Shown piece after piece: positions 1 to 64,000 of a stretch of 64,000 nucleotides of DNA (positions are counted from its first letter, which is position 1; each line of letters starts with the position of its first letter). A program made the position numbers and the translations under genes. The notes beneath the pieces were generated by a model. It was not told the origin of the DNA. It ran no database searches and was given only the letters and a program-made list of their open reading frames with translations. The DNA is from Flaviflexus ciconiae (GTDB taxonomy: Bacteria; Actinomycetota; Actinomycetes; Actinomycetales; Actinomycetaceae), in contig NZ_CP034593.1 in the NCBI RefSeq assembly GCF_003971195.1, positions 744,001 to 808,000 on the forward strand, in the 5' to 3' direction.

Positions 1-834
1 TGGAATCATCCGGCAACCAGGGCGAACATTCAGACCTTAAAGAACCGCGGCGTTATCGTCATCGAGCCCGCCGAAGGCAGGCTCACCGGAGCGGATTCTG
101 GCGTCGGACGGCTTCCCGAACCGGAACAGATCGCCCAGACGGCACTCGGTCTGCTCGAAAAGCAGGACCTCGAGGACAAGCGCTTTGTGATCTCGGCTGG
201 CGGCACGCGCGAGCCGATTGACCCCGTGCGGTTCCTCGGTAACCGTTCGACGGGTAGGTTTGGAATCAATCTTGCACTCCAGGCAGCTCACCGCGGCGCA
301 CATGTCGACCTTGTGGCCTGCAACATCGACGGCGCCATGCTTCCGAACCACCCTCGAATCACCGTTCACCCGGTTGGTTCAGCATCTCAGTTGCAGGAGG
401 CCATGGTGTATTTGGCCGATGGGGCGCAGGTCCTGATCATGACTGCCGCCGTGGCTGACTTCCGACCCGCAACGTCCGGGGAGTCGAAGTTCAAGAAGGA
501 CGGACACTCCACTCCGGACATCACGCTCGTCGAGAACCCGGACATTCTTAAGGGCCTGGCGTCAGATCGCTCTCACGGAGCATTCGTCGTTGGCTTTGCT
601 GCCGAGACGGGTGACGAGAATGGCAGTGTTCTTGATTACGGCCGGAAGAAGGCCAAGACCAAGGGCGCGGATCTTCTCGTCGTCAACAAAGTCGGCGAAA
701 CCGCCGGATTTGGTGATGTTGACACGGCGATCACGATCCTCGATGGAGATGGTGAGATTCAGACCGAGGGAGCTGGAACAAAGTCTCAGATGGCGGGAAT
801 AGTTCTCGACAGCATTTCTTTGTCCCTGTCCTAA
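1..834 (+). CDS. coaBC: CoaBC, 3' part (phosphopantothenoylcysteine synthetase/decarboxylase)
   Basis: The frame is open from base 1, so the gene starts outside the window; only the last 277 codons are present. CoaBC makes 4'-phosphopantetheine from phosphopantothenate and cysteine in coenzyme A synthesis. The visible part is mostly the CoaB synthetase domain: the stretch ISAGGTREPIDPVRFLGN followed by RSTG is its nucleotide-binding start, with AAVADFRP and KKAKTKGADLLVVN further on, all typical of CoaB. The N-terminal flavin-dependent CoaC domain lies upstream. metK begins 13 bases after the stop. The -10 hexamer of metK lies directly after the stop codon, so metK can be transcribed on its own. 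Confidence 0.93.
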   Translation, partial: WNHPATRANIQTLKNRGVIVIEPAEGRLTGADSGVGRLPEPEQIAQTALGLLEKQDLEDKRFVISAGGTREPIDPVRFLGNRSTGRFGINLALQAAHRGAHVDLVACNIDGAMLPNHPRITVHPVGSASQLQEAMVYLADGAQVLIMTAAVADFRPATSGESKFKKDGHSTPDITLVENPDILKGLASDRSHGAFVVGFAAETGDENGSVLDYGRKKAKTKGADLLVVNKVGETAGFGDVDTAITILDGDGEIQTEGAGTKSQMAGIVLDSISLSLS

Positions 835-835
835 T

Positions 836-841
836 TAGACT
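836..841 (+). promoter_or_regulatory. -10 element of metK (leaderless)
   Basis: TAGACT ends exactly 6 bases before the GTG of metK, so transcription should begin at or next to the start codon. No clear -35 is seen. Confidence 0.55.
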
Positions 842-847
842 GGTTCC

Positions 848-2038
848 GTGCAACCTTTTACATCAGAATCTGTGACTGCCGGACACCCCGATAAAGTCTG
901 CGATCTTATCTCCGACCGAATCCTCGACGCGATCCTTACCAAGGACCCGAACGCTCGAGTTGCTATCGAGACGATGGTGACAACCGGTCTCGTTCACGTC
1001 GCCGGAGAACTGAACACCGAGAGCTATGTGGAGATTCCTCAGATCGTCCGCCAGGCTCTTCTTGACCTCGGCTATTCCTCCTCGGAGGTAGGGTTCGACG
1101 GACGCTCCTGCGGCGTCTCGGTCTCAATCGGCCAGCAATCCCAGGACATCTACGACGGTGTCCACAACTCGCTGGAAGCACGCGAGTCCGATAGCGAAGT
1201 CGAAGAATACGAACGTGAGGGTGCGGGCGACCAGGGCCTGATGTTCGGTTACGCAACAAACGAGACCGACGTTCTCATGCCCATGCCGATCTTCCTCTCG
1301 CACCGCCTTGCGGAGCGGCTTGCCGAGGTCCGCCAAAAGGGCATTGTTGCCGGTCTGCGCCCGGACGGCAAGACCCAGGTCACCGTCGACTACGACGATG
1401 CTCATAAGCCGGTCGCTATCAACACGATTGTGGTTTCCTCCCAGCACGACGCCGACGTTACGCAGGAGCAGCTGAGGGAGACGTTGACCGAGCAGGTCAT
1501 TAATCCGGTTATCGAGAAGTACGCCTCGCACCTGAAACGTGACGGCATGAAGATTCTCATTAACCCGTCGGGACGATTCGTTATTGGCGGCCCCATGTCC
1601 GATGCTGGATTAACGGGACGTAAGATCATCGTCGACACCTACGGTGGTATGGCACGCCACGGCGGCGGTGCCTTCTCCGGTAAGGATCCGTCCAAGGTTG
1701 ACCGTTCCGCCTGCTACGCGGCCCGCTGGGTTGCAAAGAACATTGTTGCCGCCGGCCTTGCGGAGCGTTGCGAGGTGCAGGTTGCCTACGCGATCGGCCA
1801 GGCCAACCCCGTATCCGTCCGCGTTGACGCCTTCGGCACGAACAAGGCACCGCTCGATGCCATTGTCAACGCCGTGAATAAGGTCTTCGACCTGCGTCCC
1901 CTCGCCATTATCGATGAGCTTGACCTCAAGCGCCCGGTCTACGCGAAGTCGGCAGCCTACGGCCACTTTGGTCGCGAGATTCCCGAGTTCACGTGGGAGC
2001 AGACCAACCGCGTTGAGGATCTCCTTGCCGCGATGTGA
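848..2038 (+). CDS. metK: S-adenosylmethionine synthetase
   Basis: Makes S-adenosylmethionine from methionine and ATP. The 396-residue product has the full family length and begins [19 protein letters not shown], the conserved N-terminal methionine/ATP-binding signature. [10 protein letters not shown] lies near residue 127 and the phosphate-binding loop [16 protein letters not shown] near residue 271. The start is GTG. There is no Shine-Dalgarno sequence, but a TAGACT hexamer lies 6 bases upstream, which supports leaderless translation from this codon. The order coaBC-metK-priA-fmt is common in actinobacteria. Identification is secure. Confidence 0.98.
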
Positions 2039-2069
2039 ATCTGACCGAATAACGTGGTGAACTAGGAGG

Positions 2070-4052
2070 GTGCCCCACGCTCTCTTCGATCTTCCAAGCC
2101 AGCCCGCCCTGTTACAAGCAGAGCGGGCTGTGCGCACCGTCGAATCGGAGCACCCTGACCCGGTCGCGAGAGTTGTGCTCGATACCCCATTCTCATGGCC
2201 GGAAAAGTACTACGACTACCTGATCCCCGAGAAGCTTCACGAAAAAGCCCTCCCCGGTGCACGCGTACGGGTTGAGTTTGGATCCAAGCGTTTGACCGGC
2301 TTCCTGAGGGAGCGAACAAACACGACTGATTCGCCCAGACTCAGACCCCTCGTTAACGTCCTCGGTGAGCCGGTTGTCACGGAGGAGATCTTTCTGCTGG
2401 CAGAGCAGGTGGCCCGCGACAATGTCTGCTCAGTACATGATTTCCTGCGGGGCGCCGTTCCACCCCGTCATGCGCGTGCGGCCAAGACCATTCTCGAGTT
2501 GCCGGCACCGGTCTTCGATGAAATTGAGATGCAGGGTGGTGCTTTCGACAGCACTGATTCATCAAGTGATGCTTCCTCTTCGACAGCATTGCCCACCTAC
2601 GATCTCCTTGATGGACATGAGAAGCTTCTGCTGGCAGGCCGGTCGACGTGGCAGCGGGTAGCTGCATCCACTCAACTGGCGCTGTCGAAGAACGTGAAGG
2701 TTCTGATCGTCTGCCCGACATCCCTCGATGTGAAGAAGTGCCGCCAAGCAGTTGTGAATCTTCTTCCCAAAGAACCCATTGCACTCCTAGAAGCTTCCGC
2801 ATCGGCGGAAACCCGCTACCGGCATTACCTGTCCGCGCTGCTGGGGCGCACTCGTATCGTCATTGGTACGCGGGCCGCTGCGGCAACTCCGATCAATGCT
2901 GGTCTGCTGATCGTTGTCGACGAGCAGAACGGCGCCATGAGGGACAAGAGGAGCCCGTACCTGTGGGCAGATGACGTCCTCCGGGCACGGAAACAGATCG
3001 GTGAACATCTGGGCATGGGGGAGAGGACGCTACTGCGGTTCAGCTACCCTCCCAGACTCACGCTGAACGAGTCCGGGGTTGTCACCGGCGGTGAATGGCC
3101 CAAGGTGACTCGTGCCGAACAGTGGGCCGGGGATCAGCGGGGCATTCTTCCCAATGCGGCCTTCGAGACCATTCGTAAGGGCCTCGAGTCGGGTGCTGTT
3201 CTGATCGCGGCACCCCGAGCAGGCTACGTTCCCGCCCTCGCGTGTGCCAGTTGCGGGAAGCGAGCCGTGTGCCAAGACTGCGGCTCCTCCATCGCAGTGC
3301 CCAAGGCAGGAAGCAACGCATCATGTACCCGGTGCGGAACAGGGCAGTGGCGGTGTTCCTGCGGCTCAACCAAACTCCGTGCCGTAGCTCGTGGCTCCCA
3401 GCGTCTTGCCCAGGAAATTGCGCGTGCTTTCCCCAGTGTTGAGGTCGATTCGATCCGATCGGGAACCGAATCATCGGGGTCCCCGATTGTCATCGCCACC
3501 CCGGGAGCCGAACCCGACCGGGAGTTTTCGGCCGGCGTGATTATTGATGCTGGGGCACGGCTCGCAAGCCTGTCACTCGATGCTGAAATTGAGACAATTG
3601 GACGTTGGTCCCGGGTTGCGATGAAAGTTTCGGATCATCTCTTGCTAGCTGGGGGAGTACCCCCGCACCTGGCACATGCGCTCGCCAATAGGGACCTTGG
3701 GTTTCTCATGCCATTACTGGAAGAGCGGGAAATTCTTGGACAGCCGCCGTTCCACCGGTGGTTCCACGTATCCGGCAAGAAACCCGATATTCAGCGGCTG
3801 CTTGGAGAAGTAGCTGCGAGGCTCGAAGGAGAAGCACCACCGGAGCAGGGCATCGCCGCACTACTTTCTGGCGGAGGCCGCCAAGTCTTCGCAGAAGGTA
3901 TTCACCTCGTGGGCCCTACCGAGGATGAGACCGGCCTCAGCCTCTACCTGCATGAGAGAACGCCATCCAAGAGACTTGCCCGCGCACTCAGGGACTCATT
4001 CCAGCACCTCGGACAGCTTGCGGTTCGTGTGGAGGCGGATCCGATTCTGTAG
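2070..4052 (+). CDS. priA: Actinobacterial PriA-like primosomal protein N' (no helicase motifs)
   Basis: Replication-restart protein of the PriA family, 660 residues, GTG start preceded by the Shine-Dalgarno sequence AGGAGG. The N-terminal 3'BD domain is present (LDTPFSWPEKYYDYLIP near residues 36-52). The cysteine-rich zinc-binding module lies near residues 391-435 (CASCGKRAVCQDCG, then CTRCG and CSCG). The canonical ATPase motifs are missing: where Walker A should stand the protein reads GHEKLLLAGRSTW, and the DEAH box is replaced by VVDEQNG. Loss of helicase motifs is known for actinobacterial PriA, so it probably works as a DNA-binding/primosome assembly factor rather than a helicase. Confidence 0.93.
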   Translation: MPHALFDLPSQPALLQAERAVRTVESEHPDPVARVVLDTPFSWPEKYYDYLIPEKLHEKALPGARVRVEFGSKRLTGFLRERTNTTDSPRLRPLVNVLGEPVVTEEIFLLAEQVARDNVCSVHDFLRGAVPPRHARAAKTILELPAPVFDEIEMQGGAFDSTDSSSDASSSTALPTYDLLDGHEKLLLAGRSTWQRVAASTQLALSKNVKVLIVCPTSLDVKKCRQAVVNLLPKEPIALLEASASAETRYRHYLSALLGRTRIVIGTRAAAATPINAGLLIVVDEQNGAMRDKRSPYLWADDVLRARKQIGEHLGMGERTLLRFSYPPRLTLNESGVVTGGEWPKVTRAEQWAGDQRGILPNAAFETIRKGLESGAVLIAAPRAGYVPALACASCGKRAVCQDCGSSIAVPKAGSNASCTRCGTGQWRCSCGSTKLRAVARGSQRLAQEIARAFPSVEVDSIRSGTESSGSPIVIATPGAEPDREFSAGVIIDAGARLASLSLDAEIETIGRWSRVAMKVSDHLLLAGGVPPHLAHALANRDLGFLMPLLEEREILGQPPFHRWFHVSGKKPDIQRLLGEVAARLEGEAPPEQGIAALLSGGGRQVFAEGIHLVGPTEDETGLSLYLHERTPSKRLARALRDSFQHLGQLAVRVEADPIL

Positions 4053-4131
4053 AAAACTGGTGATGTTCAGCAGGCCCGAAGTGCGGTATCACGAGAGAGC
4101 CGCTTTGCGGATGTACTTTGTATGGCTTGTT

Positions 4132-4785
4132 TCAGTCGGCCCGGGTGGGATCAGCGAACTCAAATATGATCTCAATTTCAGGATCAACTGAATGGATGAT
4201 CCCCGTGTAGAAGACACGTGCCTGCTCTTCGAGAAGGTCCCGGTTGTCATTCACGTGCTGATACATGACATCGTCATTCAACAGTTCAGTGATGAGGTCT
4301 GGAGTGTCAATATCGGGCGTGACCCAGCTGATCAGGCCATTGTCTTCGAGGGCCGTCTTAAACTCGACTTGGTCGTGCCCGATGAACTTGAACTCGGGGA
4401 TACGGACGAGCAGGACATCCTCACCTTTCTCTTCAATTACGACTTCCTGACCGTCTAATCCGAGCTTGGCTCGGTAGTTGTACTGAAGAAATAGCGTTCT
4501 TCCCGTGCCGGGAATATCTTGTCCAAATACCTGTCGAGTTTCTCGCCGCTCGTCGATGCCTTGGATACCGAGGCTTAGCAGAACAACCTCTTCCTCGCGG
4601 TCGAGAGAGTGAACAACCTGAGTGTTATGCGACTCTTGGCCAATCCCGAAGATGTTCCTGACACCGGTGTTGACGGCGAAACCGAGCAGTAGGCCGAGGA
4701 TGATCAGGCCCGCTCCGATCGGGACCCAGTACTTCGCCAATGCTACTTTCATTTCCCTGGACTCCTTTGACGCTGAGTCAGTCAC
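4132..4785 (-). CDS. DUF4230-like membrane-anchored protein
   Basis: A 217-residue protein with one N-terminal membrane segment (about residues 18-36, YWVPIGAGLIILGLLLGF) followed by an extracytoplasmic domain. The region after the anchor (QVVHSLDREEEVVLLSLGIQG) resembles DUF4230 proteins, whose function is unknown. It lies alone on the minus strand between priA and fmt, convergent with priA. The GTG start at 4785 has a GAGGGG sequence 5 bases upstream; an internal ATG at 4752, directly before the membrane segment, is an alternative. No signal peptidase site or lipobox is visible. The family call rests on overall resemblance only. Confidence 0.75.
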   Translation of the reverse strand: MTDSASKESREMKVALAKYWVPIGAGLIILGLLLGFAVNTGVRNIFGIGQESHNTQVVHSLDREEEVVLLSLGIQGIDERRETRQVFGQDIPGTGRTLFLQYNYRAKLGLDGQEVVIEEKGEDVLLVRIPEFKFIGHDQVEFKTALEDNGLISWVTPDIDTPDLITELLNDDVMYQHVNDNRDLLEEQARVFYTGIIHSVDPEIEIIFEFADPTRAD

Positions 4786-4959
4786 AGCGGCCCCCTCATT
4801 AGACTTTCTCGCCCGGACTAGGCTTCAACTCTCGCCTCGTTGCGATACGCCAAGATTATCCCATTTGGAGGTGCTATCTAAGTCAGAGGTGAGACTTGCT
4901 CGATCGGATATCTTCGATGCATTCGGAGCTTGGTGAGTTACGCAAATTTATGCTGCGGA

Positions 4960-5076
4960 ATGGCCGGTGTTGCGGAGATTGCTTCGGTGGACAATCATGA
5001 CTGGGCAGGTGTTTCAGCGGCTCTTGCACCGCTTGCCAAGAGCGGCAAAATGTTTCGAGTTGTGAACGCCCATTAG
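4960..5076 (+). CDS. Possible 38-residue small protein, unrecognised
   Basis: Short frame beginning MAGVAEIASVDNHDWAGVSA and ending FRVVNAH. TATGCT ends 5 bases before its ATG, the same arrangement as in the leaderless genes of this window. Its stop codon overlaps the -10 hexamer of fmt. Codon use looks coding-like, but the product matches no family I know. It could be a real small protein, the remnant of a larger gene, or chance. Confidence 0.3.
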   Translation: MAGVAEIASVDNHDWAGVSAALAPLAKSGKMFRVVNAH

Positions 5077-5079
5077 ACT
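5074..5079 (+). promoter_or_regulatory. -10 element of fmt (leaderless)
   Basis: TAGACT, identical to the metK hexamer, ends 6 bases before the ATG of fmt. Confidence 0.55.
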
Positions 5080-5085
5080 TAACTC

Positions 5086-5994
5086 ATGCGCATCATCTTT
5101 GCCGGTACACCTGTTACCGCCGTTCCATCGCTAGATCGGCTTGCCTCTGAGCACGAGGTTATTGCTGTTTTGACGAGGGCGCCTGCTCTTGTTGGACGGA
5201 AGCGTGTTCTCACGCCATCTCCCGTTGAGCAGCGCGCTCGTGAACTCGGCGTCGACGTGCTCACTCCCAAGTCTCTCCGTGATGAGGAGATTCAGGAATC
5301 CATTAAAGAACTGGCCCCTGATGCTGTGGCAGTTGTGGCTTACGGTTTGTTGATTCCACCGGCATTGCTCGAGGTGCCGACTCACGGCTGGGTGAACCTA
5401 CACTTCTCGCTTCTCCCGCAGTGGCGCGGTGCCGCGCCGGTCCAGTACGCGGTTGCCGCCAGCCAGTCCGAGACGGGCATAGCGACCTTCCAGATCGAGA
5501 AGGGCCTAGATACTGGTCCGGTTTTCGACATGGAGAAAGTTGAGATCGGTCACCGAGAGACCGCTGGAGATCTGCTGGAAAGGCTTTCGGTACAGGGCGC
5601 CGATCTGCTGTCGAGGACGATGAAGAGCATTGAAGACGGAACGGCAAACCCGGTTCCTCAGGAGGGGGAGCCGACTCACGCACCGCAGCTGAGGGCAGCC
5701 GATGGCAGGCTTGATTTAACTCGTTCGGCTCGGGAGCTTGACGCACAAATCCGCGGATTTACGCCAGCTCCGGGATGTTGGACGACGTGGAATGGTGACC
5801 GGGTCAAGGTTGGTCCAGCTGAACCCGTGGATGTTGATCTTTCCGTTGGTGAAATTCTGATTGGCGACGATGTTCTCCTCGGCACTGGTGAAGGTGCGCT
5901 TCGTTTGGAGAAGATAGCTCCTCCTGGAAAACCCTGGATGGATGCGGGGGACTGGGGCCGCGGAGTGCGTGAGACGGTAGTCTGGAACTCATGA
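5086..5994 (+). CDS. fmt: Methionyl-tRNA formyltransferase
   Basis: Formylates initiator Met-tRNA using 10-formyltetrahydrofolate. The 302-residue product begins MRIIFAGTP and has the catalytic-loop signature NLHFSLLPQWRGAAPVQYA near residues 105-120 and the later conserved GLDTGP near 141. Length is slightly below the usual 310-315 but the C-terminal tRNA-binding domain (LRAADGRLDLTRSARELDAQIRGF split over residues 203-227) is present. The start is fixed by the leaderless -10 six bases upstream. It overlaps rsmB by 4 bases (ATGA), so fmt-rsmB-rpe is one translationally coupled operon. Confidence 0.97.
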   Translation: MRIIFAGTPVTAVPSLDRLASEHEVIAVLTRAPALVGRKRVLTPSPVEQRARELGVDVLTPKSLRDEEIQESIKELAPDAVAVVAYGLLIPPALLEVPTHGWVNLHFSLLPQWRGAAPVQYAVAASQSETGIATFQIEKGLDTGPVFDMEKVEIGHRETAGDLLERLSVQGADLLSRTMKSIEDGTANPVPQEGEPTHAPQLRAADGRLDLTRSARELDAQIRGFTPAPGCWTTWNGDRVKVGPAEPVDVDLSVGEILIGDDVLLGTGEGALRLEKIAPPGKPWMDAGDWGRGVRETVVWNS

Positions 5995-7403
5995 CTGAAC
6001 GCCCCGATAACTGGCGCCCCGCGCGCATGCAATCCGATCCCGCCCGAGTTGTTGCCCTCGATGTCCTGGAACAGGTACGCGATGGGGCATACGCGAACAT
6101 TGCGCTTCCCGCGACTCTTAGACGAGCGGACGTTCGGGGCCGGGGACGAGGCTTTGCCACGAACTTAACGTATGGCACGCTACGCATGCAGGGGCGGTGG
6201 GATGCGATTATCTCCCAGTGCGTTCAGGGCCGTCCTTTCGATGAGATTGATCCCCTTGTTGTCGACATCCTGCGGCTCGGTGCCCACCAGATCCTTGGAC
6301 TCGACGTGCCGATCCATGCCGCGATGAACGAGACCGTGAACCTCGCCCGCAACGAGGTTGGCTCTGGTGCCTCCGGCTTCGTCAACGCGGTTATGCACCG
6401 CATTTCCGAGCGGACAAACGAGGAGTGGGACCAGGTTCTCGCGGAAGTCCTGGGAGACGAGGGACCTCACGCTATTCTTGGTGCACAGACCTCCCACCCT
6501 GCGTGGATTCTTGACGTGTACGAGAAATCCCTTGAAGCATCGGGTCGCACGACCGAGGATCTCGGCGACCTGCTTGCCGCCAACAACGAACCCGCACGTG
6601 TTGCTATTTCCGCCCGCGCTGTTTCCCGCGAGACCGTTCTTGCCGATGCTGAAGAAGCACGCGCCGTCACGACCGACGGTGTGCTGATGCCTGAGGCAAT
6701 TGTGTTGGAAAAGGGTAACCCGGGTCGCATGCGTTCGATCCGCGATCATTCCGCGGGTGTTCAGGACGAAGGATCGCAGCTCGTTGCATACCTGACCGCG
6801 GGTGCTCCGCTTGAGGGAAGCGATAGCGAATGGCTTGACATGTGTGCTGGTCCCGGTGGCAAGACCGCCACGTTGGCTATGCTCGCAGCCGACCGGGATG
6901 TCACGATCTTTGCGAACGAGCTTCACGGGCACCGCCTCGATCTTGTTGCCGATGCTGTTGACCCGTTCGACAATGTTGTTCTCCGCGAGGGTGATGGTCG
7001 TACGCTTGCGAAGGAAGAGCCGGGTCGTTTCGATCGCGTTCTCGTTGATGTTCCCTGCTCCGGCATTGGAGCCCTCCGCCGCAGGCCGGAGGCCCGCTGG
7101 CGCAAGACCGTCGAGGACGCTGAGGGTATGCGGGAACTTCAGATTGGGCTGCTTGAAGCGGCACTCGATGCAGCTCGGCCGGGTGGCCTGGTTTGCTACT
7201 CCACGTGTTCACCGGACGTTCGGGAAACGCGAGAGATTGTGGACACGGTGCGTGACAGGGTCGACGTCCTCGACACTGTGGAGATCGGCAAGGATATGGT
7301 TGTTCCTGGGACCCTTGATTCGATCACCGGACCGTACATGCAGCTGTGGCCTGATATGCATGACACTGACGCCATGTTCGCTGCACTGCTCATCAAGAAG
7401 TAG
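5991..7403 (+). CDS. rsmB: 16S rRNA m5C967 methyltransferase RsmB/Sun
   Basis: 470-residue SAM-dependent RNA cytosine-5 methyltransferase. An N-terminal NusB-like domain (ARVVALDVLEQVRDGAYAN, residues about 18-36) is followed by a Rossmann-fold methyltransferase domain. The SAM-binding loop is DMCAGPGGKTATLA near residue 283. Both cysteines used by this family are visible, in DVPCSGIG (near 353) and YSTCSPD (near 403). It overlaps fmt by 4 bases and is followed 12 bases later by rpe, an arrangement conserved in actinobacteria. Confidence 0.95.
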   Translation: MTERPDNWRPARMQSDPARVVALDVLEQVRDGAYANIALPATLRRADVRGRGRGFATNLTYGTLRMQGRWDAIISQCVQGRPFDEIDPLVVDILRLGAHQILGLDVPIHAAMNETVNLARNEVGSGASGFVNAVMHRISERTNEEWDQVLAEVLGDEGPHAILGAQTSHPAWILDVYEKSLEASGRTTEDLGDLLAANNEPARVAISARAVSRETVLADAEEARAVTTDGVLMPEAIVLEKGNPGRMRSIRDHSAGVQDEGSQLVAYLTAGAPLEGSDSEWLDMCAGPGGKTATLAMLAADRDVTIFANELHGHRLDLVADAVDPFDNVVLREGDGRTLAKEEPGRFDRVLVDVPCSGIGALRRRPEARWRKTVEDAEGMRELQIGLLEAALDAARPGGLVCYSTCSPDVRETREIVDTVRDRVDVLDTVEIGKDMVVPGTLDSITGPYMQLWPDMHDTDAMFAALLIKK

Positions 7404-7415
7404 GAAGAGGTAGCC

Positions 7416-8078
7416 ATGAGCATTCTCATTTCACCGTCGATCCTGAACTCCGATATCGGCAATCTTGCCGGGGAGCTGGACAAGATCTCGGGAGCTGACT
7501 GGGCACACGTGGATGTCATGGACAACCACTTTGTTCCCAACCTGACCTGGGGTCTTCCCGTCATTGAGGCCGCTAAGAAGTATTCGTCGATTCCGATTGA
7601 TGCCCACCTCATGATTGAGGACCCGGACCGCTGGGCACCCGCCTACATTGAGGCCGGCGCAGCATCCGCCACCTTCCATGCCGAGGCCGTCAAGGCCCCA
7701 ATCCGGCTTGCTCGGGAGATCCGTGGCATGGGGGGCCGAGCAGGACTTGCCCTGAGCCCGGCTACTCAGATCGATAACTACATCGACATTCTTGACGAGT
7801 TCGACATGGTTTTGTGCATGACCGTAGAGCCTGGTTTCGGTGGGCAACCGTTCCTTTCCTCCGTTATGCCGAAGGTGGAGCGTCTGCGCGAACTCATTGA
7901 CAAGAAGGGTCTCGAAACCTGGATCCAGGTCGATGGCGGAGTCAGTGCCGACACGATTGCTCAGGCAGCCGAAGCCGGTGCCAACAACTTCGTGGCCGGC
8001 TCCGCTGTCTACAAGGCGGAAGACGCAACTCAAGCAGTAACCGACCTCCGTGAGCTTGCCAGGAAGCACAGCCACTGA
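7416..8078 (+). CDS. rpe: Ribulose-phosphate 3-epimerase
   Basis: Interconverts ribulose-5-phosphate and xylulose-5-phosphate in the pentose phosphate pathway. The 220-residue product has the family motifs ISPSILNSD (residues 5-13), [16 protein letters not shown] (metal ligands, about 30-45), [10 protein letters not shown] (about 139-148) and the closing phosphate-binding segment [12 protein letters not shown] Shine-Dalgarno-like AGGAAGAGG precedes the ATG. It is the last gene of the fmt operon; a 17-bp terminator hairpin begins 18 bases after the stop. Confidence 0.97.
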
Positions 8079-8095
8079 CACTCATTTCACCCACC

Positions 8096-8135
8096 TAGGA
8101 GAGAAGCCTGAGCCAACGCTCAGGCTTCTCTCCTA
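8096..8135 (+). terminator. Terminator after rpe
   Basis: A perfect 17-bp stem (arms 8096-8112 and 8119-8135) around the 6-base loop CCAACG. No U-tract follows, which is common for actinobacterial terminators. Confidence 0.75.
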
Positions 8136-8428
8136 CGGGAGCTCATGCTCCATCCAAGACATCGCAAAAGATGGGACCGTGCACGGGAATAACGCGAGGC
8201 CGACTTCGCTTTTCGTGGCAAAGCTCCTGGGGATAAGCAACTTTTTGTGGATAATTCGACGCAATGCTTCTTGAGGGGCCCGCTCGTGGATCTCGGTATC
8301 CGTTGAGGAAAGCTCTGCAAAAGTTTTTGCTCCCCTTGCTCGCTGTATATCCGTGGACTGTGCTCGCTCATAGCGAGACGTGGGCACGGTCTCAGCCTTT
8401 CCCGTTTGCTCAGTGCTACGATGGTCTT
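8136..8428 (+). other. Intergenic region before the riboswitch
   Basis: About 290 bases without a credible gene. It contains one perfect DnaA-box-like 9-mer, TGTGGATAA (8246-8254), and the -10 hexamer of the riboswitch transcript at 8417-8422. Confidence 0.5.
8417..8422 (+). promoter_or_regulatory. -10 element of the FMN-riboswitch transcript
   Basis: TACGAT ends 6 bases before G8429, the first base of the P1 helix of the riboswitch, so the predicted transcript starts with the aptamer itself. Confidence 0.55.
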
Positions 8429-8541
8429 GTGTTTCGGGGTCGGTGAAAATCCGAGCCGGCGGTTAAAGTCCGCGACCCGCGCAAGCGGCTGACGAGGTGA
8501 AACTCCTCGACCGACGGTCAAAGTCCGGATGGGAGGAACAC
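8429..8541 (+). ncRNA. FMN riboswitch (RFN element)
   Basis: Carries the conserved RFN blocks in order: TTTCGGGGTCGGTGAAAATC (8432-8451), GAGCCGGCGGTTAAAGTCCG (8453-8472), GACCGACGGTCAAAGTCC (8509-8526), then GGATGGGAGGAA. The P1 helix closes with GTGTT (8429-8433) pairing AACAC (8537-8541). This aptamer binds FMN and normally shuts off riboflavin synthesis or uptake genes. Here it precedes the RibX/RibY-like genes by about 30 bases, so those are predicted to be repressed when FMN is plentiful. Confidence 0.95.
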
Positions 8542-8549
8542 GTTAGGCT

Positions 8550-8570
8550 GTCACGCCCTAAGTGCGTGAC
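8550..8570 (+). promoter_or_regulatory. Hairpin between FMN aptamer and ribX start
   Basis: GTCACGC and GCGTGAC form a perfect 7-bp stem with a 7-base loop, ending 2 bases before the first possible GTG of ribX. There is no U-tract. It is a candidate part of the riboswitch expression platform that controls access to the start region. Confidence 0.4.
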
Positions 8571-8572
8571 GC

Positions 8573-9352
8573 GTGCCCGCTGTCCCCGAAATGCGCGGAG
8601 GACAGGTGCGGCGACTAGCTCCCATCATTTTCGGGCTTGCTGTCATAGCTCTTTGGTGGGCTGTTGCTGAAAGCGGCATCATCGAATCCTATTTCCTGCC
8701 CCACCCAATCAAGGTATGGGACACTCTCGTGCTTGGGTGGACCGAAGGCGATCTGCGCCCTGCAACAGGAGAAACGATAACTGCAGCCGGTTTGGGCTGT
8801 CTCGTTGCCGCTGTCCTTGGTATCCCGCTGGGATATGCGATCGCCAAGTCGAAGGTCGTGGCCTCAACGTTTGGACCGTACCTGGCTGCCTCACAGGCAG
8901 TTCCTGCTGTCGCCCTAGCACCGCTGCTAGTCATCTGGATTGGGTACGGACTGCCGTCGATTACCGTGCTGTGTACGATCCTCGTCGTTTTCCCGGTTGT
9001 TATCTCAACCGCCCTCGGTATCCGAGAGCTCGACCACGAGGTTATTGACGCCGCTCGGCTCGATGGTGCCGGAGGCTGGGACCTGTTCCGCAGGATTGAG
9101 ATGCCGCTGGCGATGCCATCCGTTCTTGCCGGCATTCGCACCGGCTTCACACTTTCCATTACCGGCGCTGTTGTCGGCGAGATGGTCATGGGCGGGGATG
9201 GTTTGGGGGCCGCCTTGGCGGCAGGCCAGGGGTCTACCGCCAACGTGGCTCATCTCTTTGCGGTTATCGCAGTACTTATTGCTCTTGCTGTCACCATTTA
9301 TCTCCTCCTCACACTGTTGGAGCAGATTTCGGACCGGAACAGGGGTTCTTAA
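8573..9352 (+). CDS. ribX: ABC transporter permease, riboflavin-uptake type (RibX-like)
   Basis: Membrane subunit of an ABC importer of the ThiX/SsuC-like permease type, up to 259 residues with about six membrane segments. The EAA loop that docks the ATPase is visible (AARLDGAGGWDLFRRIEMPL, around residues 161-180). It is the first gene after an FMN riboswitch and overlaps the binding-protein gene by one base (TAATG), which is the basis for assigning riboflavin or a related flavin as substrate. The GTG at 8573 is the first possible start; a GTG at 8606 has a better Shine-Dalgarno sequence (GGAGGA, 8597-8602) and may be the true one. No ATPase gene lies beside it. Confidence 0.82.
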   Translation: MPAVPEMRGGQVRRLAPIIFGLAVIALWWAVAESGIIESYFLPHPIKVWDTLVLGWTEGDLRPATGETITAAGLGCLVAAVLGIPLGYAIAKSKVVASTFGPYLAASQAVPAVALAPLLVIWIGYGLPSITVLCTILVVFPVVISTALGIRELDHEVIDAARLDGAGGWDLFRRIEMPLAMPSVLAGIRTGFTLSITGAVVGEMVMGGDGLGAALAAGQGSTANVAHLFAVIAVLIALAVTIYLLLTLLEQISDRNRGS

Positions 9353-10329
9353 TGAAGAAAACAGGTCTTAAGAAGCTCGTCGCAGCATTCGCGACCGTAT
9401 CGATGCTTGCAGCGTGTGGGGGAGGAGACGAGGAGGACTCAACGATCACCGTTGGGCTTACCTATATTCCCGATGTTCAGTTTTTCCCGTTCTACGTCGC
9501 GGTAGAAAACGGCTACTTCGAGAGCGCCGGTGTTGAGGTCGATATCCGCCACCACGGGGCCCAGGAGTCGCTGTTCACGGCACTCGCAACGGGAGAGGAA
9601 GATGTGGTGTTTGTCAGCGGCGACGAAGTTCTCTTTGCTCGCGCTGAAGGCATGGATGTCACGTCCATCATGACGCTGTTTAGCGAATACCCGTCGACAC
9701 TCATTGTTCCGCAGGACTCCGATATCGAGACCCCCGCCGATCTCGAAGGACGGTCAGTTGGGCTCCCAGGGGAGTACGGCTCCAACTATTTCGGCCTGCT
9801 CGCAATGATCGATGCCTACGATCTGGAGAACGTGGAGGTCGAGTCGATCGGTTTTACTCAGATGGCGGCGCTGTCCAGAGGAGACGTTGATTCCGTCATC
9901 GGCTTCGTCAACAACGATGCGGTTGCCATGGAATCCCAGGGCTTTGACGTTCGTACCATCGATCTCGCCCCGGATTTGCCCCTCATTGGACCCGGCCTTG
10001 CGGTCATGGAAGAGAATCTTGGTGAGAACGAAGACGAACACCGGGCGATCATGGCTGGACTGCAAAAGGCCGTGGAGTTTGCGGAAGAGAATCCCGAGGA
10101 GGCTCTCGACATCGTGACGAAGTACGTGCCGAGCATGACCGACCCGGAGGTCCGTGAAGCGGCCACGCTCACGTTCAATGCAACTCTTCCGCTTTACGTG
10201 GGTGACGGCAAGGTTGGCACCCAGGATGTCGAACGCTGGGAAGACATGTCGGAGTTCATGGTCGATGCTGGACTCATTGAGGAACTCGTTCCTGTCGATG
10301 AGGTCATGACCACCGAAATCACGGGCTGA
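9352..10329 (+). CDS. ribY: Substrate-binding lipoprotein, riboflavin-uptake type (RibY-like)
   Basis: 325-residue NMT1/THI5-like periplasmic-type binding protein. The N-terminus is a lipoprotein signal with lipobox LAAC at residues 19-22, so it is anchored outside the membrane. The domain follows the pattern of ThiY-like proteins: ITVGLTYIPDVQFFPFYVAVENGYF near residues 31-55 (given here only as its start and end), then a GE-D-VFVSGDEVLFARAEG segment. Its start overlaps the permease stop by one base. FMN-riboswitch control makes riboflavin or a precursor the most likely ligand. A 218-base spacer separates it from hisE, and no transporter ATPase follows. Confidence 0.82.
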   Translation: MKKTGLKKLVAAFATVSMLAACGGGDEEDSTITVGLTYIPDVQFFPFYVAVENGYFESAGVEVDIRHHGAQESLFTALATGEEDVVFVSGDEVLFARAEGMDVTSIMTLFSEYPSTLIVPQDSDIETPADLEGRSVGLPGEYGSNYFGLLAMIDAYDLENVEVESIGFTQMAALSRGDVDSVIGFVNNDAVAMESQGFDVRTIDLAPDLPLIGPGLAVMEENLGENEDEHRAIMAGLQKAVEFAEENPEEALDIVTKYVPSMTDPEVREAATLTFNATLPLYVGDGKVGTQDVERWEDMSEFMVDAGLIEELVPVDEVMTTEITG

Positions 10330-10467
10330 GGCACGTATAAGGCTCTCACGAGCGGAGACGACTGGCTGATGCGAGCACCAGTGATGCAGTAACCAGGCTG
10401 GTGTCCAATCACCTGCTCATGCAGGGTAGGTACCGATGAGGCCGCTTCCTGACGTAGCGCGGGAATT

Positions 10468-10483
10468 GCTCAATATATTGAGC
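10468..10483 (+). promoter_or_regulatory. 16-bp perfect palindrome upstream of hisE
   Basis: GCTCAATATATTGAGC is a perfect AT-centred palindrome, about 65 bases before hisE. Its shape suits a dimeric repressor operator; the protein is unknown. Confidence 0.4.
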
Positions 10484-10493
10484 GGTGGTCGCG

Positions 10494-10511
10494 CCCGTCC
10501 CGCGGGACGGG
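10494..10511 (+). repeat. 18-bp GC-rich palindrome upstream of hisE
   Basis: CCCGTCCCGCGGGACGGG is a perfect palindrome located 36 bases before the hisE start. As RNA it would be a short-loop hairpin; as DNA it could terminate ribXY transcription or bind a regulator. Confidence 0.4.
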
Positions 10512-10535
10512 TGTGACCCCTTCCTTGAAAGGCCG

Positions 10536-10541
10536 TAGGAT
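10536..10541 (+). promoter_or_regulatory. -10 element of hisE (leaderless)
   Basis: TAGGAT ends 6 bases before the GTG of hisE. It gives hisE-hisG its own promoter, independent of the FMN riboswitch. Confidence 0.55.
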
Positions 10542-10547
10542 TGAGGC

Positions 10548-10811
10548 GTGAAGAACTTCGAAGAACTGTTTGCTGAGCTGTCCCGCAAGGCCGTGGAACG
10601 TCCCGAGGGGTCGGGAACCGTGGCGGAACTTGATGCTGGGATTCATGCCATCGGCAAGAAGATCATCGAGGAGGCGGGCGAGGTGTGGATCGCTGCAGAA
10701 TACGAGTCTGACGAGCAGGTTGCCCTCGAAGCGTCCCAGCTCCTTTACCACCTCCAGGTCATGCTGATCGCGAGGGGCATCACCCTCGACGACGTCTACC
10801 GCTACCTCTAA
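10548..10811 (+). CDS. hisE: Phosphoribosyl-ATP pyrophosphatase
   Basis: Second step of histidine synthesis, hydrolysing PR-ATP to PR-AMP. The 87-residue protein is a typical stand-alone His[13 protein letters not shown] at the N-terminus, then the metal-binding helices [14 protein letters not shown] (about residues 42-55) and [17 protein letters not shown] (about 65-81). The start is GTG with a leaderless -10. hisG follows after 10 bases, so the first two pathway enzymes are made together; other his genes are not in the window. Confidence 0.96.
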
Positions 10812-10821
10812 GGAAGAATCC

Positions 10822-11664
10822 GTGCTGCGAATTGCCGTCCCGAACAAGGGATCCCTGTCCGAACCCGCTTCCACTCTTCTGAAAGAAGCTGGCTACCGTC
10901 AGCGTCGCGATATGAAGGAGCTCGTGCTCCTCGACGAGGTCAACGGAGTTGAGTTCTTTTTCATTCGTCCCCGCGACGTTGCCGTCTACGTCGGCGCAGG
11001 AACCGTTGACGTTGGTATCACCGGACGTGACCTGCTCGTCGACTCTGAGGCACATGCAGTCGAACATCGCGCACTCGGTTTCGCTCGCTCCACGTTCCGC
11101 TTCGCAGCGCCCGGCGGTTCAATGTCGACGATCGATGATCTTACCGGCAAGCGAATCGCCACCTCCTATGACGTGGTCGTTCGTAAGCACCTCGAGGAGA
11201 AGGGCATCGACGCTACCGTCGTCCACCTCGACGGCGCAGTGGAATCCTCGGTGCAGCTCGGCGTTGCCGATGCGATCGCCGATGTTGTCGAGACCGGCTC
11301 AACCCTGCGGGCCGCTGGCCTCACCGTGTTTGCCGAGCCTCTCATGACGTCCGAGGCTGTCCTTATTCGCCGTGCGGATGCTGTTCCCGAAGGTCTGGAG
11401 ATTCTCGATCGCCGGATCCAGGGCGTTCTTGTCGCCCGCGGGTACGTTCTTATCGACTACGACATTCACGCAGACCGCCTGGAAGAGGCAGTCGAGCTCA
11501 CGCCCGGCCTGCAGTCGCCGACCGTTTCGCCGCTACACGATGGTGAATGGTTTGCGGTGCGTGCCATGGTCAAGAAGGACGACCGCAACAAGGTCATGGA
11601 CGGGCTGTACGAGGTGGGGGCGAGGGCTATCCTCGTCACCCCGATCCTCGCATGTAGGCTGTGA
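10822..11664 (+). CDS. hisG: ATP phosphoribosyltransferase, long form
   Basis: Catalyses the committed step of histidine synthesis, joining PRPP to ATP. At 280 residues it is the long, HisZ-independent form with a C-terminal regulatory domain that binds histidine. Visible motifs include [16 protein letters not shown] at the start, [15 protein letters not shown] near residues 56-70 and [19 protein letters not shown] near 151-169. GTG start with AAGGAA upstream. Its last four bases overlap the next gene (GTGA). Confidence 0.97.
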
Positions 11665-12176
11665 CCCGCGCTTTCCGCCCCAGGTTCGCAAGGATCGTCT
11701 GCATGGTGCTGGCGGTGGCTCTTATCCTGGCCACTGCCGCACTATTCGCCGTGTCCCCGTCCTTCGGGATCTACGAATTTCATGCGGTCGACTACATCGG
11801 TACCATCATCTTTGTGGCGCTTCTTCTCGGCCTGCTATGGATCCAATACCAGGTGCGGATCGAAGTGTACGACTGGGGTATTCGCGTCAAGAACCTGGTC
11901 CGCTCCCACGAGCTTGAGTGGCCTGAACTCATTGCCGTCGAATTTGGTGACGGTCCGTGGGTTCGAATCGACACCACCTCCGGCGAAACGATCAGCGCCA
12001 TGGCAATCCAGAGCTCAGATGGTGAATTCGCGCGGAAGGAAGCGGTTCGGCTCGCCACCCTTATCGACTACCACTCCACCCCGAAGAAAATGATTAGCGC
12101 CAGTTCTCGGCGCCGATCAACCCGCACCGGCAATCGAGTGCTGTCCAACGAGCACGGATACTTCAGCGCTCTGTAG
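11661..12176 (+). CDS. PH-domain-containing two-helix membrane protein
   Basis: 171 residues with two N-terminal membrane segments (about residues 10-31 and 43-62) followed by a bacterial PH-like beta domain ([20 protein letters not shown], then [18 protein letters not shown]). Proteins of this kind commonly follow hisG in actinobacteria; their function is unknown. The GTG start overlaps the hisG stop, so it is the third gene of the hisE-hisG unit. The C-terminus is basic and serine-rich. Confidence 0.8.
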
Positions 12177-12352
12177 CTTGTGCCCAGCACCGAGTGGTCT
12201 GCAAAGCGTACTCACCGCCTGCGCTCAGCGGCTGCTTGTGACGGGAACGTCGAACAGATTTTTACAATACGTCCGCCTTTTCGCACACTATTGCTGACGA
12301 AAAGCGGCTGATCTGCGTCCTCGGATTGGCAGAGATTGCCCGGTCACTGTCC

Positions 12353-12358
12353 TATAGT
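12353..12358 (+). promoter_or_regulatory. -10 element of the MFS gene (leaderless)
   Basis: TATAGT ends 6 bases before GTG 12365 and therefore argues against the longer upstream TTG start at 12326, which would place the promoter inside the coding region. Confidence 0.6.
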
Positions 12359-12364
12359 CAACGG

Positions 12365-13780
12365 GTGAATAAGACCGAGAGAATCTATTCGTTCCTCATG
12401 GATAGGAACAACGATGCAGAGGACGAGCTTCCCGAGGCGGTACGTCAGAACGTGCCCCGGAACGGCCTGCGCCAGGTTCTCGGTAACTCTCTTCAGTCAT
12501 CCGGCGACCAGATCGTCAACGCTTCAACCGTTCTGCCGTGGCTGTTCTCAGTTCTCGGGGTACCGGCTGCCCTCACTGGTTTCCTCGTTCCCGTACGGGA
12601 ATCCGGGTCAATGCTCCCGCAAGCATTCCTCACTCCTCTCGTTCTTAAGGTCACCTACCGCAAGTGGGTTTTTGTCACCGGGGCGCTTGTCCAGGCCCTA
12701 TCCGTGATGGGAATGGCCGGGACAGCGGCGCTCGCCGAGGGCATGACCGCGGGTGTCCTGGTCCTCCTGTTCCTCGTCGCGTTCTCCCTCGGCCGTTGCC
12801 TGTGCTCGATCTCCTCGAAGGACATTCAGGGCAGGACGATACCAAAGGGCGAGCGCGGACAAATCAATGGCCTGGCAACCATGGCCTCGGGTCTCGTTGC
12901 CATCACCCTCGGCGTGGCAATCCGGATCATCGGCGGCGGGGATCTTTCGGCCTCCCAGCTGGTGTGGCTACTCGTCGGTGGTGGGATCCTCTGGTTTCTC
13001 GTGGCGCTGGTTTATGCGGGAATCAGGGAGCCCGCCACCGAGAAGACCACCAAACCCTCGAAGACCGAATCTGATTCTTCGACAAACAAGTCGGGCAACA
13101 CAAACAATCCCGGCAACACCAGCAAGCCAGACGACACAGGCGCCGCTAAGAAGGACTCCGAGCGTAACTGGTTGAGTCAGGTGGTCCACCTGCTTCGCTC
13201 CGACAAGCCTTTCCGCACCTTCGTCATTGCCCGTAGCCTCTTGCTTGTCTCGGCACTGTCGCCACCTTTTATCATCACCATGTCGATCCAGTCGGGAACA
13301 AGTGCCCTCGCCGGCCTCGGTGGTTTCGTCATTGCCTCCGGGGTAGCGAACCTTGTTGGTGGCAGGATCTTCGGTCGCGCCGCAGACAGGTCAAGCAGGG
13401 ACCTCATGAGCTTCGGCGCTGCGCTTGCCTCCACCATCATTATCCTGACAATCCTCGCTCTGACCATCTTCGATATCTCCGGTGAATCCTGGATTGGCGC
13501 AGCCATCTTTATCGCCAGCTACTTCCTGCTCCGGCTCACTCACACGGGTGTGCGGGTTGCTCGCAAGACGTACCTGGTGGATATGGCGGAGGGTGATCTT
13601 CGGACCACCTACACGGCTGTCTCGAACTCAGCGATGGGAATCATTCTTCTCCTCGTCGGCGGCGTGAGTTCCGCCCTCGCCATCGTCCACATCAACTGGG
13701 CGCTCGGCTTCCTAGCAGTCATGGGAATCTTAGGAATCTTCGCGGGCAGGAAGCTACCCGACGTCTCACGTCAGGACTGA
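12365..13780 (+). CDS. Major facilitator superfamily transporter
   Basis: 471-residue integral membrane protein with about twelve predicted segments in two halves. The central cytoplasmic loop is long and low-complexity, rich in Asn, Ser, Thr, Lys and Pro (about residues 223-260). No substrate-defining motif is recognised, so the cargo is unknown. The GTG at 12365 is chosen because TATAGT ends 6 bases before it; a TTG at 12326 would add 13 residues but swallow the promoter. It is monocistronic and converges on the DUF3866 gene. Confidence 0.8.
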   Translation: MNKTERIYSFLMDRNNDAEDELPEAVRQNVPRNGLRQVLGNSLQSSGDQIVNASTVLPWLFSVLGVPAALTGFLVPVRESGSMLPQAFLTPLVLKVTYRKWVFVTGALVQALSVMGMAGTAALAEGMTAGVLVLLFLVAFSLGRCLCSISSKDIQGRTIPKGERGQINGLATMASGLVAITLGVAIRIIGGGDLSASQLVWLLVGGGILWFLVALVYAGIREPATEKTTKPSKTESDSSTNKSGNTNNPGNTSKPDDTGAAKKDSERNWLSQVVHLLRSDKPFRTFVIARSLLLVSALSPPFIITMSIQSGTSALAGLGGFVIASGVANLVGGRIFGRAADRSSRDLMSFGAALASTIIILTILALTIFDISGESWIGAAIFIASYFLLRLTHTGVRVARKTYLVDMAEGDLRTTYTAVSNSAMGIILLLVGGVSSALAIVHINWALGFLAVMGILGIFAGRKLPDVSRQD

Positions 13781-13832
13781 GACACTCAGCCCAGAGCCGC
13801 TATCGGCACACGAGCAAGCATCGTCACGGAAG

Positions 13833-14925
13833 TTACTCGGTGTTGGAGTTCTTCTTCGCGAGCACGATGTCGGCGGCGAGCACCCCGCCTGCGCCGGCGA
13901 AGGCAAACGAGGCATAGTCTTCATCGAGTCCTCGTCCCATGGTCCGCAATGGAACCGGGGATTGTTCGAGGGCTTTCCGAATGCCTGTCACCTCTGTGAG
14001 GGTGAGTCTGCCGGTGGCTTCCAGCAGTGGATAGCTCTCTTCGATGCTGGCACGTGTTTCATCGTCGATGGCTTCGCGGGTCGTGGGAACGAGAGCCGGC
14101 GTGAGTGCCACTTTGGTGTAGGCCGTGAGCGAGTGGTGCGAGATGCCCCGGTGCCGTGGCCTCGCATCGGCCCCCGAGACTCGCAGGGTGGCGATTGCCG
14201 TGCCGTCGAGGGCATTGATGGCGTTAATCGCTTCGCCGACAGCGGTTCCGGAGAATCCCCACGGTGTGCCCGTGCCGATGTTGCCGGGGCCCTGGACGAT
14301 GATGGCGAGATCTGCTCCGACAACGTGCTTGGCGGTGAGTAGCGCCGTGTGAACGTTCACGGCCTCGTACTTACCGCCGAAGGACTGGCCTGCCGTGATG
14401 GTTTCAATGTGCCCACGGTCGACGAGGCTGGCAGCCGTCCGTGAGAAGGCCAGTGGGAGTGCCGCCGTGTCGGTGTGAATGTAGGCGATGGTGAGTTCGG
14501 GGAGCGGTGCCGTGCCGCGGCAACTATTGCGGGTAGCGCCGAGTGCAGATCGGCGACAACGCACGGCATGCCTTCCACGCTCTGTGCGTCGCAGAGGGTG
14601 TGATGATGGGGTGATTCCTGCTCGTCGACTCCGAGGACCATCGTCTGCTGGGGCGTGTAGCGAGCTTTCACCATGTGTCCCGGGCCGGTGCGCGGGGCGG
14701 GAGCCGATCGAGCGGTGCCACGACGAACAGATATCCGCCTGTTCCCAGGCCCCTGTCGACCGCGGTGGAGGAGAGAAGGACTCGTTCACCAACGGCAATA
14801 TTGCCGACGAGGTCGGGGTAGGCGAGGGCGCGCATTCGCTCACCGTCACAGTCAACCCACCATTCGGCCGCCCCATGCCAGGAGCGGCCAGGTTCAACAA
14901 CAGTTCCTTCACGCCAGGTCATCAC
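13833..14925 (-). pseudogene. DUF3866 family protein, broken by two C-run frameshifts
   Basis: An actinobacterial DUF3866 protein of unknown function spread over three frames. Part 1 (from GTG 14925) runs TWREGTVVEPGRSWHG to LDRLPP; part 2 reads MVKARYTPQQTMVLGVDEQE to ALPAIVAAARHR; part 3 reads LTIAYIHTDTAALPLAF, then GPGNIGTGTPWGFSG and RHRGISHHSLTAYTKVAL, to the end. Adding one C to the coding-strand CCCC runs at 14694-14697 and 14499-14502 restores a single frame reading RLPPPRTGPGHMVKARYTP and AAARHRSPELTIAYI at the joins, both natural for the family. It may therefore be an intact gene with sequence errors. TAGGCT ends 6 bases before the start. Confidence 0.85.
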
Positions 14926-14931
14926 CGAACA

Positions 14932-14951
14932 AGCCTAACCTGGGATAGTGT
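14932..14951. promoter_or_regulatory. Divergent -10 elements of DUF3866 gene and pafB
   Basis: On the minus strand TAGGCT (14937-14932) ends 6 bases before the DUF3866 GTG. On the plus strand TAGTGT (14946-14951) ends 7 bases before the pafB GTG. The two face away from each other within 20 bp. Confidence 0.5.
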
Positions 14952-14958
14952 TGTGAAC

Positions 14959-15933
14959 GTGACGAAGACACGTACATACGATCCGGGTAAGCGCATGTTT
15001 GTGCTTCTCGCTCATCTTGTTGACCGTCCACGCCTGCGGTCGGAGCTATACGAGCTGGGCTACGAGAAGTCGGGTGCTGACCGGGCAAAGGCTTTGAACA
15101 GGGATATCACGAAACTCAGGGAGTTCGGCTATCCGATTACTCACGACGAGGGCGAAGACAATGATCCGCTGTACTCGTTGGACCGCGACGGGCTCATTGG
15201 CGTTGATTTGAGCTCGGCCGATCTTACGTTGCTACGTCTTGCTGCTCAGTCGCTGACCGGTAAGGACGAGTTACACAAGGTTGCGCGCCGCACCGTTCAG
15301 AAGCTCCTCGGCGGAGCCTTCGTGACCGACGATCAGGCAACCGTCCGGATCACGTTGCCGGAGATGGGATACCTGTTCGACATTGTCGAAGCCATGGACC
15401 GCAGGGCCCCTATCGTCATCGAATACGAGAACCCGCGCACCCCGGAGCGCCGCTTCTACATAATCGAAGTAACCGGCGTGTGGGAAACCCTCGGCTCCTT
15501 CTACTGCAAGGGAAACCGGGTAGCGGTTGGTCCCACTCGGGGTGACATGACCGAGTGCGAGCCGGTTGAACGCAACTTTCGGTTCTCCCGAATCAAGAAC
15601 GTCGAGGCGCTTGAGTCCACCGGTTACGAGGCCAATCCTCAGCTTAAACGAGCCTTCGATCCGGTCGACACCTCAATATTCCTCGCACCCGAGGCAGGTA
15701 ATCACCTGCGGGACAAGAAGCGGGAGCGTGGCACCGACGGCAACGGGTGGACCGAGTATGCGTTTGAGAACGCCAACTGGCCACGCCTGCTCGACCAGCT
15801 CGCAGTAATCGGAACGGGTGCCCGGTCAACCAATCCTGATTACCGGGAACGCCTCGAACATATTGCGGGTTTGGGGAGTCATGAGGAAACCAGACGTCGT
15901 CCTGTTAACGGCAATCACGACTTTTATCGCTAA
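14959..15933 (+). CDS. pafB: WYL-domain regulator PafB
   Basis: 324-residue N-terminal HTH plus WYL-domain protein, subunit of the PafBC activator of DNA-damage genes in actinobacteria. The HTH lies near residues 14-65 (FVLLAHLVDRPRLRSELYEL, then LNRDITKLREFGYPI), and the WYL region follows near residues 150-220 (IEYENPRTPERRFYIIEVTG). The GTG at 14959 (MTKTRTYDPGKR) is chosen because TAGTGT ends 7 bases before it; the frame is open much further upstream but that overlaps the divergent DUF3866 gene. pafC starts inside its 3' end. Confidence 0.92.
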   Translation: MTKTRTYDPGKRMFVLLAHLVDRPRLRSELYELGYEKSGADRAKALNRDITKLREFGYPITHDEGEDNDPLYSLDRDGLIGVDLSSADLTLLRLAAQSLTGKDELHKVARRTVQKLLGGAFVTDDQATVRITLPEMGYLFDIVEAMDRRAPIVIEYENPRTPERRFYIIEVTGVWETLGSFYCKGNRVAVGPTRGDMTECEPVERNFRFSRIKNVEALESTGYEANPQLKRAFDPVDTSIFLAPEAGNHLRDKKRERGTDGNGWTEYAFENANWPRLLDQLAVIGTGARSTNPDYRERLEHIAGLGSHEETRRRPVNGNHDFYR

Positions 15934-16858
15934 CCGGGGTGAGACCACCCCGGGGGAGATCGCCGAGGTCTTCGACATCAAAGTTGATGAAGCCATCGAG
16001 GCGATCAAGATCATTAACCTAACCGAGGTAACAGACCGCGCCGGCAGGTATTTCCTCGATTTCCATGTCGATGCGAAGGAAACCGAAGACGGCACGGATG
16101 TCATTTATTCGGCCGATGATCGGATCACTTACTTCCCCACGGACTATGACGATCCCCGGGTCTATCTGACGCTGGGGGAGTCCGCCGTATCGATTGAGAT
16201 GATCGACCAGCTGCTCAAGCTGTCGGCGCAGGGATCCGAGTCTGCGCAGTCGCTTCTGTCGGTGCGGGAGAAGATCCGGCAAGCTGTCGGCGGTTCGATT
16301 GGTGCCGAGCCGCCCACGCCAAGGGGATCGGATCAGGTGCTGGAGACCGTGTGGACATCGCTTCGACAATCTCGCATGTTGGCTTTCGACTACCACGGTC
16401 CGGCGGAGTTCGGTGAGCGCGTGACGCAACGGTTGGTGATCCCCTGCGCCGTGGTGTCTGAGGCAGAAGGCTACCTCGCGGCCCTGCAGGGTAAGTCGCA
16501 CGACTTGCGCTGGTTCCGCCTGGATCGGATGTCGAACGCTACTGTCGGTGAGGAGTTCACGCAGACGGACGCGAACCGGGCTCGACGTAAGCTCCGGAAC
16601 CACCCGGAGCTACACCCCACCGAGGGCGACGACGTCGTGTTTCGGGTGGAGCCGCAGGCAATTTGGTTCGCTGAGTCCACCCCGGGTGCGACCGTGACCG
16701 ACAACGGCGACAGTATCGACATTACGTTCCGGGCGGTCTCGCCGACGTGGGTGCGGAACTCCGCCATCAAGGTCGGCACGGACCTCATCGACATCTTCCC
16801 CGCCGAGGTGAAGGACGAGGTTGTCAAGCAGGCTCGCCGGATTTTGGAGATCCAATGA
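15881..16858 (+). CDS. pafC: WYL-domain regulator PafC
   Basis: Partner of PafB, 325 residues with the same HTH-WYL layout (MRKPDVVLLTAITTFIANRG at the start, WYL core around residues 165-235). PafB and PafC act together on LexA/RecA-independent DNA repair promoters. The ATG at 15881 is preceded by GGGGAG and overlaps pafB by 53 bases; the frame is open further upstream but the N-terminus aligns with the family here. The stop overlaps the next start (ATGA). Confidence 0.92.
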   Translation: MRKPDVVLLTAITTFIANRGETTPGEIAEVFDIKVDEAIEAIKIINLTEVTDRAGRYFLDFHVDAKETEDGTDVIYSADDRITYFPTDYDDPRVYLTLGESAVSIEMIDQLLKLSAQGSESAQSLLSVREKIRQAVGGSIGAEPPTPRGSDQVLETVWTSLRQSRMLAFDYHGPAEFGERVTQRLVIPCAVVSEAEGYLAALQGKSHDLRWFRLDRMSNATVGEEFTQTDANRARRKLRNHPELHPTEGDDVVFRVEPQAIWFAESTPGATVTDNGDSIDITFRAVSPTWVRNSAIKVGTDLIDIFPAEVKDEVVKQARRILEIQ

Positions 16859-17142
16859 TCGCCTGGATTGTCGCAATTGCCCTGGTTCTGTTTGGACTGG
16901 GGTATGCCGGGTGGGCGACGTGGCGACTGTTCCGGCTCTACTGGGGCGGACTTGCCAAACTTGGCGAATCCGTTGGGGAAGCGGCCGAACGGATGAGCTC
17001 GGTGCAGGCCCCAATTATTCCGCAACGGCCGAAGGAAACGCCGTTGGAGACCCGCGCCCGGATTGCGGGAGAACGAGAATGTGGCCGAGCACGCAGGCTG
17101 GCTGGGACCATTGGGCGATGGCGGGGAGATTTGTCCGTTTAG
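16855..17142 (+). CDS. Small single-span membrane protein between pafC and tatA
   Basis: 95 residues beginning MIAWIVAIALVLFGLGYAGW, one membrane segment followed by a charged cytoplasmic tail. It overlaps the pafC stop by 4 bases, which is the main evidence that it is translated. No family is recognised; small membrane proteins are often seen at this place in actinobacterial pafBC-tat clusters. Confidence 0.7.
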   Translation: MIAWIVAIALVLFGLGYAGWATWRLFRLYWGGLAKLGESVGEAAERMSSVQAPIIPQRPKETPLETRARIAGERECGRARRLAGTIGRWRGDLSV

Positions 17143-17150
17143 ACTCGGGT

Positions 17151-17156
17151 TACAAT
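17151..17156 (+). promoter_or_regulatory. -10 element upstream of tatA
   Basis: TACAAT, a close match to consensus, predicts a start near 17163 and a 20-base leader containing the tatA Shine-Dalgarno sequence GGGAG (17173-17177). Confidence 0.55.
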
Positions 17157-17182
17157 GTAACTGTGAACACTAGGGAGCGCTC

Positions 17183-17446
17183 ATGAACCTCAGCGGCTGG
17201 GAAATTATCATCATCCTACTCGTCCTCATCCTTGTCTTCGGTGCTGCAAAGCTTCCGACGATCGCATCGTCGGTCGGCAAGTCGATGAAGGTCTTCAAGA
17301 AGGAAGTGACGGAGCTTCGCGACGACACCGATCCGAATACCCCGCCCAAGCAGGCGGACCAGTCCGGATCGAATGTTCCGCAGTCGAGCTACGACGCAAC
17401 CTCTCCCCAGGTCGGGGATAAGGGACAAGACCAGACCAAGCAGTGA
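17183..17446 (+). CDS. tatA: Sec-independent translocase subunit TatA
   Basis: 87 residues: membrane helix at about residues 7-21, the conserved hinge FGAAKLP, then an amphipathic helix (SVGKSMKVFKKEVTELRDD) and an acidic/Gln-rich tail. TatA forms the pore for folded proteins exported by the twin-arginine route. It precedes tatC, overlapping by 4 bases (GTGA). TatB is not present here. Confidence 0.96.
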   Translation: MNLSGWEIIIILLVLILVFGAAKLPTIASSVGKSMKVFKKEVTELRDDTDPNTPPKQADQSGSNVPQSSYDATSPQVGDKGQDQTKQ

Positions 17447-18267
17447 CTGAACGGATCACGAAACGCCGTGATCCGGAGGGACGCATGCCTCTCGCAGAGC
17501 ATCTGCGAGAGCTCCGGAACCGGCTAATTTATGCCCTTATTGGCATTGCACTCGCCTCTGTTGTCGGGTGGTTCCTCTACGATCCGCTTGCGGCGATCAT
17601 GGTGGAGCCCCTCGACGGGATCAACGAACGGGGCGGTCATGCCGAGCTGAACTTCGGTTCCGTCGGCGTCGGCTTCGAACTGCATTTGAAGATGGCGGCC
17701 TTTATCGGCCTCTTCATCTCTTCCCCGTGGTGGATCCTTCAGGGCTGGCTCTTTATCGCCCCTGCACTGAAGCGCAAAGAGAAAATCATGGCGCTGAGCT
17801 TTACGGGCGTCGCTGCTCTTCTCTTCCTGACCGGCGGATTGCTTGGCTGGATGATCCTGCCGAGAGCTGTCGTGATTCTCACGGGCTTCGCGCCCGAGTT
17901 CGCGGTGAACCTGCTGGACGCGAGAATCTACTACCGGTTCTTTATGCAGATCATCGCCGCTTTCGGCGTCAGCTTCCTGCTGCCCGTGGTCATGGTTGGC
18001 GTGAACTTCCTTGGTCTTATCAAGGGCACGAGCTACCTGAAGGGGTGGCGGTGGGCTGTCATTGGATGTGCGGTCTTCTCCGCACTCGTTAACCCGCTCC
18101 CTGACGCATGGTCGATGCTTACCATTCTGCTTCCCATGCTTTTCTTCTACTTCATCGCTACCGGCCTGTGTATCCTTCACGATAGACGCAAGGCTAAAAG
18201 GCGGTCCGCCGAACTCGGCGAGCTCCTGGGAGATGAGAGCGAAGGACAGGATTGGATTCAACCCTAG
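17443..18267 (+). CDS. tatC: Twin-arginine translocase subunit TatC
   Basis: 274-residue integral membrane protein with six predicted helices, the receptor for twin-arginine signal peptides. The N-terminal cytoplasmic motif MPLAEHLRELRNRL (residues about 9-22) is the family signature. It begins at a GTG overlapping tatA and its 3' end overlaps the next gene by 16 bases. Confidence 0.97.
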   Translation: MTERITKRRDPEGRMPLAEHLRELRNRLIYALIGIALASVVGWFLYDPLAAIMVEPLDGINERGGHAELNFGSVGVGFELHLKMAAFIGLFISSPWWILQGWLFIAPALKRKEKIMALSFTGVAALLFLTGGLLGWMILPRAVVILTGFAPEFAVNLLDARIYYRFFMQIIAAFGVSFLLPVVMVGVNFLGLIKGTSYLKGWRWAVIGCAVFSALVNPLPDAWSMLTILLPMLFFYFIATGLCILHDRRKAKRRSAELGELLGDESEGQDWIQP

Positions 18268-19154
18268 GTCTGGTTATTAGTCCCACGGCTGGAAACGGCC
18301 GTGGGACTTCCGTTGGGAAGATCGTTCGTGACCGGCTATTTGACGCCGGTCATCGTGTTATCCCGCTGGGCGCTCCAACAGTCACAGAAACCCACGAAAT
18401 TATTTCTTCCGCTGTATCCAGCGGTCAGATCGACGGCATCGTCACCATGGGAGGTGACGGAACCGTTCACCTTGCCGTCCAACATCTCGTCGGCACCGAC
18501 CTGTTCCTCGGACACGTGCCGTTTGGTACCGGTAATGACATTGCCCGCGACCTTGGCCTCACCACCCGGTGGGAGACCGGTCTCGACATACTTGTGGACG
18601 CGCTCGAAAGTCGTGAGCCCTCTGTTATTGATGCCCTCGAGATCACCGGATCCCACGGCACTTCCTACGGTCTTGCCGTCGTGTCCGCCGGTGTCGATGC
18701 CGTCGTCAACCAGGCTGCCAACACGTACACACGGCCCCACGGACACGCCCGGTACCTGCGAGCAATTGTCTCGGAACTGCCCAAGTACAGTGCCCGCACC
18801 TACCGGATTGAAACAGACGGCAAAGTGGCGGCCGGAGAAGCGATCCTCGTCGCGATTGCCAACCTCACCTCGATCGGAGGCGGCCTCGCCATCTCACCCC
18901 GGTCCGTCTTCGATGACGGGATGCTCGACCTTATCGTGGCGAAGAAGCTCAGCCTTTCCGAGGTTGGCAGGATCTTCCCGAAACTCTACAAGGGCAAGCA
19001 TCTTGAGGAAAACGTCGTTCATACGAAGCGAGTTTCCGAGGCGACTCTGTCCACTCTTGGCGAGGGCATTACCGCCATGGTTGACGGCGAAGAGATCGGG
19101 CCACTTCCGGTTACTGTGCGAGTACGTCCACGCGCATTGAGGTTCCTCCGCTAG
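18252..19154 (+). CDS. Diacylglycerol/lipid kinase family protein
   Basis: 300-residue soluble lipid kinase of the DAGK catalytic family. GGDGTVHLAVQHL (about residues 67-79) holds the nucleotide-binding GGDGT, and VPFGTGNDIARDLGL (about 90-104) the second glycine-rich loop. It probably phosphorylates diacylglycerol or a related lipid at the membrane. The start is an unusual TTG inside tatC, with AAGGA five bases upstream; the first conserved residues (LGLVISPTAGNGRG) begin only five codons later, so there is little room for another start. Confidence 0.88.
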   Translation: MDSTLGLVISPTAGNGRGTSVGKIVRDRLFDAGHRVIPLGAPTVTETHEIISSAVSSGQIDGIVTMGGDGTVHLAVQHLVGTDLFLGHVPFGTGNDIARDLGLTTRWETGLDILVDALESREPSVIDALEITGSHGTSYGLAVVSAGVDAVVNQAANTYTRPHGHARYLRAIVSELPKYSARTYRIETDGKVAAGEAILVAIANLTSIGGGLAISPRSVFDDGMLDLIVAKKLSLSEVGRIFPKLYKGKHLEENVVHTKRVSEATLSTLGEGITAMVDGEEIGPLPVTVRVRPRALRFLR

Positions 19155-19157
19155 CCT
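19152..19157 (+). promoter_or_regulatory. -10 element of helY (leaderless)
   Basis: TAGCCT ends 6 bases before the helY GTG; its first three bases are the stop codon of the preceding kinase gene. Confidence 0.5.
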
Positions 19158-19163
19158 AGCCAC

Positions 19164-21779
19164 GTGGGCATCTACCTCGACAACTATCGTGACGCTGCAT
19201 TAGCTTCCGGAATCGAACTCGACGATTTCCAGATCGATGCGGCAAAAGCACTCGAGGAGGGCCACGACGTTCTCCTCTGCGCACCCACGGGTGCAGGCAA
19301 GACAATGGTGGCGCTTTTCGCGGTTGAACTGGCTTTTGCTTCCTCCACCACCTGCATATACACGACGCCCGTCAAGGCGCTTTCGAACCAAAAGTACCGG
19401 GAGCTAGCTTCCCGCTACGGCAGCGAATACGTGGGCCTCATGACCGGTGACGTCACGATCAACAGGAACGCCGACATTGTTGTCATGACAACCGAGGTGC
19501 TCCGCAATCTGCTGTATGCGGGGGAGGACATGACGAAGCTCGGCTACGTCATTCTCGACGAAGTCCACTACCTGGCTGACCCTGAGCGCGGGCCTACCTG
19601 GGAAGAGGTTATCCTCGAACTCGACCGCTCCGTCCGCATCGTCTCCCTCTCAGCGACCGTCGCAAACGCCGACGAGTTTCATGCCTGGCTGGAATCGGTA
19701 CGCGGCAACACCACCCTGGTCCAAACATCTCACCGGCCCGTACCGCTCCTCCAGCAGGTTGTCGTCGGGAGGAAGCTCCACGACCTGTACGAAGGTGGCC
19801 CCTCCGCCACCCTCGGTGCCGGTAGAAACCCGAACTCGGGCGCTTTGCGCGCCATGGATCGGGCTAAGCTTCCCGAGCGCCTCGGACCGGGCCAGCGGCA
19901 ACGCCTCCTGAGGCTCATGGACGATCGGGAACTCCTTCCCGCCATCGAGTTCATTTTCTCCCGCAAGGGCTGCGACAACGCCGTCCAGGACCTTGTCCGG
20001 GATGGCGTTGCGCTCACGAACAGGCACGAACGGAAACTCATTCACCAGGCCCTCGACCCGATCCGCGAAGAACTGTCCGAGGAGGACAAGGCCGTTCTGC
20101 GATTCCGGTCCTTTGAACGGGCCCTTGCCAACGGCTACGCCGCACACCACGCCGGCGTCTACCCGCCCTTCAAAGAACTCATTGAGAAGCTCATGCAGCG
20201 CGGCCTCATCAAGATCGTCTATGCCACGGGCACTCTTGCGCTTGGGATTAATATGCCGGTGCGGACAACCGTTGTTGAACAGCTGACGAAGTACAACGGT
20301 ACGGAGTTCACCGACCTCACCGGTATTGAATACACCCAGCTGATTGGCAGGGCGGGCCGCCGCGGCAAGGACGACATCGGCCACACCCTCGTCTACGCCA
20401 CCGCGGACATGGACCCCGATGTTCTGCTGTCACTTGGTGCGGGCGAACTTGAGCCTCTCATGTCGGCGTTCTTCCCGTCTTACAACACGGTTGTTAATGT
20501 TCTGTCCGAACACGACTATCAGAGTGCACGCGCGCTCCTGGCTCGTTCGTTCGCGCAGTTTCAGCGGAACCGCGAAGTCGCGAAACTTGAGGTGACCCGC
20601 GAGCGCGTCCGCCAAGCTCTGGACAAGGAGACCGCGGCACTCGAGGGGCTTTGCGAGCACGGGGACGTGGCCGAATATGCGCAGATCCGGTCCCGTGCTG
20701 GCCGAGCGTCGTCCGCCGCCCGTAAGAAAGCCAAGAAGGCCTACCGCCAGCGCGTCGCCGACTCCTTCGAGTGGGCCTACGGCGGTGAAGTTGTTGCCTA
20801 CGCTTACGGCACGTCCCTCGAGTACGCATACGTCACCCAGGTTGATGGCGACAGGCTCCGGGTGGCGACATGGATGGGGGACCTCGTGTGGCTTACCCCG
20901 GACGCCGTTCGATCCGAGCTCCGTCACGTTGGTGACTGGGTGCTACCGGCGGGAATGAAGCTACGCGACCCGGAACACCGCGAGGTGCTTGGCGACCAGA
21001 TCGTTGACATGGTGGAGGAACGCGTCGAAGTGGGGCTCGACGATGATCTGCTCCGTTCCTGGGACAGGGGAGCGGTCCGGGAAATCCCGGAACTGCTCGA
21101 GCATCCCGTCCACTCGTGCCCCGACCGTGACGAACATATTGAGGCGGCCACCGCCTACCTCTCCCTATCGGCAAGGCTGGAACAGCTTGCGGAGGTCTCG
21201 GAGTCCTACGACGACTCGGTTGGTGCCGAGTTTGACGCGACCTGCGATCTGCTTGCCGTTCTTGGGGTGCTGAGAGGCGAGCGCGGCGCCTACGAGCTCG
21301 GTGCGGGGGCGCGGCCGCTCCGTTCCCTTCATTCCAACGCTGACCTGCTGATCTATGAATGCTTGAAGGATGAGCACTTCGCAGGACTCTCTCCCGCCAT
21401 GCTCGCCGGCATGCTCTCGCCCTTTGCCTTCAAGGACCGGCGCGGACGCTCCCGTCCACCGGCCGATCCACTCGCGTGGCGGGTGATTCGGCACAACCAC
21501 GATTTCCTCACGGAACTGGAAGAACGATTTGGCCTCGACCGCCAACCCGAGCCGACACCGCACCCAACGAGTGCCGTGGTTGCCTGGGCCGAGGGGGCGA
21601 CCCTTCAAACCTGCCTCAACATGAGCCAGTACCTTCCCGGTGACTTCATTAACGGTCTGCGCCGCACCACCGATCTGCTGACGCAGGTCATGCACGCCGC
21701 GGAGGGCACGCCGACAGCCGATACTGCCGCGGCCGCGAGGCGCCTGCTCGAACGTCCGGGAGTCACGCAGGCCATCTAA
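19164..21779 (+). CDS. helY: Ski2-like DEAD/H-box RNA helicase HelY
   Basis: 871-residue superfamily 2 helicase related to Ski2/Mtr4 and to mycobacterial HelY. Motifs in order: Walker A CAPTGAGKTMV (residues about 37-47), DEVH at about 132-135, SLSATVAN, then motif V YATGTLALGINMP and motif VI QLIGRAGRRGKDD near residue 394. The C-terminal DSHCT-type domain is present. It probably acts in RNA unwinding or decay. It is last in the pafBC-tat cluster, an order widely conserved in actinobacteria. Start GTG with a leaderless -10. Confidence 0.95.
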   Translation: MGIYLDNYRDAALASGIELDDFQIDAAKALEEGHDVLLCAPTGAGKTMVALFAVELAFASSTTCIYTTPVKALSNQKYRELASRYGSEYVGLMTGDVTINRNADIVVMTTEVLRNLLYAGEDMTKLGYVILDEVHYLADPERGPTWEEVILELDRSVRIVSLSATVANADEFHAWLESVRGNTTLVQTSHRPVPLLQQVVVGRKLHDLYEGGPSATLGAGRNPNSGALRAMDRAKLPERLGPGQRQRLLRLMDDRELLPAIEFIFSRKGCDNAVQDLVRDGVALTNRHERKLIHQALDPIREELSEEDKAVLRFRSFERALANGYAAHHAGVYPPFKELIEKLMQRGLIKIVYATGTLALGINMPVRTTVVEQLTKYNGTEFTDLTGIEYTQLIGRAGRRGKDDIGHTLVYATADMDPDVLLSLGAGELEPLMSAFFPSYNTVVNVLSEHDYQSARALLARSFAQFQRNREVAKLEVTRERVRQALDKETAALEGLCEHGDVAEYAQIRSRAGRASSAARKKAKKAYRQRVADSFEWAYGGEVVAYAYGTSLEYAYVTQVDGDRLRVATWMGDLVWLTPDAVRSELRHVGDWVLPAGMKLRDPEHREVLGDQIVDMVEERVEVGLDDDLLRSWDRGAVREIPELLEHPVHSCPDRDEHIEAATAYLSLSARLEQLAEVSESYDDSVGAEFDATCDLLAVLGVLRGERGAYELGAGARPLRSLHSNADLLIYECLKDEHFAGLSPAMLAGMLSPFAFKDRRGRSRPPADPLAWRVIRHNHDFLTELEERFGLDRQPEPTPHPTSAVVAWAEGATLQTCLNMSQYLPGDFINGLRRTTDLLTQVMHAAEGTPTADTAAAARRLLERPGVTQAI

Positions 21780-22242
21780 GTACCCCGCAAAAGCACGCGG
21801 GACCACCGGGCCTAGCGGGCTCGATCAGGGTCTTCTACTGGGGTTCCCATGCGCCGATGCGGCGGCGGTTCTGGCACCTTCGCTCACGTATTGGTGGGCA
21901 TGCCGGAAGAAATCCGGATGTTCGGTTCATTTTCTTGGGCGGCACCCAAGTTATATGTTCCAAGCCACGCGGTGTTCTTCTCTCGCGCGTCGGCTTCGAC
22001 AGGTTATGCGCAGGCGCGCATTGAAGCCCACCAAGCTTGAAGAAAGCCGGGTAAAGCACGAACGTTCTCATGTCACTTACCGTGCGGTATAGCGACGTTA
22101 TCGGGTTGTTGAACACTTTTCGTTGAGACAAGACATCGAACAGGTATCATCTGTTGGCCGTCCGTTCATGAGATCTTGGCAGTCTGGTTGGGCTCGGCTT
22201 CTAGCGTTGAAACGCAATTACTCTTCTGCAGAAAGCAAAGGT
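21780..22242 (+). other. Intergenic region between helY and the phosphoesterase gene
   Basis: About 460 bases. A weak hairpin (CCCGC 21784-21788 with GCGGG 21797-21801) may end helY transcription; the phosphoesterase promoter is at 22123-22150. I see no gene or RNA in the middle. Confidence 0.5.
22123..22150 (+). promoter_or_regulatory. Promoter of the phosphoesterase gene
   Basis: TTGAGA (22123-22128) and TATCAT (22145-22150) are spaced by 16 bases, giving a leader of about 85 bases. This is one of the few conventional -35/-10 pairs in the window and supports the downstream ATG start. Confidence 0.55.
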
Positions 22243-24990
22243 ATGTCGAAGAAGAAGTTCGTGGCGTCCAGCGCCGCGGCGGCCCTCGCGGCCAGCATCA
22301 TTGCCCTGACCGGACCGGCAGCTGTCGGTGCCCCCGTCGACGCGAAGGACAGCCTGGATTCGCCGGCTCTCGTGTCGACGAATGAGTCTCCGACGGTTGT
22401 CGATGGAGCAACGGTTCCCCTGGAAGCCCGCGACGGCTTCCGGGTCCTCCCGTACCTCCAGCGCCCCGCCTCGGACGAGATGACCATCAACTGGTTCTCG
22501 GAGACCGGCGGCACGTCGACCATCACCGTTAAGGGCCCGGGCCTTCCCGAGGCCGGACTGACACTCGATGTCGAGGGCATTCAGAACCCCGTCAACAGCT
22601 ACCAGGCTGGCGAGCTCAATCAGGGCGACCTGTCCCGCTCCACCGTTGGCGGCACCAACAAGAAGGGTGTTCTCCCGCAGGGCAGCTGGATTCGTGCGGA
22701 CAACCCGTACAAGCACTCCGCTCACATTGAGGGACTCTCCCCGGACAGCACGTACACGTACTCGGTGAATGAGGACGGCTACGTGCACGAGGCATCGTTC
22801 GATACCTTCCCGGTGTACGGCTCCGACCTGACCGAACCGATCCACATTATTGCGTACTCCGATACGGAGACGGACCAGATTGGTCGCGTCACCTACCGCG
22901 AATGGGTTGAGACCCGCACCCTCGCAGAGGGCTCCGAGGACCGCCCCGAGCAGAACTCCGCATGGGATGCGAAGTACGGTTCCGCAACCCGCGACGGCAA
23001 CTGGGCAGTAAACTACCCGGTGACCGAGGATGAGGCGCAGCGCTTTAACAACGAGATCATTGCGCAGCAGGATCCCGATCTTCTTCTCATTGCAGGCGAC
23101 CTCACGGAGCGTTCCTCCTGGCAGACTCACTGGGACGAGTGGTTCCGCTACTTCGCGGGTGACCAGGGTCAGCTCCTCGAGTCCGTTCCCTCCGTTACCT
23201 CGCTCGGTAATCACGAGGTTTACGGCTACTGTGCAAGTGCCGACGACTGCACGCCTGTCATGAGGGCGCGTGCCGCCTACAACCAGGCAATCGACACGCA
23301 CGGCTCCTCAAACGAGCACTCGCTCGACGCCTACCACCGTGTCGACTACGGCCCGGTCACCGTTATCTCACTCGACTCGACGAACGGCACCGACCAGAAC
23401 CCGAACGACGAGACCCGTCCGCCCCTGATGTCCGGTGACGACTCGGATATCACCCCCGAGCAGTACGGCACCGACACGCAGAATGCGTTCACCCGCGACC
23501 AGTACGAGCGGGACTTCCCGCTGGCGGTCGATGAAGGCTGGTTCCCCGGCGTGAACCGCGAGGACCCGGTCGATCAGCCAAACTTCATGCCCGGTTCCGA
23601 GCAGTACGTTTGGCTCGAGGGCCAGCTGCAGGAGGCTCGCGCCAAGGGTCAGACCATCATCGTTCAGTACCACCACGTTGCCTACTCGAACGGCACCCAT
23701 GGCACGACCATGAACCACGAGCAGGCCACCGATGCTCAGCCCGGTACCCCGATGAGGCACCTCCAGCCCATCTTCGAAGAGTACGACGTTGCCGCCGTGA
23801 TCTCCGGTCATGACGAAATGTTCCAGTCCTCCTACGTTGATCTCGACGAGGATGGCGTTGGCGTCTACCACTGGGACGTCGGTGTTGCTTCCGACGGTCT
23901 GCGTGGCGATAAGCTCATTGCCGACCCCGAAGGTGGCGAGGAGCGTGTTCCGCTGAACTTCAACACGTCCTCCACCTGGATGGCTCAAGTTGATGAGCCG
24001 GAACTGTGGGAAACCAACGAGGCGGGCGTTAAGAAGCTGGTCTCCGGTGGTAAGCACTACGGTCACCTCGACATGGTCATCGAGCCCTACACCGGCACCC
24101 CGCTCGACTCGGGCGAGACCCCGGCAGCAGAACTCATCATGACCCCGATCGCGCTCTTCCCGATTCTCGACGACAACCTGGACCTCACAACCGTTGAGCG
24201 TCGCGAAATGCTGTCCGGTCAGCAGTCTGTCTACCTTGACGCCGACGGCGTTCCCATGGAGGGTGAGCCCACCGAGGCTCCCGTCGAGCCGGATCCGCTT
24301 CCGGAAGGTAACGCCTTCGCTCTCGTCAACGACTGGGAGTCCACCACCCACGACGTAGCATTCGCCTACGGACGCATCGGCGACGAAGTTATCGTCGGCG
24401 ACTGGGACGGTAACGGAACCGACACCCTCGGTGTTCGCCGCGGCCACACCTTCTACCTCAACAACACCCTCGAGGGAGGCATCGCCGACGTCGAGTTCAA
24501 GTACGGCCGCGAAGGTGACGAGGTTCTCGTCGGCGACTGGGACGGCAACGGAACCGACACCCTCGGCCTTCGCCGCAGCCACACCTTCTACCTGCACAAC
24601 ACCCTTGAAGGCGGCAACGCCGAGGTCGAATTCAAGTACGGCCGTGACGCCGATGAGATTCTCATTGGCGACTGGGATGGCGACGGGTCCGACACGATCG
24701 CTGTTCGCCGCGGGATCACGTTCTTCCCGAACAACGCCCTCCAGGGCGGCGACGCGGAGACCGAGTACCGCTACGGACGCGACGGTGACGAAGCCTTTGG
24801 CGGCGACTTCGACGGCGACGGAACCGACTCCGTCTCGCTGCGCCGCGGCAATGTCTTCTACCTCAACAACGCCCTTCATGGCGGCCCCGCCGAGACCAGC
24901 ATTGCCTACGGCAAGGCCGATGACGTTCTGTTCATCGGTGACTGGGACGGCGACGGCACCGACACCCCCGGCGTGAACCGCCCGAACTAA
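22243..24990 (+). CDS. Secreted metallophosphoesterase with C-terminal acidic repeats
   Basis: 915 residues with a signal peptide (MSKKKFVASSAAAALAAS, likely cleavage after AVGA). A purple-acid-phosphatase-like N-terminal domain (about residues 55-195) precedes a calcineurin-type catalytic domain with its metal ligands in order: Asp in YSDTETD near 207, IAGDL near 286, LGNHE near 324, QYHH near 478 and SGHDE near 520. The C-terminus (about 705-915) is five copies of a roughly 42-residue repeat with core YGRxGDExxVGDWDGNGTDT. It is expected outside the cell, acting on a phosphoester or nucleotide. The ATG at 22243 is chosen because the promoter lies upstream of it, although the frame is open 40 codons further. 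Confidence 0.88.
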   Translation: MSKKKFVASSAAAALAASIIALTGPAAVGAPVDAKDSLDSPALVSTNESPTVVDGATVPLEARDGFRVLPYLQRPASDEMTINWFSETGGTSTITVKGPGLPEAGLTLDVEGIQNPVNSYQAGELNQGDLSRSTVGGTNKKGVLPQGSWIRADNPYKHSAHIEGLSPDSTYTYSVNEDGYVHEASFDTFPVYGSDLTEPIHIIAYSDTETDQIGRVTYREWVETRTLAEGSEDRPEQNSAWDAKYGSATRDGNWAVNYPVTEDEAQRFNNEIIAQQDPDLLLIAGDLTERSSWQTHWDEWFRYFAGDQGQLLESVPSVTSLGNHEVYGYCASADDCTPVMRARAAYNQAIDTHGSSNEHSLDAYHRVDYGPVTVISLDSTNGTDQNPNDETRPPLMSGDDSDITPEQYGTDTQNAFTRDQYERDFPLAVDEGWFPGVNREDPVDQPNFMPGSEQYVWLEGQLQEARAKGQTIIVQYHHVAYSNGTHGTTMNHEQATDAQPGTPMRHLQPIFEEYDVAAVISGHDEMFQSSYVDLDEDGVGVYHWDVGVASDGLRGDKLIADPEGGEERVPLNFNTSSTWMAQVDEPELWETNEAGVKKLVSGGKHYGHLDMVIEPYTGTPLDSGETPAAELIMTPIALFPILDDNLDLTTVERREMLSGQQSVYLDADGVPMEGEPTEAPVEPDPLPEGNAFALVNDWESTTHDVAFAYGRIGDEVIVGDWDGNGTDTLGVRRGHTFYLNNTLEGGIADVEFKYGREGDEVLVGDWDGNGTDTLGLRRSHTFYLHNTLEGGNAEVEFKYGRDADEILIGDWDGDGSDTIAVRRGITFFPNNALQGGDAETEYRYGRDGDEAFGGDFDGDGTDSVSLRRGNVFYLNNALHGGPAETSIAYGKADDVLFIGDWDGDGTDTPGVNRPN
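24358..24978 (+). repeat. Five tandem protein-coding repeats in the phosphoesterase
   Basis: About 126-base in-frame repeats encode the pattern FxYGRxGDExxxGDWDGxGTDTxxxRRGxTFYLNN followed by a short Gly-rich link. The Asp-rich DWDGNGTD loops resemble calcium-binding FG-GAP/VCBS-type blades. The fifth copy is cut short at the C-terminus. Confidence 0.8.
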
Positions 24991-25029
24991 AGCTGACCGA
25001 GTCCACAACCGGCCCACGTCAGCTAACGC

Positions 25030-25070
25030 CCTCCGGCCCCGTCCTAACCGACCGGGGCCGGAGGCCTTTT
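25030..25070 (+). terminator. Terminator of the phosphoesterase gene
   Basis: Perfect 12-bp GC-rich stem (arms 25030-25041 and 25053-25064) with an 11-base loop, followed by CCTTTT. Confidence 0.85.
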
Positions 25071-25462
25071 CCGGGGCACCCAACCGGTTCTACGCACAGT
25101 TCAGGAACAACTCCTCCGAAGTTTTGTGGTGGAATGACATCCGTGCACACAGATAAGGAGTTTTGCTCGTTCACATCGCGAATCGTCGACCTCTGAGCAC
25201 CGTGCTGATCGCCCTATCTTTCCCGCCAAAACCGATCGTTACCCGTGCTTTCACGACTCGCCGAAGAACGTCGGACACGCTGATCTTGGGGCGTGGTGAT
25301 GGGGAGTGTGACAAGATCTTCACAGCCTGGCTTGCACATCGGCACCATCCCTCTTACCGTAGATGTGACGCACGGTTTTCCGTGTATCCCGTCGCCTCTT
25401 CGGTAGAAAACGTTGGACACTAGTCCACCGGTCCGAGGGAGAGGCGGCGGGATTTTTTTCGG

Positions 25463-25468
25463 TAGTGT
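25463..25468 (+). promoter_or_regulatory. -10 element of lnt (leaderless)
   Basis: TAGTGT ends 6 bases before the GTG of lnt; the same six bases also contain AAGGA. Confidence 0.5.
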
Positions 25469-25474
25469 TAAGGA

Positions 25475-26962
25475 GTGCGTTCGCTCCTGCTTCTCCTCGT
25501 CGCCGCGCTCGGCGGTGGCCTCATGTGGGCTTCCTTTGATCCGATCGATGTTGCGGCCCTCGCTTTCCCCGCACTCGTCCTTCTCGCCCTGGCTGTCCGC
25601 GACAGAAGTATGCTGTTTGGCTTTCTTGCGGGAACCGTATGGGGCCTCGCCTTCTTCCTGCCGCTCGTGTCGTGGTCGTGGACCGCGGTCGGGGAGCCGC
25701 TACCCTGGGTTGCCCTCTCCATATCCCAGGCACTCTTTATCGGACTTACGGGTGGAATATGGGCGAGGGCCTCGACCATGCCGACAATCCCGGCAGCAAT
25801 TCTCGGAGCTTTCGCCTTTGCCGGCACTGAAGTCATCCGAACCAACTTCCCGTTCGGTGGTTTCCCGTGGGGAATGGTGGCCTTCTCCCAGGTGGGAACC
25901 CCGCTCCTGCGCACGGCGCCCTATATTGCTGCCGTCGGCGTCACCTTCCTGACCGTCGCACTCTCGCTCCTGCTCGCCTTGGGAGTTCGCTTCCTGTACG
26001 AGGGCCCTCGCGTCGAGGGCCTGATCCTGGTTCTCACCCCCGTACTTGCCGTGGCCCTGTGCGTATCCATTCCGCTCCCTGTGCGAGGCTCTGAGACGCT
26101 CCGAGTTGGCTGGGTACAGGGAGGCCCGGACGTGGGGGAACACGACTCTGGGAGGGCTTTGAACGTCACCTTGCGGCACGAAGAGGAGACGATGAGGTTA
26201 CTGGAATCGGAGCCCGAACTTGATCTCATACTCTGGCCCGAGTCAGCATCCGATCGGGACATTCGCACCACCCCGGAGGCTATGGAAATAGTTCAACGAG
26301 TCAGCGCAGCATCGGATGTTCCGCTTCTTCTTGGTACCCAGGAATACATTGATGATGGTCGCTACAACGACTATTCCCTCATCTTCGAAGGGAAGTTCGT
26401 CGACCACTACTCCAAGTCCCGGCCCGTGCCGTTTGGCGAATTCATTCCCATGAGGGACTTCTTCAGGAACTTTACGGACGCCGTTGACCAGGTCAGCACC
26501 GACATGCTTGCCGGCGAAGGGCCCGCGGTTCTCGATGTTCCGGTGGGGGAGCGGACGGTGGCTCTAGCAGTTCCCATTTGCTTTGAAATCGCGGTCGACC
26601 AGGTCGTGCAAGATGCCATTAATGGCGGCGGCACGGCACTCATTGTCCCCGTGAACTCCGCTTCGTTCGGTGACAGCGCCGAGTCGTTGCAGCAGATGGA
26701 GCAGACAATCTTCAGAGCGGTCGAACACTCCCGATCAGCCGTCCAGGTTTCCACCGTTGGCGTCTCCGGTGTTGTCATGCCAAACGGGACCCTGGTCGCC
26801 CAGTCGGACAAGCTGGAAGCCGCTTCCGGTGTCTACGGGATCCCGCTTCGGGACGAACTCACACCCGCAACCCGATATGGTCACATCTATAGGATTGTTG
26901 CCCTTATCGGTGCCCTCCTGTCGCTCGTATGGGCGATTGCTCGTCGGAAGGAACGTTCATGA
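25475..26962 (+). CDS. lnt: Apolipoprotein N-acyltransferase
   Basis: 495-residue membrane enzyme that adds the third acyl chain to lipoproteins. Several N-terminal membrane segments are followed by a nitrilase-like domain. Catalytic residues of the family are visible: Glu in LILWPESASDRD near residue 250, Lys in DHYSKSRPVPFGEFIP near 312-328, and Cys in VPICFEIAVDQ near 369. The substrates here include RibY-like, DctP and peptide-binding lipoproteins in this window. Overlaps ppm1 by 4 bases (ATGA). Confidence 0.93.
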   Translation: MRSLLLLLVAALGGGLMWASFDPIDVAALAFPALVLLALAVRDRSMLFGFLAGTVWGLAFFLPLVSWSWTAVGEPLPWVALSISQALFIGLTGGIWARASTMPTIPAAILGAFAFAGTEVIRTNFPFGGFPWGMVAFSQVGTPLLRTAPYIAAVGVTFLTVALSLLLALGVRFLYEGPRVEGLILVLTPVLAVALCVSIPLPVRGSETLRVGWVQGGPDVGEHDSGRALNVTLRHEEETMRLLESEPELDLILWPESASDRDIRTTPEAMEIVQRVSAASDVPLLLGTQEYIDDGRYNDYSLIFEGKFVDHYSKSRPVPFGEFIPMRDFFRNFTDAVDQVSTDMLAGEGPAVLDVPVGERTVALAVPICFEIAVDQVVQDAINGGGTALIVPVNSASFGDSAESLQQMEQTIFRAVEHSRSAVQVSTVGVSGVVMPNGTLVAQSDKLEAASGVYGIPLRDELTPATRYGHIYRIVALIGALLSLVWAIARRKERS

Positions 26963-27699
26963 GACCGGTCGTCATCATCCCCACCTACAACGAGATCGAC
27001 GCACTGCCGTCGACTCTCGACCGGGTGCGGAAGGACCTCCCGGAGATCGACATGCTTGTGGTCGATGACAATTCACCGGACGGGACTGGCGACTACGCGG
27101 ATCAACGGGCGGAAGCCGATGACCGTATCTCCGTGCTACACCGCCCCGGCAAAGGTGGTCTTGCGGCCGCTTACATAGCGGGCTTTGGGTGGGCACTGGA
27201 ACACGGCTTTACTCACCTGGTGCAGATGGATGCGGATGGTTCCCACCGCGCTCACGATCTTGTCACCATGTTGGAACGAGCGGCGCAGAGTGATGAGCCC
27301 GATCTCGTTATTGGCTCCCGCTGGGTTCCGGGCGGGGGAGTCGTGAACTGGCCGATGTCCAGGCAGCTCCTGTCTCGACTCGGCAACCTCTACAACCGGG
27401 TAGCCCTTGGTTTGCCCTATACCGATATCACCGCCGGTTTCCGCGTGTACCGAGCCGACACGCTCGCACGGATTGACCTCTCAGAGGTCGCGATCGTTGG
27501 CTACTACTGGCAGACCGACATGACCGAACGGCTCCACCGGGTGGGAGCTCACATTGTGGAATCTCCCATCACGTTCCACGAACGGGAAGCCGGGCAGTCG
27601 AAGCTGTCGTCCAGCATTTTCTTCGAATCGCTAGCCGAATCAACGCGCCGTGGCTTCCGCCATCGCACCGGCCAGGTCAAGAGGATGCTGACGAACTAA
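26959..27699 (+). CDS. ppm1: Polyprenol monophosphomannose synthase (GT2 family)
   Basis: 246-residue family 2 glycosyltransferase of the DPM1 type: VVIIPTYNEIDALPSTL at the start, VVDDNSPDGTGDYA near residues 33-46, VQMDADGSHR (DxD, about 88-97) and the FHEREAGQSKLS signature near 210-221. It transfers mannose from GDP-mannose to polyprenyl phosphate for cell-envelope mannosylation. Mycobacteria fuse Lnt and Ppm in one protein; here they are separate but overlap. ATG 26959 is chosen because of the ATGA overlap and because the family starts here. Confidence 0.92.
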   Translation: MRPVVIIPTYNEIDALPSTLDRVRKDLPEIDMLVVDDNSPDGTGDYADQRAEADDRISVLHRPGKGGLAAAYIAGFGWALEHGFTHLVQMDADGSHRAHDLVTMLERAAQSDEPDLVIGSRWVPGGGVVNWPMSRQLLSRLGNLYNRVALGLPYTDITAGFRVYRADTLARIDLSEVAIVGYYWQTDMTERLHRVGAHIVESPITFHEREAGQSKLSSSIFFESLAESTRRGFRHRTGQVKRMLTN

Positions 27700-27719
27700 T
27701 GCGTCCGTGAAGTGATAGT

Positions 27720-27751
27720 GGCTCTGTGTAGAATAGGGGCTTTGTGTAGAA
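27720..27751 (+). repeat. Short direct repeat downstream of ppm1
   Basis: GGCTCTGTGTAGAA (27720-27733) and GGCTTTGTGTAGAA (27738-27751) repeat with an 18-base period in the intergenic region. No function is apparent. Confidence 0.4.
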
Positions 27752-27932
27752 CTGAGCGCTGGCTGCATTGTGCCCGGGCAACAGGTCACGTGTAGACAAT
27801 CTGTACGCTTCCCTGACAGCGCGGGTCTCGGTTCGTCCGCGGTGACGAGCTTGTTGCGCGGGATAGGTCTTTATGGGTCTTCGATTCAGGTCGTTTCGCA
27901 TTCCAGCGAATCTAATTTTCAGGCATGAGAAA

Positions 27933-27969
27933 GGCCCGGGAGTGTGATCTGCTGATCTGCTCCCGGGCC
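27933..27969 (-). terminator. Terminator of rbpA
   Basis: Perfect 10-bp stem GGCCCGGGAG/CTCCCGGGCC, followed on the minus strand by TTTCT. Located 17 bases after the rbpA stop; may also stop ppm1 transcripts. Confidence 0.75.
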
Positions 27970-27985
27970 ACAAAGTCGCTGTCGA

Positions 27986-28333
27986 CTACATGCGGCTTCT
28001 CATGCCCCGCTTGTTGATGAGTGCCATGCGCTCCTCGAGGAGCTCTTCGAGCTCTTCCATTGAGCGACGCTCGCACAGCATGTCCCAGTGGGTGCGCTGC
28101 GGCTTGGCCTTCTTGGTGTCTTCCGGTTCCTCGGCGTCCTTGAGGAGTGCGTTAGCACCGCAGTGGCATTCCCAGACGGCAGGAATCTCGGCCTCTTCGG
28201 CGAAAGTCTTGTGGAAGACGTGTCCGTTGGGGCAGGTGTATTCGTAGTCGGAACGCGCCACAAAGCGTACGCCCTCGTCTGTTTCCAGCGAGGATGCGCC
28301 AATCTTCATACCGCGTAGTGAACGTTCAGCCAT
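27986..28333 (-). CDS. rbpA: RNA polymerase-binding protein RbpA
   Basis: 115-residue actinobacterial RNA polymerase accessory protein that helps sigma-A/sigma-B open promoters. The start MAERSLRGMKIGASSLETD matches the family; the central Zn-type fold shows YTCPNGHVFHKTF and WECHCGANALL, and the sigma-interacting C-terminal helix reads THWDMLCERRSMEELEELLE. The ATG at 28333 has an excellent AAGGAG seven bases upstream; the frame is open further but only this start fits. Monocistronic with its own terminator. Confidence 0.97.
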   Translation of the reverse strand: MAERSLRGMKIGASSLETDEGVRFVARSDYEYTCPNGHVFHKTFAEEAEIPAVWECHCGANALLKDAEEPEDTKKAKPQRTHWDMLCERRSMEELEELLEERMALINKRGMRSRM

Positions 28334-28368
28334 TCTTCTCCTTTTATCTCCATTCTCTGCAACGCATT

Positions 28369-30155
28369 TTAGCTCTGTTTTGTTCCAAAGGAATCTGCGG
28401 CCCTGATAAGACCGAGATGGGAGAAGGCCTGAGGGTAGTTCCCGGCGAGTCTGCCGTGGGCTGGTGAGTACTCCTCGGCAAGCAGCCCCAGCGGGGATGC
28501 AACCCCGACAAGCCGGTCCATGAGGTCCTTCGCTGCGGCTTCTCGGCCGGTCTTGGCCCACTGCTCAACGAGCCAGAACGTACAAATGAGGAACGGATAT
28601 TCGTTGCCTGTCAGCCCGTCCTTGCCGGACTGGGTGCGGTACCGGTGGAGGAATCCTTGATCGTCAACGAGGTCTTCCTCGATCTTTGCCATGGTGGACA
28701 GCATGCGCGGATCGTTGTAGTCCAGGTAGCCAACCTGGGGAGTTGGAGGAGGGAAGCATCAACCTCGGTGGAGCCATAGGTCTGGGTGTACGAGTTGATT
28801 TCGTCGTTCCATCCCTTTTCTTCAATTTCGTCCGCCAACCGGGCACGAAGTGCCTTCCAGTGGTCGACGGGACCATCGAAGCCGTGGTCTTCAACGGCCT
28901 TGATGGCACGATCAAACGCCGCCCATATCATCACTCGGGAGTGCGTGAAGTAGTGCAGGTCGCCTCTCATCTCCCAGATCCCGTGCTCCTTGCGGTCCAG
29001 GTTCTCTTCCGCGAAAATCAGAAGCTCCTTTTGGAGGGCCCAGGACCGGTGATCGTCAGCAACACCCGCCTTGCGGAGTTTGTCGAGTGCGATCATGACC
29101 TCGCCAACGACGTCGCCCTGGAACTGGCCTGCTGCACCGTTGCCGATTCTCACGGGTGCGGAGTTCTCGTAGCCGGGCAAGTGGTCAAGCTCGAACTCGG
29201 GAAGATGCCGTTCCCCGCCGAGCCCGTACATGATTCGAAGAGAATGGGAGTCGCCGGCGATGGCACGCAGGAGCCAGTCCCGCCATGCCCTCGCGCCGTC
29301 GGTGAAACCGTGAGCGACGAGCGCCTCAATGGTCAGTGAAGAATCCCGTAGCCATGTGTACCGGTAGTCCCAGTTTCTTGAGCCCCCGAACTCTTCTGGA
29401 AGGGACGTTGTCGCGGCCGCGACGATGCCTCCAGTTTTCGTGTCGGTCAAGGACCGCAGGATAAGGAGGGAGCGAACGATCTCGTCGGCGTACGGCCCTT
29501 CGGCATCGATCCGGGACGCCCAGGACGACCAGTTGGCTTCCGTGACGGTTTCTAGCATGTCGATCGGTTCGAGCTGTGGAGCTGGCTCATAGCTGGGCGA
29601 CCACAGCATGTGCCAGGATTCGGCCTCGCCTTCGCCGAGGGTGAATGTGCCGCCGTGCGAATAGCCTTCCGGATCGGGCAACGGGCCCACGAGGTGGATG
29701 GCCGTTGGACCAGCAATAGCCGTGAGGCAGGGCTGTCCGTGTAATTCTGCTCGTTCTACCCACGGAACCGAAGCACCGTAGTTGAATCGGAACCGCAGGT
29801 CGTGAACGATCTCAACAGTACCTTCCGTGCAGGTAGCGGTTCGGACCAGGTCCGAGGACGTCATCTCGCCAACGTTGATTGGCATGAACTCCGTGATCGT
29901 GACCTTACCGGTCGGCGTTTCCCATTCGGAGTCGAGAATAAAAGTGTCGCCACGATAGGTCCGCGACAGTAGCGTGCCATCTCGAGGAGCCATCAGCCAT
30001 CTGCCGTGTTCCTCCGTTCCAAGAAGCGCCGTGAAGAGCGCCTCCGAATCAAATCGAGGAAAACACAGCCAGTCAATCGAGCCGGCCTCGGAAACGAGGG
30101 CGCCGGTCTGACCATCGGAAAGGAATGCGTACTGTTCAATCGGTGTCGAAGCCAT
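28369..30155 (-). pseudogene. Glycoside hydrolase family 15 protein, one C-run frameshift
   Basis: GH15 alpha-glucosidase-type enzyme (glucoamylase/trehalase group), about 595 residues when repaired. The start (PIEQYAFLSDGQTGALVSE, then GSIDWLCFPRFDS) and the catalytic region (RNWDYRYTWLRDSSLTIEAL near residue 300) are typical. The frame breaks at the coding-strand CCCC run at 28737-28740: adding one C gives LLQLPQVGYLDYNDPRM and continues through YRTQSGKDGLTGNEYPFLIC to the normal C-terminus. The second half is therefore intact in another frame. Mycobacterial relatives act as trehalases. Its promoter faces that of the G6PD-like gene. Confidence 0.88.
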
Positions 30156-30162
30156 CCCTTTC

Positions 30163-30197
30163 ACCCTACTGATCCAAGGGCGTTTTTTCAGTAGGGT
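30163..30197. promoter_or_regulatory. Overlapping divergent promoters of GH15 and G6PD-like genes
   Basis: A perfect 10-bp inverted repeat, ACCCTACTGA (30163-30172) and TCAGTAGGGT (30188-30197), carries TAGGGT -10 hexamers for both genes: 6 bases before GTG 30204 on the plus strand and 7 bases before ATG 30155 on the minus strand. Each -35 region would lie over the other -10. Confidence 0.55.
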
Positions 30198-30203
30198 TTA
30201 ACC

Positions 30204-31592
30204 GTGAGTGAACGCAACGACCATTCGTCCAACACAGTAAACTCAGCAAGCCAGCCCGCTACCGAGCAGCAGGAACAGGTACGCGCTGGAAACAATTCGA
30301 GTCCCGCGACAACGATAGCGATCGTCGGGGGAGCGGGCGATCTTGCTAAGAAGCTCCTCTTGCCGGGCATCGCGGAGTACGCCGCAATGTCGGGAACGAA
30401 CGTGCGAATCATTGGCGCCGATATGGCTGACGATGTTGACTATCCCGCATACTTCGCCGCAGCCCTGGAAGCCTCCGGGACGCCTACTGAGACCTTATCT
30501 TCCCTCATTGCGCAGTCGACCTATTTCCAGGTTGATGCAACCTCCGCCGCAGATCTACAGAAACTCATGGACGTTGCAACAGAGCAGCAGGTTGCTGGCC
30601 CAATTCTTTACTTCGCTCTGCCACCGATGATTACCGCGCGTGCGCTCAAGGCACTCGAGGGCGTGAAGCTACCCGATGGCGTTGTTCTCGCACTTGAAAA
30701 GCCGATCGGGGAATCCTTGGAGACCGCGCGAGCCGTGAATGAACAGTTGGCGAAGCTGGTTGGCGAGGAACAGATTTTCCGGGTGGACCATTTCCTTGGC
30801 TTGTCCGGGACTGTCAACATCGAGGGCCTCCGAGCGAGCAATATGCTGATCGATCCGATCTGGAATGCTCAGCACATCGATGAGGTCCGGATCGTTTTCA
30901 ACGAAACAATCGGGCTCGAGGACCGTGCTGCGTTCTATGACAAAACCGGCGCTGCTGTCGACATGATCCAGTCCCACCTCATCCAGGTCATGTCCCACGT
31001 CCTGGCAGATGAAGATACGAGTCCGTCGGAGATTCTGCGCATGTCGAAGGCCGTTGAGGCCAGGCGGGGGAGATACACGGCGGGAACGGTTGGTGGCAAA
31101 GAGCTGCCTTCCTACGTCGATGAGCCCGGAGTCGAACCGTCACGGAATACCGAAACCTGGGCCCGCATCCAGCTCGCAGTCGATACCGACAGGTGGCGGG
31201 GCATCCCCATCATCTTGGAGTCCGGCAAGGGAATCGGTCATCCCCGCAGGGAAATTTCAGCTGTCTTTCGGCAAACCCAGGATGGCGCACCAGCTAATGT
31301 TTTGCGGCTTTCGTTCGAGTCGGATGAACTCGGTATCGAGGTTAATGCGAACGATCCGTCCGATCCCGATGCCTCGGAATGGAATGCTCGCATCACGCTT
31401 TCATCAGGGCTTGTGCCATCGAAGCTCGGTGCCTACGGCCGCGTTGCCAGGAGCCTGCTAACCGGAGAAAAGCACCTGCGTCTCACGGCCGCGGCAGCGG
31501 AAGAAGGATGGCGCATTATTGAACCCGTCCTCGAGAGCTATGACAGTCTGCCACTTGAGGAATACGAGGCGGGGACAACCCCGGGGCAGTAG
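30204..31592 (+). CDS. Glucose-6-phosphate dehydrogenase family protein, divergent
   Basis: 462-residue member of the Zwf family. The cofactor loop AIVGGAGDLAKKLLLPGI (about residues 38-55) and LEKPIGESLETA (about 160-171) are typical, and the catalytic-region histidine is present in DMIQSHLIQ. However, the usual substrate motif RIDHYLGKE reads RVDHFLGLSG, so the lysine that contacts the sugar phosphate is missing, and ALRDMVQNH has become AAVDMIQSH. It may use another sugar phosphate or have weak activity. No opcA or gnd lies nearby. GTG start with a leaderless -10. Confidence 0.82.
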   Translation: MSERNDHSSNTVNSASQPATEQQEQVRAGNNSSPATTIAIVGGAGDLAKKLLLPGIAEYAAMSGTNVRIIGADMADDVDYPAYFAAALEASGTPTETLSSLIAQSTYFQVDATSAADLQKLMDVATEQQVAGPILYFALPPMITARALKALEGVKLPDGVVLALEKPIGESLETARAVNEQLAKLVGEEQIFRVDHFLGLSGTVNIEGLRASNMLIDPIWNAQHIDEVRIVFNETIGLEDRAAFYDKTGAAVDMIQSHLIQVMSHVLADEDTSPSEILRMSKAVEARRGRYTAGTVGGKELPSYVDEPGVEPSRNTETWARIQLAVDTDRWRGIPIILESGKGIGHPRREISAVFRQTQDGAPANVLRLSFESDELGIEVNANDPSDPDASEWNARITLSSGLVPSKLGAYGRVARSLLTGEKHLRLTAAAAEEGWRIIEPVLESYDSLPLEEYEAGTTPGQ

Positions 31593-31633
31593 TTGTCCTA
31601 TGTGCCTGGTACTCTTCCGCTCTAGGGTTCTTT

Positions 31634-34018
31634 GTGACAGAGAATCTCGATGGGAAGGATATGGCGATGGCACAGCATCCGGCGGACAGCCACGACACCA
31701 TTCGCGTGCGCGGCGCACGTGAAAACAACCTGAAGAATGTTGACCTGGACCTTCCCAAAAGAAGGTTGACGGTCTTCACCGGAGTATCGGGTTCGGGCAA
31801 GAGCTCGCTCGCCTTCGAAACGATCGCTGCCGAATCAAAGCGGCTAGTCAACGAAACCTATTCCGCCTTTATCCAGGGCTTCATGCCGTCCAATGCTCGG
31901 CCGGACGTTGACCTGCTCGATGGCCTCACGACCGCGATTGTGGTGGATCAGGAGCGCATGTCGACGAACCCACGGTCGACCGTGGGAACGGCAACCGACG
32001 CCAACGCACTCCTTCGTATCCTGTTCAGCCGGATTGCCGAGCCCCACATTGGCGGCCCCCAGGCATACTCGTTCAACACGCCCTCGGTCAGCGCCCAGGG
32101 CGGCATTACCGTTCAAAAAGGCAACAACCCCAAGCGGCAGCTCGCCACCTACAACGTAACCGGGGGAATGTGCCCCACCTGCGAGGGCCGGGGAACCGTT
32201 TCTGATCTGGATGTTGATCAGATTATCGATCGCAACCTTTCGCTCGAGGAAGGTGCGATCACCGTTCCCGGATATAAAGCTGGAGGATGGGCGGTGCGCC
32301 AGTTCTCCGAATCGGGCTTCGTTGATCCCGCCAAGAAGATCAAGGACTACACCAAACAGGAGCTCCACGACCTGCTGTACCGGGAGCCATCCAAGGTGAA
32401 ATTCCAGGGAATCAACACCACGTACGAGGGGCTCGTACCGAAGATCAAGACATCCTTCCTGCAGAAGGACCGGGCTTCCATGCAGCCCCACATTCGCGCC
32501 TTCGTGGATCGCGCCGTGGCCTTCACCGCATGTCCGGACTGCGGTGGCACCCGGCTTGCCGAACACGCGCGCACATCGACGATTGAAGGCAAGTCGATCG
32601 CCGATGTGTGCGCTATGCCGATCGTTGAACTAAGAGACTGGGTGAAGGCCCTCAAGGTCACCGGCATCGGCCCCCTCCAAGACAACCTCACCGGCATCCT
32701 CGATTCCTTCGTCGACATCGGCCTGGGATATCTGGCACTCGACAGACCTGCCGGTTCCCTTTCGGGTGGCGAAGCCCAGCGAACCAAGATGATCAAGCAC
32801 CTTGGCTCAGCACTCACCGACGTTACCTATGTCTTCGATGAGCCGACCGTCGGACTTCATCCCCACGACATCGACCGGATGAACAACTTGCTACTGGCGC
32901 TACGAGACAAGGGGAACACGGTGCTTGTGGTCGAACACAAGCCGGAAACCATCGCGATTGCCGACCACATTGTCGATATTGGCCCGCTCGCAGGCTCCCA
33001 CGGCGGTGAGATCATCTATGAAGGGGACCTCAAAGGGCTGCAATCCTCTGATACCGTGACGGGCAAGCATCTGGCAGACAAGGTTGCCCTCAAAGAGACG
33101 GTGCGTAAACCGAGTGGCGCCATCAAGGTACGCGGGGCTGACACCCACAACCTGCAAAATATCGATGTTGATATACCGCTCGGCATCCTCACCGTCATTA
33201 CCGGTGTCGCAGGTTCTGGCAAGTCCACCCTGCTGCGAAAGTCTCTTCCGGAAACGGAAGGACTGGTTTACGTCGACCAGTCGGAGATAAGAGGCTCCCG
33301 CCGATCCAATCCCGCCACGTACACGGGGCTACTCGACCACATTCGTAAGGCATTTGCTAAAGAGAACGGCGTTAAGCCGGGTCTCTTTAGCCCGAACTCT
33401 GAGGGTGCTTGCCAGGTATGCAAAGGCCTGGCAGTCGTCTACACCGAACTGTCGTTCTTCGAATCGGTATCTTCACCGTGTGAAGCCTGCGGGGGAGATC
33501 GCTTCCAAGACCACGTCCTCGACTACGAGTACCACGGCAAGAACATTGCCGACGTGTTCCGGATGTCGGTGGGGGAGGCAGCCCAGTTCTTTGCCGAGGC
33601 CGGCCCCAAACCGGCATCCACCATTCTCGACCGCCTCGTCAACGTCGGTCTCGGGTACGTCGCCCTCGGCCAGCCACTATCCACCCTGTCGGGCGGTGAG
33701 CGCCAACGGAATAAGCTGGCGGTGCAGATGGCGGAGAAGGGTGGAATCTACGTTCTGGATGAGCCAACCGCGGGTCTCCACCTCGCCGACATTGAGCAGC
33801 TTCTCGAACTCTTGGACCGCATGGTCGACTCCGGGATCTCGGTCATCGTTATCGAACACCACCAAGCCGTTATGGCACACGCCGACTGGATCATCGATCT
33901 TGGTCCCGGTGCCGGTACAGAAGGCGGTCACATTGTCTTCGAGGGAACACCATCTGAGCTTGTGACCAGCGCAACCACTTTGACGGGTAAACACCTGGCC
34001 GAGTACGTCCAGAAATAG
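31634..34018 (+). CDS. UvrA-like ABC ATPase without UvrB-binding domain
   Basis: 794 residues, shorter than the 940-970 of DNA-repair UvrA. Two ABC modules: Walker A GVSGSGKSS near residues 50-58 and GVAGSGKST near 522-531; signatures LSGGEAQR near 375 and LSGGERQR near 684; Walker B YVFDEPTVGLHP and YVLDEPTAGLH. CxxC zinc motifs occur near 179, 300, 593 and 615. The insert that binds UvrB after the first Walker A is reduced. It resembles the UvrA-II/DrrC group linked to resistance to DNA-binding drugs. A TetR regulator follows. TAGGGT lies 5 bases before the GTG at 31634; ATG 31667 is an alternative. Confidence 0.88.
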   Translation: MTENLDGKDMAMAQHPADSHDTIRVRGARENNLKNVDLDLPKRRLTVFTGVSGSGKSSLAFETIAAESKRLVNETYSAFIQGFMPSNARPDVDLLDGLTTAIVVDQERMSTNPRSTVGTATDANALLRILFSRIAEPHIGGPQAYSFNTPSVSAQGGITVQKGNNPKRQLATYNVTGGMCPTCEGRGTVSDLDVDQIIDRNLSLEEGAITVPGYKAGGWAVRQFSESGFVDPAKKIKDYTKQELHDLLYREPSKVKFQGINTTYEGLVPKIKTSFLQKDRASMQPHIRAFVDRAVAFTACPDCGGTRLAEHARTSTIEGKSIADVCAMPIVELRDWVKALKVTGIGPLQDNLTGILDSFVDIGLGYLALDRPAGSLSGGEAQRTKMIKHLGSALTDVTYVFDEPTVGLHPHDIDRMNNLLLALRDKGNTVLVVEHKPETIAIADHIVDIGPLAGSHGGEIIYEGDLKGLQSSDTVTGKHLADKVALKETVRKPSGAIKVRGADTHNLQNIDVDIPLGILTVITGVAGSGKSTLLRKSLPETEGLVYVDQSEIRGSRRSNPATYTGLLDHIRKAFAKENGVKPGLFSPNSEGACQVCKGLAVVYTELSFFESVSSPCEACGGDRFQDHVLDYEYHGKNIADVFRMSVGEAAQFFAEAGPKPASTILDRLVNVGLGYVALGQPLSTLSGGERQRNKLAVQMAEKGGIYVLDEPTAGLHLADIEQLLELLDRMVDSGISVIVIEHHQAVMAHADWIIDLGPGAGTEGGHIVFEGTPSELVTSATTLTGKHLAEYVQK

Positions 34019-34185
34019 TCAACGATCATTTTTAATGACGGTCTGAATGAATAGTTTAGATCTGACGAGACAAAAGCGCGATATCTCGCCAAAACATGCC
34101 GTTTACCGGAGAAGCCGGGATAAACTGGAGCGGTTACCAACCCCGGTGTCGAAGCTGGCACCTCGAATGCAAGGACAGTGGTTCT

Positions 34186-34779
34186 GTGAAGACCGTCGAC
34201 CGGCCGTATCATCATGGCAACCTACGAAATGAGCTCATTCGCGTAGGGCTCGAGCTCGCAAGCGAAGGCGGTCTCAACGCCGTTGGTCTTAGGGAAGCAT
34301 CGCGAAGGATCGGTGTATCCCCATCAGCCGCCTACCGCCACTTTGAAAGCCAGGCTGATCTTGTCCAGGCTGTACGTAACAGGTTGCTGGAATCCATGGA
34401 CGAGAAGCTGCAACTCGCATTGTCCGAGGTCGAGGGGGAGGACGTAGTAAGCAGAATCCGCGCCCTCGGAGTTGGTTATTTCAAGTTTGCGCTCGACAAC
34501 CCGAAGCAATTCGAGGTCTTCACCTTCGTCTTCCCGCTCGCCGAGGACTGGGCCACGGCAAGTGGCCGACCCATGCAGATCCTGACGTCGCTCATGAACG
34601 AGGTTAAACCCGATGCGGAAGACCTCTTTGCCGAAGCCGTCCCGGTGTGGGCTGCATTCCACGGAGCAACCTTCCTGTGTACCCTCGGCTCACTTCGCAA
34701 TCACAGCGACGAAGAAAAATGGGCGGTTCAGGAAAGTACCGCCGATCTTGTACTACGGGGCCTCAACCTCATTCCGTAA
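34186..34779 (+). CDS. TetR/AcrR family regulator
   Basis: 197 residues. The HTH domain is clear: RNELIRVGLELASEGGLNAV, then LREASRRIGVSPSAAYRHFE (about residues 40-59), followed by an all-helical ligand domain with a WHG-like C-terminal segment (VWAAFHGATFLCTL). GTG 34186 (MKTVDRPYHHGNLR) is preferred because YHHGNLR is the usual family N-terminus; the frame is open 30 codons further up. Its position directly after the UvrA-like gene makes that gene a likely target. Confidence 0.88.
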   Translation: MKTVDRPYHHGNLRNELIRVGLELASEGGLNAVGLREASRRIGVSPSAAYRHFESQADLVQAVRNRLLESMDEKLQLALSEVEGEDVVSRIRALGVGYFKFALDNPKQFEVFTFVFPLAEDWATASGRPMQILTSLMNEVKPDAEDLFAEAVPVWAAFHGATFLCTLGSLRNHSDEEKWAVQESTADLVLRGLNLIP

Positions 34780-35108
34780 ACAGCAAAGCGTCCATTTCAT
34801 AAGGGCGGCAATTCGATTCACGATCCTACGGTAAGAGCACGTCAGAGACCGCTCACGGTTAGCACGGCGACCGCTTTCAACTGAACATGATGTCTTCGTG
34901 CACAGCACGGCTGTCGGTAGGTCCACCCCGATCACGGCGCAAATTAGAGTTACTCACTGGTATCTAGAACTGCCCGACAAAATCTTTGTCGATTCCGTCC
35001 GATCGAGGATCACCACAACTATGGGAGGGGGTGGGCCACCTACGAAAGGGATTAGAATGATTCGATTCTTGAGCTAGGACGAACCTTCAGCGGCGATGCG
35101 GGTATGCG
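34780..35108 (+). other. Intergenic region downstream of the TetR gene
   Basis: About 330 bases between convergent genes. I see no gene, clear hairpin or repeat here. Confidence 0.5.
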
Positions 35109-35324
35109 CTAATCAGACAGGTCCGGCTCGTACCTAAGCACGTCACCCGGCTGGCAGTCGAGGACTTCGCAGATTGCCTCGAGTGTGGAGAAGCGTACTG
35201 CACGTGCTCGCCCGTTCTTTAGAACTGCAATGTTCGAAGGTGAAATGTCGATAGCTTCAGAGAGGTCACCGACGCTCATCTTCCGTTTAGCGAGCATGAC
35301 GTCCAGGTCAACGACGATTGGCAT
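35109..35324 (-). CDS. XRE-family regulator (YozG-like, 71 residues)
   Basis: Single-domain helix-turn-helix protein: VDLDVMLAKRKMSVGDLSEA, IDISPSNIAVLKNGRARAVR, then FSTLEAICEVLDCQPGDVLRY. This minimal Cro/CI type is usually paired with a DUF2975 membrane protein, as here. The start overlaps the DUF2975 stop by one base (TGATG), so the two are co-translated. It probably represses its own operon through the inverted repeat at 35818-35831. Confidence 0.9.
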   Translation of the reverse strand: MPIVVDLDVMLAKRKMSVGDLSEAIDISPSNIAVLKNGRARAVRFSTLEAICEVLDCQPGDVLRYEPDLSD

Positions 35325-35803
35325 CAGATCACCGCATCCAACTCGGTCCGGTTGCGGACCGCCTCAACAAGCAGACCCCTCATGACAAGTAGCAGGAGTA
35401 CGACTGCCGCACCGAGGGGGAGAATAAGCACGAGTGCCATGAGGAAGATGGGGCCGCCAAATCCCATGAAGAACAGCAGGTGTGCAAGTAGGCCAGTGAC
35501 AATGATGATTGAGATGGCGATGCTGACAATGAGCTGGTTGACACGTTTGATCGACTTATCCTGGAAGATCGTCCGTTCCTCAACCATGCTGAGAAGTTGC
35601 CAGACGATAATGACGGCGGCTTGAAGTCCGACAAGGGCGAGAACAGCGCCGATCGAATAAGGCACAACCAGCGGTTCCACCTCGGGAGTAGTGGCTCCAA
35701 TTTCAATCATCATGAACACGGCATAAACCTGGGCCAGGGCCAGGGAGAACAGCAGGAACACGAGTGCAGCTTTGAGAGCGCTGGTTAAACTGTCGGGAAT
35801 CAT
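35324..35803 (-). CDS. DUF2975 membrane protein
   Basis: 159 residues with four predicted membrane segments (about 10-32, 50-70, 90-108 and 116-142). DUF2975 proteins are of unknown function and almost always accompany a YozG-type XRE regulator, as in this pair. TATTCT ends 6 bases before the ATG, indicating a leaderless transcript. The protein may sense an envelope signal for its HTH partner, but that is inference. Confidence 0.85.
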   Translation of the reverse strand: MIPDSLTSALKAALVFLLFSLALAQVYAVFMMIEIGATTPEVEPLVVPYSIGAVLALVGLQAAVIIVWQLLSMVEERTIFQDKSIKRVNQLIVSIAISIIIVTGLLAHLLFFMGFGGPIFLMALVLILPLGAAVVLLLLVMRGLLVEAVRNRTELDAVI

Positions 35804-35809
35804 AACCTG

Positions 35810-35831
35810 AGAATAACTCGATATCTATCGA
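35810..35831 (-). promoter_or_regulatory. Promoter and likely operator of the DUF2975-XRE operon
   Basis: On the minus strand TATTCT (35815-35810) is the -10. Just upstream TCGATA-TC-TATCGA (35818-35831) is a 6-2-6 inverted repeat placed over the spacer between -10 and -35, suited to autorepression by the XRE protein. Confidence 0.5.
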
Positions 35832-35923
35832 TAAACAATAGATTCCTATTAATTAACGGAAACTTCGTCAATAGTTTGTCCGAGACAGACCGGTAGATCC
35901 TCAATTATTGAGCAGCGAGATTC

Positions 35924-36181
35924 TCAGCCAGTGCCCGCCGGCCCTCGCAAAGGAGAACCGGTAACCGTCATGCGTTTCGACTGTTCGGACCAGCCCTCGT
36001 CGAGGGTTTGTACGCAGAACTCAGGCGCTATCGGGCTCTGCACCGCGATTCCAAGATCAGCGTCGATGTCGCGTTTGGCGCCGATAAAAACAGCACGCAA
36101 AAGGCCTCTGTCCGGGAATAACAGTCGCGAGAGGATCTTCTTCGCCCAAGGCAACATTTCAACGCAATTCCGATAATGCAT
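35924..36181 (-). CDS. Doubtful 85-residue frame, unrecognised
   Basis: Reads LPWAKKILSRLLFPDRGLL and later KRDIDADLGIAVQSPIAPEF. Codon use is somewhat coding-like, but there is no good ribosome-binding site and no family match. It could be the remnant of a lost gene. Confidence 0.22.
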   Translation of the reverse strand: MHYRNCVEMLPWAKKILSRLLFPDRGLLRAVFIGAKRDIDADLGIAVQSPIAPEFCVQTLDEGWSEQSKRMTVTGSPLRGPAGTG

Positions 36182-36309
36182 ATTATGTCATTTTACTATT
36201 TGAATGGCGCCCGCTTCTTCTCTTATTCGGGAAGCACCACTCCTCCGCTCGGTTTCTCGTCATGACGCGGTTGGTTGTCACAATGAGAGATCAGTGTGCG
36301 CGTCGAGTG

Positions 36310-36858
36310 TTAGCGCGTGCGGGCTCGATCGAGTCGCTGCTTCTCCCAGTCGGCGCGTAGTACCGACATCTGCACGACGTCGTAGCGCAGGCCTTTCCAG
36401 GAACGTGCTTCCGGGATTCGGGAGCATTCCTTCAAACCGAGTCGCTCGCCGGTCTTGATCATGGGTTCGTTTCCGGACCAGGTGCTGAGCGTAACGACGT
36501 GCGCGCGTGTGTGGTTGAAGGTGTGATCGATCCAGAGCCTGCCGGCTTCGGTGCCGATGCCTTGGTTGCGGTATGTGGGGTCGTAAATGACGATACCGAT
36601 ATCCCACCAGCCACCTCCCCTGGGCGGTAATTCTGAGCGATTAACTGTTCCCACGCGTTGCCCATCGGCCTCGATGATGGAGCCGAACCTCGTGTTCAGC
36701 ACCTGGGCCTGCTTGAACTCTTCGTAACTCAGTCTCCTGATGTGGTCGTGCAGGAATGGAGAATCCCATTGCTTCCATTCCGCATCATCTAGTTCATGGC
36801 GCCAGTGCCACAGCCACGGCCAGTCGTCCTCATACTCCCTCCTGAGGTTTACCTTCAT
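36310..36858 (-). CDS. GNAT family N-acetyltransferase
   Basis: 182 residues resembling RimJ/RimL-type acetyltransferases. The acetyl-CoA loop is visible as IVIYDPTYRNQGIGTEAGRL (about residues 88-107), followed by the motif B region GERLGLKECSRIPEA. Such enzymes modify protein N-termini, antibiotics or small amines; the substrate cannot be told. TAATCT ends 6 bases before the ATG, so it is probably leaderless and monocistronic. Confidence 0.88.
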   Translation of the reverse strand: MKVNLRREYEDDWPWLWHWRHELDDAEWKQWDSPFLHDHIRRLSYEEFKQAQVLNTRFGSIIEADGQRVGTVNRSELPPRGGGWWDIGIVIYDPTYRNQGIGTEAGRLWIDHTFNHTRAHVVTLSTWSGNEPMIKTGERLGLKECSRIPEARSWKGLRYDVVQMSVLRADWEKQRLDRARTR

Positions 36859-36978
36859 AACAACAGATTAGTCCGAATGGCGCCCTACGGGGGTATTAGC
36901 GGAAACGATCGATCATGCTGGTTCTCCGATTTAACGGTATCCGTGGTCGTTACATGCACGATAAGGGGCCTGGAGTAG

Positions 36979-37686
36979 TTAGAGCACTACCCCCACGAGG
37001 GCACCGATCGCGTAGGTGATGAGCATGGCTGCCAGTCCCCCGATGACGACTCGGACGATGGCTCGCCCAACGGGAGCACCACCTAGGCGTGCGGAAGTTG
37101 TTCCGGTAATAATGAGTGCGATAACAACGGCGACAATCGTCGCAACGACTCGAACGGAGTCTGGCGACGCCACCATGGCGATCAGCGGAATGATAGCTCC
37201 AACAACAAAGGCGATCATGGAGGCCCAGGCAGCGTGCCAGGGATTCGTTAGTTCGTCGGCATTGATCCCTAGCTCGTAGCGAGCGTGTGCTCCGATGGCG
37301 TCGGAATCGCTCAGCTCAGCAGCAACGGCAAGCGACGTTTTCTTGGATAATCCTTCTCTTTCGAAGGTGTGGGCAAGGCTCAGGCGCTGGTTCTCGGGAT
37401 TCTCATCAAGGCGTTTTCTCAGTACGTCGATTTCCGCTTTCTCGGTATCGCGCTGACTTGAAACAGAGACGTATTCCCCCACGGCCATAGATATCGCGCC
37501 CGCAACCAGACCCGCAACGCCCGATGCAATGAGTGCCTGATCAGAAACCGCGGCACCCGCCACTCCCATGACGATGCCGGCAGTGGAAACAATGCCGTCG
37601 TTTGCTCCGAGCACACCGGCACGTAGCCAGTTGAGCTTGCTCGATAGCCCGTCTGCCTTTGACTCGATATCGGTTACCTGTGCCAT
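36979..37686 (-). CDS. VIT1/CCC1-family iron/manganese transporter
   Basis: 235 residues with five predicted membrane segments and the family signature LRAGVLGANDGIVSTAGIVMG near residues 22-42 (shown here as its beginning and end). The middle charged region (EKAEIDVLRKRLDENPE) is the cytoplasmic metal-binding insert. VIT1/CCC1 proteins move Fe2+ or Mn2+ out of the cytoplasm, protecting against metal overload. ATG 37686 is chosen over GTG 37698 because GGAGG lies 5-6 bases before it. A perfect 14-bp palindrome lies 49 bases upstream. Confidence 0.9.
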   Translation of the reverse strand: MAQVTDIESKADGLSSKLNWLRAGVLGANDGIVSTAGIVMGVAGAAVSDQALIASGVAGLVAGAISMAVGEYVSVSSQRDTEKAEIDVLRKRLDENPENQRLSLAHTFEREGLSKKTSLAVAAELSDSDAIGAHARYELGINADELTNPWHAAWASMIAFVVGAIIPLIAMVASPDSVRVVATIVAVVIALIITGTTSARLGGAPVGRAIVRVVIGGLAAMLITYAIGALVGVVL

Positions 37687-37734
37687 GGTGTCCTCCACTC
37701 CCCCTCAGATGCTTGGCAATCACCTGCTCAGTCC

Positions 37735-37748
37735 TGAGCCTAGGCTCA
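37735..37748 (-). promoter_or_regulatory. 14-bp palindrome upstream of the VIT1-family gene
   Basis: TGAGCCTAGGCTCA is a perfect palindrome in the likely promoter of the metal transporter. It shares the core AGGCT of DtxR/IdeR boxes but is not a full consensus match. Confidence 0.4.
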
Positions 37749-38017
37749 TAATCGGTTGTTGTCACCGAAGGGAAGGCTCACCTTTCACTGTTATGGAGTG
37801 GTTTTAGGCTACCCTCATCGGCCTGTCATAACTGTTTGTCGAACACCGAATCGACAACGGTAAACCCCGCCATCTATCGATACTTGTTTCGCTTGTGACG
37901 GCGGCACCGACAGGAGCCAGGACCTTGCCGACAGCGACCGAACCGACGCAACTTACGGGCCTCGAGTTCATAAGTGGCAACATGGTGCATTCCCGCACAC
38001 CGATACGGTCATTCTCG

Positions 38018-38023
38018 TAGTCT
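38018..38023 (+). promoter_or_regulatory. -10 element of the larA-like gene (leaderless)
   Basis: TAGTCT ends 6 bases before the ATG. Confidence 0.5.
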
Positions 38024-38029
38024 GCCCAT

Positions 38030-39346
38030 ATGACCTGGTTTAAGCACGAGGCGTCTATCATCGATCGCCCAAAGATTGAAGAAATGTTGCTTCGCACGGT
38101 AGCGGAGTCGAGGGAAAGGCTCGGAATTGAGAGACTCAACCGGGTACTTCTCCTTCCGCCCGATATTACCCGAGCGCATGCTGGAGTCGGCTGGATGACC
38201 GAGTTTCTCTACCACCATCTGACCGAGGCGGGTGCCGATGTTCATGTGATTCCGACGCTCGGGCAGCACGTGCCACACACGCCCGAGGACAACACGTGGA
38301 TGTTTGGATCCGTTCCCGAGGAAAAGATCCATGCCCACGATTGGAAGAACGGCGTCACCCATCTGGGCATGATTGAGGCGGAGTTCGTGAAGGAGAAGAC
38401 GGGCGGGCTTGTTGACTGGGAGATCCCGATCGACCTGAACACCATGACGGTCACTGAGGACTGGGATCTCATCATCAACATTGGGCACGTCGTCCCTCAC
38501 GAGGTTCTTGGCTTCGCCAATCACAACAAGAATTATTTCATTGGGCTTGGCGGTAAGCGTCTGCTCGGCGGCTCCCACATGGCATCAGCCGTTTACGGCA
38601 TAGAAAACAACCTGGGTAACCTGCTTACACCGGTCCGTGCCTGCTTTAACGAAGCCGAGGAACGCTACCTTGGCCACCTTAAGGATGTCTACATCCAGGT
38701 CGTCATGGACTATAACGATGACGGGGAACTGGTCCACACAGGTGTTTATGTTGGTGACGACCTTGAAACCTACTACGACGCAGCACGTGCGTCCCTTGCG
38801 CAAAACATTACGCAATTCGATAAGCCGGTAAAGAAGATCGTGGCTGTCATGCAGGCGGACGAGTTCCGGGCAACCTGGGTTGCCAACAAGGCCGTGTACC
38901 GCACTCGCATGGCAATTGCGGATGGTGGGGAGCTTCTCGTTATCGCCCCCGGCGTTGAGCGTTTTGGGGAGCAGCCCGAAGTGGATGATCTTGTCCGTAA
39001 GTACGGCTACATAAGTCAGGCCGAAGTCCTTGAGCTCTTCGCAACACAGGAGGATATGCAGGACATCCCCCACGGTACAGCGCATCTTGTTCATGGCTCC
39101 TCCGAGGGCCGATTCACCATCAGGTATGCGCCAGGAAAACTGACCCGGGAAGACATTGAATCTGTCGGCTACGAGTACATGGATGTGAACGAAGCCCTCA
39201 ACCGGTATAACCCCGAAGTTATGAAGGATGGCTGGAATACCATGCCGGATGGTGAAGACGTCTTCTATATTTCCACGCCGTCAGCTGGCCTGTGGGCGAC
39301 AAAGGACAAACTGGCTCAGCGCGCAGATCACGAAATGCACAGTTAA
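38030..39346 (+). CDS. LarA (DUF2088) superfamily 2-hydroxyacid racemase/epimerase
   Basis: 438 residues. LarA enzymes use a nickel-pincer nucleotide to move the hydrogen of 2-hydroxy acids. The N-terminal motif LLLPPDITRAHAG (about 40-52) matches the substrate-binding D-TR loop. His157, Lys167 and His183 have exactly the spacing (10 and 16) of His174, Lys184 and His200 of the Lactobacillus lactate racemase, the lysine being the cofactor anchor; His80 may match His108. The substrate is not readable: lactate, malate, gluconate and others occur in the superfamily. A DctPQM importer follows, hinting at an imported hydroxy acid. LarB, LarC and LarE for cofactor synthesis are not in the window. 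Confidence 0.85.
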   Translation: MTWFKHEASIIDRPKIEEMLLRTVAESRERLGIERLNRVLLLPPDITRAHAGVGWMTEFLYHHLTEAGADVHVIPTLGQHVPHTPEDNTWMFGSVPEEKIHAHDWKNGVTHLGMIEAEFVKEKTGGLVDWEIPIDLNTMTVTEDWDLIINIGHVVPHEVLGFANHNKNYFIGLGGKRLLGGSHMASAVYGIENNLGNLLTPVRACFNEAEERYLGHLKDVYIQVVMDYNDDGELVHTGVYVGDDLETYYDAARASLAQNITQFDKPVKKIVAVMQADEFRATWVANKAVYRTRMAIADGGELLVIAPGVERFGEQPEVDDLVRKYGYISQAEVLELFATQEDMQDIPHGTAHLVHGSSEGRFTIRYAPGKLTREDIESVGYEYMDVNEALNRYNPEVMKDGWNTMPDGEDVFYISTPSAGLWATKDKLAQRADHEMHS

Positions 39347-39938
39347 CACCGCACTCCCCCTTCTACCCCGTCTTTCTACCCCGTCCTGAGAGTCGTTGGG
39401 GAGGAGAAATCTTTTCTTCCTCCTCCCCAACACCTTCCCGCCACTCCCCTGGCTGGGCGTTATTCTCGCCGTTGAAATTCGGGTGCCAAACGGTGGTCGG
39501 GTGGCCGCGGCACACATTCTCTAGGACGTAGATCCCGTTTGCTGACCCAAGGTTTCACAGAAAAATCTGTTCTACGCAGAATTTCTTGGGCTTTGCCATC
39601 AGTTGCCATCACGACTGCAACAATCCGCGCGTACTTTAAGAAACCGGACAGAAACTCTCCCCCACTGCGGTTTATGGCGAAGGTAACACTGCTACCAGCG
39701 CGACTTATCGACTGACAAAGCCCGAGGATATAGGGCTAGTTTGCACCGAAATTCACCGGTTTGAGCTACTTACATGACATGAAATGGCTCGGCATGGCAA
39801 CACACGGCAACACGGCGGAATTCAGCTCTTGGGTAAATAGTATGAGGGCACGAAGCTACCAACGATTGTCAAATGCATTCCAGATACTGACAATCCCCAC
39901 AGTGTCGGTAGCAGCGAAACGCAAGGAAGCGAGGCGCT
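39347..39938 (+). other. Intergenic region between larA-like gene and dctP
   Basis: About 590 bases. Contains the larA terminator at 39395-39431; the rest has no supported gene. The dctP promoter must lie in the last 250 bases. Confidence 0.5.
39395..39431 (+). terminator. Terminator of the larA-like gene
   Basis: Perfect 12-bp stem (GTTGGGGAGGAG with CTCCTCCCCAAC) around a 13-base pyrimidine-rich loop, 48 bases after the stop. Confidence 0.75.
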
Positions 39939-40958
39939 ATGAGGCGACATACACGATTGATAGGGGCGGCGGCTGGAACCGCGATGCTCCTGGCAGCGTG
40001 CAGTGGCACTCTGGAACCTGGACAAAACGAAGGGGACGTCCTCCATCTGGCATTGAACCAGACAGAGACCCACCCTTCCTATATTGCTTTGGACCACTGG
40101 GGTGACTACTTGGAAGAGAACACCGACGGTAGGTGGACTCTGGAGATTTACCCCAACGAGACGCTCGGCGCACAGGCCGAGGCTCTTCAGCTGGTTTCCG
40201 ATGGGTCGGTGGAATTGGCCATCGTCTCCGGCCCCCAGCTCGAGAATCTGAACAAGGATTTCATCGCACTGAACCTCCCCACCACCTTCGACAATATTGA
40301 TCACCAGATGAAGGTGCTGGCGGATGACGAAGTCGTGGGCGAGCTCTTTAACTCGTTGCGCGAGACCAATAACATTGTTGTTCTTGGTGGCTTCACACAG
40401 GGTAACCGTTCCGTCTACACGACGTTTGGTCCGGTTGAGACGCCCGATGATCTGAATGGCATGAAACTGCGTGTCCAGGAATCGGAGCTGAACCTGGCCA
40501 TGGCGGAGGCACTCGGTGCCTCGGCAACTCCGATGGCGTACGGCGAGCTCTATTCCGGTCTTCAGTCCGGAGTCGTTGATGCTGCAGAAAACAACGAGGT
40601 TTCTTACGCAACACAGCGTCACTACGAGGTTGCGCCGCACTGGTCGCAGACTAACCACCTGGTGGGTCTCGACTATCTCATCATTAACTCGACAATGCTG
40701 GACTCCATGACCCATGAAGATCGGGAGATCTTCATGGGGGGCTGGGATGAGGCGCGTGCCCTCCACGTCGAGCTGTGGCTCGAGGCCACCGATGACTCAA
40801 TTTCCCAGGCCGAAGAAGATGGCGCCACGATCCATATCGTTGACGAAACTATCTTCGATGAGGCCCTCGAGCCGCTCGTCGATCAGTTCCTCACGACCGA
40901 TACTCAGCTTGAGGTTTACGAAGGGGCCCGCGCCCTGTCCGAGAAGGATGTGGAGTAA
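39939..40958 (+). CDS. dctP: TRAP transporter substrate-binding lipoprotein DctP
   Basis: 339-residue extracytoplasmic solute receptor of a tripartite ATP-independent periplasmic transporter. It has a lipoprotein signal with lipobox LAAC (about residues 18-21). The DctP domain shows LGAQAEALQLVSDGSVELAI and the region MKLRVQESELNLAMAEALGA that holds the carboxylate-binding arginine. These receptors bind C4-dicarboxylates, sugar acids or other organic acids. Three bases separate its stop from dctQ. Good GAGG ribosome-binding site. Confidence 0.93.
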   Translation: MRRHTRLIGAAAGTAMLLAACSGTLEPGQNEGDVLHLALNQTETHPSYIALDHWGDYLEENTDGRWTLEIYPNETLGAQAEALQLVSDGSVELAIVSGPQLENLNKDFIALNLPTTFDNIDHQMKVLADDEVVGELFNSLRETNNIVVLGGFTQGNRSVYTTFGPVETPDDLNGMKLRVQESELNLAMAEALGASATPMAYGELYSGLQSGVVDAAENNEVSYATQRHYEVAPHWSQTNHLVGLDYLIINSTMLDSMTHEDREIFMGGWDEARALHVELWLEATDDSISQAEEDGATIHIVDETIFDEALEPLVDQFLTTDTQLEVYEGARALSEKDVE

Positions 40959-40960
40959 TC

Positions 40961-41563
40961 ATGGCTCTCCTAAAGAAAACTCTTGACAGAATTCTGTACG
41001 TCATTGTGACGATCCTGTTCGCAGCCCTTGTTGTCATCGTTGTCTGGCAGGTCTTTTCCCGCCAGGTCCTCAACGATCCCTCCACCTGGACCGAGGAGGG
41101 TGCCCGGATCACGTTTGTGTGGTTGGGTCTCTTCGCGGCAGCCCTGGTATTCGGTGAGCGCGGACATGTCGCGGTCGAGTTCCTCGTCCGTAAGCTCCCG
41201 GATAATTCGGAGCGTGCGGTGGCAACCTTTGTTCAGGTTGTGATCCTGGCCTTCGCCGTTATTGTTTTCATCTATGGCGGCTACCGAGCCTCTCAGAACG
41301 CATGGAACCAGGAACTTTCTGCTCTGCCGTTCACCATGGGCCAGATGTATCTAGCCCTGCCCATCAGCGGTGTTCTCATCGCCTTCTACTCGATCTACTA
41401 CATCATCGGCATGGCCCTCAAACTTGAGGAAGCGTACGGCGACCACTCCGACGAAGACGTCGAGGTTGCTCTCGATCCTGAGACCGCCGAAGCCGCTCGA
41501 GCCGAGTCTGAGCTGGTCGATCCAGTAACGCCGCGCTCGCCCGATACGTCTAAGGAGGCATGA
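40961..41563 (+). CDS. dctQ: TRAP transporter small membrane subunit DctQ
   Basis: 200 residues with four membrane segments (about 10-33, 47-68, 85-106 and 123-146) typical of DctQ, and a long acidic cytoplasmic tail rich in Glu and Asp (about 155-200) that is unusual in length. The conserved WTEEGARITFVWLGLFAAAL segment is clear. It scaffolds the large subunit. Its stop overlaps the dctM start. Confidence 0.92.
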   Translation: MALLKKTLDRILYVIVTILFAALVVIVVWQVFSRQVLNDPSTWTEEGARITFVWLGLFAAALVFGERGHVAVEFLVRKLPDNSERAVATFVQVVILAFAVIVFIYGGYRASQNAWNQELSALPFTMGQMYLALPISGVLIAFYSIYYIIGMALKLEEAYGDHSDEDVEVALDPETAEAARAESELVDPVTPRSPDTSKEA

Positions 41564-42870
41564 TGGATCCGAATACCCTTGCTGGTCTTATCCTCATTGT
41601 TGGCATCATCTTTGGCATTGTTGTCTCGATCCCAATTGCCGTCACCATCGGTGTCTCGACCATGCTCGCGGCGGTCCCGCTGCTTGGTCTCGAGCAGGCA
41701 TCGCTTGTCACCGCCCAGCGCATGTTTACGGGCATCAACTCGTTCCCTCTGCTCGCGATTCCGCTGTTTGTTTTGGCGGGCGTGATCATGAATAACGGCG
41801 GTATTGCCGGCAGACTCGTTGACGCCGCAAAGGTGCTCACGGGTCGCATGCCGGCGTCGCTCGCACAGACAAACATTGTTGCCAACTCCCTGTTTGGTGC
41901 CGTCTCTGGCGCTGCGGTGGCCTCAGCCGCCGCTGTCGGTAACGTCATGCATGGCCGCATGGTCAAGGATGGCTACGACAAGCGCTTCGCCGCTGCCGTC
42001 AACGTCGCCGCGGCGCCGTCCGGCATGCTCATCCCGCCGTCGAACACCTTTATCGTCTACTCGCTGGTCTCTTCAACATCGATTGCGGCGCTGTTCATGG
42101 CGGGCTTGATTCCCGGCATCATGTGGGTCCTTGCCTGTATGCTCGTCGTTTATCTGTACGCACGAAAGCAGCCGGGCCGTCTTAAGTCCGAGGAGCGCGT
42201 GTCGTTCACGGACGGCATGAAGATTATTTGGCGCGCAGTTCCGTCGCTCCTCATGATCGTCATCGTTGTCGGTGGTATTCTCGGCGGCCTCTTTACCGCA
42301 ACCGAGTCCGCCTCGATTGCCGTCGTGTACTGCCTCATCCTGTCGATGGTTTACCGCACCATTAAGATCAAGGACCTTCCCGATATCCTCGTCGACGCCA
42401 GCCGCACGACAGCAATCGTCATGATGCTCGTAGCGGTCTCCACGGCCCTGTCGTTCGTCATGTCCTTTGCCCGCATCCCCGAGCTCATCTCCGATGCTGT
42501 TCTGGGAACAACGGACTCGACCGCAGTTGTCCTGCTGATCGTCACAATTATCTTGCTTCTCGTTGGCACCTTCATGGACCCAACCCCCGCCATTCTCATC
42601 TTCGTTCCGATTTTCCTTCCGATCGTCACGGAGCTGGGTGTCGACCCGGTCCACTTCGGTGCACTCGTTGTCATGGCACTGTCGATTGGCGTAATCACGC
42701 CGCCTGTCGGCAACGTCCTCTTCGTCGGTGCTAGAGTCGCAAGACTCCGGATCGAGCCTGTCACCGGCAAGCTCTGGCCATTCCTCATCGCAATTGTTAT
42801 TGCGCTGTTCATCGTGGTCTACGTACCGGTCCTGTCGACGTGGCTCCCAACAACCATGGGACTCCTATAG
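41563..42870 (+). CDS. dctM: TRAP transporter large permease DctM
   Basis: 435-residue membrane protein with about twelve segments, the ion-coupled transport subunit. Family motifs include FPLLAIPLFVLAGVIMNNGG (about residues 63-82) and AAAPSGMLIPPSNTFIVYSL near 148-167. The second of two adjacent ATGs is preferred: AAGGAGG lies 5 bases before it and the overlap with dctQ is then the common TGATG. The first ATG, at 41560, is only 2 bases from that site. Last gene of dctPQM. Confidence 0.94.
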   Translation: MDPNTLAGLILIVGIIFGIVVSIPIAVTIGVSTMLAAVPLLGLEQASLVTAQRMFTGINSFPLLAIPLFVLAGVIMNNGGIAGRLVDAAKVLTGRMPASLAQTNIVANSLFGAVSGAAVASAAAVGNVMHGRMVKDGYDKRFAAAVNVAAAPSGMLIPPSNTFIVYSLVSSTSIAALFMAGLIPGIMWVLACMLVVYLYARKQPGRLKSEERVSFTDGMKIIWRAVPSLLMIVIVVGGILGGLFTATESASIAVVYCLILSMVYRTIKIKDLPDILVDASRTTAIVMMLVAVSTALSFVMSFARIPELISDAVLGTTDSTAVVLLIVTIILLLVGTFMDPTPAILIFVPIFLPIVTELGVDPVHFGALVVMALSIGVITPPVGNVLFVGARVARLRIEPVTGKLWPFLIAIVIALFIVVYVPVLSTWLPTTMGLL

Positions 42871-42900
42871 CCATCGCGACACACGCTGCCTTACGCGTTT

Positions 42901-42943
42901 AGTGGTGGGGTGGTTCGGATTCGTTCCGGGCCATCCCACCACT
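42901..42943 (+). terminator. Terminator of dctPQM
   Basis: 13-bp stem with one G-U pair (arms 42901-42913 and 42931-42943), 30 bases after the dctM stop. Confidence 0.75.
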
Positions 42944-43241
42944 TCGTCTATCCACCAGGTTTATCGACGACACTGCGCTCATCTTCACAAGCCACTCGGC
43001 TGACAGCTCTGCCAAGCTGATGAAAGCCGCGCATCCCCGCCAAGCCGCTGTCCAGCTCAGGTAGGGATGCAGCTGGTCCTCTCCCCCACCTCTTCCACGA
43101 AGCCACGAAGATGATCGGCTGATATCCCGCCAATATCAATCGTGAATCAACCGTGTCTGTGTATGGAATTGTTTTGCAAAATACCGCGGATTATTCCCGG
43201 AATCCCCCCTTAGTGAATTCCTCGACAATAGTTTCGCTTTT

Positions 43242-43274
43242 AACTAATTCCATGTTTGGATTAGTTCGTTAGTT
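43242..43274 (+). promoter_or_regulatory. TTAGTT repeat cluster upstream of the FMN reductase gene
   Basis: AACTAATTCCA (43242-43252) and TGGATTAGTT (43257-43266) form an inverted repeat with one bulge, and TTAGTTCG is then repeated directly (43261-43274). Placed 20-50 bases before the start, it looks like the binding site of a redox-type regulator. Confidence 0.4.
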
Positions 43275-43293
43275 CATCTTGAAAGGAAGACAC

Positions 43294-43821
43294 ATGAAGG
43301 TTGGAATCATCCTCGGTTCGATCCGCGAGGAGCGAGCAGGCGAGCAGATTGGCAAGTGGGTTTACGATGAGGCTGTCAAGCATGGCGGCGCCGAGTTCGA
43401 GCTTGTTGACCTGCGGGAGTTCAATGTTCCCCTGCTGACCTCGTCCACGCACCCGGCTATGGCCAACGGCAAGTATGATTCCGCCGAGGTTCAGGCGTGG
43501 GGCGACAAGATCAACGAGTTTGACGCCTATATCTTCGTGACCGCCGAGTACAACCACGGTGTCCCGGGCGCCTTCAAGAATGCCTTTGATTCCATCGCCA
43601 ACGAGTGGATGAACAAGAGGGTGGCATTCGTCGGCTACGGCGCCGCTAATGGTGTGCGCTCGATCGAGCAGTGGCGGACCATCGTTGCGAATATGAACAT
43701 GTGGGACATCCGTTCCACGGTCGAGCTGAGCCTGTTCCTTGACTTTGGTGACAATGGCTTCGAGCCGCTCGATCGTCGCCCCGGTGAGCTCGGTGTTCTT
43801 ATCGACCAGCTTGTCGCCTAG
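43294..43821 (+). CDS. NADPH-dependent FMN reductase family protein
   Basis: 175-residue flavodoxin-like reductase. The FMN phosphate loop is near the start (VGIILGSIREERAGEQIGKW, residues 3-22) and the flavin-ring loop reads VTAEYNHGVPGAFKNAFD near residues 82-99. Such enzymes reduce quinones, azo dyes, chromate or free FMN. ATG 43294 is preceded by AAAGGAAG; the frame is open 5 codons earlier but without that spacing. Monocistronic, with its own terminator. Confidence 0.9.
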   Translation: MKVGIILGSIREERAGEQIGKWVYDEAVKHGGAEFELVDLREFNVPLLTSSTHPAMANGKYDSAEVQAWGDKINEFDAYIFVTAEYNHGVPGAFKNAFDSIANEWMNKRVAFVGYGAANGVRSIEQWRTIVANMNMWDIRSTVELSLFLDFGDNGFEPLDRRPGELGVLIDQLVA

Positions 43822-44128
43822 TAGCGACTCGGTGCTTGGCTGAGCTTTCATCCAGCATTGAAGAGGGTGCGGCACGGAGAATATCTGTGCCGCACCCTCT
43901 TTGAGTTTTCGACATGGCAGGTCATCGCCCGCTGTTTTCTTCAGGCGCGCAGCTAGCCCTGCATCGTTCAGCACTGTCTAGATCGGCCCGATAGACCGGC
44001 TATGGCCCAGGACTTTAGGTCTAGACATCTTGGTTTTCCGGGATTTCCCTGTGCTTTACCTGGTAACTTTTGGTCGCACGTACCCCAATTCATACCGCCG
44101 CAATTGGGCACCAACTATTGTTGAAGTC
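43822..44128 (+). other. Intergenic region before the TIGR03085 gene
   Basis: About 300 bases: terminator at 43861-43901 followed by spacer with the TIGR03085 -10 at 44116-44121. No gene seen. Confidence 0.5.
43861..43901 (+). terminator. Terminator of the FMN reductase gene
   Basis: Perfect 15-bp stem (arms 43861-43875 and 43887-43901) followed by TTGAGTTTTC. Confidence 0.85.
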
Positions 44129-44772
44129 ATGGATTTTGTCACGAAGGAACGCTCAGACCTCATCAGCACATTCGAACGGATCGGGCCCGATGCGCCAACG
44201 CTGTGTGAAGGTTGGGATACAGAAGATCTTCTTCGGCACATGGTGACCCGAGAGATCTACCCCCACATCACTCTCGCGGCAAAGGTGCCGTGGAACTTCT
44301 CCGATGCGATTCGTGAGAAGAATGATCATCTCGAAACCGCATCCTTTGATGAGCTGCTCGATATCTACCGCAAGGGTCCCCAAAAGTATTCTCCTCTGCA
44401 GGTTTCTGCGCTCAACCGAGCCTTCAACACTCTCGAGTATGTGATCCACCACGAGGACATCCGGAGGGCGCAGACACCTGAGCTGGGTCGGGTCCTGGAT
44501 GACGAAGATCAGAAGGCCATCTGGGGTTCTCTTAAGACAACCGGCCAGGTGTCATTCGCTATGGCACCGGTGCGGATCATTCTCCGCTCCCCGAGCATGG
44601 TGAGTTCACCGCACTCACCACCAAGCGTCACGAGAACGCCGTGACAATCGTGGGCACGCCTCTTGAGCTCGCGCTCTACACCTTCGGTCGGTCCGTCGCC
44701 CAGGTCGAGCTTGAAGGCGATCCCGAGGATGTTGAGAAGGTTAAAGGCATGAAGAATACCCCGGACGAGTAA
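44129..44772 (+). pseudogene. TIGR03085 family protein (DinB-like), one C-run frameshift
   Basis: Actinobacterial TIGR03085 protein related to mycothiol-dependent maleylpyruvate isomerases, 214 residues when repaired. The first frame runs MDFVTKERSDLISTFERIGP, TLCEGWDTEDLLRHMVTRE and YVIHHEDIRRAQT (metal-site histidines). At CCCC 44589-44592 it shifts; one more C gives RSPEHGEFTALTTKRHEN and continues VTIVGTPLELALYTFGR to the stop at 44772. TATTGT ends 7 bases before the ATG at 44129, which is preferred to the longer upstream frame. Function unknown; thiol-dependent chemistry would fit with mtr in this genome. Confidence 0.82.
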
Positions 44773-45075
44773 CGCAATGAGGAACTCGTTGGGAAGCTAT
44801 GTCGGAGGGCGGGGGAACGATATGCCGCTCTCCGTACTTGCCACAGTCAGCCGCGGTGCACGGTAGCTCGGCGCGTAGCTCTCCCCGGCAGATCTGTGCG
44901 CTGTCAGCGTCTGATGCTCGGTCATGGATAGCCGCCCGATTATCTGCCGGAAGGATTGAGCGTGGGAATGTGGCTACCAGCCGCTCAGTAGTCCACGCAC
45001 ATATCCACGTACAAGAGGCCGGTACGACGTAGCCCCGCCGAAGCGGGGCTCACTCAAGCATTCTAGAGGCTGTCG
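44773..45075 (+). other. Convergent intergenic region
   Basis: About 300 bases between the TIGR03085 gene and the MerR gene; only the hairpin at 45031-45050 stands out. Confidence 0.5.
45031..45050. terminator. Hairpin terminator between convergent genes
   Basis: AGCCCCGC-CGAA-GCGGGGCT: perfect 8-bp stem with a tetraloop (TTCG when read on the minus strand), usable from both sides. Confidence 0.65.
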
Positions 45076-45630
45076 TTATGAGATATTGCGGCGGGCGCGG
45101 CGCTCAGCCAGCTCGTCCTTCACGTTGGCTGCCATTTCCTGCTCGGCCTTTTCGGTGGGGAGCTCGGACAGCGAGAATTCGATCTCCTGCCAGACGCGAC
45201 CCAGTGCGATTCCGAATACGCCCTGGCCACCGTTGACGAGATCGATCACTTCGTCGTTCGAGGTGCACTCGTAGACGGAGGCACCGTCGGACATGAGGGT
45301 GATCCCCGAGAGGTCCTGAACGCCGTACTTGGACAGCTGGTTGATTGCGACCCGGATCTGCTGGAGCGATACACCGGTGTCGAGAAGACGTTTGACAACC
45401 TTCAAGACTAGAATGTCGCGGAAAGAGTAGAGACGCTGTGTTCCCGAGCCTTTCGCGCCCCGAATGCTCGGGGATACAAGGCCGGTGCGGTCCCAGTAGT
45501 CGAGCTGCCGGTAGGTGATACCGACAACCTTGCTGGCAACCGGTCCACGGTAACCCTCGGTCTCGTCCAGCGGCTTGTCCTCACCGAAAAGCGAGGGCTG
45601 GAAGAGCTGGGGATGTGCGGCTTCGTTCAC
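45076..45630 (-). CDS. MerR family regulator (Rv1830-like)
   Basis: 184-residue MerR protein. The winged HTH reads VVGITYRQLDYWDRTGLVSP followed by YSFRDILVLKVVKRLLDTGV and SLQQIRVAINQL. It belongs to the pair of MerR regulators that sit beside garA in mycobacteria. The start GTG at 45630 is chosen because GGAGG lies 5 bases upstream; GTG 45633 and TTG 45642 are alternatives with poor spacing. A perfect CCTAACGTTAGG palindrome lies about 30 bases upstream. Confidence 0.88.
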   Translation of the reverse strand: MNEAAHPQLFQPSLFGEDKPLDETEGYRGPVASKVVGITYRQLDYWDRTGLVSPSIRGAKGSGTQRLYSFRDILVLKVVKRLLDTGVSLQQIRVAINQLSKYGVQDLSGITLMSDGASVYECTSNDEVIDLVNGGQGVFGIALGRVWQEIEFSLSELPTEKAEQEMAANVKDELAERRARRNIS

Positions 45631-45658
45631 CACGGCCTCCAATTTCTGTCTAACTTCA

Positions 45659-45670
45659 CCTAACGTTAGG
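45659..45670 (-). promoter_or_regulatory. 12-bp palindrome upstream of the MerR gene
   Basis: CCTAACGTTAGG is a perfect palindrome in the 117-base gap between ftsR and the MerR gene, in front of the MerR start. It is a candidate operator for one of the two MerR proteins. Confidence 0.45.
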
Positions 45671-45747
45671 CTCCCAGGATTGCTCGGTCAATCACCTGGG
45701 CCATAAACGATTCGGCGTGTCGCACCTCAAGCTTACCTTGAGATTTA

Positions 45748-46500
45748 TCAGTCGAGTTCGACTTCGATGTTCTCGACGAGAAGTGCCTGGTAGAGCTTGA
45801 CCACGAGGGCCGACATCTCATTTCCCTGAGCGAAAGCACGCTCCCGTGCAACTGGTGACTGCTTCGCCAGTTGGGCTGCTAGTGACGTCGTAATCATCGT
45901 GGCGTGATTGTGTGCAGAGTTCTTAACTGCTCTGATATTTCTCAGATCAAGTCCGAGGTCGGTGATCATCTGCGAGTAGCGGACGATGTCGACGGCGTGG
46001 CTCGTGAGGCGACCGCGGGGGTCAACTTCGACAACGCCGAGGCGTGCCAGTTCCTCGATGTCCTCGACAGGAACACCCGTGAGTTCGGAAACCTCCGCCT
46101 TGGTCAGTCGCGTGCCCGGCTTGGGACGGGGAACATCATCGTGCTCGACGGCACGCATGCGTCCGGGGTGGCCTTCGCCGGCGCGACCGCTGTCAAGCTG
46201 GCTGAGGAGCTCACCTATCTGCGAGAGAGGCAGGTAGCGATCGCGCTGCTCGGTGAGGATGAACCGAAGGCGCTCGACGTCGGCACGCGAGAAGAGTCGC
46301 TGGTTCGATGATGTCCGGTGCGGGATCACGAGATCGATGTTCTCGAGGTACCGGATCTTCGACACGTTGAGCATCGGGAATTCGGCGCTCAGTATCTCTT
46401 TGACCTCACCGATCTTCAGCGTCGGTTCGTGAGAGACGTCAAAGGGCCACGAAACCTGCTCCGGATCGTGGCTGTGAAGGTGCTGTGTTGCTTCGCCCAT
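45748..46500 (-). CDS. ftsR: MerR-type regulator FtsR
   Basis: 250 residues, homologous to the FtsR/Rv1828 group that controls ftsZ-related genes in actinobacteria. The HTH reads LKIGEVKEILSAEFPMLNVS, KIRYLENIDLVIPHRTSSNQ and RLFSRADVERLRFIL; a second winged-helix-like region follows (TRLTKAEVSELTGVPVEDIE). The ATG overlaps the stop of the FHA gene by one base (TAATG), so they are co-translated, as in mycobacteria (garA then Rv1828). The DUF151 nuclease gene that usually separates the two MerR genes is absent. Confidence 0.9.
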   Translation of the reverse strand: MGEATQHLHSHDPEQVSWPFDVSHEPTLKIGEVKEILSAEFPMLNVSKIRYLENIDLVIPHRTSSNQRLFSRADVERLRFILTEQRDRYLPLSQIGELLSQLDSGRAGEGHPGRMRAVEHDDVPRPKPGTRLTKAEVSELTGVPVEDIEELARLGVVEVDPRGRLTSHAVDIVRYSQMITDLGLDLRNIRAVKNSAHNHATMITTSLAAQLAKQSPVARERAFAQGNEMSALVVKLYQALLVENIEVELD

Positions 46501-46943
46501 TACTGGGCGCGGTTCGGGGAGGCGTGGAAGGTCATTCGGTACTTGCCGATCTGTACCTCGTCTCCGGTAACAAGTCCGACTTCGTCGATACGCTCACGGT
46601 TCACGTAAGTGCCATTAAGCGAGCCGTGGTCACGCACATAGAAGGTGCCTTCGTGGCGCAGGAACTCGCAGTGCTGGCGGGAGACCGTCACATCATCCAA
46701 GAAGATGTCGGATTTGGGGTGACGTCCCGCCATGGTCGACTCGCTGTCGAGAAGGAATCTCGCACCCTGGTTGGGGCCGCGCTGGACGAGGAGAAGAGCC
46801 GAGAACGGCGGAAGAGCCTGAACGGCAGCAAAATCCTGCTCGCTCATTCCTACCCTGCGTGCATCGAGCTCGCCAGTGTCTGGGGAGCCGGATAGTGCAG
46901 AGAACTGTGATGTTGCAGTGGGATCATTCCCGTTGCTTGTCAT
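46500..46943 (-). CDS. garA: FHA-domain protein, GarA/OdhI-like
   Basis: 147 residues: an unstructured N-terminus of about 50 residues, then a forkhead-associated domain with AGRHPKSDIFLDDVTVSRQH, GSLNGTYVNRERID and VQIGKYRMTFH. GarA/OdhI regulates 2-oxoglutarate metabolism when its N-terminal ETTSVF motif is phosphorylated by PknB/PknG. That motif is not visible here (the N-terminus reads GSPDTGELDARRVGMSEQD), so regulation may differ. Start ATG has GAGGAGG five bases upstream. First gene of the garA-ftsR unit. Confidence 0.85.
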   Translation of the reverse strand: MTSNGNDPTATSQFSALSGSPDTGELDARRVGMSEQDFAAVQALPPFSALLLVQRGPNQGARFLLDSESTMAGRHPKSDIFLDDVTVSRQHCEFLRHEGTFYVRDHGSLNGTYVNRERIDEVGLVTGDEVQIGKYRMTFHASPNRAQ

Positions 46944-47445
46944 CGCGACCTCCTCGCCGTTACCGCTTTGTAATATACTACCTGGTTTTGCGGGAAATTT
47001 CCCATGGCCACTTTTGTCGTTCAGGGTTCGTTCAAGGTGTCCGTGGTCTAATTCTCGCGCTTTCTACTGCCAAGCCGCAATGATGGGACGCAATATTCTT
47101 CGAGCAGTTTTCTCCGCACCCCGATCAATATCCAGAAAGTGGCGCCATAGCCGGGAATGTCACCTTCGTGAACATCGTCGGCACACTCCGGTTTAGCCCA
47201 GTGGGCAGGGGGCTCTTTTGGGTTTCGCGGGCTCGCACAGCAACGCGCTTTCCAGCGCGTTCACGAGCGTCTTGTGAGGCTACATCGGGATTGTTATCAA
47301 GAAGTAATCTGTCCCCCGCTCCGCGGGCTTGCGGAAACGGGGGACAGAATGCCCACTTGGTTGACGCGGGGTACGCTCTACGTCTTTGTTACGGCACAAT
47401 TCTCGCAGTGTTAAGAATGTGTGCCCGGGCTGGTTTGGCGGTGCG
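46944..47445 (-). other. Intergenic region between garA and pepN
   Basis: About 500 bases. Carries the garA promoter area (TATATT, 46977-46972 on the minus strand), an AACGCGCT/AGCGCGTT hairpin (47242-47261) and the larger hairpin at 47308-47348. No gene or known RNA is supported. Confidence 0.5.
47308..47348. terminator. Nested hairpin downstream of pepN
   Basis: TCTGTCCCCCG (47308-47318) pairs with CGGGGGACAGA (47338-47348); inside, CCGC pairs with GCGG. It lies about 100 bases after the pepN stop and has no U-tract. Confidence 0.55.
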
Positions 47446-49884
47446 TTAACGTTCCTCCGGTAGGAACCTCGTCGTGCCTGCGAAGGTGTCACGAACACGC
47501 TTGTCTCGCAGCCGAGAATCGAGGCCGTCGAGCACGATCTTGCGGAGGGCGGAGGGTGCGTTCGCGCCGTCGCCTTCGAGCCACTCCTGGGCCTGTTCGA
47601 TTGTTTCCTCTCCCTGCGGGAACAGGGCGTAGAGGATACGCTCGGCGAGCTCCTGGGTGCGTTCTCGCCAGACCGGGAGCGCGATCGAGAAGAACGGGTA
47701 TTCCTCGGCTTCGTAGGTGGCGGTGGCACCGGCGAGCAATGCCGACATGCGGTTATTAGAGAGGGACTCTTCTAGCGCCCTGCGGTAGGCCTCGCGGCGG
47801 TTGCCGGGGATTGAAGCGACCGCCTGGGAGTGAGCGACAATATCGGCTTCGCTGGGGTTGATGAGCTCGGCTTCGAGGTCCGCCTCGCTGACCGAGCCTG
47901 TCGAGGCAAGGCCGATGAGTAGCTTCCACCGTTCGTCACGGTCACCGCGGACGGTGTCGAGCGCTTCGCGTAGCAGGTCTTCAGCTTCGGGGAGGGCCGC
48001 GCCAGCGACGGCGAGGGCGGAGCGCCACAGGTAGATCCGGTCCTGATCTTGGTCGTCTATCGCCACGCGCCATGAGTCGTCGCAGATGCCGAGCCAGATG
48101 GTGCGCGCCGTGTCAGGATCCATTGTGTAGTGCTCGACGATGTACTGGCAGTTGCGGATCATCTGGCCAAGCAGAGTGGAGTCAGGTTCGGAGTGGAAGC
48201 GGCTGACTGCTTCGACGTACCGTGCCGGGTCCAGTCGGCTATCGCGGACGGCCTCCCACAGGCCAGACCAGACAACGCTGCGCGCGAGTGGATCGGCGAT
48301 CCGGGTGGTGAGGACCGTTTCAAGCTGCTGCTCGTCGAGAGCGACGATTGCGTAGGTTTGCGCTTCGTCGTTCGGGATGATGACATCGCCCTCGAGATCG
48401 ACTTCTGCGGTGTTGGTCAGTTCCACGGTGGTGCTGTCGACGCGGACGAGCTCGGCCCCTTCTCGGGAGTATCCGCCCACGCTGATCCGGTGGGGGCGCA
48501 CAATTGCTTCGCCGGACAGCGGCTGAGTACCCGTCTGGTTAAGCGACTTTCCGTTGACCTCGATGAAAGAGGCTCCCGTGGTGTGGAGCCACTGCTCGGC
48601 CCAGGCACGCAGGTCCCGGCCCGACGTTTCCTCGAGGGCAACAAGCAGGTCATCGAGGCTGGCGTTGCCGAATTCGTGGCGCTTGAAGTAGATTCTTGCG
48701 CCTTCGAAGAAAGCTTCTTCGCCCACGTAGGCGACGAGCTGACGCAACGTTGCGGCACCCTTGGCGTAGGTGATGCCGTCGAAGGCCTGGTCGGCTGCTT
48801 CGAGATCGACGATGTCGGCGACGATCGGGTGGGTGGTTGGGCGGTTGTCGTTGAGGAATGCCCACGCGGCGCGGCGGGCGGTGAAGGCAACCCAGGCTTC
48901 CGTGTATTCGGTTGCCTGCGTGGAGGCCCAGGCTCCCATGTACTCGGCAAACGATTCCTTGAGCCACAGATCGTCCCACCAGACCGGGGTGACGAGGTCA
49001 CCGAACCACATGTGGCTCATTTCGTGCAGGATCGTGTTGGCCCTGCCGGCGCGCTGTGCGCGGGTCGACTGGCCACGGAAAATGTACTGCTCGGTGAAGG
49101 TGACAAGCCCCGGGTTCTCCATGGCACCGAGGTTGTATTCGGGTACGAACACCTGGTCGTACTTGCCCCACGTGTAAGGGTAGTTGAAGGCCTTCTCGAA
49201 CACGTCGAGGCCGGACAGGGAGATGTCGAAGATCTCTTCGTGGTCAAGATACTCGGCCAGCGACTGACGGCAGAAGATGCCGAAGCGCGGGTCCTTTTCG
49301 GAACGGAGCTCGTGATAGGGACCGGCCACCAGGGCCGTGAGGTACGTGGAGAGCCTCTTGGTGGGTGCGAAGACGTGTCGCACTCCCCCGTCGACCTCGG
49401 TAGCCGAGACCTCTTCGGTGTTGGTCAACACCGTCCATTCTTCCGGCGCTGTGATCTCGAAGGTGAAGGAAGCCTTGAGGTTGGGTTGTTCCATCGTCGG
49501 GAAGACGCGGCGGCAGTCGGCTGGCTCGTACTGCGTATACAGATAGACGGAATTGTCGACGGGGTCGACGAATCGGTGGAGGCCCTCGCCCGAGTTGGAG
49601 AAAATGCCGCGAGCATGCACGGTCACCGTGTTCTCTTCGGCGAGGCCCTTGAGGTAGATGCGGGACCCGTCCCAGTCGACCTCGGTGTCGGTGCCGTTAA
49701 TGATGACCTTGGAGACTTCAACGCCAATAAAATCGAGGAACGTTTCGTCCCGTTGCCCGCTAAAGGTCAGGGTTTCTTCAATGTCGAAGGTGTCTTCGCC
49801 CCTCACATCGAGGAGCACCCGGTAGGAATCGATGGTGAAATTGCTTCGTGTCGCCGCTTCTTCGCGTGTTAGGTTCTCAGTCAC
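47446..49884 (-). CDS. pepN: Aminopeptidase N (M1 family)
   Basis: 812-residue zinc metallopeptidase that removes N-terminal residues from peptides. GAMEN exopeptidase motif near residue 252; zinc motif HEMSHMWFGD near 286 with the third ligand in LWLKESFAEY 18 residues later. The ERAP1-like C-terminal domain is present, so length is normal for actinobacteria. Start GTG; TACGAT ends 6 bases before it on the minus strand. It is divergent from ald. It could recycle peptides brought in by the peptide-type importer at 54-59 kb. Confidence 0.95.
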   Translation of the reverse strand: MTENLTREEAATRSNFTIDSYRVLLDVRGEDTFDIEETLTFSGQRDETFLDFIGVEVSKVIINGTDTEVDWDGSRIYLKGLAEENTVTVHARGIFSNSGEGLHRFVDPVDNSVYLYTQYEPADCRRVFPTMEQPNLKASFTFEITAPEEWTVLTNTEEVSATEVDGGVRHVFAPTKRLSTYLTALVAGPYHELRSEKDPRFGIFCRQSLAEYLDHEEIFDISLSGLDVFEKAFNYPYTWGKYDQVFVPEYNLGAMENPGLVTFTEQYIFRGQSTRAQRAGRANTILHEMSHMWFGDLVTPVWWDDLWLKESFAEYMGAWASTQATEYTEAWVAFTARRAAWAFLNDNRPTTHPIVADIVDLEAADQAFDGITYAKGAATLRQLVAYVGEEAFFEGARIYFKRHEFGNASLDDLLVALEETSGRDLRAWAEQWLHTTGASFIEVNGKSLNQTGTQPLSGEAIVRPHRISVGGYSREGAELVRVDSTTVELTNTAEVDLEGDVIIPNDEAQTYAIVALDEQQLETVLTTRIADPLARSVVWSGLWEAVRDSRLDPARYVEAVSRFHSEPDSTLLGQMIRNCQYIVEHYTMDPDTARTIWLGICDDSWRVAIDDQDQDRIYLWRSALAVAGAALPEAEDLLREALDTVRGDRDERWKLLIGLASTGSVSEADLEAELINPSEADIVAHSQAVASIPGNRREAYRRALEESLSNNRMSALLAGATATYEAEEYPFFSIALPVWRERTQELAERILYALFPQGEETIEQAQEWLEGDGANAPSALRKIVLDGLDSRLRDKRVRDTFAGTTRFLPEER

Positions 49885-49890
49885 CGTGTC

Positions 49891-49896
49891 ATCGTA
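49891..49896 (-). promoter_or_regulatory. -10 element of pepN (leaderless)
   Basis: TACGAT on the minus strand ends 6 bases before the GTG at 49884. Confidence 0.5.
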
Positions 49897-50008
49897 GAAC
49901 GATTGACACAGTCTTTACCACATCTCGGTCCTATAGTTTCCCGAGCGTTGAAGTGGGCGTACTGCTTTTACCGAACTACGATAGGACGCACAGAAGAAAG
50001 GCCTGAGC

Positions 50009-51133
50009 ATGATCATTGGTATCCCCGTCGAGATCAAAGACGACGAAGCGCGCGTTGGTCTCACGCCCGCAGGAGCGGCAGAACTGACGGCCGCCGGTCA
50101 CACCGTCCTCGTCCAGTCGGGCGCCGGCATGGGAGCCCGTTGCTCCGATGATGCCTATCGAGATGCTGGAGCCGAAATCACGGACTCCGCCGAAGAGGTC
50201 TGGAAAAACGCCGAGTTACTGATCAAGGTGAAGGAACCGATCGGGCACGAGCTCGAATATCTGCGTGAGGGGCTGACGGTCTTCACCTACTTCCATCTCG
50301 CAGCTGACGAGGAACTGAGCCGCCGGGTCGTTGACTCCGGTGTCACGGCTATCGCGTACGAGACTGTCCAGCTTCGGAATAAGTCCCTTCCTCTTCTCAT
50401 GCCGATGTCCGAGATCGCGGGCCGTCTCGCCCCGCAGGAGGCCGCCCACCAGCTTATGAAGCCTTTCGGTGGTCCCGGACGCCTCATGGGAGGCGTTCCC
50501 GGCGTGCCGCCCGTACGTACCCTGATCCTCGGTGCGGGCACCGTTGGTTCTCACGCAGCGAAGGTCGCCGTCGGCATGGGAGCAGACGTGACAATCATGG
50601 ATGTCAACACCGAGAAGCTGCGCGGACTTGACCGGGAGTACGGAACCAAGATCCGCACCCACACGTCCTCCCCCGCACACATCCGGGATGAGGCGGCCCT
50701 CTCCGATGTCATCATTGGCACGGCATTGATCCCTGGTGCCCGCACACCCCAGCTCGTCACCGAGGACATGTTCGACAGTCTCAAGGACGATGTTCTCCTC
50801 GTTGATGTCGCAATCGACCAGGGTGGCTGCTTCCAGGGTTCCCGCCCCACCTCCCACCACGACCCGGTGTACCGCACCGATAACCGGATCTACTATTGCG
50901 TGGGTAACATGCCGGGCGCCGTGCCAGTTTCCGCCACGACGGCCCTGACGGACCAGACCCTGCCCTACATCAAGGCCCTTGCAAACGGACCGTTCGCTGC
51001 CATGAAGGAACGCCACGATCTTGCCCTCGGCCTCCAAGCGACCCGGGGCAAGCTTGTCGAGAAGGGCGTGGCCGAAGCGTTCGATCTGCCCCTCACCGAG
51101 CTCGAGACCGTTCTTGATAACGCCGCCGACTAG
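50009..51133 (+). CDS. ald: Alanine dehydrogenase
   Basis: 374-residue NAD-dependent enzyme interconverting alanine and pyruvate plus ammonia. Begins MIIGIPVEIKDDEARVGLTP; Lys in ELLIKVKEPI, the catalytic His in FTYFHLAADEEL near residue 96, the NAD loop ILGAGTVGSHAAKVAVGMGA near 175-194 and VDVAIDQGGC near 268 are all present. ATG has a purine-rich GAAAGG upstream. No adjacent AldR regulator. It links amino-acid import and catabolism to central metabolism. Confidence 0.97.
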   Translation: MIIGIPVEIKDDEARVGLTPAGAAELTAAGHTVLVQSGAGMGARCSDDAYRDAGAEITDSAEEVWKNAELLIKVKEPIGHELEYLREGLTVFTYFHLAADEELSRRVVDSGVTAIAYETVQLRNKSLPLLMPMSEIAGRLAPQEAAHQLMKPFGGPGRLMGGVPGVPPVRTLILGAGTVGSHAAKVAVGMGADVTIMDVNTEKLRGLDREYGTKIRTHTSSPAHIRDEAALSDVIIGTALIPGARTPQLVTEDMFDSLKDDVLLVDVAIDQGGCFQGSRPTSHHDPVYRTDNRIYYCVGNMPGAVPVSATTALTDQTLPYIKALANGPFAAMKERHDLALGLQATRGKLVEKGVAEAFDLPLTELETVLDNAAD

Positions 51134-51198
51134 ATTGAGTCTCCGCAACGACCAGCGGAATAAAACAAACTCATAATCGAATCGACTGATAAGTAAAC

Positions 51199-51228
51199 AG
51201 TCGGCGGTGCCCAGGGGTGCCGCCGACT
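51199..51228 (+). terminator. Terminator of ald
   Basis: Perfect 9-bp stem AGTCGGCGG/CCGCCGACT followed by TTGTCT, 66 bases after the stop. Confidence 0.7.
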
Positions 51229-51362
51229 TTGTCTACAACATCTGAATCACGTTCCCCTACACATGTTGGCCTTCAGGGCCGGACGGTAAGGAATTTATCT
51301 CACGGCGTGAATCATCCACGGGTCGCCGCTCCAATCAGGTGGTCTGGACGACAGAAGCGTTG

Positions 51363-51368
51363 TAGGTT
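51363..51368 (+). promoter_or_regulatory. -10 element of the hydroxyacid dehydrogenase gene (leaderless)
   Basis: TAGGTT ends 6 bases before the GTG; GGAGAG lies between and could also act as a ribosome-binding site. Confidence 0.5.
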
Positions 51369-51374
51369 GGAGAG

Positions 51375-52286
51375 GTGAGTAACGTAACCGTAGCAATCTC
51401 CCCGGACTGGACCATCGATCTCGACATCCCTGGCATCACCGTCCTGGAGTGGGATTTTAAGTCGCCCCCGCCCGCCGATCACATTGACATTGCTGTCGCA
51501 CCCCACGCCACCACTCCCGATCTTGTCGAGCGGGTTGCCGACACTGGCACGAAGCTCCTGCAGCTTGGTTCCATTGGATACGACTCGATCCCGAAGGAAC
51601 TTCCAGGCGACCTACTCGTTGCTAACGCTGCAACGGTTCACGAGACCGCGACCGCAGAGCACACCATGGCAATGTTGCTGTATGCGGCCCGCGAGGTGGA
51701 CCGCTCTCTGGCCTCCCAGAGCGAAAAGACGTGGGACCAGTTCGACACTCTTGGTCTTGCGGACACCACGATCGTTCTCGTCGGCATCGGTGGCGTCGGC
51801 ACCGCAATCGCCCAGCGCCTCGCCCCGTTCGAGACCAACGTGATCCGTGTGGCCTCCCGCCGCCGCGAAGACATGTACGGCCAGGTGTACGATATGAACG
51901 ACCTGCCGGAACTCCTCCCCAAGGCCGACTCCGTTATCGTTGTTGTCCCGCACAACGAGCAGACCGACAAGCTCGTTGATGATGCGTTCCTGTCAGCCAT
52001 GCCCGATGGTTCAATCCTCGTGAACGTTGCCCGTGGCAAGGTTGCCGACACCGACGCCCTAATCAAGCACGCGGACCGTCTGCGTATCACTCTCGACGTG
52101 ACCGATCCGGAGCCGCTTCCCGACGGCCACCCTCTGTGGGACAAGGCGCTTCTCATCACCTCTCACGTGGGAGGCAACACGCAGGCTATGCTCCCCCGCA
52201 TGAACCGCCTCGTGCGCCGCCAGGTCGGCAACTATCTGACCAGCCAGCCGTTCGTGAACGTCGTGCGCGGCAACCAGCACGGATGA
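51375..52286 (+). CDS. D-isomer-specific 2-hydroxyacid dehydrogenase
   Basis: 303-residue NAD(P)-dependent dehydrogenase. The Rossmann loop reads VLVGIGGVGTAIAQRLAPF near residues 134-152; the catalytic Arg is in LVNVARGKVADTD near 216-228, the Glu region is in LDVTDPEPLPDGHPLW and the catalytic His in ITSHVGGNTQ. The N-terminal substrate domain is short and divergent. Members reduce keto acids such as glyoxylate, hydroxypyruvate or pyruvate; the exact substrate cannot be assigned. Monocistronic, with a strong terminator. Confidence 0.9.
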   Translation: MSNVTVAISPDWTIDLDIPGITVLEWDFKSPPPADHIDIAVAPHATTPDLVERVADTGTKLLQLGSIGYDSIPKELPGDLLVANAATVHETATAEHTMAMLLYAAREVDRSLASQSEKTWDQFDTLGLADTTIVLVGIGGVGTAIAQRLAPFETNVIRVASRRREDMYGQVYDMNDLPELLPKADSVIVVVPHNEQTDKLVDDAFLSAMPDGSILVNVARGKVADTDALIKHADRLRITLDVTDPEPLPDGHPLWDKALLITSHVGGNTQAMLPRMNRLVRRQVGNYLTSQPFVNVVRGNQHG

Positions 52287-52323
52287 CAACACCAGCGAGT
52301 ATCTGATACTGACCTATCAGAGC

Positions 52324-52352
52324 CGTGTGGGCCGCAATATGCGGCCCACACG
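52324..52352 (+). terminator. Terminator of the hydroxyacid dehydrogenase gene
   Basis: Perfect 12-bp stem (arms 52324-52335 and 52341-52352) with the 5-base loop AATAT. Confidence 0.8.
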
Positions 52353-52471
52353 TGCGTCTTGGCGAGTGCTTGGGGCTAGGCTTCCGCAGAAGCTCAAGCC
52401 GGGTGCCCGACGGTGCTCATCAGGTAGCAGGATCCGGCTATGGTGATCAGCCAAATCCCGCTAACGGGTTA

Positions 52472-53878
52472 TCAGTCGGTGATCTGTAGGAGCGCGTTCT
52501 CGATGAGTTCGGGCATGGCGGGGTGGATCCAGTACTGGGTGGATGCGATGTCGGCAGCGGTTTGTCCGGTCGACATGGCTTGGATAAGTATTTGGATGAG
52601 GGTGGGCGCGTGCGGGCCGATGATGTGGGCGCCGAGGATCTTGGTCGTGCCCTTCTCGGCAATGATCTTCGTGAACCCTGTCGTGTCCTCCATCGCCCAT
52701 CCGTAGGCGATGCCGGCGTACTCTTGGCGGGCTACCACGATGTCATACCCTGCTTCTCGCGCCTGGTTTTCGGTGAGCCCAACGGTTGCGATCTGGGGGT
52801 GTCCGAAGACCGCGGAGGGGACGAAGCGGTGATCTGTTTCGATCATGGAATCCGGGTGGAGGAGGTTGTGCCGGACCGTCTTTGCTTCCTTGTTTGCCAC
52901 ATGCTTGAGCTGGTACTGCGACGACACATCTCCGAGGGCGAAGATTCCGTCAAGGACTTCTCCGGCCGGGTTTAGAACGCGCTGGTACGTGTCGACAGCC
53001 ACCCGGCCGTCGGTGCGCATGCCGATCCCGGCGGCAGCGACGTCAAGATTGTCCGCGTTCGAGACCCGTCCCGTGGCAACGAGGATCTCGTCGGCGGTGA
53101 CCGAGCTGAGCACGCCGTCAACCGTACCCGTGATTGTCACGGAGCCATTCTCATTGCGGACGACCTTCGATGCGGCAAAGCCCAGCTTGACGTCGTACGT
53201 GTCGCCAGCAAGTCGCGTGTACGTCTCGGCTACGTCGTGGTCCTGGGCCCGGAGCATGACCTGAGAGCGGGCAATCAGGGTGACGCGAACACCGAGGGAC
53301 GAGAATACGTGCGCCATCTCAGCCGCAATAAACCCGGATCCCAGAACGATCATCGTGGCAGGCAGTTCCTCGAGCCTCATGACCGAATCCGAGGTGTGGG
53401 CGCCAATGGCTTCAATTCCTTCGACGTCGGGGAACGACGGTCGCGAACCGGCTGCGATAACCACACGGTCGGCGGTAATCTCTTCATCCCCATTAGCCGT
53501 GGCCACCACCATGGTTTTCGGACCGGTGAAGTGGCCGACGCCGCGGTACACGGTCATGTTCCGATTGTCCTCGTGGGTCACCCGATACTCTTCGCCCGAC
53601 TCGGCAATTGGGTCGATGCGACCAAAGATGCGGTCGCGAATCGCGGGCCAATCAACCGAGTTCAGTGTCTGATCCACACCGAACCGGGCAGAGTTTGCAG
53701 GAGTGGCAGCAACTTCGGCAGTGTAGGCAAACATCTTGGTCGGGATGCAACCGACGTTGAGGCAGGTGCCGCCAAAGGTTCCCTTCTCCACGAGTGCAAT
53801 GGACAGGTCATGAAACTCTGGGCCCGGGAGCGAGTTACCTGAACCGGTGCCAATAAGGAGCAGATCGTAATGGGTCAT
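52472..53878 (-). CDS. mtr: Mycothione reductase
   Basis: 468-residue FAD-dependent disulfide reductase that regenerates mycothiol, the main thiol of many actinobacteria. FAD site at the N-terminus (HYDLLLIGTGSGNS), redox-active cysteines in GGTCLNVGCIPTKM near residues 37-50, NADPH loop VLGSGFIAAEMAHVF near 172-186, and the C-terminal dimer signature YWIHPAMPELIENALL with the catalytic His-Glu. The first residues match mycothione reductase more than other family members. TAGGGT ends 6 bases before the ATG. Confidence 0.93.
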   Translation of the reverse strand: MTHYDLLLIGTGSGNSLPGPEFHDLSIALVEKGTFGGTCLNVGCIPTKMFAYTAEVAATPANSARFGVDQTLNSVDWPAIRDRIFGRIDPIAESGEEYRVTHEDNRNMTVYRGVGHFTGPKTMVVATANGDEEITADRVVIAAGSRPSFPDVEGIEAIGAHTSDSVMRLEELPATMIVLGSGFIAAEMAHVFSSLGVRVTLIARSQVMLRAQDHDVAETYTRLAGDTYDVKLGFAASKVVRNENGSVTITGTVDGVLSSVTADEILVATGRVSNADNLDVAAAGIGMRTDGRVAVDTYQRVLNPAGEVLDGIFALGDVSSQYQLKHVANKEAKTVRHNLLHPDSMIETDHRFVPSAVFGHPQIATVGLTENQAREAGYDIVVARQEYAGIAYGWAMEDTTGFTKIIAEKGTTKILGAHIIGPHAPTLIQILIQAMSTGQTAADIASTQYWIHPAMPELIENALLQITD

Positions 53879-53884
53879 ATGGAC

Positions 53885-53890
53885 ACCCTA
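53885..53890 (-). promoter_or_regulatory. -10 element of mtr (leaderless)
   Basis: TAGGGT on the minus strand ends 6 bases before the ATG at 53878. Confidence 0.5.
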
Positions 53891-53997
53891 GCCATATGCT
53901 CAGCCACAGCCCTAGAGCCCCGCTCTCATTACGGTCTGGGCGAACAGCCAAGGCGAACCCAGTATCGAATTAATTGGGGATGACTATCCGCCCTCAT

Positions 53998-54075
53998 TTC
54001 TTATCTGCACGTTTGTACAGCTCTTCTTAACCACACGCGTGCACATCTCTTCTTAACCGCACATTTGCAAGTGGC
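53998..54075 (+). repeat. Three tandem 26-bp repeats upstream of a small secreted-protein gene
   Basis: Imperfect copies start at 53998, 54024 and 54050, exactly 26 bases apart. Each begins TTCTTA and continues with a CAC-containing part, for example TTCTTAACCACACGCGTG. They end 15 bases before a GTG start, the place expected for an array of regulator sites. Confidence 0.6.
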
Positions 54076-54090
54076 GTTTACTGCGGAACC

Positions 54091-54383
54091 GTGAAGAAGG
54101 TGTTCGTTCTTGGCGGTGCATTTATCGCCGTTATCGCGTGCTCACCGATCCGTGCCGGCTTCGATCTCCTCCCCTAGGAGGCTCTCTCGCCGTCCACTCC
54201 GAAACTATCCACGATGGCACGCCTCACGTACTCGACAGCAATGCGGTGCAGCACGTGGATAACGTGAGCTTCTTACCTGCCCCGTGGATGATGCGGCCAG
54301 GGCCACCCCACGTCGAGCCGATTATCATCGTGCCCGCCTTCGTGAATGCTCCGTTGGCCAGCCTCGAGGAAACCGCCGCGTAA
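54091..54383 (+). pseudogene. Small secreted or lipid-anchored protein, one C-run frameshift
   Basis: GTG 54091 opens a frame reading MKKVFVLGGAFIAVIACSPI, a signal peptide with a lipobox-like VIAC, and stops at 54177. Adding one C to the CCCC run 54171-54174 joins it to an open frame giving FDLLPLGGSLAVHSETIHDG, then VLDSNAVQHVDNVSFLPAPW and VEPIIIVPAFVNAPLASLEE, 97 residues in all. The same kind of slip breaks four other genes in this window, which supports the join. No family is recognised. Three 26-bp repeats lie upstream; the dpp-like operon converges on it. Confidence 0.45.
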
Positions 54384-54427
54384 CAACGATACGGCGCCGA
54401 CAAAGAACGTCGGCAGCTAAATGCGGA

Positions 54428-56002
54428 CTATGCCCCGCTATCCAGATCACCTATCAGAGTGCGGGTTACCTCGTGGGAGGGATTGTCGAGAACCTCGTCC
54501 CGATTGCCGATTTCCACGATCTTGCCTTCAGCCATGACCGCAATGCGGTCGGCGACTTGGCCGATAACGCCAAGGTCGTGGGAAATGAACAGCTGGGTAA
54601 GCCCGCGGGACTGCTGTAGCTCATCAAGCAGATCAAGAATCTCGGCCTGGACCGTGACGTCAAGGGAAGATACTGGCTCGTCGGAAACAAGGATTTCTGG
54701 CTCGGTTGCCAACGCTCTGGCAATTGCAACGCGTTGACGCATGCCACCGGAGAGGTGAAGGGGACGGCGATGCACGGTCTCGTGCGCTAGGCCCACGTCG
54801 TCAAGAAGTCCGTAAACCTTCTCCTTCGTGGCCTCGCTAGCCCTCTTCCACGATGGTTCGCCGCCGAGAGAAACAGCATCCGCGAGAATCGAACCAACGC
54901 GGGTACGGGGATCGAAGGACGACAGTGCGTCCTGGTAGATGATTGAGATCTTCGACCGGCGCTGACGCCGTTCCTGTTCGGGGATATCCGACCAGGGCTC
55001 GCCCAGAAGCGTGACTTCACCTCTTGTCGGGGTGTCGAGTCCCAGGAGGAGACGAGCAAGGGTTGTCTTGCCCGAGCCGGAGGCCCCGACAAGCCCAAGA
55101 GTCTCCCCCTTTTCCAGTGCCACACTTACTCCGTCGACCGCGTGACGGTCAGGTAGAGAACCCTTGCCGGGGAAGATCCGGACAAGGTTTGTTCCTTGAA
55201 GTACGGCCTTGGCAGGAGCTCGAGCCGGGCGCGTTGCTCGCATGGGGACGGATTCGATGAGCTGGCGGGTCTTTCGATGCTCCGGTGCGGTGAGCACCCG
55301 GCTCGCCGGGCCTGATTCCACGATTTCCCCGTCCATCATCACGGACACATCGTCGGCGATCTGTTCGACGATGGAGAGGTCGTGAGTGATGAGAAGGAGG
55401 GCCTTCCCCTCGTCCCGCAAGGAACCCAGCAGGTCAACAATGTGACGCTGAACCGTACGGTCAAGAGCCGTGGTCGGCTCATCCGCAATTATGATCGGCG
55501 GGTCGGCCGCGATTGCTGCGGCAATGAGCGCGCGCTGGCGTTGCCCACCGGAAAGCTGTTCGGAACGCTGGCGTGCTCGGTGCTGCGGATCGTCGAGCCC
55601 GACCTTGGTGAGTAGCTCTACTGTGCGGAGCGGAATATCAGCGGGCTTGGTATCCGTGGAGAGCCGCAGAGCATCCCCCACCTCCCGGCCGATAGGACGA
55701 AGCGGATCGAGCGAGACAAGAGCATCTTGGAGGACGAGGCCGATGTCTCGGCCCCTGGCCTTCGTCCAGGTTCTGTTCTTCGCGTCGATCATCTCCTGAT
55801 CGTTCAGGCGCAAACTGCCGGTCACCGAGGAACCGGTTCCCGCCAAACCCAGGAGACTCCGGGCGGTGACGGATTTACCTGAACCTGATTCGCCGACGAG
55901 GGCGAGGCATCGTCCGGGGACGAGGTCGAAGGAAACTTTGTTGACCACCTGGCGATCGAACGAGACCGAGAGGTCGCTTACGGAGTAGATCGGTTCCATC
56001 AT
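54428..56002 (-). CDS. Peptide-type ABC transporter, fused double ATPase
   Basis: 524 residues with two complete ABC domains, equivalent to DppD and DppF fused. First domain: Walker A LVGESGSGKSVTA, signature EQLSGGQRQRALIA, Walker B IIIADEPTTALD. Second: LVGASGSGKTTLA, LHLSGGMRQRVAIA, ILVSDEPVSSLD. It powers the importer encoded upstream. The start ATG at 56002 overlaps the permease stop by 4 bases and has GAGGAGG upstream; the frame is open further but inside the permease gene. Last gene of a four-gene operon. Confidence 0.92.
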   Translation of the reverse strand: MMEPIYSVSDLSVSFDRQVVNKVSFDLVPGRCLALVGESGSGKSVTARSLLGLAGTGSSVTGSLRLNDQEMIDAKNRTWTKARGRDIGLVLQDALVSLDPLRPIGREVGDALRLSTDTKPADIPLRTVELLTKVGLDDPQHRARQRSEQLSGGQRQRALIAAAIAADPPIIIADEPTTALDRTVQRHIVDLLGSLRDEGKALLLITHDLSIVEQIADDVSVMMDGEIVESGPASRVLTAPEHRKTRQLIESVPMRATRPARAPAKAVLQGTNLVRIFPGKGSLPDRHAVDGVSVALEKGETLGLVGASGSGKTTLARLLLGLDTPTRGEVTLLGEPWSDIPEQERRQRRSKISIIYQDALSSFDPRTRVGSILADAVSLGGEPSWKRASEATKEKVYGLLDDVGLAHETVHRRPLHLSGGMRQRVAIARALATEPEILVSDEPVSSLDVTVQAEILDLLDELQQSRGLTQLFISHDLGVIGQVADRIAVMAEGKIVEIGNRDEVLDNPSHEVTRTLIGDLDSGA

Positions 56003-56838
56003 GCCCTCCTCGACGCTGCGGAGATCGCTCGTGACAGAACAGTTGTCGATACGGCGGTCAGGATGATGGCGAGGCCCGGGAAGAAGGTTAACCACCAGGC
56101 GCTCGAGGTCAGGTAGGTGCGACCAGCATTCATCATTGCTCCCCACTCGGGCGACGGTGGTGATACGCCAAGGCCAAGGTAGGACAAGGATGATGCCCAC
56201 ACGACTCCCTGGCCGATGCCAAGGGTGGCGATGACAAAGAGTGGGACGACCAGGTTCGGGAGGATCCTCCTGCGGAGGATCTGGCCCGGTGTGCGGCCGA
56301 GTGCACGATCCGCCTCGACGTAGCCGGAGCGAGCAATCTTTACCGTCTGGGTGCGGATCATCCGGGCGTATCCGGGTGCGGTGGCCAGGCCAACGGCAAT
56401 CGTGGATGTGACAACGCCGGGGCCAATGGCCGTGATGAGGAGGAGGGCGAGGACGATGCCGGGGAGAGCGAACAGAACCTCGATAAAGCGGCTGAGCGTG
56501 AAGTCGAGCCAGCGGGGACCGAGTGCAGAACCAATGCCGAGAATGATGGCGAGAATGAGACCTATGCCCGTGGCTGCGACGCCGATGACGAGGGAATCAC
56601 CGGTGCCGTGAACGAGGCGGGTAAACGTGTCTCTCCCCGACTCGTCGGTACCGAACCAGTGCTCCGCTGATGGTGCCTGGAAGCCGGAACCGGGATCAAC
56701 GGCGAGCGGATTGCCGGGAGCAATGAGTCCCGGGAAGAAGACACAAACAAGAAGCAGGGCGATAAACGCGGCGGACAGCCAGCCTCCCCAGCCGAGACCG
56801 GCACGGGACTTTGTTTTGGCAAGAACCGGGACGCTCAT
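55999..56838 (-). CDS. Peptide-type ABC transporter permease (DppC-like)
   Basis: 279 residues with about six membrane segments. N-terminal OppC-type start, then the segment FGTDESGRDTFTRLVHGTGD (about residues 63-82) that is a family hallmark, and the EAA loop YVEADRALGRTPGQILRRRI near 173-192. Pairs with the DppB-like subunit. Overlaps both neighbours by 4 bases, so the operon is fully coupled. Confidence 0.93.
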   Translation of the reverse strand: MSVPVLAKTKSRAGLGWGGWLSAAFIALLLVCVFFPGLIAPGNPLAVDPGSGFQAPSAEHWFGTDESGRDTFTRLVHGTGDSLVIGVAATGIGLILAIILGIGSALGPRWLDFTLSRFIEVLFALPGIVLALLLITAIGPGVVTSTIAVGLATAPGYARMIRTQTVKIARSGYVEADRALGRTPGQILRRRILPNLVVPLFVIATLGIGQGVVWASSLSYLGLGVSPPSPEWGAMMNAGRTYLTSSAWWLTFFPGLAIILTAVSTTVLSRAISAASRRA

Positions 56839-57767
56839 GCGGCCTTCCCTACCCTCGGATCGACAGCGGCCTCAACGAGATCAACGACAATGGTGACAAA
56901 GCAGTAGACGGCCGCAATCACCATGAGAATTCCGATAACGAGCGGCATGTCCCGTACCCCGACGGCAGATAGCAGGGTCTTACCGATTCCCTGGCGTGCG
57001 AAGACTTCTTCCACCACAACGGCACCGGACATGAGCGAGCCAAACGCCCATCCGGCCAGGGAGATGGCGGGGAGGATGGCGTGGCGGAGCAGGTGGCGGC
57101 GGAACAGGCCGATGGTGGTTTCACCGCGAGCACGAGCGGAGACCGCAAACGGCGCCTCCATCGCATCCATCATCGATTCCCGCATCACCTGCCCCAGGAA
57201 ACCTGCGGTGGGTAGTGCGAGCGTGAGGGCTGGAAGCACAATTGAGATTGGGTCTCGGGTACTGACGGGAGGGAGGACACCCAACCAGGTTGAGAAGAAG
57301 ACAATGAGGACGATGGCAAGCGCGAAGTGCGGGAGCGCAGCCGAGACAACCTCGATCATGGAGATGATCCGCCACGGGAACCTGCCAAAGACGCTGATGA
57401 GAGCCATGACAAGAGCGAGGGCCCAGGCGAGACCGAGGGCCGCGAAAGCCAGCGTCAGGGTTGCGGGCAGCTGCTCGGCAATGACGTCAATGACGGGGTC
57501 GTCGAGCGAGAAGCTGATTCCCCAGTCGAGAGTGAAGATCGACTTCAGTTGGATGAGGTACTGGATGACGAGGGGCTTGTTGAGACCGTGGGTTTCGATC
57601 GCTAGCGCCACCGCCTCATCCGAGGCATTGGAGCCCGGGCCGAGGATCGCATCGACCTCGTCGCCGGGGATCGCCTTCATCGCTAAGAAGACGATGGTGG
57701 CTACGGCCCAGAGGACAAGAATGAATCCTCCGAGCCGTAGTCCGGTCGCTTTCGCGACTCGTGTCAC
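56835..57767 (-). CDS. Peptide-type ABC transporter permease (DppB-like)
   Basis: 310 residues, about six membrane segments. Family features: VIFLAMKAIPGD-like start (TIVFLAMKAIPGDEVDAILG), GLNKPLVIQYLIQLKSIFTL, DWGISFS, and the EAA loop in PFAVSARARGETTIGLFRRH near residues 208-227. Forms the channel with the DppC-like subunit. Overlaps neighbouring genes by 4 bases on both sides. Confidence 0.93.
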   Translation of the reverse strand: MTRVAKATGLRLGGFILVLWAVATIVFLAMKAIPGDEVDAILGPGSNASDEAVALAIETHGLNKPLVIQYLIQLKSIFTLDWGISFSLDDPVIDVIAEQLPATLTLAFAALGLAWALALVMALISVFGRFPWRIISMIEVVSAALPHFALAIVLIVFFSTWLGVLPPVSTRDPISIVLPALTLALPTAGFLGQVMRESMMDAMEAPFAVSARARGETTIGLFRRHLLRHAILPAISLAGWAFGSLMSGAVVVEEVFARQGIGKTLLSAVGVRDMPLVIGILMVIAAVYCFVTIVVDLVEAAVDPRVGKAA

Positions 57768-59413
57768 TCGTTAATCCAGGCGTCAGCGAACCACGGAGTC
57801 GACAGGTTTGTCTCGAGCCGCAGCCCCTGGACGTCCTCGGAGTACAGAACGCGGGTCTGCCAGTCGTACAGCGGCATGACATAAGCACCGTCAACAATAA
57901 TCTGCTGAGCCTGTGCGTAAAGATCGGCGCGCTCGGCCTCATCTGTCGTCTGGTTCGCCTGTTCCAGAAGTGCATCGAGCTCATCGTTACGGACGTTGAT
58001 GTTGTTGGCGTGGTAGCCAGACGGCGCGGGTTCGATGCCGTCGGAGTGGAAGATGATACGCATCACGTCGGGGCTTGACTTGCCGTACGGGGCGGTAATC
58101 GCATCGAATTCCCAGGCGCCGGCCGCCGCGTACCAGGAGGCCAGATCCATGGGATCGATCGTCACATCGAAGCCGACCTCGCGGGACTGGGCCTGAATCT
58201 GTTCGATGAGCGACTGCTCGGCAGGGATTGACTGGTGCGTTGAGACGGGGATCCGAACGGTGAGCCGTTCGCCGTCCTTGGTGCGGATGCCATCCTCGCC
58301 CATCTCCCAACCGGCCTCGTCAAGCAGTTCGTTGGCGATTTCCTGATCGCAGTCGAACGCACCATCGTCGTGGCTGGTGCCGTGCGGGGTGCTGGAAGCA
58401 ACCATGCTCGTCGACCGCTCTACCGTCCCGAAGAACAGCGTTTCGACACCCGTTTCGATATCGGAGGCGTGCATGAAGGCCTGGCGGACAAGCGGATCGG
58501 AGAAGGTGTTGCCGCCGGTGTTGAGCTCAAGGCGGGTGGAGGCACCGGAGCGGACACCAAGCAGGTCCTTGATCGGGCCGTCGGAGGCCCGGGCCTGAGA
58601 AATCGTGTCGGGTTGGGCCGAGTCGATGACGTCGACTTCACCGGCCTGAAGGGCAGCATAGCGGGAGGTAGCATCCGGCATGAACCGGATCTCCAGTGTC
58701 TCCAGGTAGGCGGGACCTTCGTGATCGGCGGTGGCGGGTGCGCTGTTGTAGTTCTCGTTGCGCGTGTAGGTGATCGAGTGCTGCTTGCTCCATTCGGAGA
58801 CGATGAACGGGCCGGTGCCGACCGGGGATTCGCAGTTCTCTTCCATGCCGCGCTCCATGGCGGTCGGTGACTGCATGGCAAGCCAGGTCTGTGCGAAGGA
58901 TTCCATGAGAGCAGCATCCGGCTCGGTCATGTGGAACACGGCCGTGTGAGCACCGACAGGCTCGACCGATTCGACGTGCTCCAGGGCCAGGTAACCGGTT
59001 GAGGACTCGGTCGCAGGGTCCTGCAGATGCTCAACGTTTGCCTTCACTGCCTCGGCATCAAACGGGGTTCCGTCGGTGAACTCAACATCCTCCTTGAGCG
59101 TGAAGGTCCAGGTCATGCCGTCTTCGGACATCTCCCCCGACTCCGCAAGCCACGGCTCGATCTCGCCCTCTTCCGTCATCGTAAACAGCGACTCGGTGAC
59201 ATGAATACCCGCGATCTGCTGAGGCATGTTGCCGCCAACGTGAGGGTCCAGGCAGGTGGGTTCGGCGTCGCCGGTAGCGAAGGTGAGAGTGCCACCGTCA
59301 ATGGGCTCTCCCCCGTTGCTTTCGCCATTATCCGTTTCGGATGAACAACCCGCTAGAACAAGACTGAGTGCGGCAACAAGTGGAAGGGCCGTGGAACGGC
59401 GGAAGCTCAACAT
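57764..59413 (-). CDS. Peptide-type ABC transporter substrate-binding lipoprotein
   Basis: 549-residue family 5 extracellular solute-binding protein (DppA/OppA class). Lipoprotein signal with lipobox LAGC near residues 20-23, then PTCLDPHVGGNMPQQIAGIH and ESLFTMTEEGEIEPWLAES, and WTFTLKEDVEFTDGTPFDAE, all typical. Ligand may be peptides, though nickel- or sugar-binding relatives exist. First gene of the operon: binding protein, permease B, permease C, double ATPase. TAAGGT (59425-59420) ends 6 bases before the ATG. Confidence 0.93.
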   Translation of the reverse strand: MLSFRRSTALPLVAALSLVLAGCSSETDNGESNGGEPIDGGTLTFATGDAEPTCLDPHVGGNMPQQIAGIHVTESLFTMTEEGEIEPWLAESGEMSEDGMTWTFTLKEDVEFTDGTPFDAEAVKANVEHLQDPATESSTGYLALEHVESVEPVGAHTAVFHMTEPDAALMESFAQTWLAMQSPTAMERGMEENCESPVGTGPFIVSEWSKQHSITYTRNENYNSAPATADHEGPAYLETLEIRFMPDATSRYAALQAGEVDVIDSAQPDTISQARASDGPIKDLLGVRSGASTRLELNTGGNTFSDPLVRQAFMHASDIETGVETLFFGTVERSTSMVASSTPHGTSHDDGAFDCDQEIANELLDEAGWEMGEDGIRTKDGERLTVRIPVSTHQSIPAEQSLIEQIQAQSREVGFDVTIDPMDLASWYAAAGAWEFDAITAPYGKSSPDVMRIIFHSDGIEPAPSGYHANNINVRNDELDALLEQANQTTDEAERADLYAQAQQIIVDGAYVMPLYDWQTRVLYSEDVQGLRLETNLSTPWFADAWINE

Positions 59414-60116
59414 TCGATCACCTTAGGAGCGCCGGGTGGACGCACAAACTCTGTGGATAATACGGCTCTCATCTTAGATTGAAAATCCAACAAAAATCAC
59501 GGTTGCCCACGTTATGACCTCTTGCGTGGCGAGCATCATATGTGTACATGCCCGAGAGTCCAAATTGGTCACGGGCCGCACGTCGTGGAAGGGGAGGAAG
59601 CAATTTGTCGCGGACGAGTAGGACGAGCGGCTTGAGCACTCCCAAGGCGCACGACCTATCCAGGCCGCATGAAGAAAGTAAGCATCGCTCAAAGAGTGTC
59701 CACATCCTCCGACACGCCGATTCGGACACGCTGAGATAGATCGAGGCAATTTCGCCGGTGAGAGTGCTGGTGAATCCGTCAGGGAAACGCCGACAAAACG
59801 CGAGAGGTGAGCCCTCCCGCTTGCCCTTCCTGCCATCGCCGACTCCCGCGCATAACCGTGAGAACCCGAAGGGCAGCATGCGCGTAAGTGCGTTCTAGCG
59901 CCAATTGCGAGCATTTTTCCACGAGAGACGGGGTTTCATTCACAAGCCTCCAACAGCAAAGTGAACAGATTTAACTCTAGACGGCCATAACCCGATGTAA
60001 ACGATGTACACAGTGCCTGATCGGAAACAAGTCGACCTGTCATGAATGTTGACGTACCTTAAATGACATATACATGGCGGAACTTAAGTACTACCATGAT
60101 GTGAATTCAGTGACGA
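59414..60116 (+). other. Intergenic region between the ABC operon and the MarR gene
   Basis: About 700 bases, the largest gap in the window. Contains the TAAGGT -10 of the binding-protein gene (59420-59425), a perfect DnaA-box-like TGTGGATAA (59452-59460) and AT-rich sequence from 59930 on with TTGACG at 60049-60054. Overlapping long frames around 59469-59914 have improbable composition and are not supported. Confidence 0.5.
59420..59425 (-). promoter_or_regulatory. -10 element of the peptide importer operon (leaderless)
   Basis: TAAGGT on the minus strand ends 6 bases before the ATG at 59413. Confidence 0.5.
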
Positions 60117-60686
60117 ATGAAAAGGATGATCGGCACCGTGAAAGCTTTCGTCGTGCCCCGTGCGATGAGGCACGATGCTGAGGGATGTGAGGACATGAGT
60201 GCAGACGAGAGCCCAAGGGAGAGAAAAGCGAGAGTTATGGCCGGACATTTGGACCGGCTCGATCGATTGCGCCGAATATTAACACTGAGGTCGGCGATGA
60301 CGTCGGCCCATATGAGAATCATGTGGCTGTTTACGGATGGCCGGACGCGCACGCTCAAGGAGATCGCCGAAGGTCTCCAAATCGAACAGTCAACCGCAAA
60401 TAGACAGGTCAACGGCGCCTTGGAGAAGGGGCTGCTGTCACGAACCAGACCGGACCGAAGAACCGCCTACCAGTTCAAACCAACCCCGGAAGGCCGGGAC
60501 CTTTACGAACGTAGCCTCGAATACGCCCTCGATGTTTATCGCACGGCGCTCGAGGCCCTTGGGCCGGACCGGCAAACATTCGAAGAGGGCATGGGCGCCT
60601 TCATCGACGCTTTTGCCGACTGCCTGGGCGCAACCGATGCCGAGGGTAACGTAACGCCCCACTCCCCCGTTACCGTCAAGTGGTGA
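60117..60686 (+). CDS. MarR family regulator
   Basis: Up to 189 residues. The winged HTH reads RSAMTSAHMRIMWLFTDGRT, LKEIAEGLQIEQSTANRQVN and ALEKGLLSRTRPDRRTAYQF, followed by a C-terminal dimer helix. The first ATG (60117) gives a long N-terminal extension; ATG 60195 (MSADESPRERKARVM), with GAGGAC just upstream, is closer to usual MarR length. Its targets cannot be told; the importer operon is divergent but 700 bases away. Confidence 0.82.
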   Translation: MKRMIGTVKAFVVPRAMRHDAEGCEDMSADESPRERKARVMAGHLDRLDRLRRILTLRSAMTSAHMRIMWLFTDGRTRTLKEIAEGLQIEQSTANRQVNGALEKGLLSRTRPDRRTAYQFKPTPEGRDLYERSLEYALDVYRTALEALGPDRQTFEEGMGAFIDAFADCLGATDAEGNVTPHSPVTVKW

Positions 60687-60730
60687 CGCCGGAGTTCTAC
60701 CTACCCGTCATAAGCCAAGCAACAACAGAA

Positions 60731-60777
60731 GGCCGCTCACCATCCCCGCACGGCGCGGGAATGGAAGGCGGTCTTTC
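60731..60777 (+). terminator. Terminator of the MarR gene
   Basis: Interrupted stem of GGCCGC, CCAT and CCCCGC with their complements GCGGG, ATGG and GGCGGT, followed by CTTTCT. Confidence 0.6.
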
Positions 60778-61001
60778 TGCATACCCGTCTTCCTGACTGC
60801 AGGTTGTTCATGACCGCCGAGCTCCTTCCCGAACGCGGCCTGTCATGGGGGTATGGCGAGGCCCAATATGGCCAAGTGAGGGCAATTCATACGCGCGGCA
60901 GAGACTAGCCCTGCCCTATGTTGTTCAGGAGAGTGTGCAATTTGGGGAGTTCACCCCGTCTGCAAGGCAGCCTCGCGGTTACTTCGGATAACCGATTCGA
61001 T

Positions 61002-61007
61002 TACCCT
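61002..61007 (+). promoter_or_regulatory. -10 element of the PQ-rich membrane protein gene (leaderless)
   Basis: TACCCT ends 6 bases before GTG 61014 and argues against the upstream start at 60918. Confidence 0.5.
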
Positions 61008-61013
61008 AACGTG

Positions 61014-61688
61014 GTGACTCCTCTGAACATTCGCATTAGCCTGCCCATCACAATTCTGTACCTTGTGCTCGGTGCAGTGTTTCTGAGCATCGCGATCTTT
61101 GGCGACCGGCCGATCTACTTTTTCGCCGGCCCGATCTTCCTCATCCTTGGTTGCCTCGTTCGGTTCATCCCGACAGTTCAGATCAGCCGCCACGAACTGA
61201 AGGTGAAGACACCGATCGGCATCACGACCGGCACCTACCCCGTTCGCTTTCCGGGCGACCTTGCCTTGGTTGACGGCAAGCTGTGGCACGTACCGACAAA
61301 CTCGAAGCTCGTCTCCCTCAAGTTCGGTTTCGACAAGAACGACCTGGCCAAACTCCAGGCCCAGCTCACGGGCACCGCCGGGGCGCCCCCAACCCAGGGC
61401 GGTCAGCAGGGCTGGCAGTCATCGGTCGGCCAGCCTCAGCAGCCGGTCGCCGAACATCAGGGCTTTTACCAGCAGGTGTCTTATCCCACCCACGGTGCTT
61501 ACCAAGGGCAGGGAACGTATCCTCAGCAGGCTTCGTACCAGCAGCCTCCAGCCCCGCATGGCTACTCCCCTTACCAGCCCAGCCCCCAGCAAGCACCGCA
61601 GTCTGGTTGGCAGGCGTCGGGAACCGGGCTGGGGTCGGAGCATTCTCCCCAGAACGACTATCGGTACATGCCTCCCCAGGGTCAGTAA
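61014..61688 (+). CDS. Membrane protein with Pro/Gln-rich C-terminus
   Basis: 224 residues. Two adjacent membrane segments (about residues 9-28 and 33-52) are followed by a small beta-rich domain (ISRHELKVKTPIGITTGTYP) and then about 95 residues of low-complexity Gln, Pro, Tyr and Gly (for example YQGQGTYPQQASYQQPPAPH). Such tails are common in actinobacterial membrane proteins of unknown function. GTG 61014 is chosen from the leaderless -10; the longer frame from 60918 would cover the promoter. Confidence 0.72.
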   Translation: MTPLNIRISLPITILYLVLGAVFLSIAIFGDRPIYFFAGPIFLILGCLVRFIPTVQISRHELKVKTPIGITTGTYPVRFPGDLALVDGKLWHVPTNSKLVSLKFGFDKNDLAKLQAQLTGTAGAPPTQGGQQGWQSSVGQPQQPVAEHQGFYQQVSYPTHGAYQGQGTYPQQASYQQPPAPHGYSPYQPSPQQAPQSGWQASGTGLGSEHSPQNDYRYMPPQGQ

Positions 61689-61876
61689 CGCTTCACCGCG
61701 AACCAATGCATTGGCTGACACAATCGAATGGTTCCTAACCGGCGCGGTCGTATAGGTGGCCGCACCGGTTTATCTTGACACTTGTTCTGGGCGCCGTTTC
61801 AGCACTCGATTCACAATCCAGTAGCCCGGGAGGTTTGCCCTTTGCTCCCGATAAGATCGGGCGAGGAGGCATGGAG

Positions 61877-62464
61877 ATGAACGAATTCAGTAACGATAAT
61901 CGCGGAGGCACCGGCACTCTCACGGTGATTGCCGGGCCAATGTTTTCCGGCAAGTCGGCTCGCTTGCTGGAGATCGTGAAGGGCTTTGCAGTTCACGAAA
62001 AGATCGTTGCTGTTTTTACTCACGCCATCGATACTCGCCGCGGGATTGGTGATATTTCGACGCATGATGGTCGGTCGATCCCGGCGATACCCGTAACCCA
62101 GGCCCGCGACATTCTGCCGTTCGCCGAGGTCGCGGAGGCCGTGGCAGTTGACGAGGCACAGTTCTTTGGAGCGGAGCTCATGAATGTGGTAGACGCACTC
62201 CTCGATCGAGGCGTCGATGTCGTGGTCTGCGGCCTGTCGGTCACGTTTGACGGCAGGCCGTTCTCGCCGATTCCGGAGCTCATGGCAGTCACCGAGCGCG
62301 TTGAGAAGCTCACAGCGGACTGTTCGGTATGCGGGGCACCTGCCTCCTTTCACCAGCCCGCTTCCAACCAGGACTTAGGCGATCCTCTGGAGATTGAGGA
62401 ACGTCAGGTGGGTGGCGCCGAGGCCTACGAAGCCCGGTGTCGACGGCACGCCACCAGGCAGTAA
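61877..62464 (+). CDS. tdk: Thymidine kinase
   Basis: 195-residue type II thymidine kinase that salvages thymidine to dTMP. Walker A is in TVIAGPMFSGKSARLL near residues 17-32, the Walker B-type site in AVDEAQFFGAE near 94-104, and the zinc site is formed by CSVCG and the C-terminal CRRH. ATG 61877 is preferred since GAGGAGG lies 7 bases upstream; ATG 61871 is too close to it. TAAGAT at 61852-61857 would give a short leader containing this site. Confidence 0.94.
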   Translation: MNEFSNDNRGGTGTLTVIAGPMFSGKSARLLEIVKGFAVHEKIVAVFTHAIDTRRGIGDISTHDGRSIPAIPVTQARDILPFAEVAEAVAVDEAQFFGAELMNVVDALLDRGVDVVVCGLSVTFDGRPFSPIPELMAVTERVEKLTADCSVCGAPASFHQPASNQDLGDPLEIEERQVGGAEAYEARCRRHATRQ

Positions 62465-62572
62465 TCCGCTCCTCCGTCGCACCTGAGCAAGGTGAATCTT
62501 CGTCGCCCGGCGAGACCGTCCTGCGGCGCAAGTAGCTTTCGGCTGTCCGGTGGCACATCGTTACCGAGTCGA

Positions 62573-62803
62573 TTATGAGTTGGCAGTATCGACGGGCAGT
62601 GCCGGGGCACCCTTGGGGCGCTCCGGCACTGTTTCATTACACTCCTCGTTCACGGCACTTCGCGAGTTTGTTAAGCCTTCAACCTGTACTTCAAGTTCTT
62701 TGGCAATATCGTCGATACTGCGCGAATGCGGTTCTGCCTGTCCTTCTGCCATCGTCTCCCTCACCTGTCGGATGATGTCTGCGCCCCGTGGGGCGTACTT
62801 CAT
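62573..62803 (-). CDS. Possible 76-residue hypothetical protein
   Basis: Starts MKYAPRGADIIRQVRETMAE and continues SIDDIAKELEVQVEGL, a plausible amphipathic helical protein, with a Gly/Pro-rich end encoded by a hairpin. No family is recognised and the ribosome-binding site (AGAAAAG) is weak. Codon use is acceptable for a gene of this genome. Confidence 0.42.
   Translation of the reverse strand: MKYAPRGADIIRQVRETMAEGQAEPHSRSIDDIAKELEVQVEGLTNSRSAVNEECNETVPERPKGAPALPVDTANS
62597..62636 (+). terminator. Probable terminator of tdk
   Basis: CAGTGCCGG and CCGGCACTG form a perfect 9-bp stem followed by TTTCATT on the plus strand, 130 bases after the tdk stop. Confidence 0.5.
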
Positions 62804-63135
62804 AGGAACTTTTCTTCCGGTCACGTGACCGGCCGGGCGGTGGGAGGCCCTTCCGGCGGTGAGCATCCCCGCCTCCCGGAGGGCCCAGCGCCTTCCCTCC
62901 TATTACCTGGGGTTACCGTGAGTGTTCCCGCGTCATAACCTGGGTTCAGTCTGAACGTTTCCCGTAGAGGTGGCGAGCATCACCTGGTGAATTCTTTACT
63001 CTCCTCCAAGCGCTCACGCCCAGCGGAAAGCTCTCTTCCCGAGCATCCTGTAAACCCCTCAGTTCCCATTCCGGCATAGGTTCACGCTTAGGTACCCCGG
63101 ATCTCTGCGTACGCCCTGGCTTCGACCCCTACCCG

Positions 63136-64000
63136 CTAGTCTTGCGGTGTTCCAAGATCGCGTAGACCGGTCCAGCGCTTGCGCAGGAGATGCGCAACGG
63201 CCTTGGGCTTCCGATCGCAGGTGAAGGCGCTCTTCTTGTTACCGTCCACGCGGACGATCCCATGTCCGGTTTGGAAGTCGGCAAAGTTCCACAGGTGCTC
63301 GCCCTGCACACCGGGGTGGAGGTCGAACAGGCCGAGATAGGCTTCGACGATCTCGACCTGAAACTCTTCCGACCACATGGCTCCGGTAAGCGAGTGAAGG
63401 CCCGCAACGGTGGCGGCCCCGAACTCTGTCGCGATGATGGGCTTACCGTACGCTTCCCAGTCGGTCAGCTTCTGGTCGAGAGCGTCAATGCCGGAGGGAT
63501 GTGGCCGGTTTGCGTGTACCAGCCGTAGTACCGGTTGATCATGAGTACGTCGCAGTATGTGGCCAGCCGGTCCTCGGAAGCCGGCGAGAACTGAACGTTC
63601 ACATATTCGACGGGACGCGTCGGATCCAGGCGGCGGGTGAGCTCAAAGAGGGGTGCGAAATAAGCTTCGGACTCTTCCGTATGCGATTCGGGTTCGTTCG
63701 CAATGGACCACATGACGACACTGGGATGGTTCTTGTCCCGCGCAACAAGTTCTGACAGGTGTGCCGCATGAGCTGCCTGCGTTTCTTCGGAAACATCATC
63801 CGGTCCGAACACCCTGTCGATCTTCGCACCGAAGGTTGCACCCACAACTTTGTTCATTCCGACCGCAGCGGCCTCGTCGATGACGACGACGCCGTGCTCG
63901 TCCGCATAGTCGAGAACCTCTTCCGCGTACGGGTAGTGGGAGGTTCGGAGCGAATTCGCCCCGATCCACGACAGGAGTTCGAAGTCGTGGACCATGAGGA
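63136..64000 (-). pseudogene. uidA: Beta-glucuronidase (GH2), C-terminal part, one C-run frameshift
   Basis: The 5' end lies beyond the right edge. The visible part begins in the GH2 barrel (MVHDFELLSWIGANSLRTSH) with the acid/base Glu in MWSIANEPESH. The frame breaks near 63493-63498; adding one C to the coding-strand CCC or CC run gives ALDQKLTDWEAYGKP, ATEFGAATVAGLH (nucleophile Glu) and GEHLWNFADFQTGHGIVRVD to the stop at 63136. Both catalytic glutamates are therefore preserved when repaired. The enzyme releases glucuronic acid from conjugates. It is probably intact in the organism. Confidence 0.85.

Follow-up and report, generated by a model that had tools for sequence, protein, structure and literature searches.

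Single-base breaks at short C/G runs in the Flaviflexus ciconiae reference genome probably reflect homopolymer undercalling rather than gene decay

Introduction

Do the genes that lie split across reading frames in a 64-kb stretch of the Flaviflexus ciconiae genome record true decay, or has the assembly lost bases that the cell still carries? The stretch (G000:C1:744001-808000, hereafter the window, with positions counted from its first base) belongs to a genome (G000) of one contig and 2,830,639 bases (~2.83 Mb), whose completeness of 96.1% compares with 97-100% in five genus-mates; we found no sequencing report of it in the literature. An initial annotation of the window had attributed the breaks in five genes to single-base contractions at six C runs, all of the same sign and context, and had read them as sequencing error. 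Here we compare the window, and larger parts of the same genome, with five other Flaviflexus genomes, including F. massiliensis (G003), G001, G004 and G005.

Results

All six runs lie where the initial annotation had placed them, as G4 on the forward strand at 14499-14502, 14694-14697 and 28737-28740, as C4 at 44589-44592 and 54171-54174, and as GGAGGG at 63493-63498. For the kept sites described below, scoring each possible break point against the proteins of relatives placed the break within a support interval 2 to 14 bases long. The DUF3866 gene (13863-14925, reverse strand) occupies three frames separated by two breaks, with the F. massiliensis protein matching three successive pieces in a tblastn search and the Pfam family DUF3866 matching the 3' piece. 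Its downstream break, at 14499, is seen with G004 proteins as well as with F. massiliensis, and scoring and alignment place it at 14496-14506 (reverse strand), an interval that holds a coding-strand C4 run; the upstream break, scored and aligned against the F. massiliensis protein, falls at 14693-14697 (reverse strand), again with a C4 run and with a C3 run adjoining. The GH15 trehalase-like gene (28378-30155, reverse strand; Pfam Glyco_hydro_15 and TREH_N) lies in two frames by tblastn of the F. massiliensis protein, and scoring against that protein places its break at 28732-28742 (reverse strand), an interval with a coding-strand C4 run.

The TIGR03085 gene, matched over 44129-44751 of the forward strand, likewise occupies two frames, and its break is present against both F. 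massiliensis and G004 proteins. The F. massiliensis orthologue scores 160.4 bits to TIGR03085 (cut-off 138.85); the 5' piece has 63% identity, and the second piece falls below the 48% identity bar of the scan described below when F. massiliensis genes are searched in G000, so that the break against this genome was seen in a separate tblastn search. Together, the C4 run and the support interval (44594-44598) span 44589-44598 (forward strand), and because the interval begins 2 bases 3' of the run, that run is only the nearest candidate for the spot of the missing base. Comparison with close relatives, which had been proposed as the check, thus finds the DUF3866, GH15 and TIGR03085 genes each one base short at every break relative to Flaviflexus proteins.

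For uidA (beta-glucuronidase, GUS; 63140-63995, reverse strand, continuing beyond the window end), the evidence comes from solved structures: the gene falls into two pieces that differ in frame and align to neighbouring stretches of the same PDB chains. By hand count, the gap between matched residues (63484-63503, reverse strand) is 20 nt, against 7 residues (21 nt) in chain 5c70; with 3k46 as the reference it is 23 nt, against 8 residues (24 nt). The expected one-base shortfall thus holds at five of the six sites and in four of the five genes, namely DUF3866 (two breaks), GH15, TIGR03085 and uidA. The fifth, the claimed small secreted protein (54091-54383, forward strand), is a candidate single gene drawn from the list of open reading frames, with a 28-aa frame that ends at 54177 and is followed by another that reaches 54383; its 3' piece matches no Pfam family and finds a match in one of six Flaviflexus genomes, G000 only. 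Similarly, the uidA piece that we searched has no match in the five other Flaviflexus (1/6 genomes, itself), so that uidA (window 63140-64000, reverse strand) may be a lineage-specific acquisition. Separately, the window holds an FMN riboswitch aptamer at 8426-8544 (forward strand; 93.7 bits), just 5' of an open reading frame (8573-9352) that resembles ABC transporter permeases below family cut-offs.

We scanned for paired frameshifts by tblastn in all six directions among 400-kb stretches of three genomes (G000:C1:500001-900000, which contains the window, G003:C7:1360001-1760000 and G004:C1:280001-680000). Scan genes were non-overlapping frames of at least 100 aa, each supported by another genome; these sets were chosen mechanically and may include antisense or over-long frames, and the scan is largely blind to breaks near gene ends. 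Searching F. massiliensis genes in G000 (270 genes with a hit) gave 15 shift pairs, all 15 with a missing base, and the identities of the two pieces were within 10 points of each other in 12 of these 15 rows. The reverse search (272 genes) gave 5 pairs, of which 1 has a missing and 4 have an extra base (Fisher p = 0.001 for sign between the two directions). G004 genes in G000 (215 genes) gave 15 pairs, 12 with a missing and 3 with an extra base; the remaining directions yielded 6 pairs for G004 genes in F. massiliensis (1 missing, 5 extra; 210 genes), 5 for G000 genes in G004 (4 missing, 1 extra; 227 genes) and a single missing-base pair for F. massiliensis genes in G004 (217 genes). The F. 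massiliensis reference frames are themselves mechanical open reading frames, which counts against an undercalling reading.

From the 400 kb of G000 we then hand-selected a kept set of 15 sites, each one base short and none an insertion (0/15), a selection that favours undercalling and is the reason for giving the unselected pair counts separately above. Joined position 140861 was dropped from the F. massiliensis list (a 22-residue piece, for which the G004 protein gives the opposite sign), TIGR03085 was added (tblastn with F. massiliensis, scan with G004), and five joined positions were dropped from the G004 list (40456, 140942, 176958, 267476 and 271335). Of these, row 267476, which F. massiliensis shows too, is probably G004's own break, as 271335 probably is. 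By F. massiliensis orthologue, the genes hit are glgC, the GH15 trehalase-like gene, TIGR03085, GAPDH-I, whiA, uvrC, uvrB (two), polA and trpC, together with a DUF3093 gene, a LacI-type regulator, dxs and DUF3866 (two breaks); the genes broken in G000 are unrelated to each other. Two observations concern the other genomes: in G004:C1 near 547810 (joined 267805-267814), the counterpart of window 26929-27699 is seemingly one base short with both G000 and F. massiliensis proteins, and G003:C7 near 1749415 (joined 389415) shows a break, one base short, within a gene that G000 carries as a whole 911-aa frame.

The kept sites are tightly associated with C/G runs. Allowing 4 bases on either side, all 15 support intervals contain a C/G run of at least 3 (null mean 5.0) and 11 of the 15 a run of at least 4 (null mean 1.07), values that none of 2000 null draws reached in either case. 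Furthermore, the inferred contraction rate climbs with run length: at inferred true lengths of 4, 5 and 6, the share of runs contracted is 3/1570, 9/351 and 3/14, figures that presume the lost base to lie within the run, use run lengths assigned by hand and credit TIGR03085 with its C4 run although its interval begins 2 bases beyond. No clear flanking motif beyond the run was seen when sites and background runs were compared by eye. We set aside the depletion of long runs as proof: C/G runs of 5 and 6 number 428 and 15 per 400 kb in G000, against 527 and 26 in F. massiliensis and 526 and 34 in G004, but A/T runs of 5 are likewise fewer in G000 than in F. massiliensis, and the lower counts in G000 may reflect composition.

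For a hold-out of 140 kb not seen before, we predicted beforehand about 5 breaks, all missing-base and all at C/G runs of at least 3. The outcome agreed in kind, exceeded the number and failed on "all": 11 pairs were found, 9 with a missing and 2 with an extra base, and a C/G run of at least 3 was present in the printed junction of 7 of the 9 missing-base pairs and absent from 2. Sign alone gives p = 0.065 for the hold-out (9/11) and p = 1e-5 when pooled (24/26). This evidence comes mostly from G001 (87 genes), since the F. massiliensis stretch matched little (23 genes); in the reverse direction, a single pair came from G000 genes searched in F. massiliensis (22 genes) and another from those searched in G001 (95 genes), and G001 against F. 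massiliensis gave none (17 and 19 genes). Among the hold-out breaks are those in cysS and in an OmpR-type response regulator that is close to MtrA and YycF, below their cut-offs.

Taken together, the claim of a shared sign and context stands in part. The sign holds at the five confirmed breaks in the window; the coding-strand C rule does not, and the context is better described as C or G. By eye, the coding strand reads C at 13 of the 15 kept sites (p = 0.033 when set against the proportion of C among coding runs of at least 4), but the 7 run-associated hold-out sites divide, again by eye, into 4 G, 2 C and 1 either, and we take the excess in the kept set as chance or composition.

The breaks are not confined to dispensable genes. 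Outside the window they fall in dxs, GAPDH-I, uvrC, uvrB (two), polA and cysS (G000 near 624796, 858160, 863160, 873591, 874094, 881025 and 2423036). For dxs, GAPDH-I, polA and cysS, the genes whose copy number we examined genus-wide, the split copy is the sole full-type copy in G000, while all five other Flaviflexus carry the gene above the family cut-off and unsplit, in one frame, so that none of these four breaks is conserved in relatives; the G005 polA scores as two stretches within one open frame. Weaker partial matches to dxs and GAPDH-I occur in all six genomes and are taken as related enzymes. The G001 orthologue of cysS, which is split in G000 at 2423036, scores 457.6 bits to TIGR00435; the other long match in the cysS search, a shorter paralogue that lies in a single frame in each of the six genomes, is probably MshC (a name we infer). 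It is hard to conceive of a living cell that lacks cysteinyl-tRNA synthetase, or that lacks cysteinyl-tRNA synthetase, GAPDH-I and Dxs together.

Finally, we searched for in-frame stops. Among 253 F. massiliensis genes with a good match in G000, 7 have a stop inside the match; in 5 of these every stop precedes the Pfam domain and falls in a frame start that is too long. The other 2 have no family; one is interrupted at residue 183 in G000 and at 185 in G004, the other at residue 32 of 253. None of these 7 traced candidates is a clear nonsense lesion; the corresponding figure with G004 genes, 21 of 198, refers to candidates outside this trace.

Discussion

Because missing bases prevail, because they fall at C/G runs in a length-dependent manner, in both the 400-kb and the hold-out regions, and because they split indispensable genes that are intact in relatives, we consider it very probable, from the assembly sequence, that the breaks are uncorrected homopolymer undercalls in a long-read assembly and that the cell carries these genes whole. 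Base calling and consensus building would have shortened true C/G runs of about 4 to 6 bases by one base each, in an assembly left uncorrected by accurate reads; the missing base would belong to the run, and the sequencing platform, presumably PacBio or nanopore, would be the cause. The initial preference for undercalling over decay is thus favoured by sign, C/G-run placement, run-length dependence and the nature of the genes hit. Against it stand the 2 of 11 hold-out pairs with an extra base, the 2 of 9 missing-base pairs lacking a C/G run of at least 3, and the 3 of 15 extra-base pairs with G004 genes.

The hold-out exceptions also bear on a mixed case, in which true frameshifts account for one or a few breaks, such as those in the accessory uidA or the small protein, and errors for most. 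The 2 extra-base pairs of the hold-out and its 2 missing-base pairs that lie apart from C/G runs agree with such a case, as does the lack of any match to the uidA and small-protein pieces in the five other Flaviflexus, on account of which purifying selection on these two genes cannot be judged. On the other hand, uidA is recognisable as GUS to either side of its break and is one base short like the others, and we regard the mixed case as unlikely.

True decay, perhaps in a repair-deficient lineage, would explain the breaks as slippage mutations at C/G runs, with broken uvrB, uvrC and polA as part of the cause. Indeed, slippage likewise favours longer runs, and the broken genes include uvrB (with two breaks), uvrC and polA. 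Such a lineage would, however, have had to lose cysteinyl-tRNA synthetase, GAPDH-I and Dxs simultaneously, which is hardly conceivable, and the 7 traced in-frame-stop candidates include no clear lesion; decay is therefore a very improbable account. As for the mixed lesions that decay would be expected to leave, extra bases are absent from the kept sites but occur in 3 pairs with G004 genes and 2 in the hold-out. The idea that the breaks are real and that the frame is recovered by transcriptional or translational slippage gains something from the first-set sites all lying at or beside homopolymer runs, but is scarcely credible given that the broken genes are mutually unrelated and that runs of at least 4 on the coding strand, 1116 of C and 804 of G, are read in frame within whole frames of G000. 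We give next to no credence to the notion that C/G runs have truly contracted across the lineage and that efficient slippage lets the split cysS, GAPDH-I, dxs and polA yield full proteins.

Undercalling of this kind resembles known assembly errors. In the accessible part of a study of Streptomyces, PacBio-only and Illumina-corrected assemblies differed mostly by single-base insertions in homopolymers (PMC6923854), which by our own reading of that part are bases missing from the PacBio sequence. As in F. ciconiae, those differences were found in G+C-rich actinobacteria, were mostly single-base, lay in homopolymers and came to light through homologues; however, the Streptomyces case was settled by Illumina reads (PMC6923854), whereas the comparison for G000 uses its assembly sequence. 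Nanopore assemblies (Kastor) offer a second likeness, in that gene-fragmenting indels dominate and are mostly false deletions, usually after runs of four to five bases, as far as the available text of that report goes (PMC12007338). In the same text, A/T runs lead, G/C runs account for roughly half that number, and errors of the insertion and substitution type occur as well (PMC12007338), whereas all 15 kept sites in G000 are at C/G. PacBio data as such need not give undercalls, because a nearly error-free PacBio-only assembly exists: in the accessible part of its description, it differed from a 454 assembly by only fifteen single-base indels, most of them blamed on 454 (PMC4134206).

If the breaks were real, which is very unlikely, they would make a striking case of tolerated frameshifts. 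On the reading as homopolymer undercalls, the breaks are not a biological feature but a warning about one reference genome, and the broken look of these genes is a problem of data quality, such that, as the initial annotation advised, they should not be scored as lost. Taken at face value, the assembly would imply the false loss of cysteinyl-tRNA synthetase (CysRS), GAPDH-I, Dxs, DNA polymerase I (Pol I), UvrB and UvrC, and the window would appear to lack an intact trehalase-like enzyme and beta-glucuronidase. Extrapolating from 15 kept sites per 400 kb gives about a hundred sites genome-wide, which would distort the species' pseudogene counts, studies of gene loss and pathway calls.
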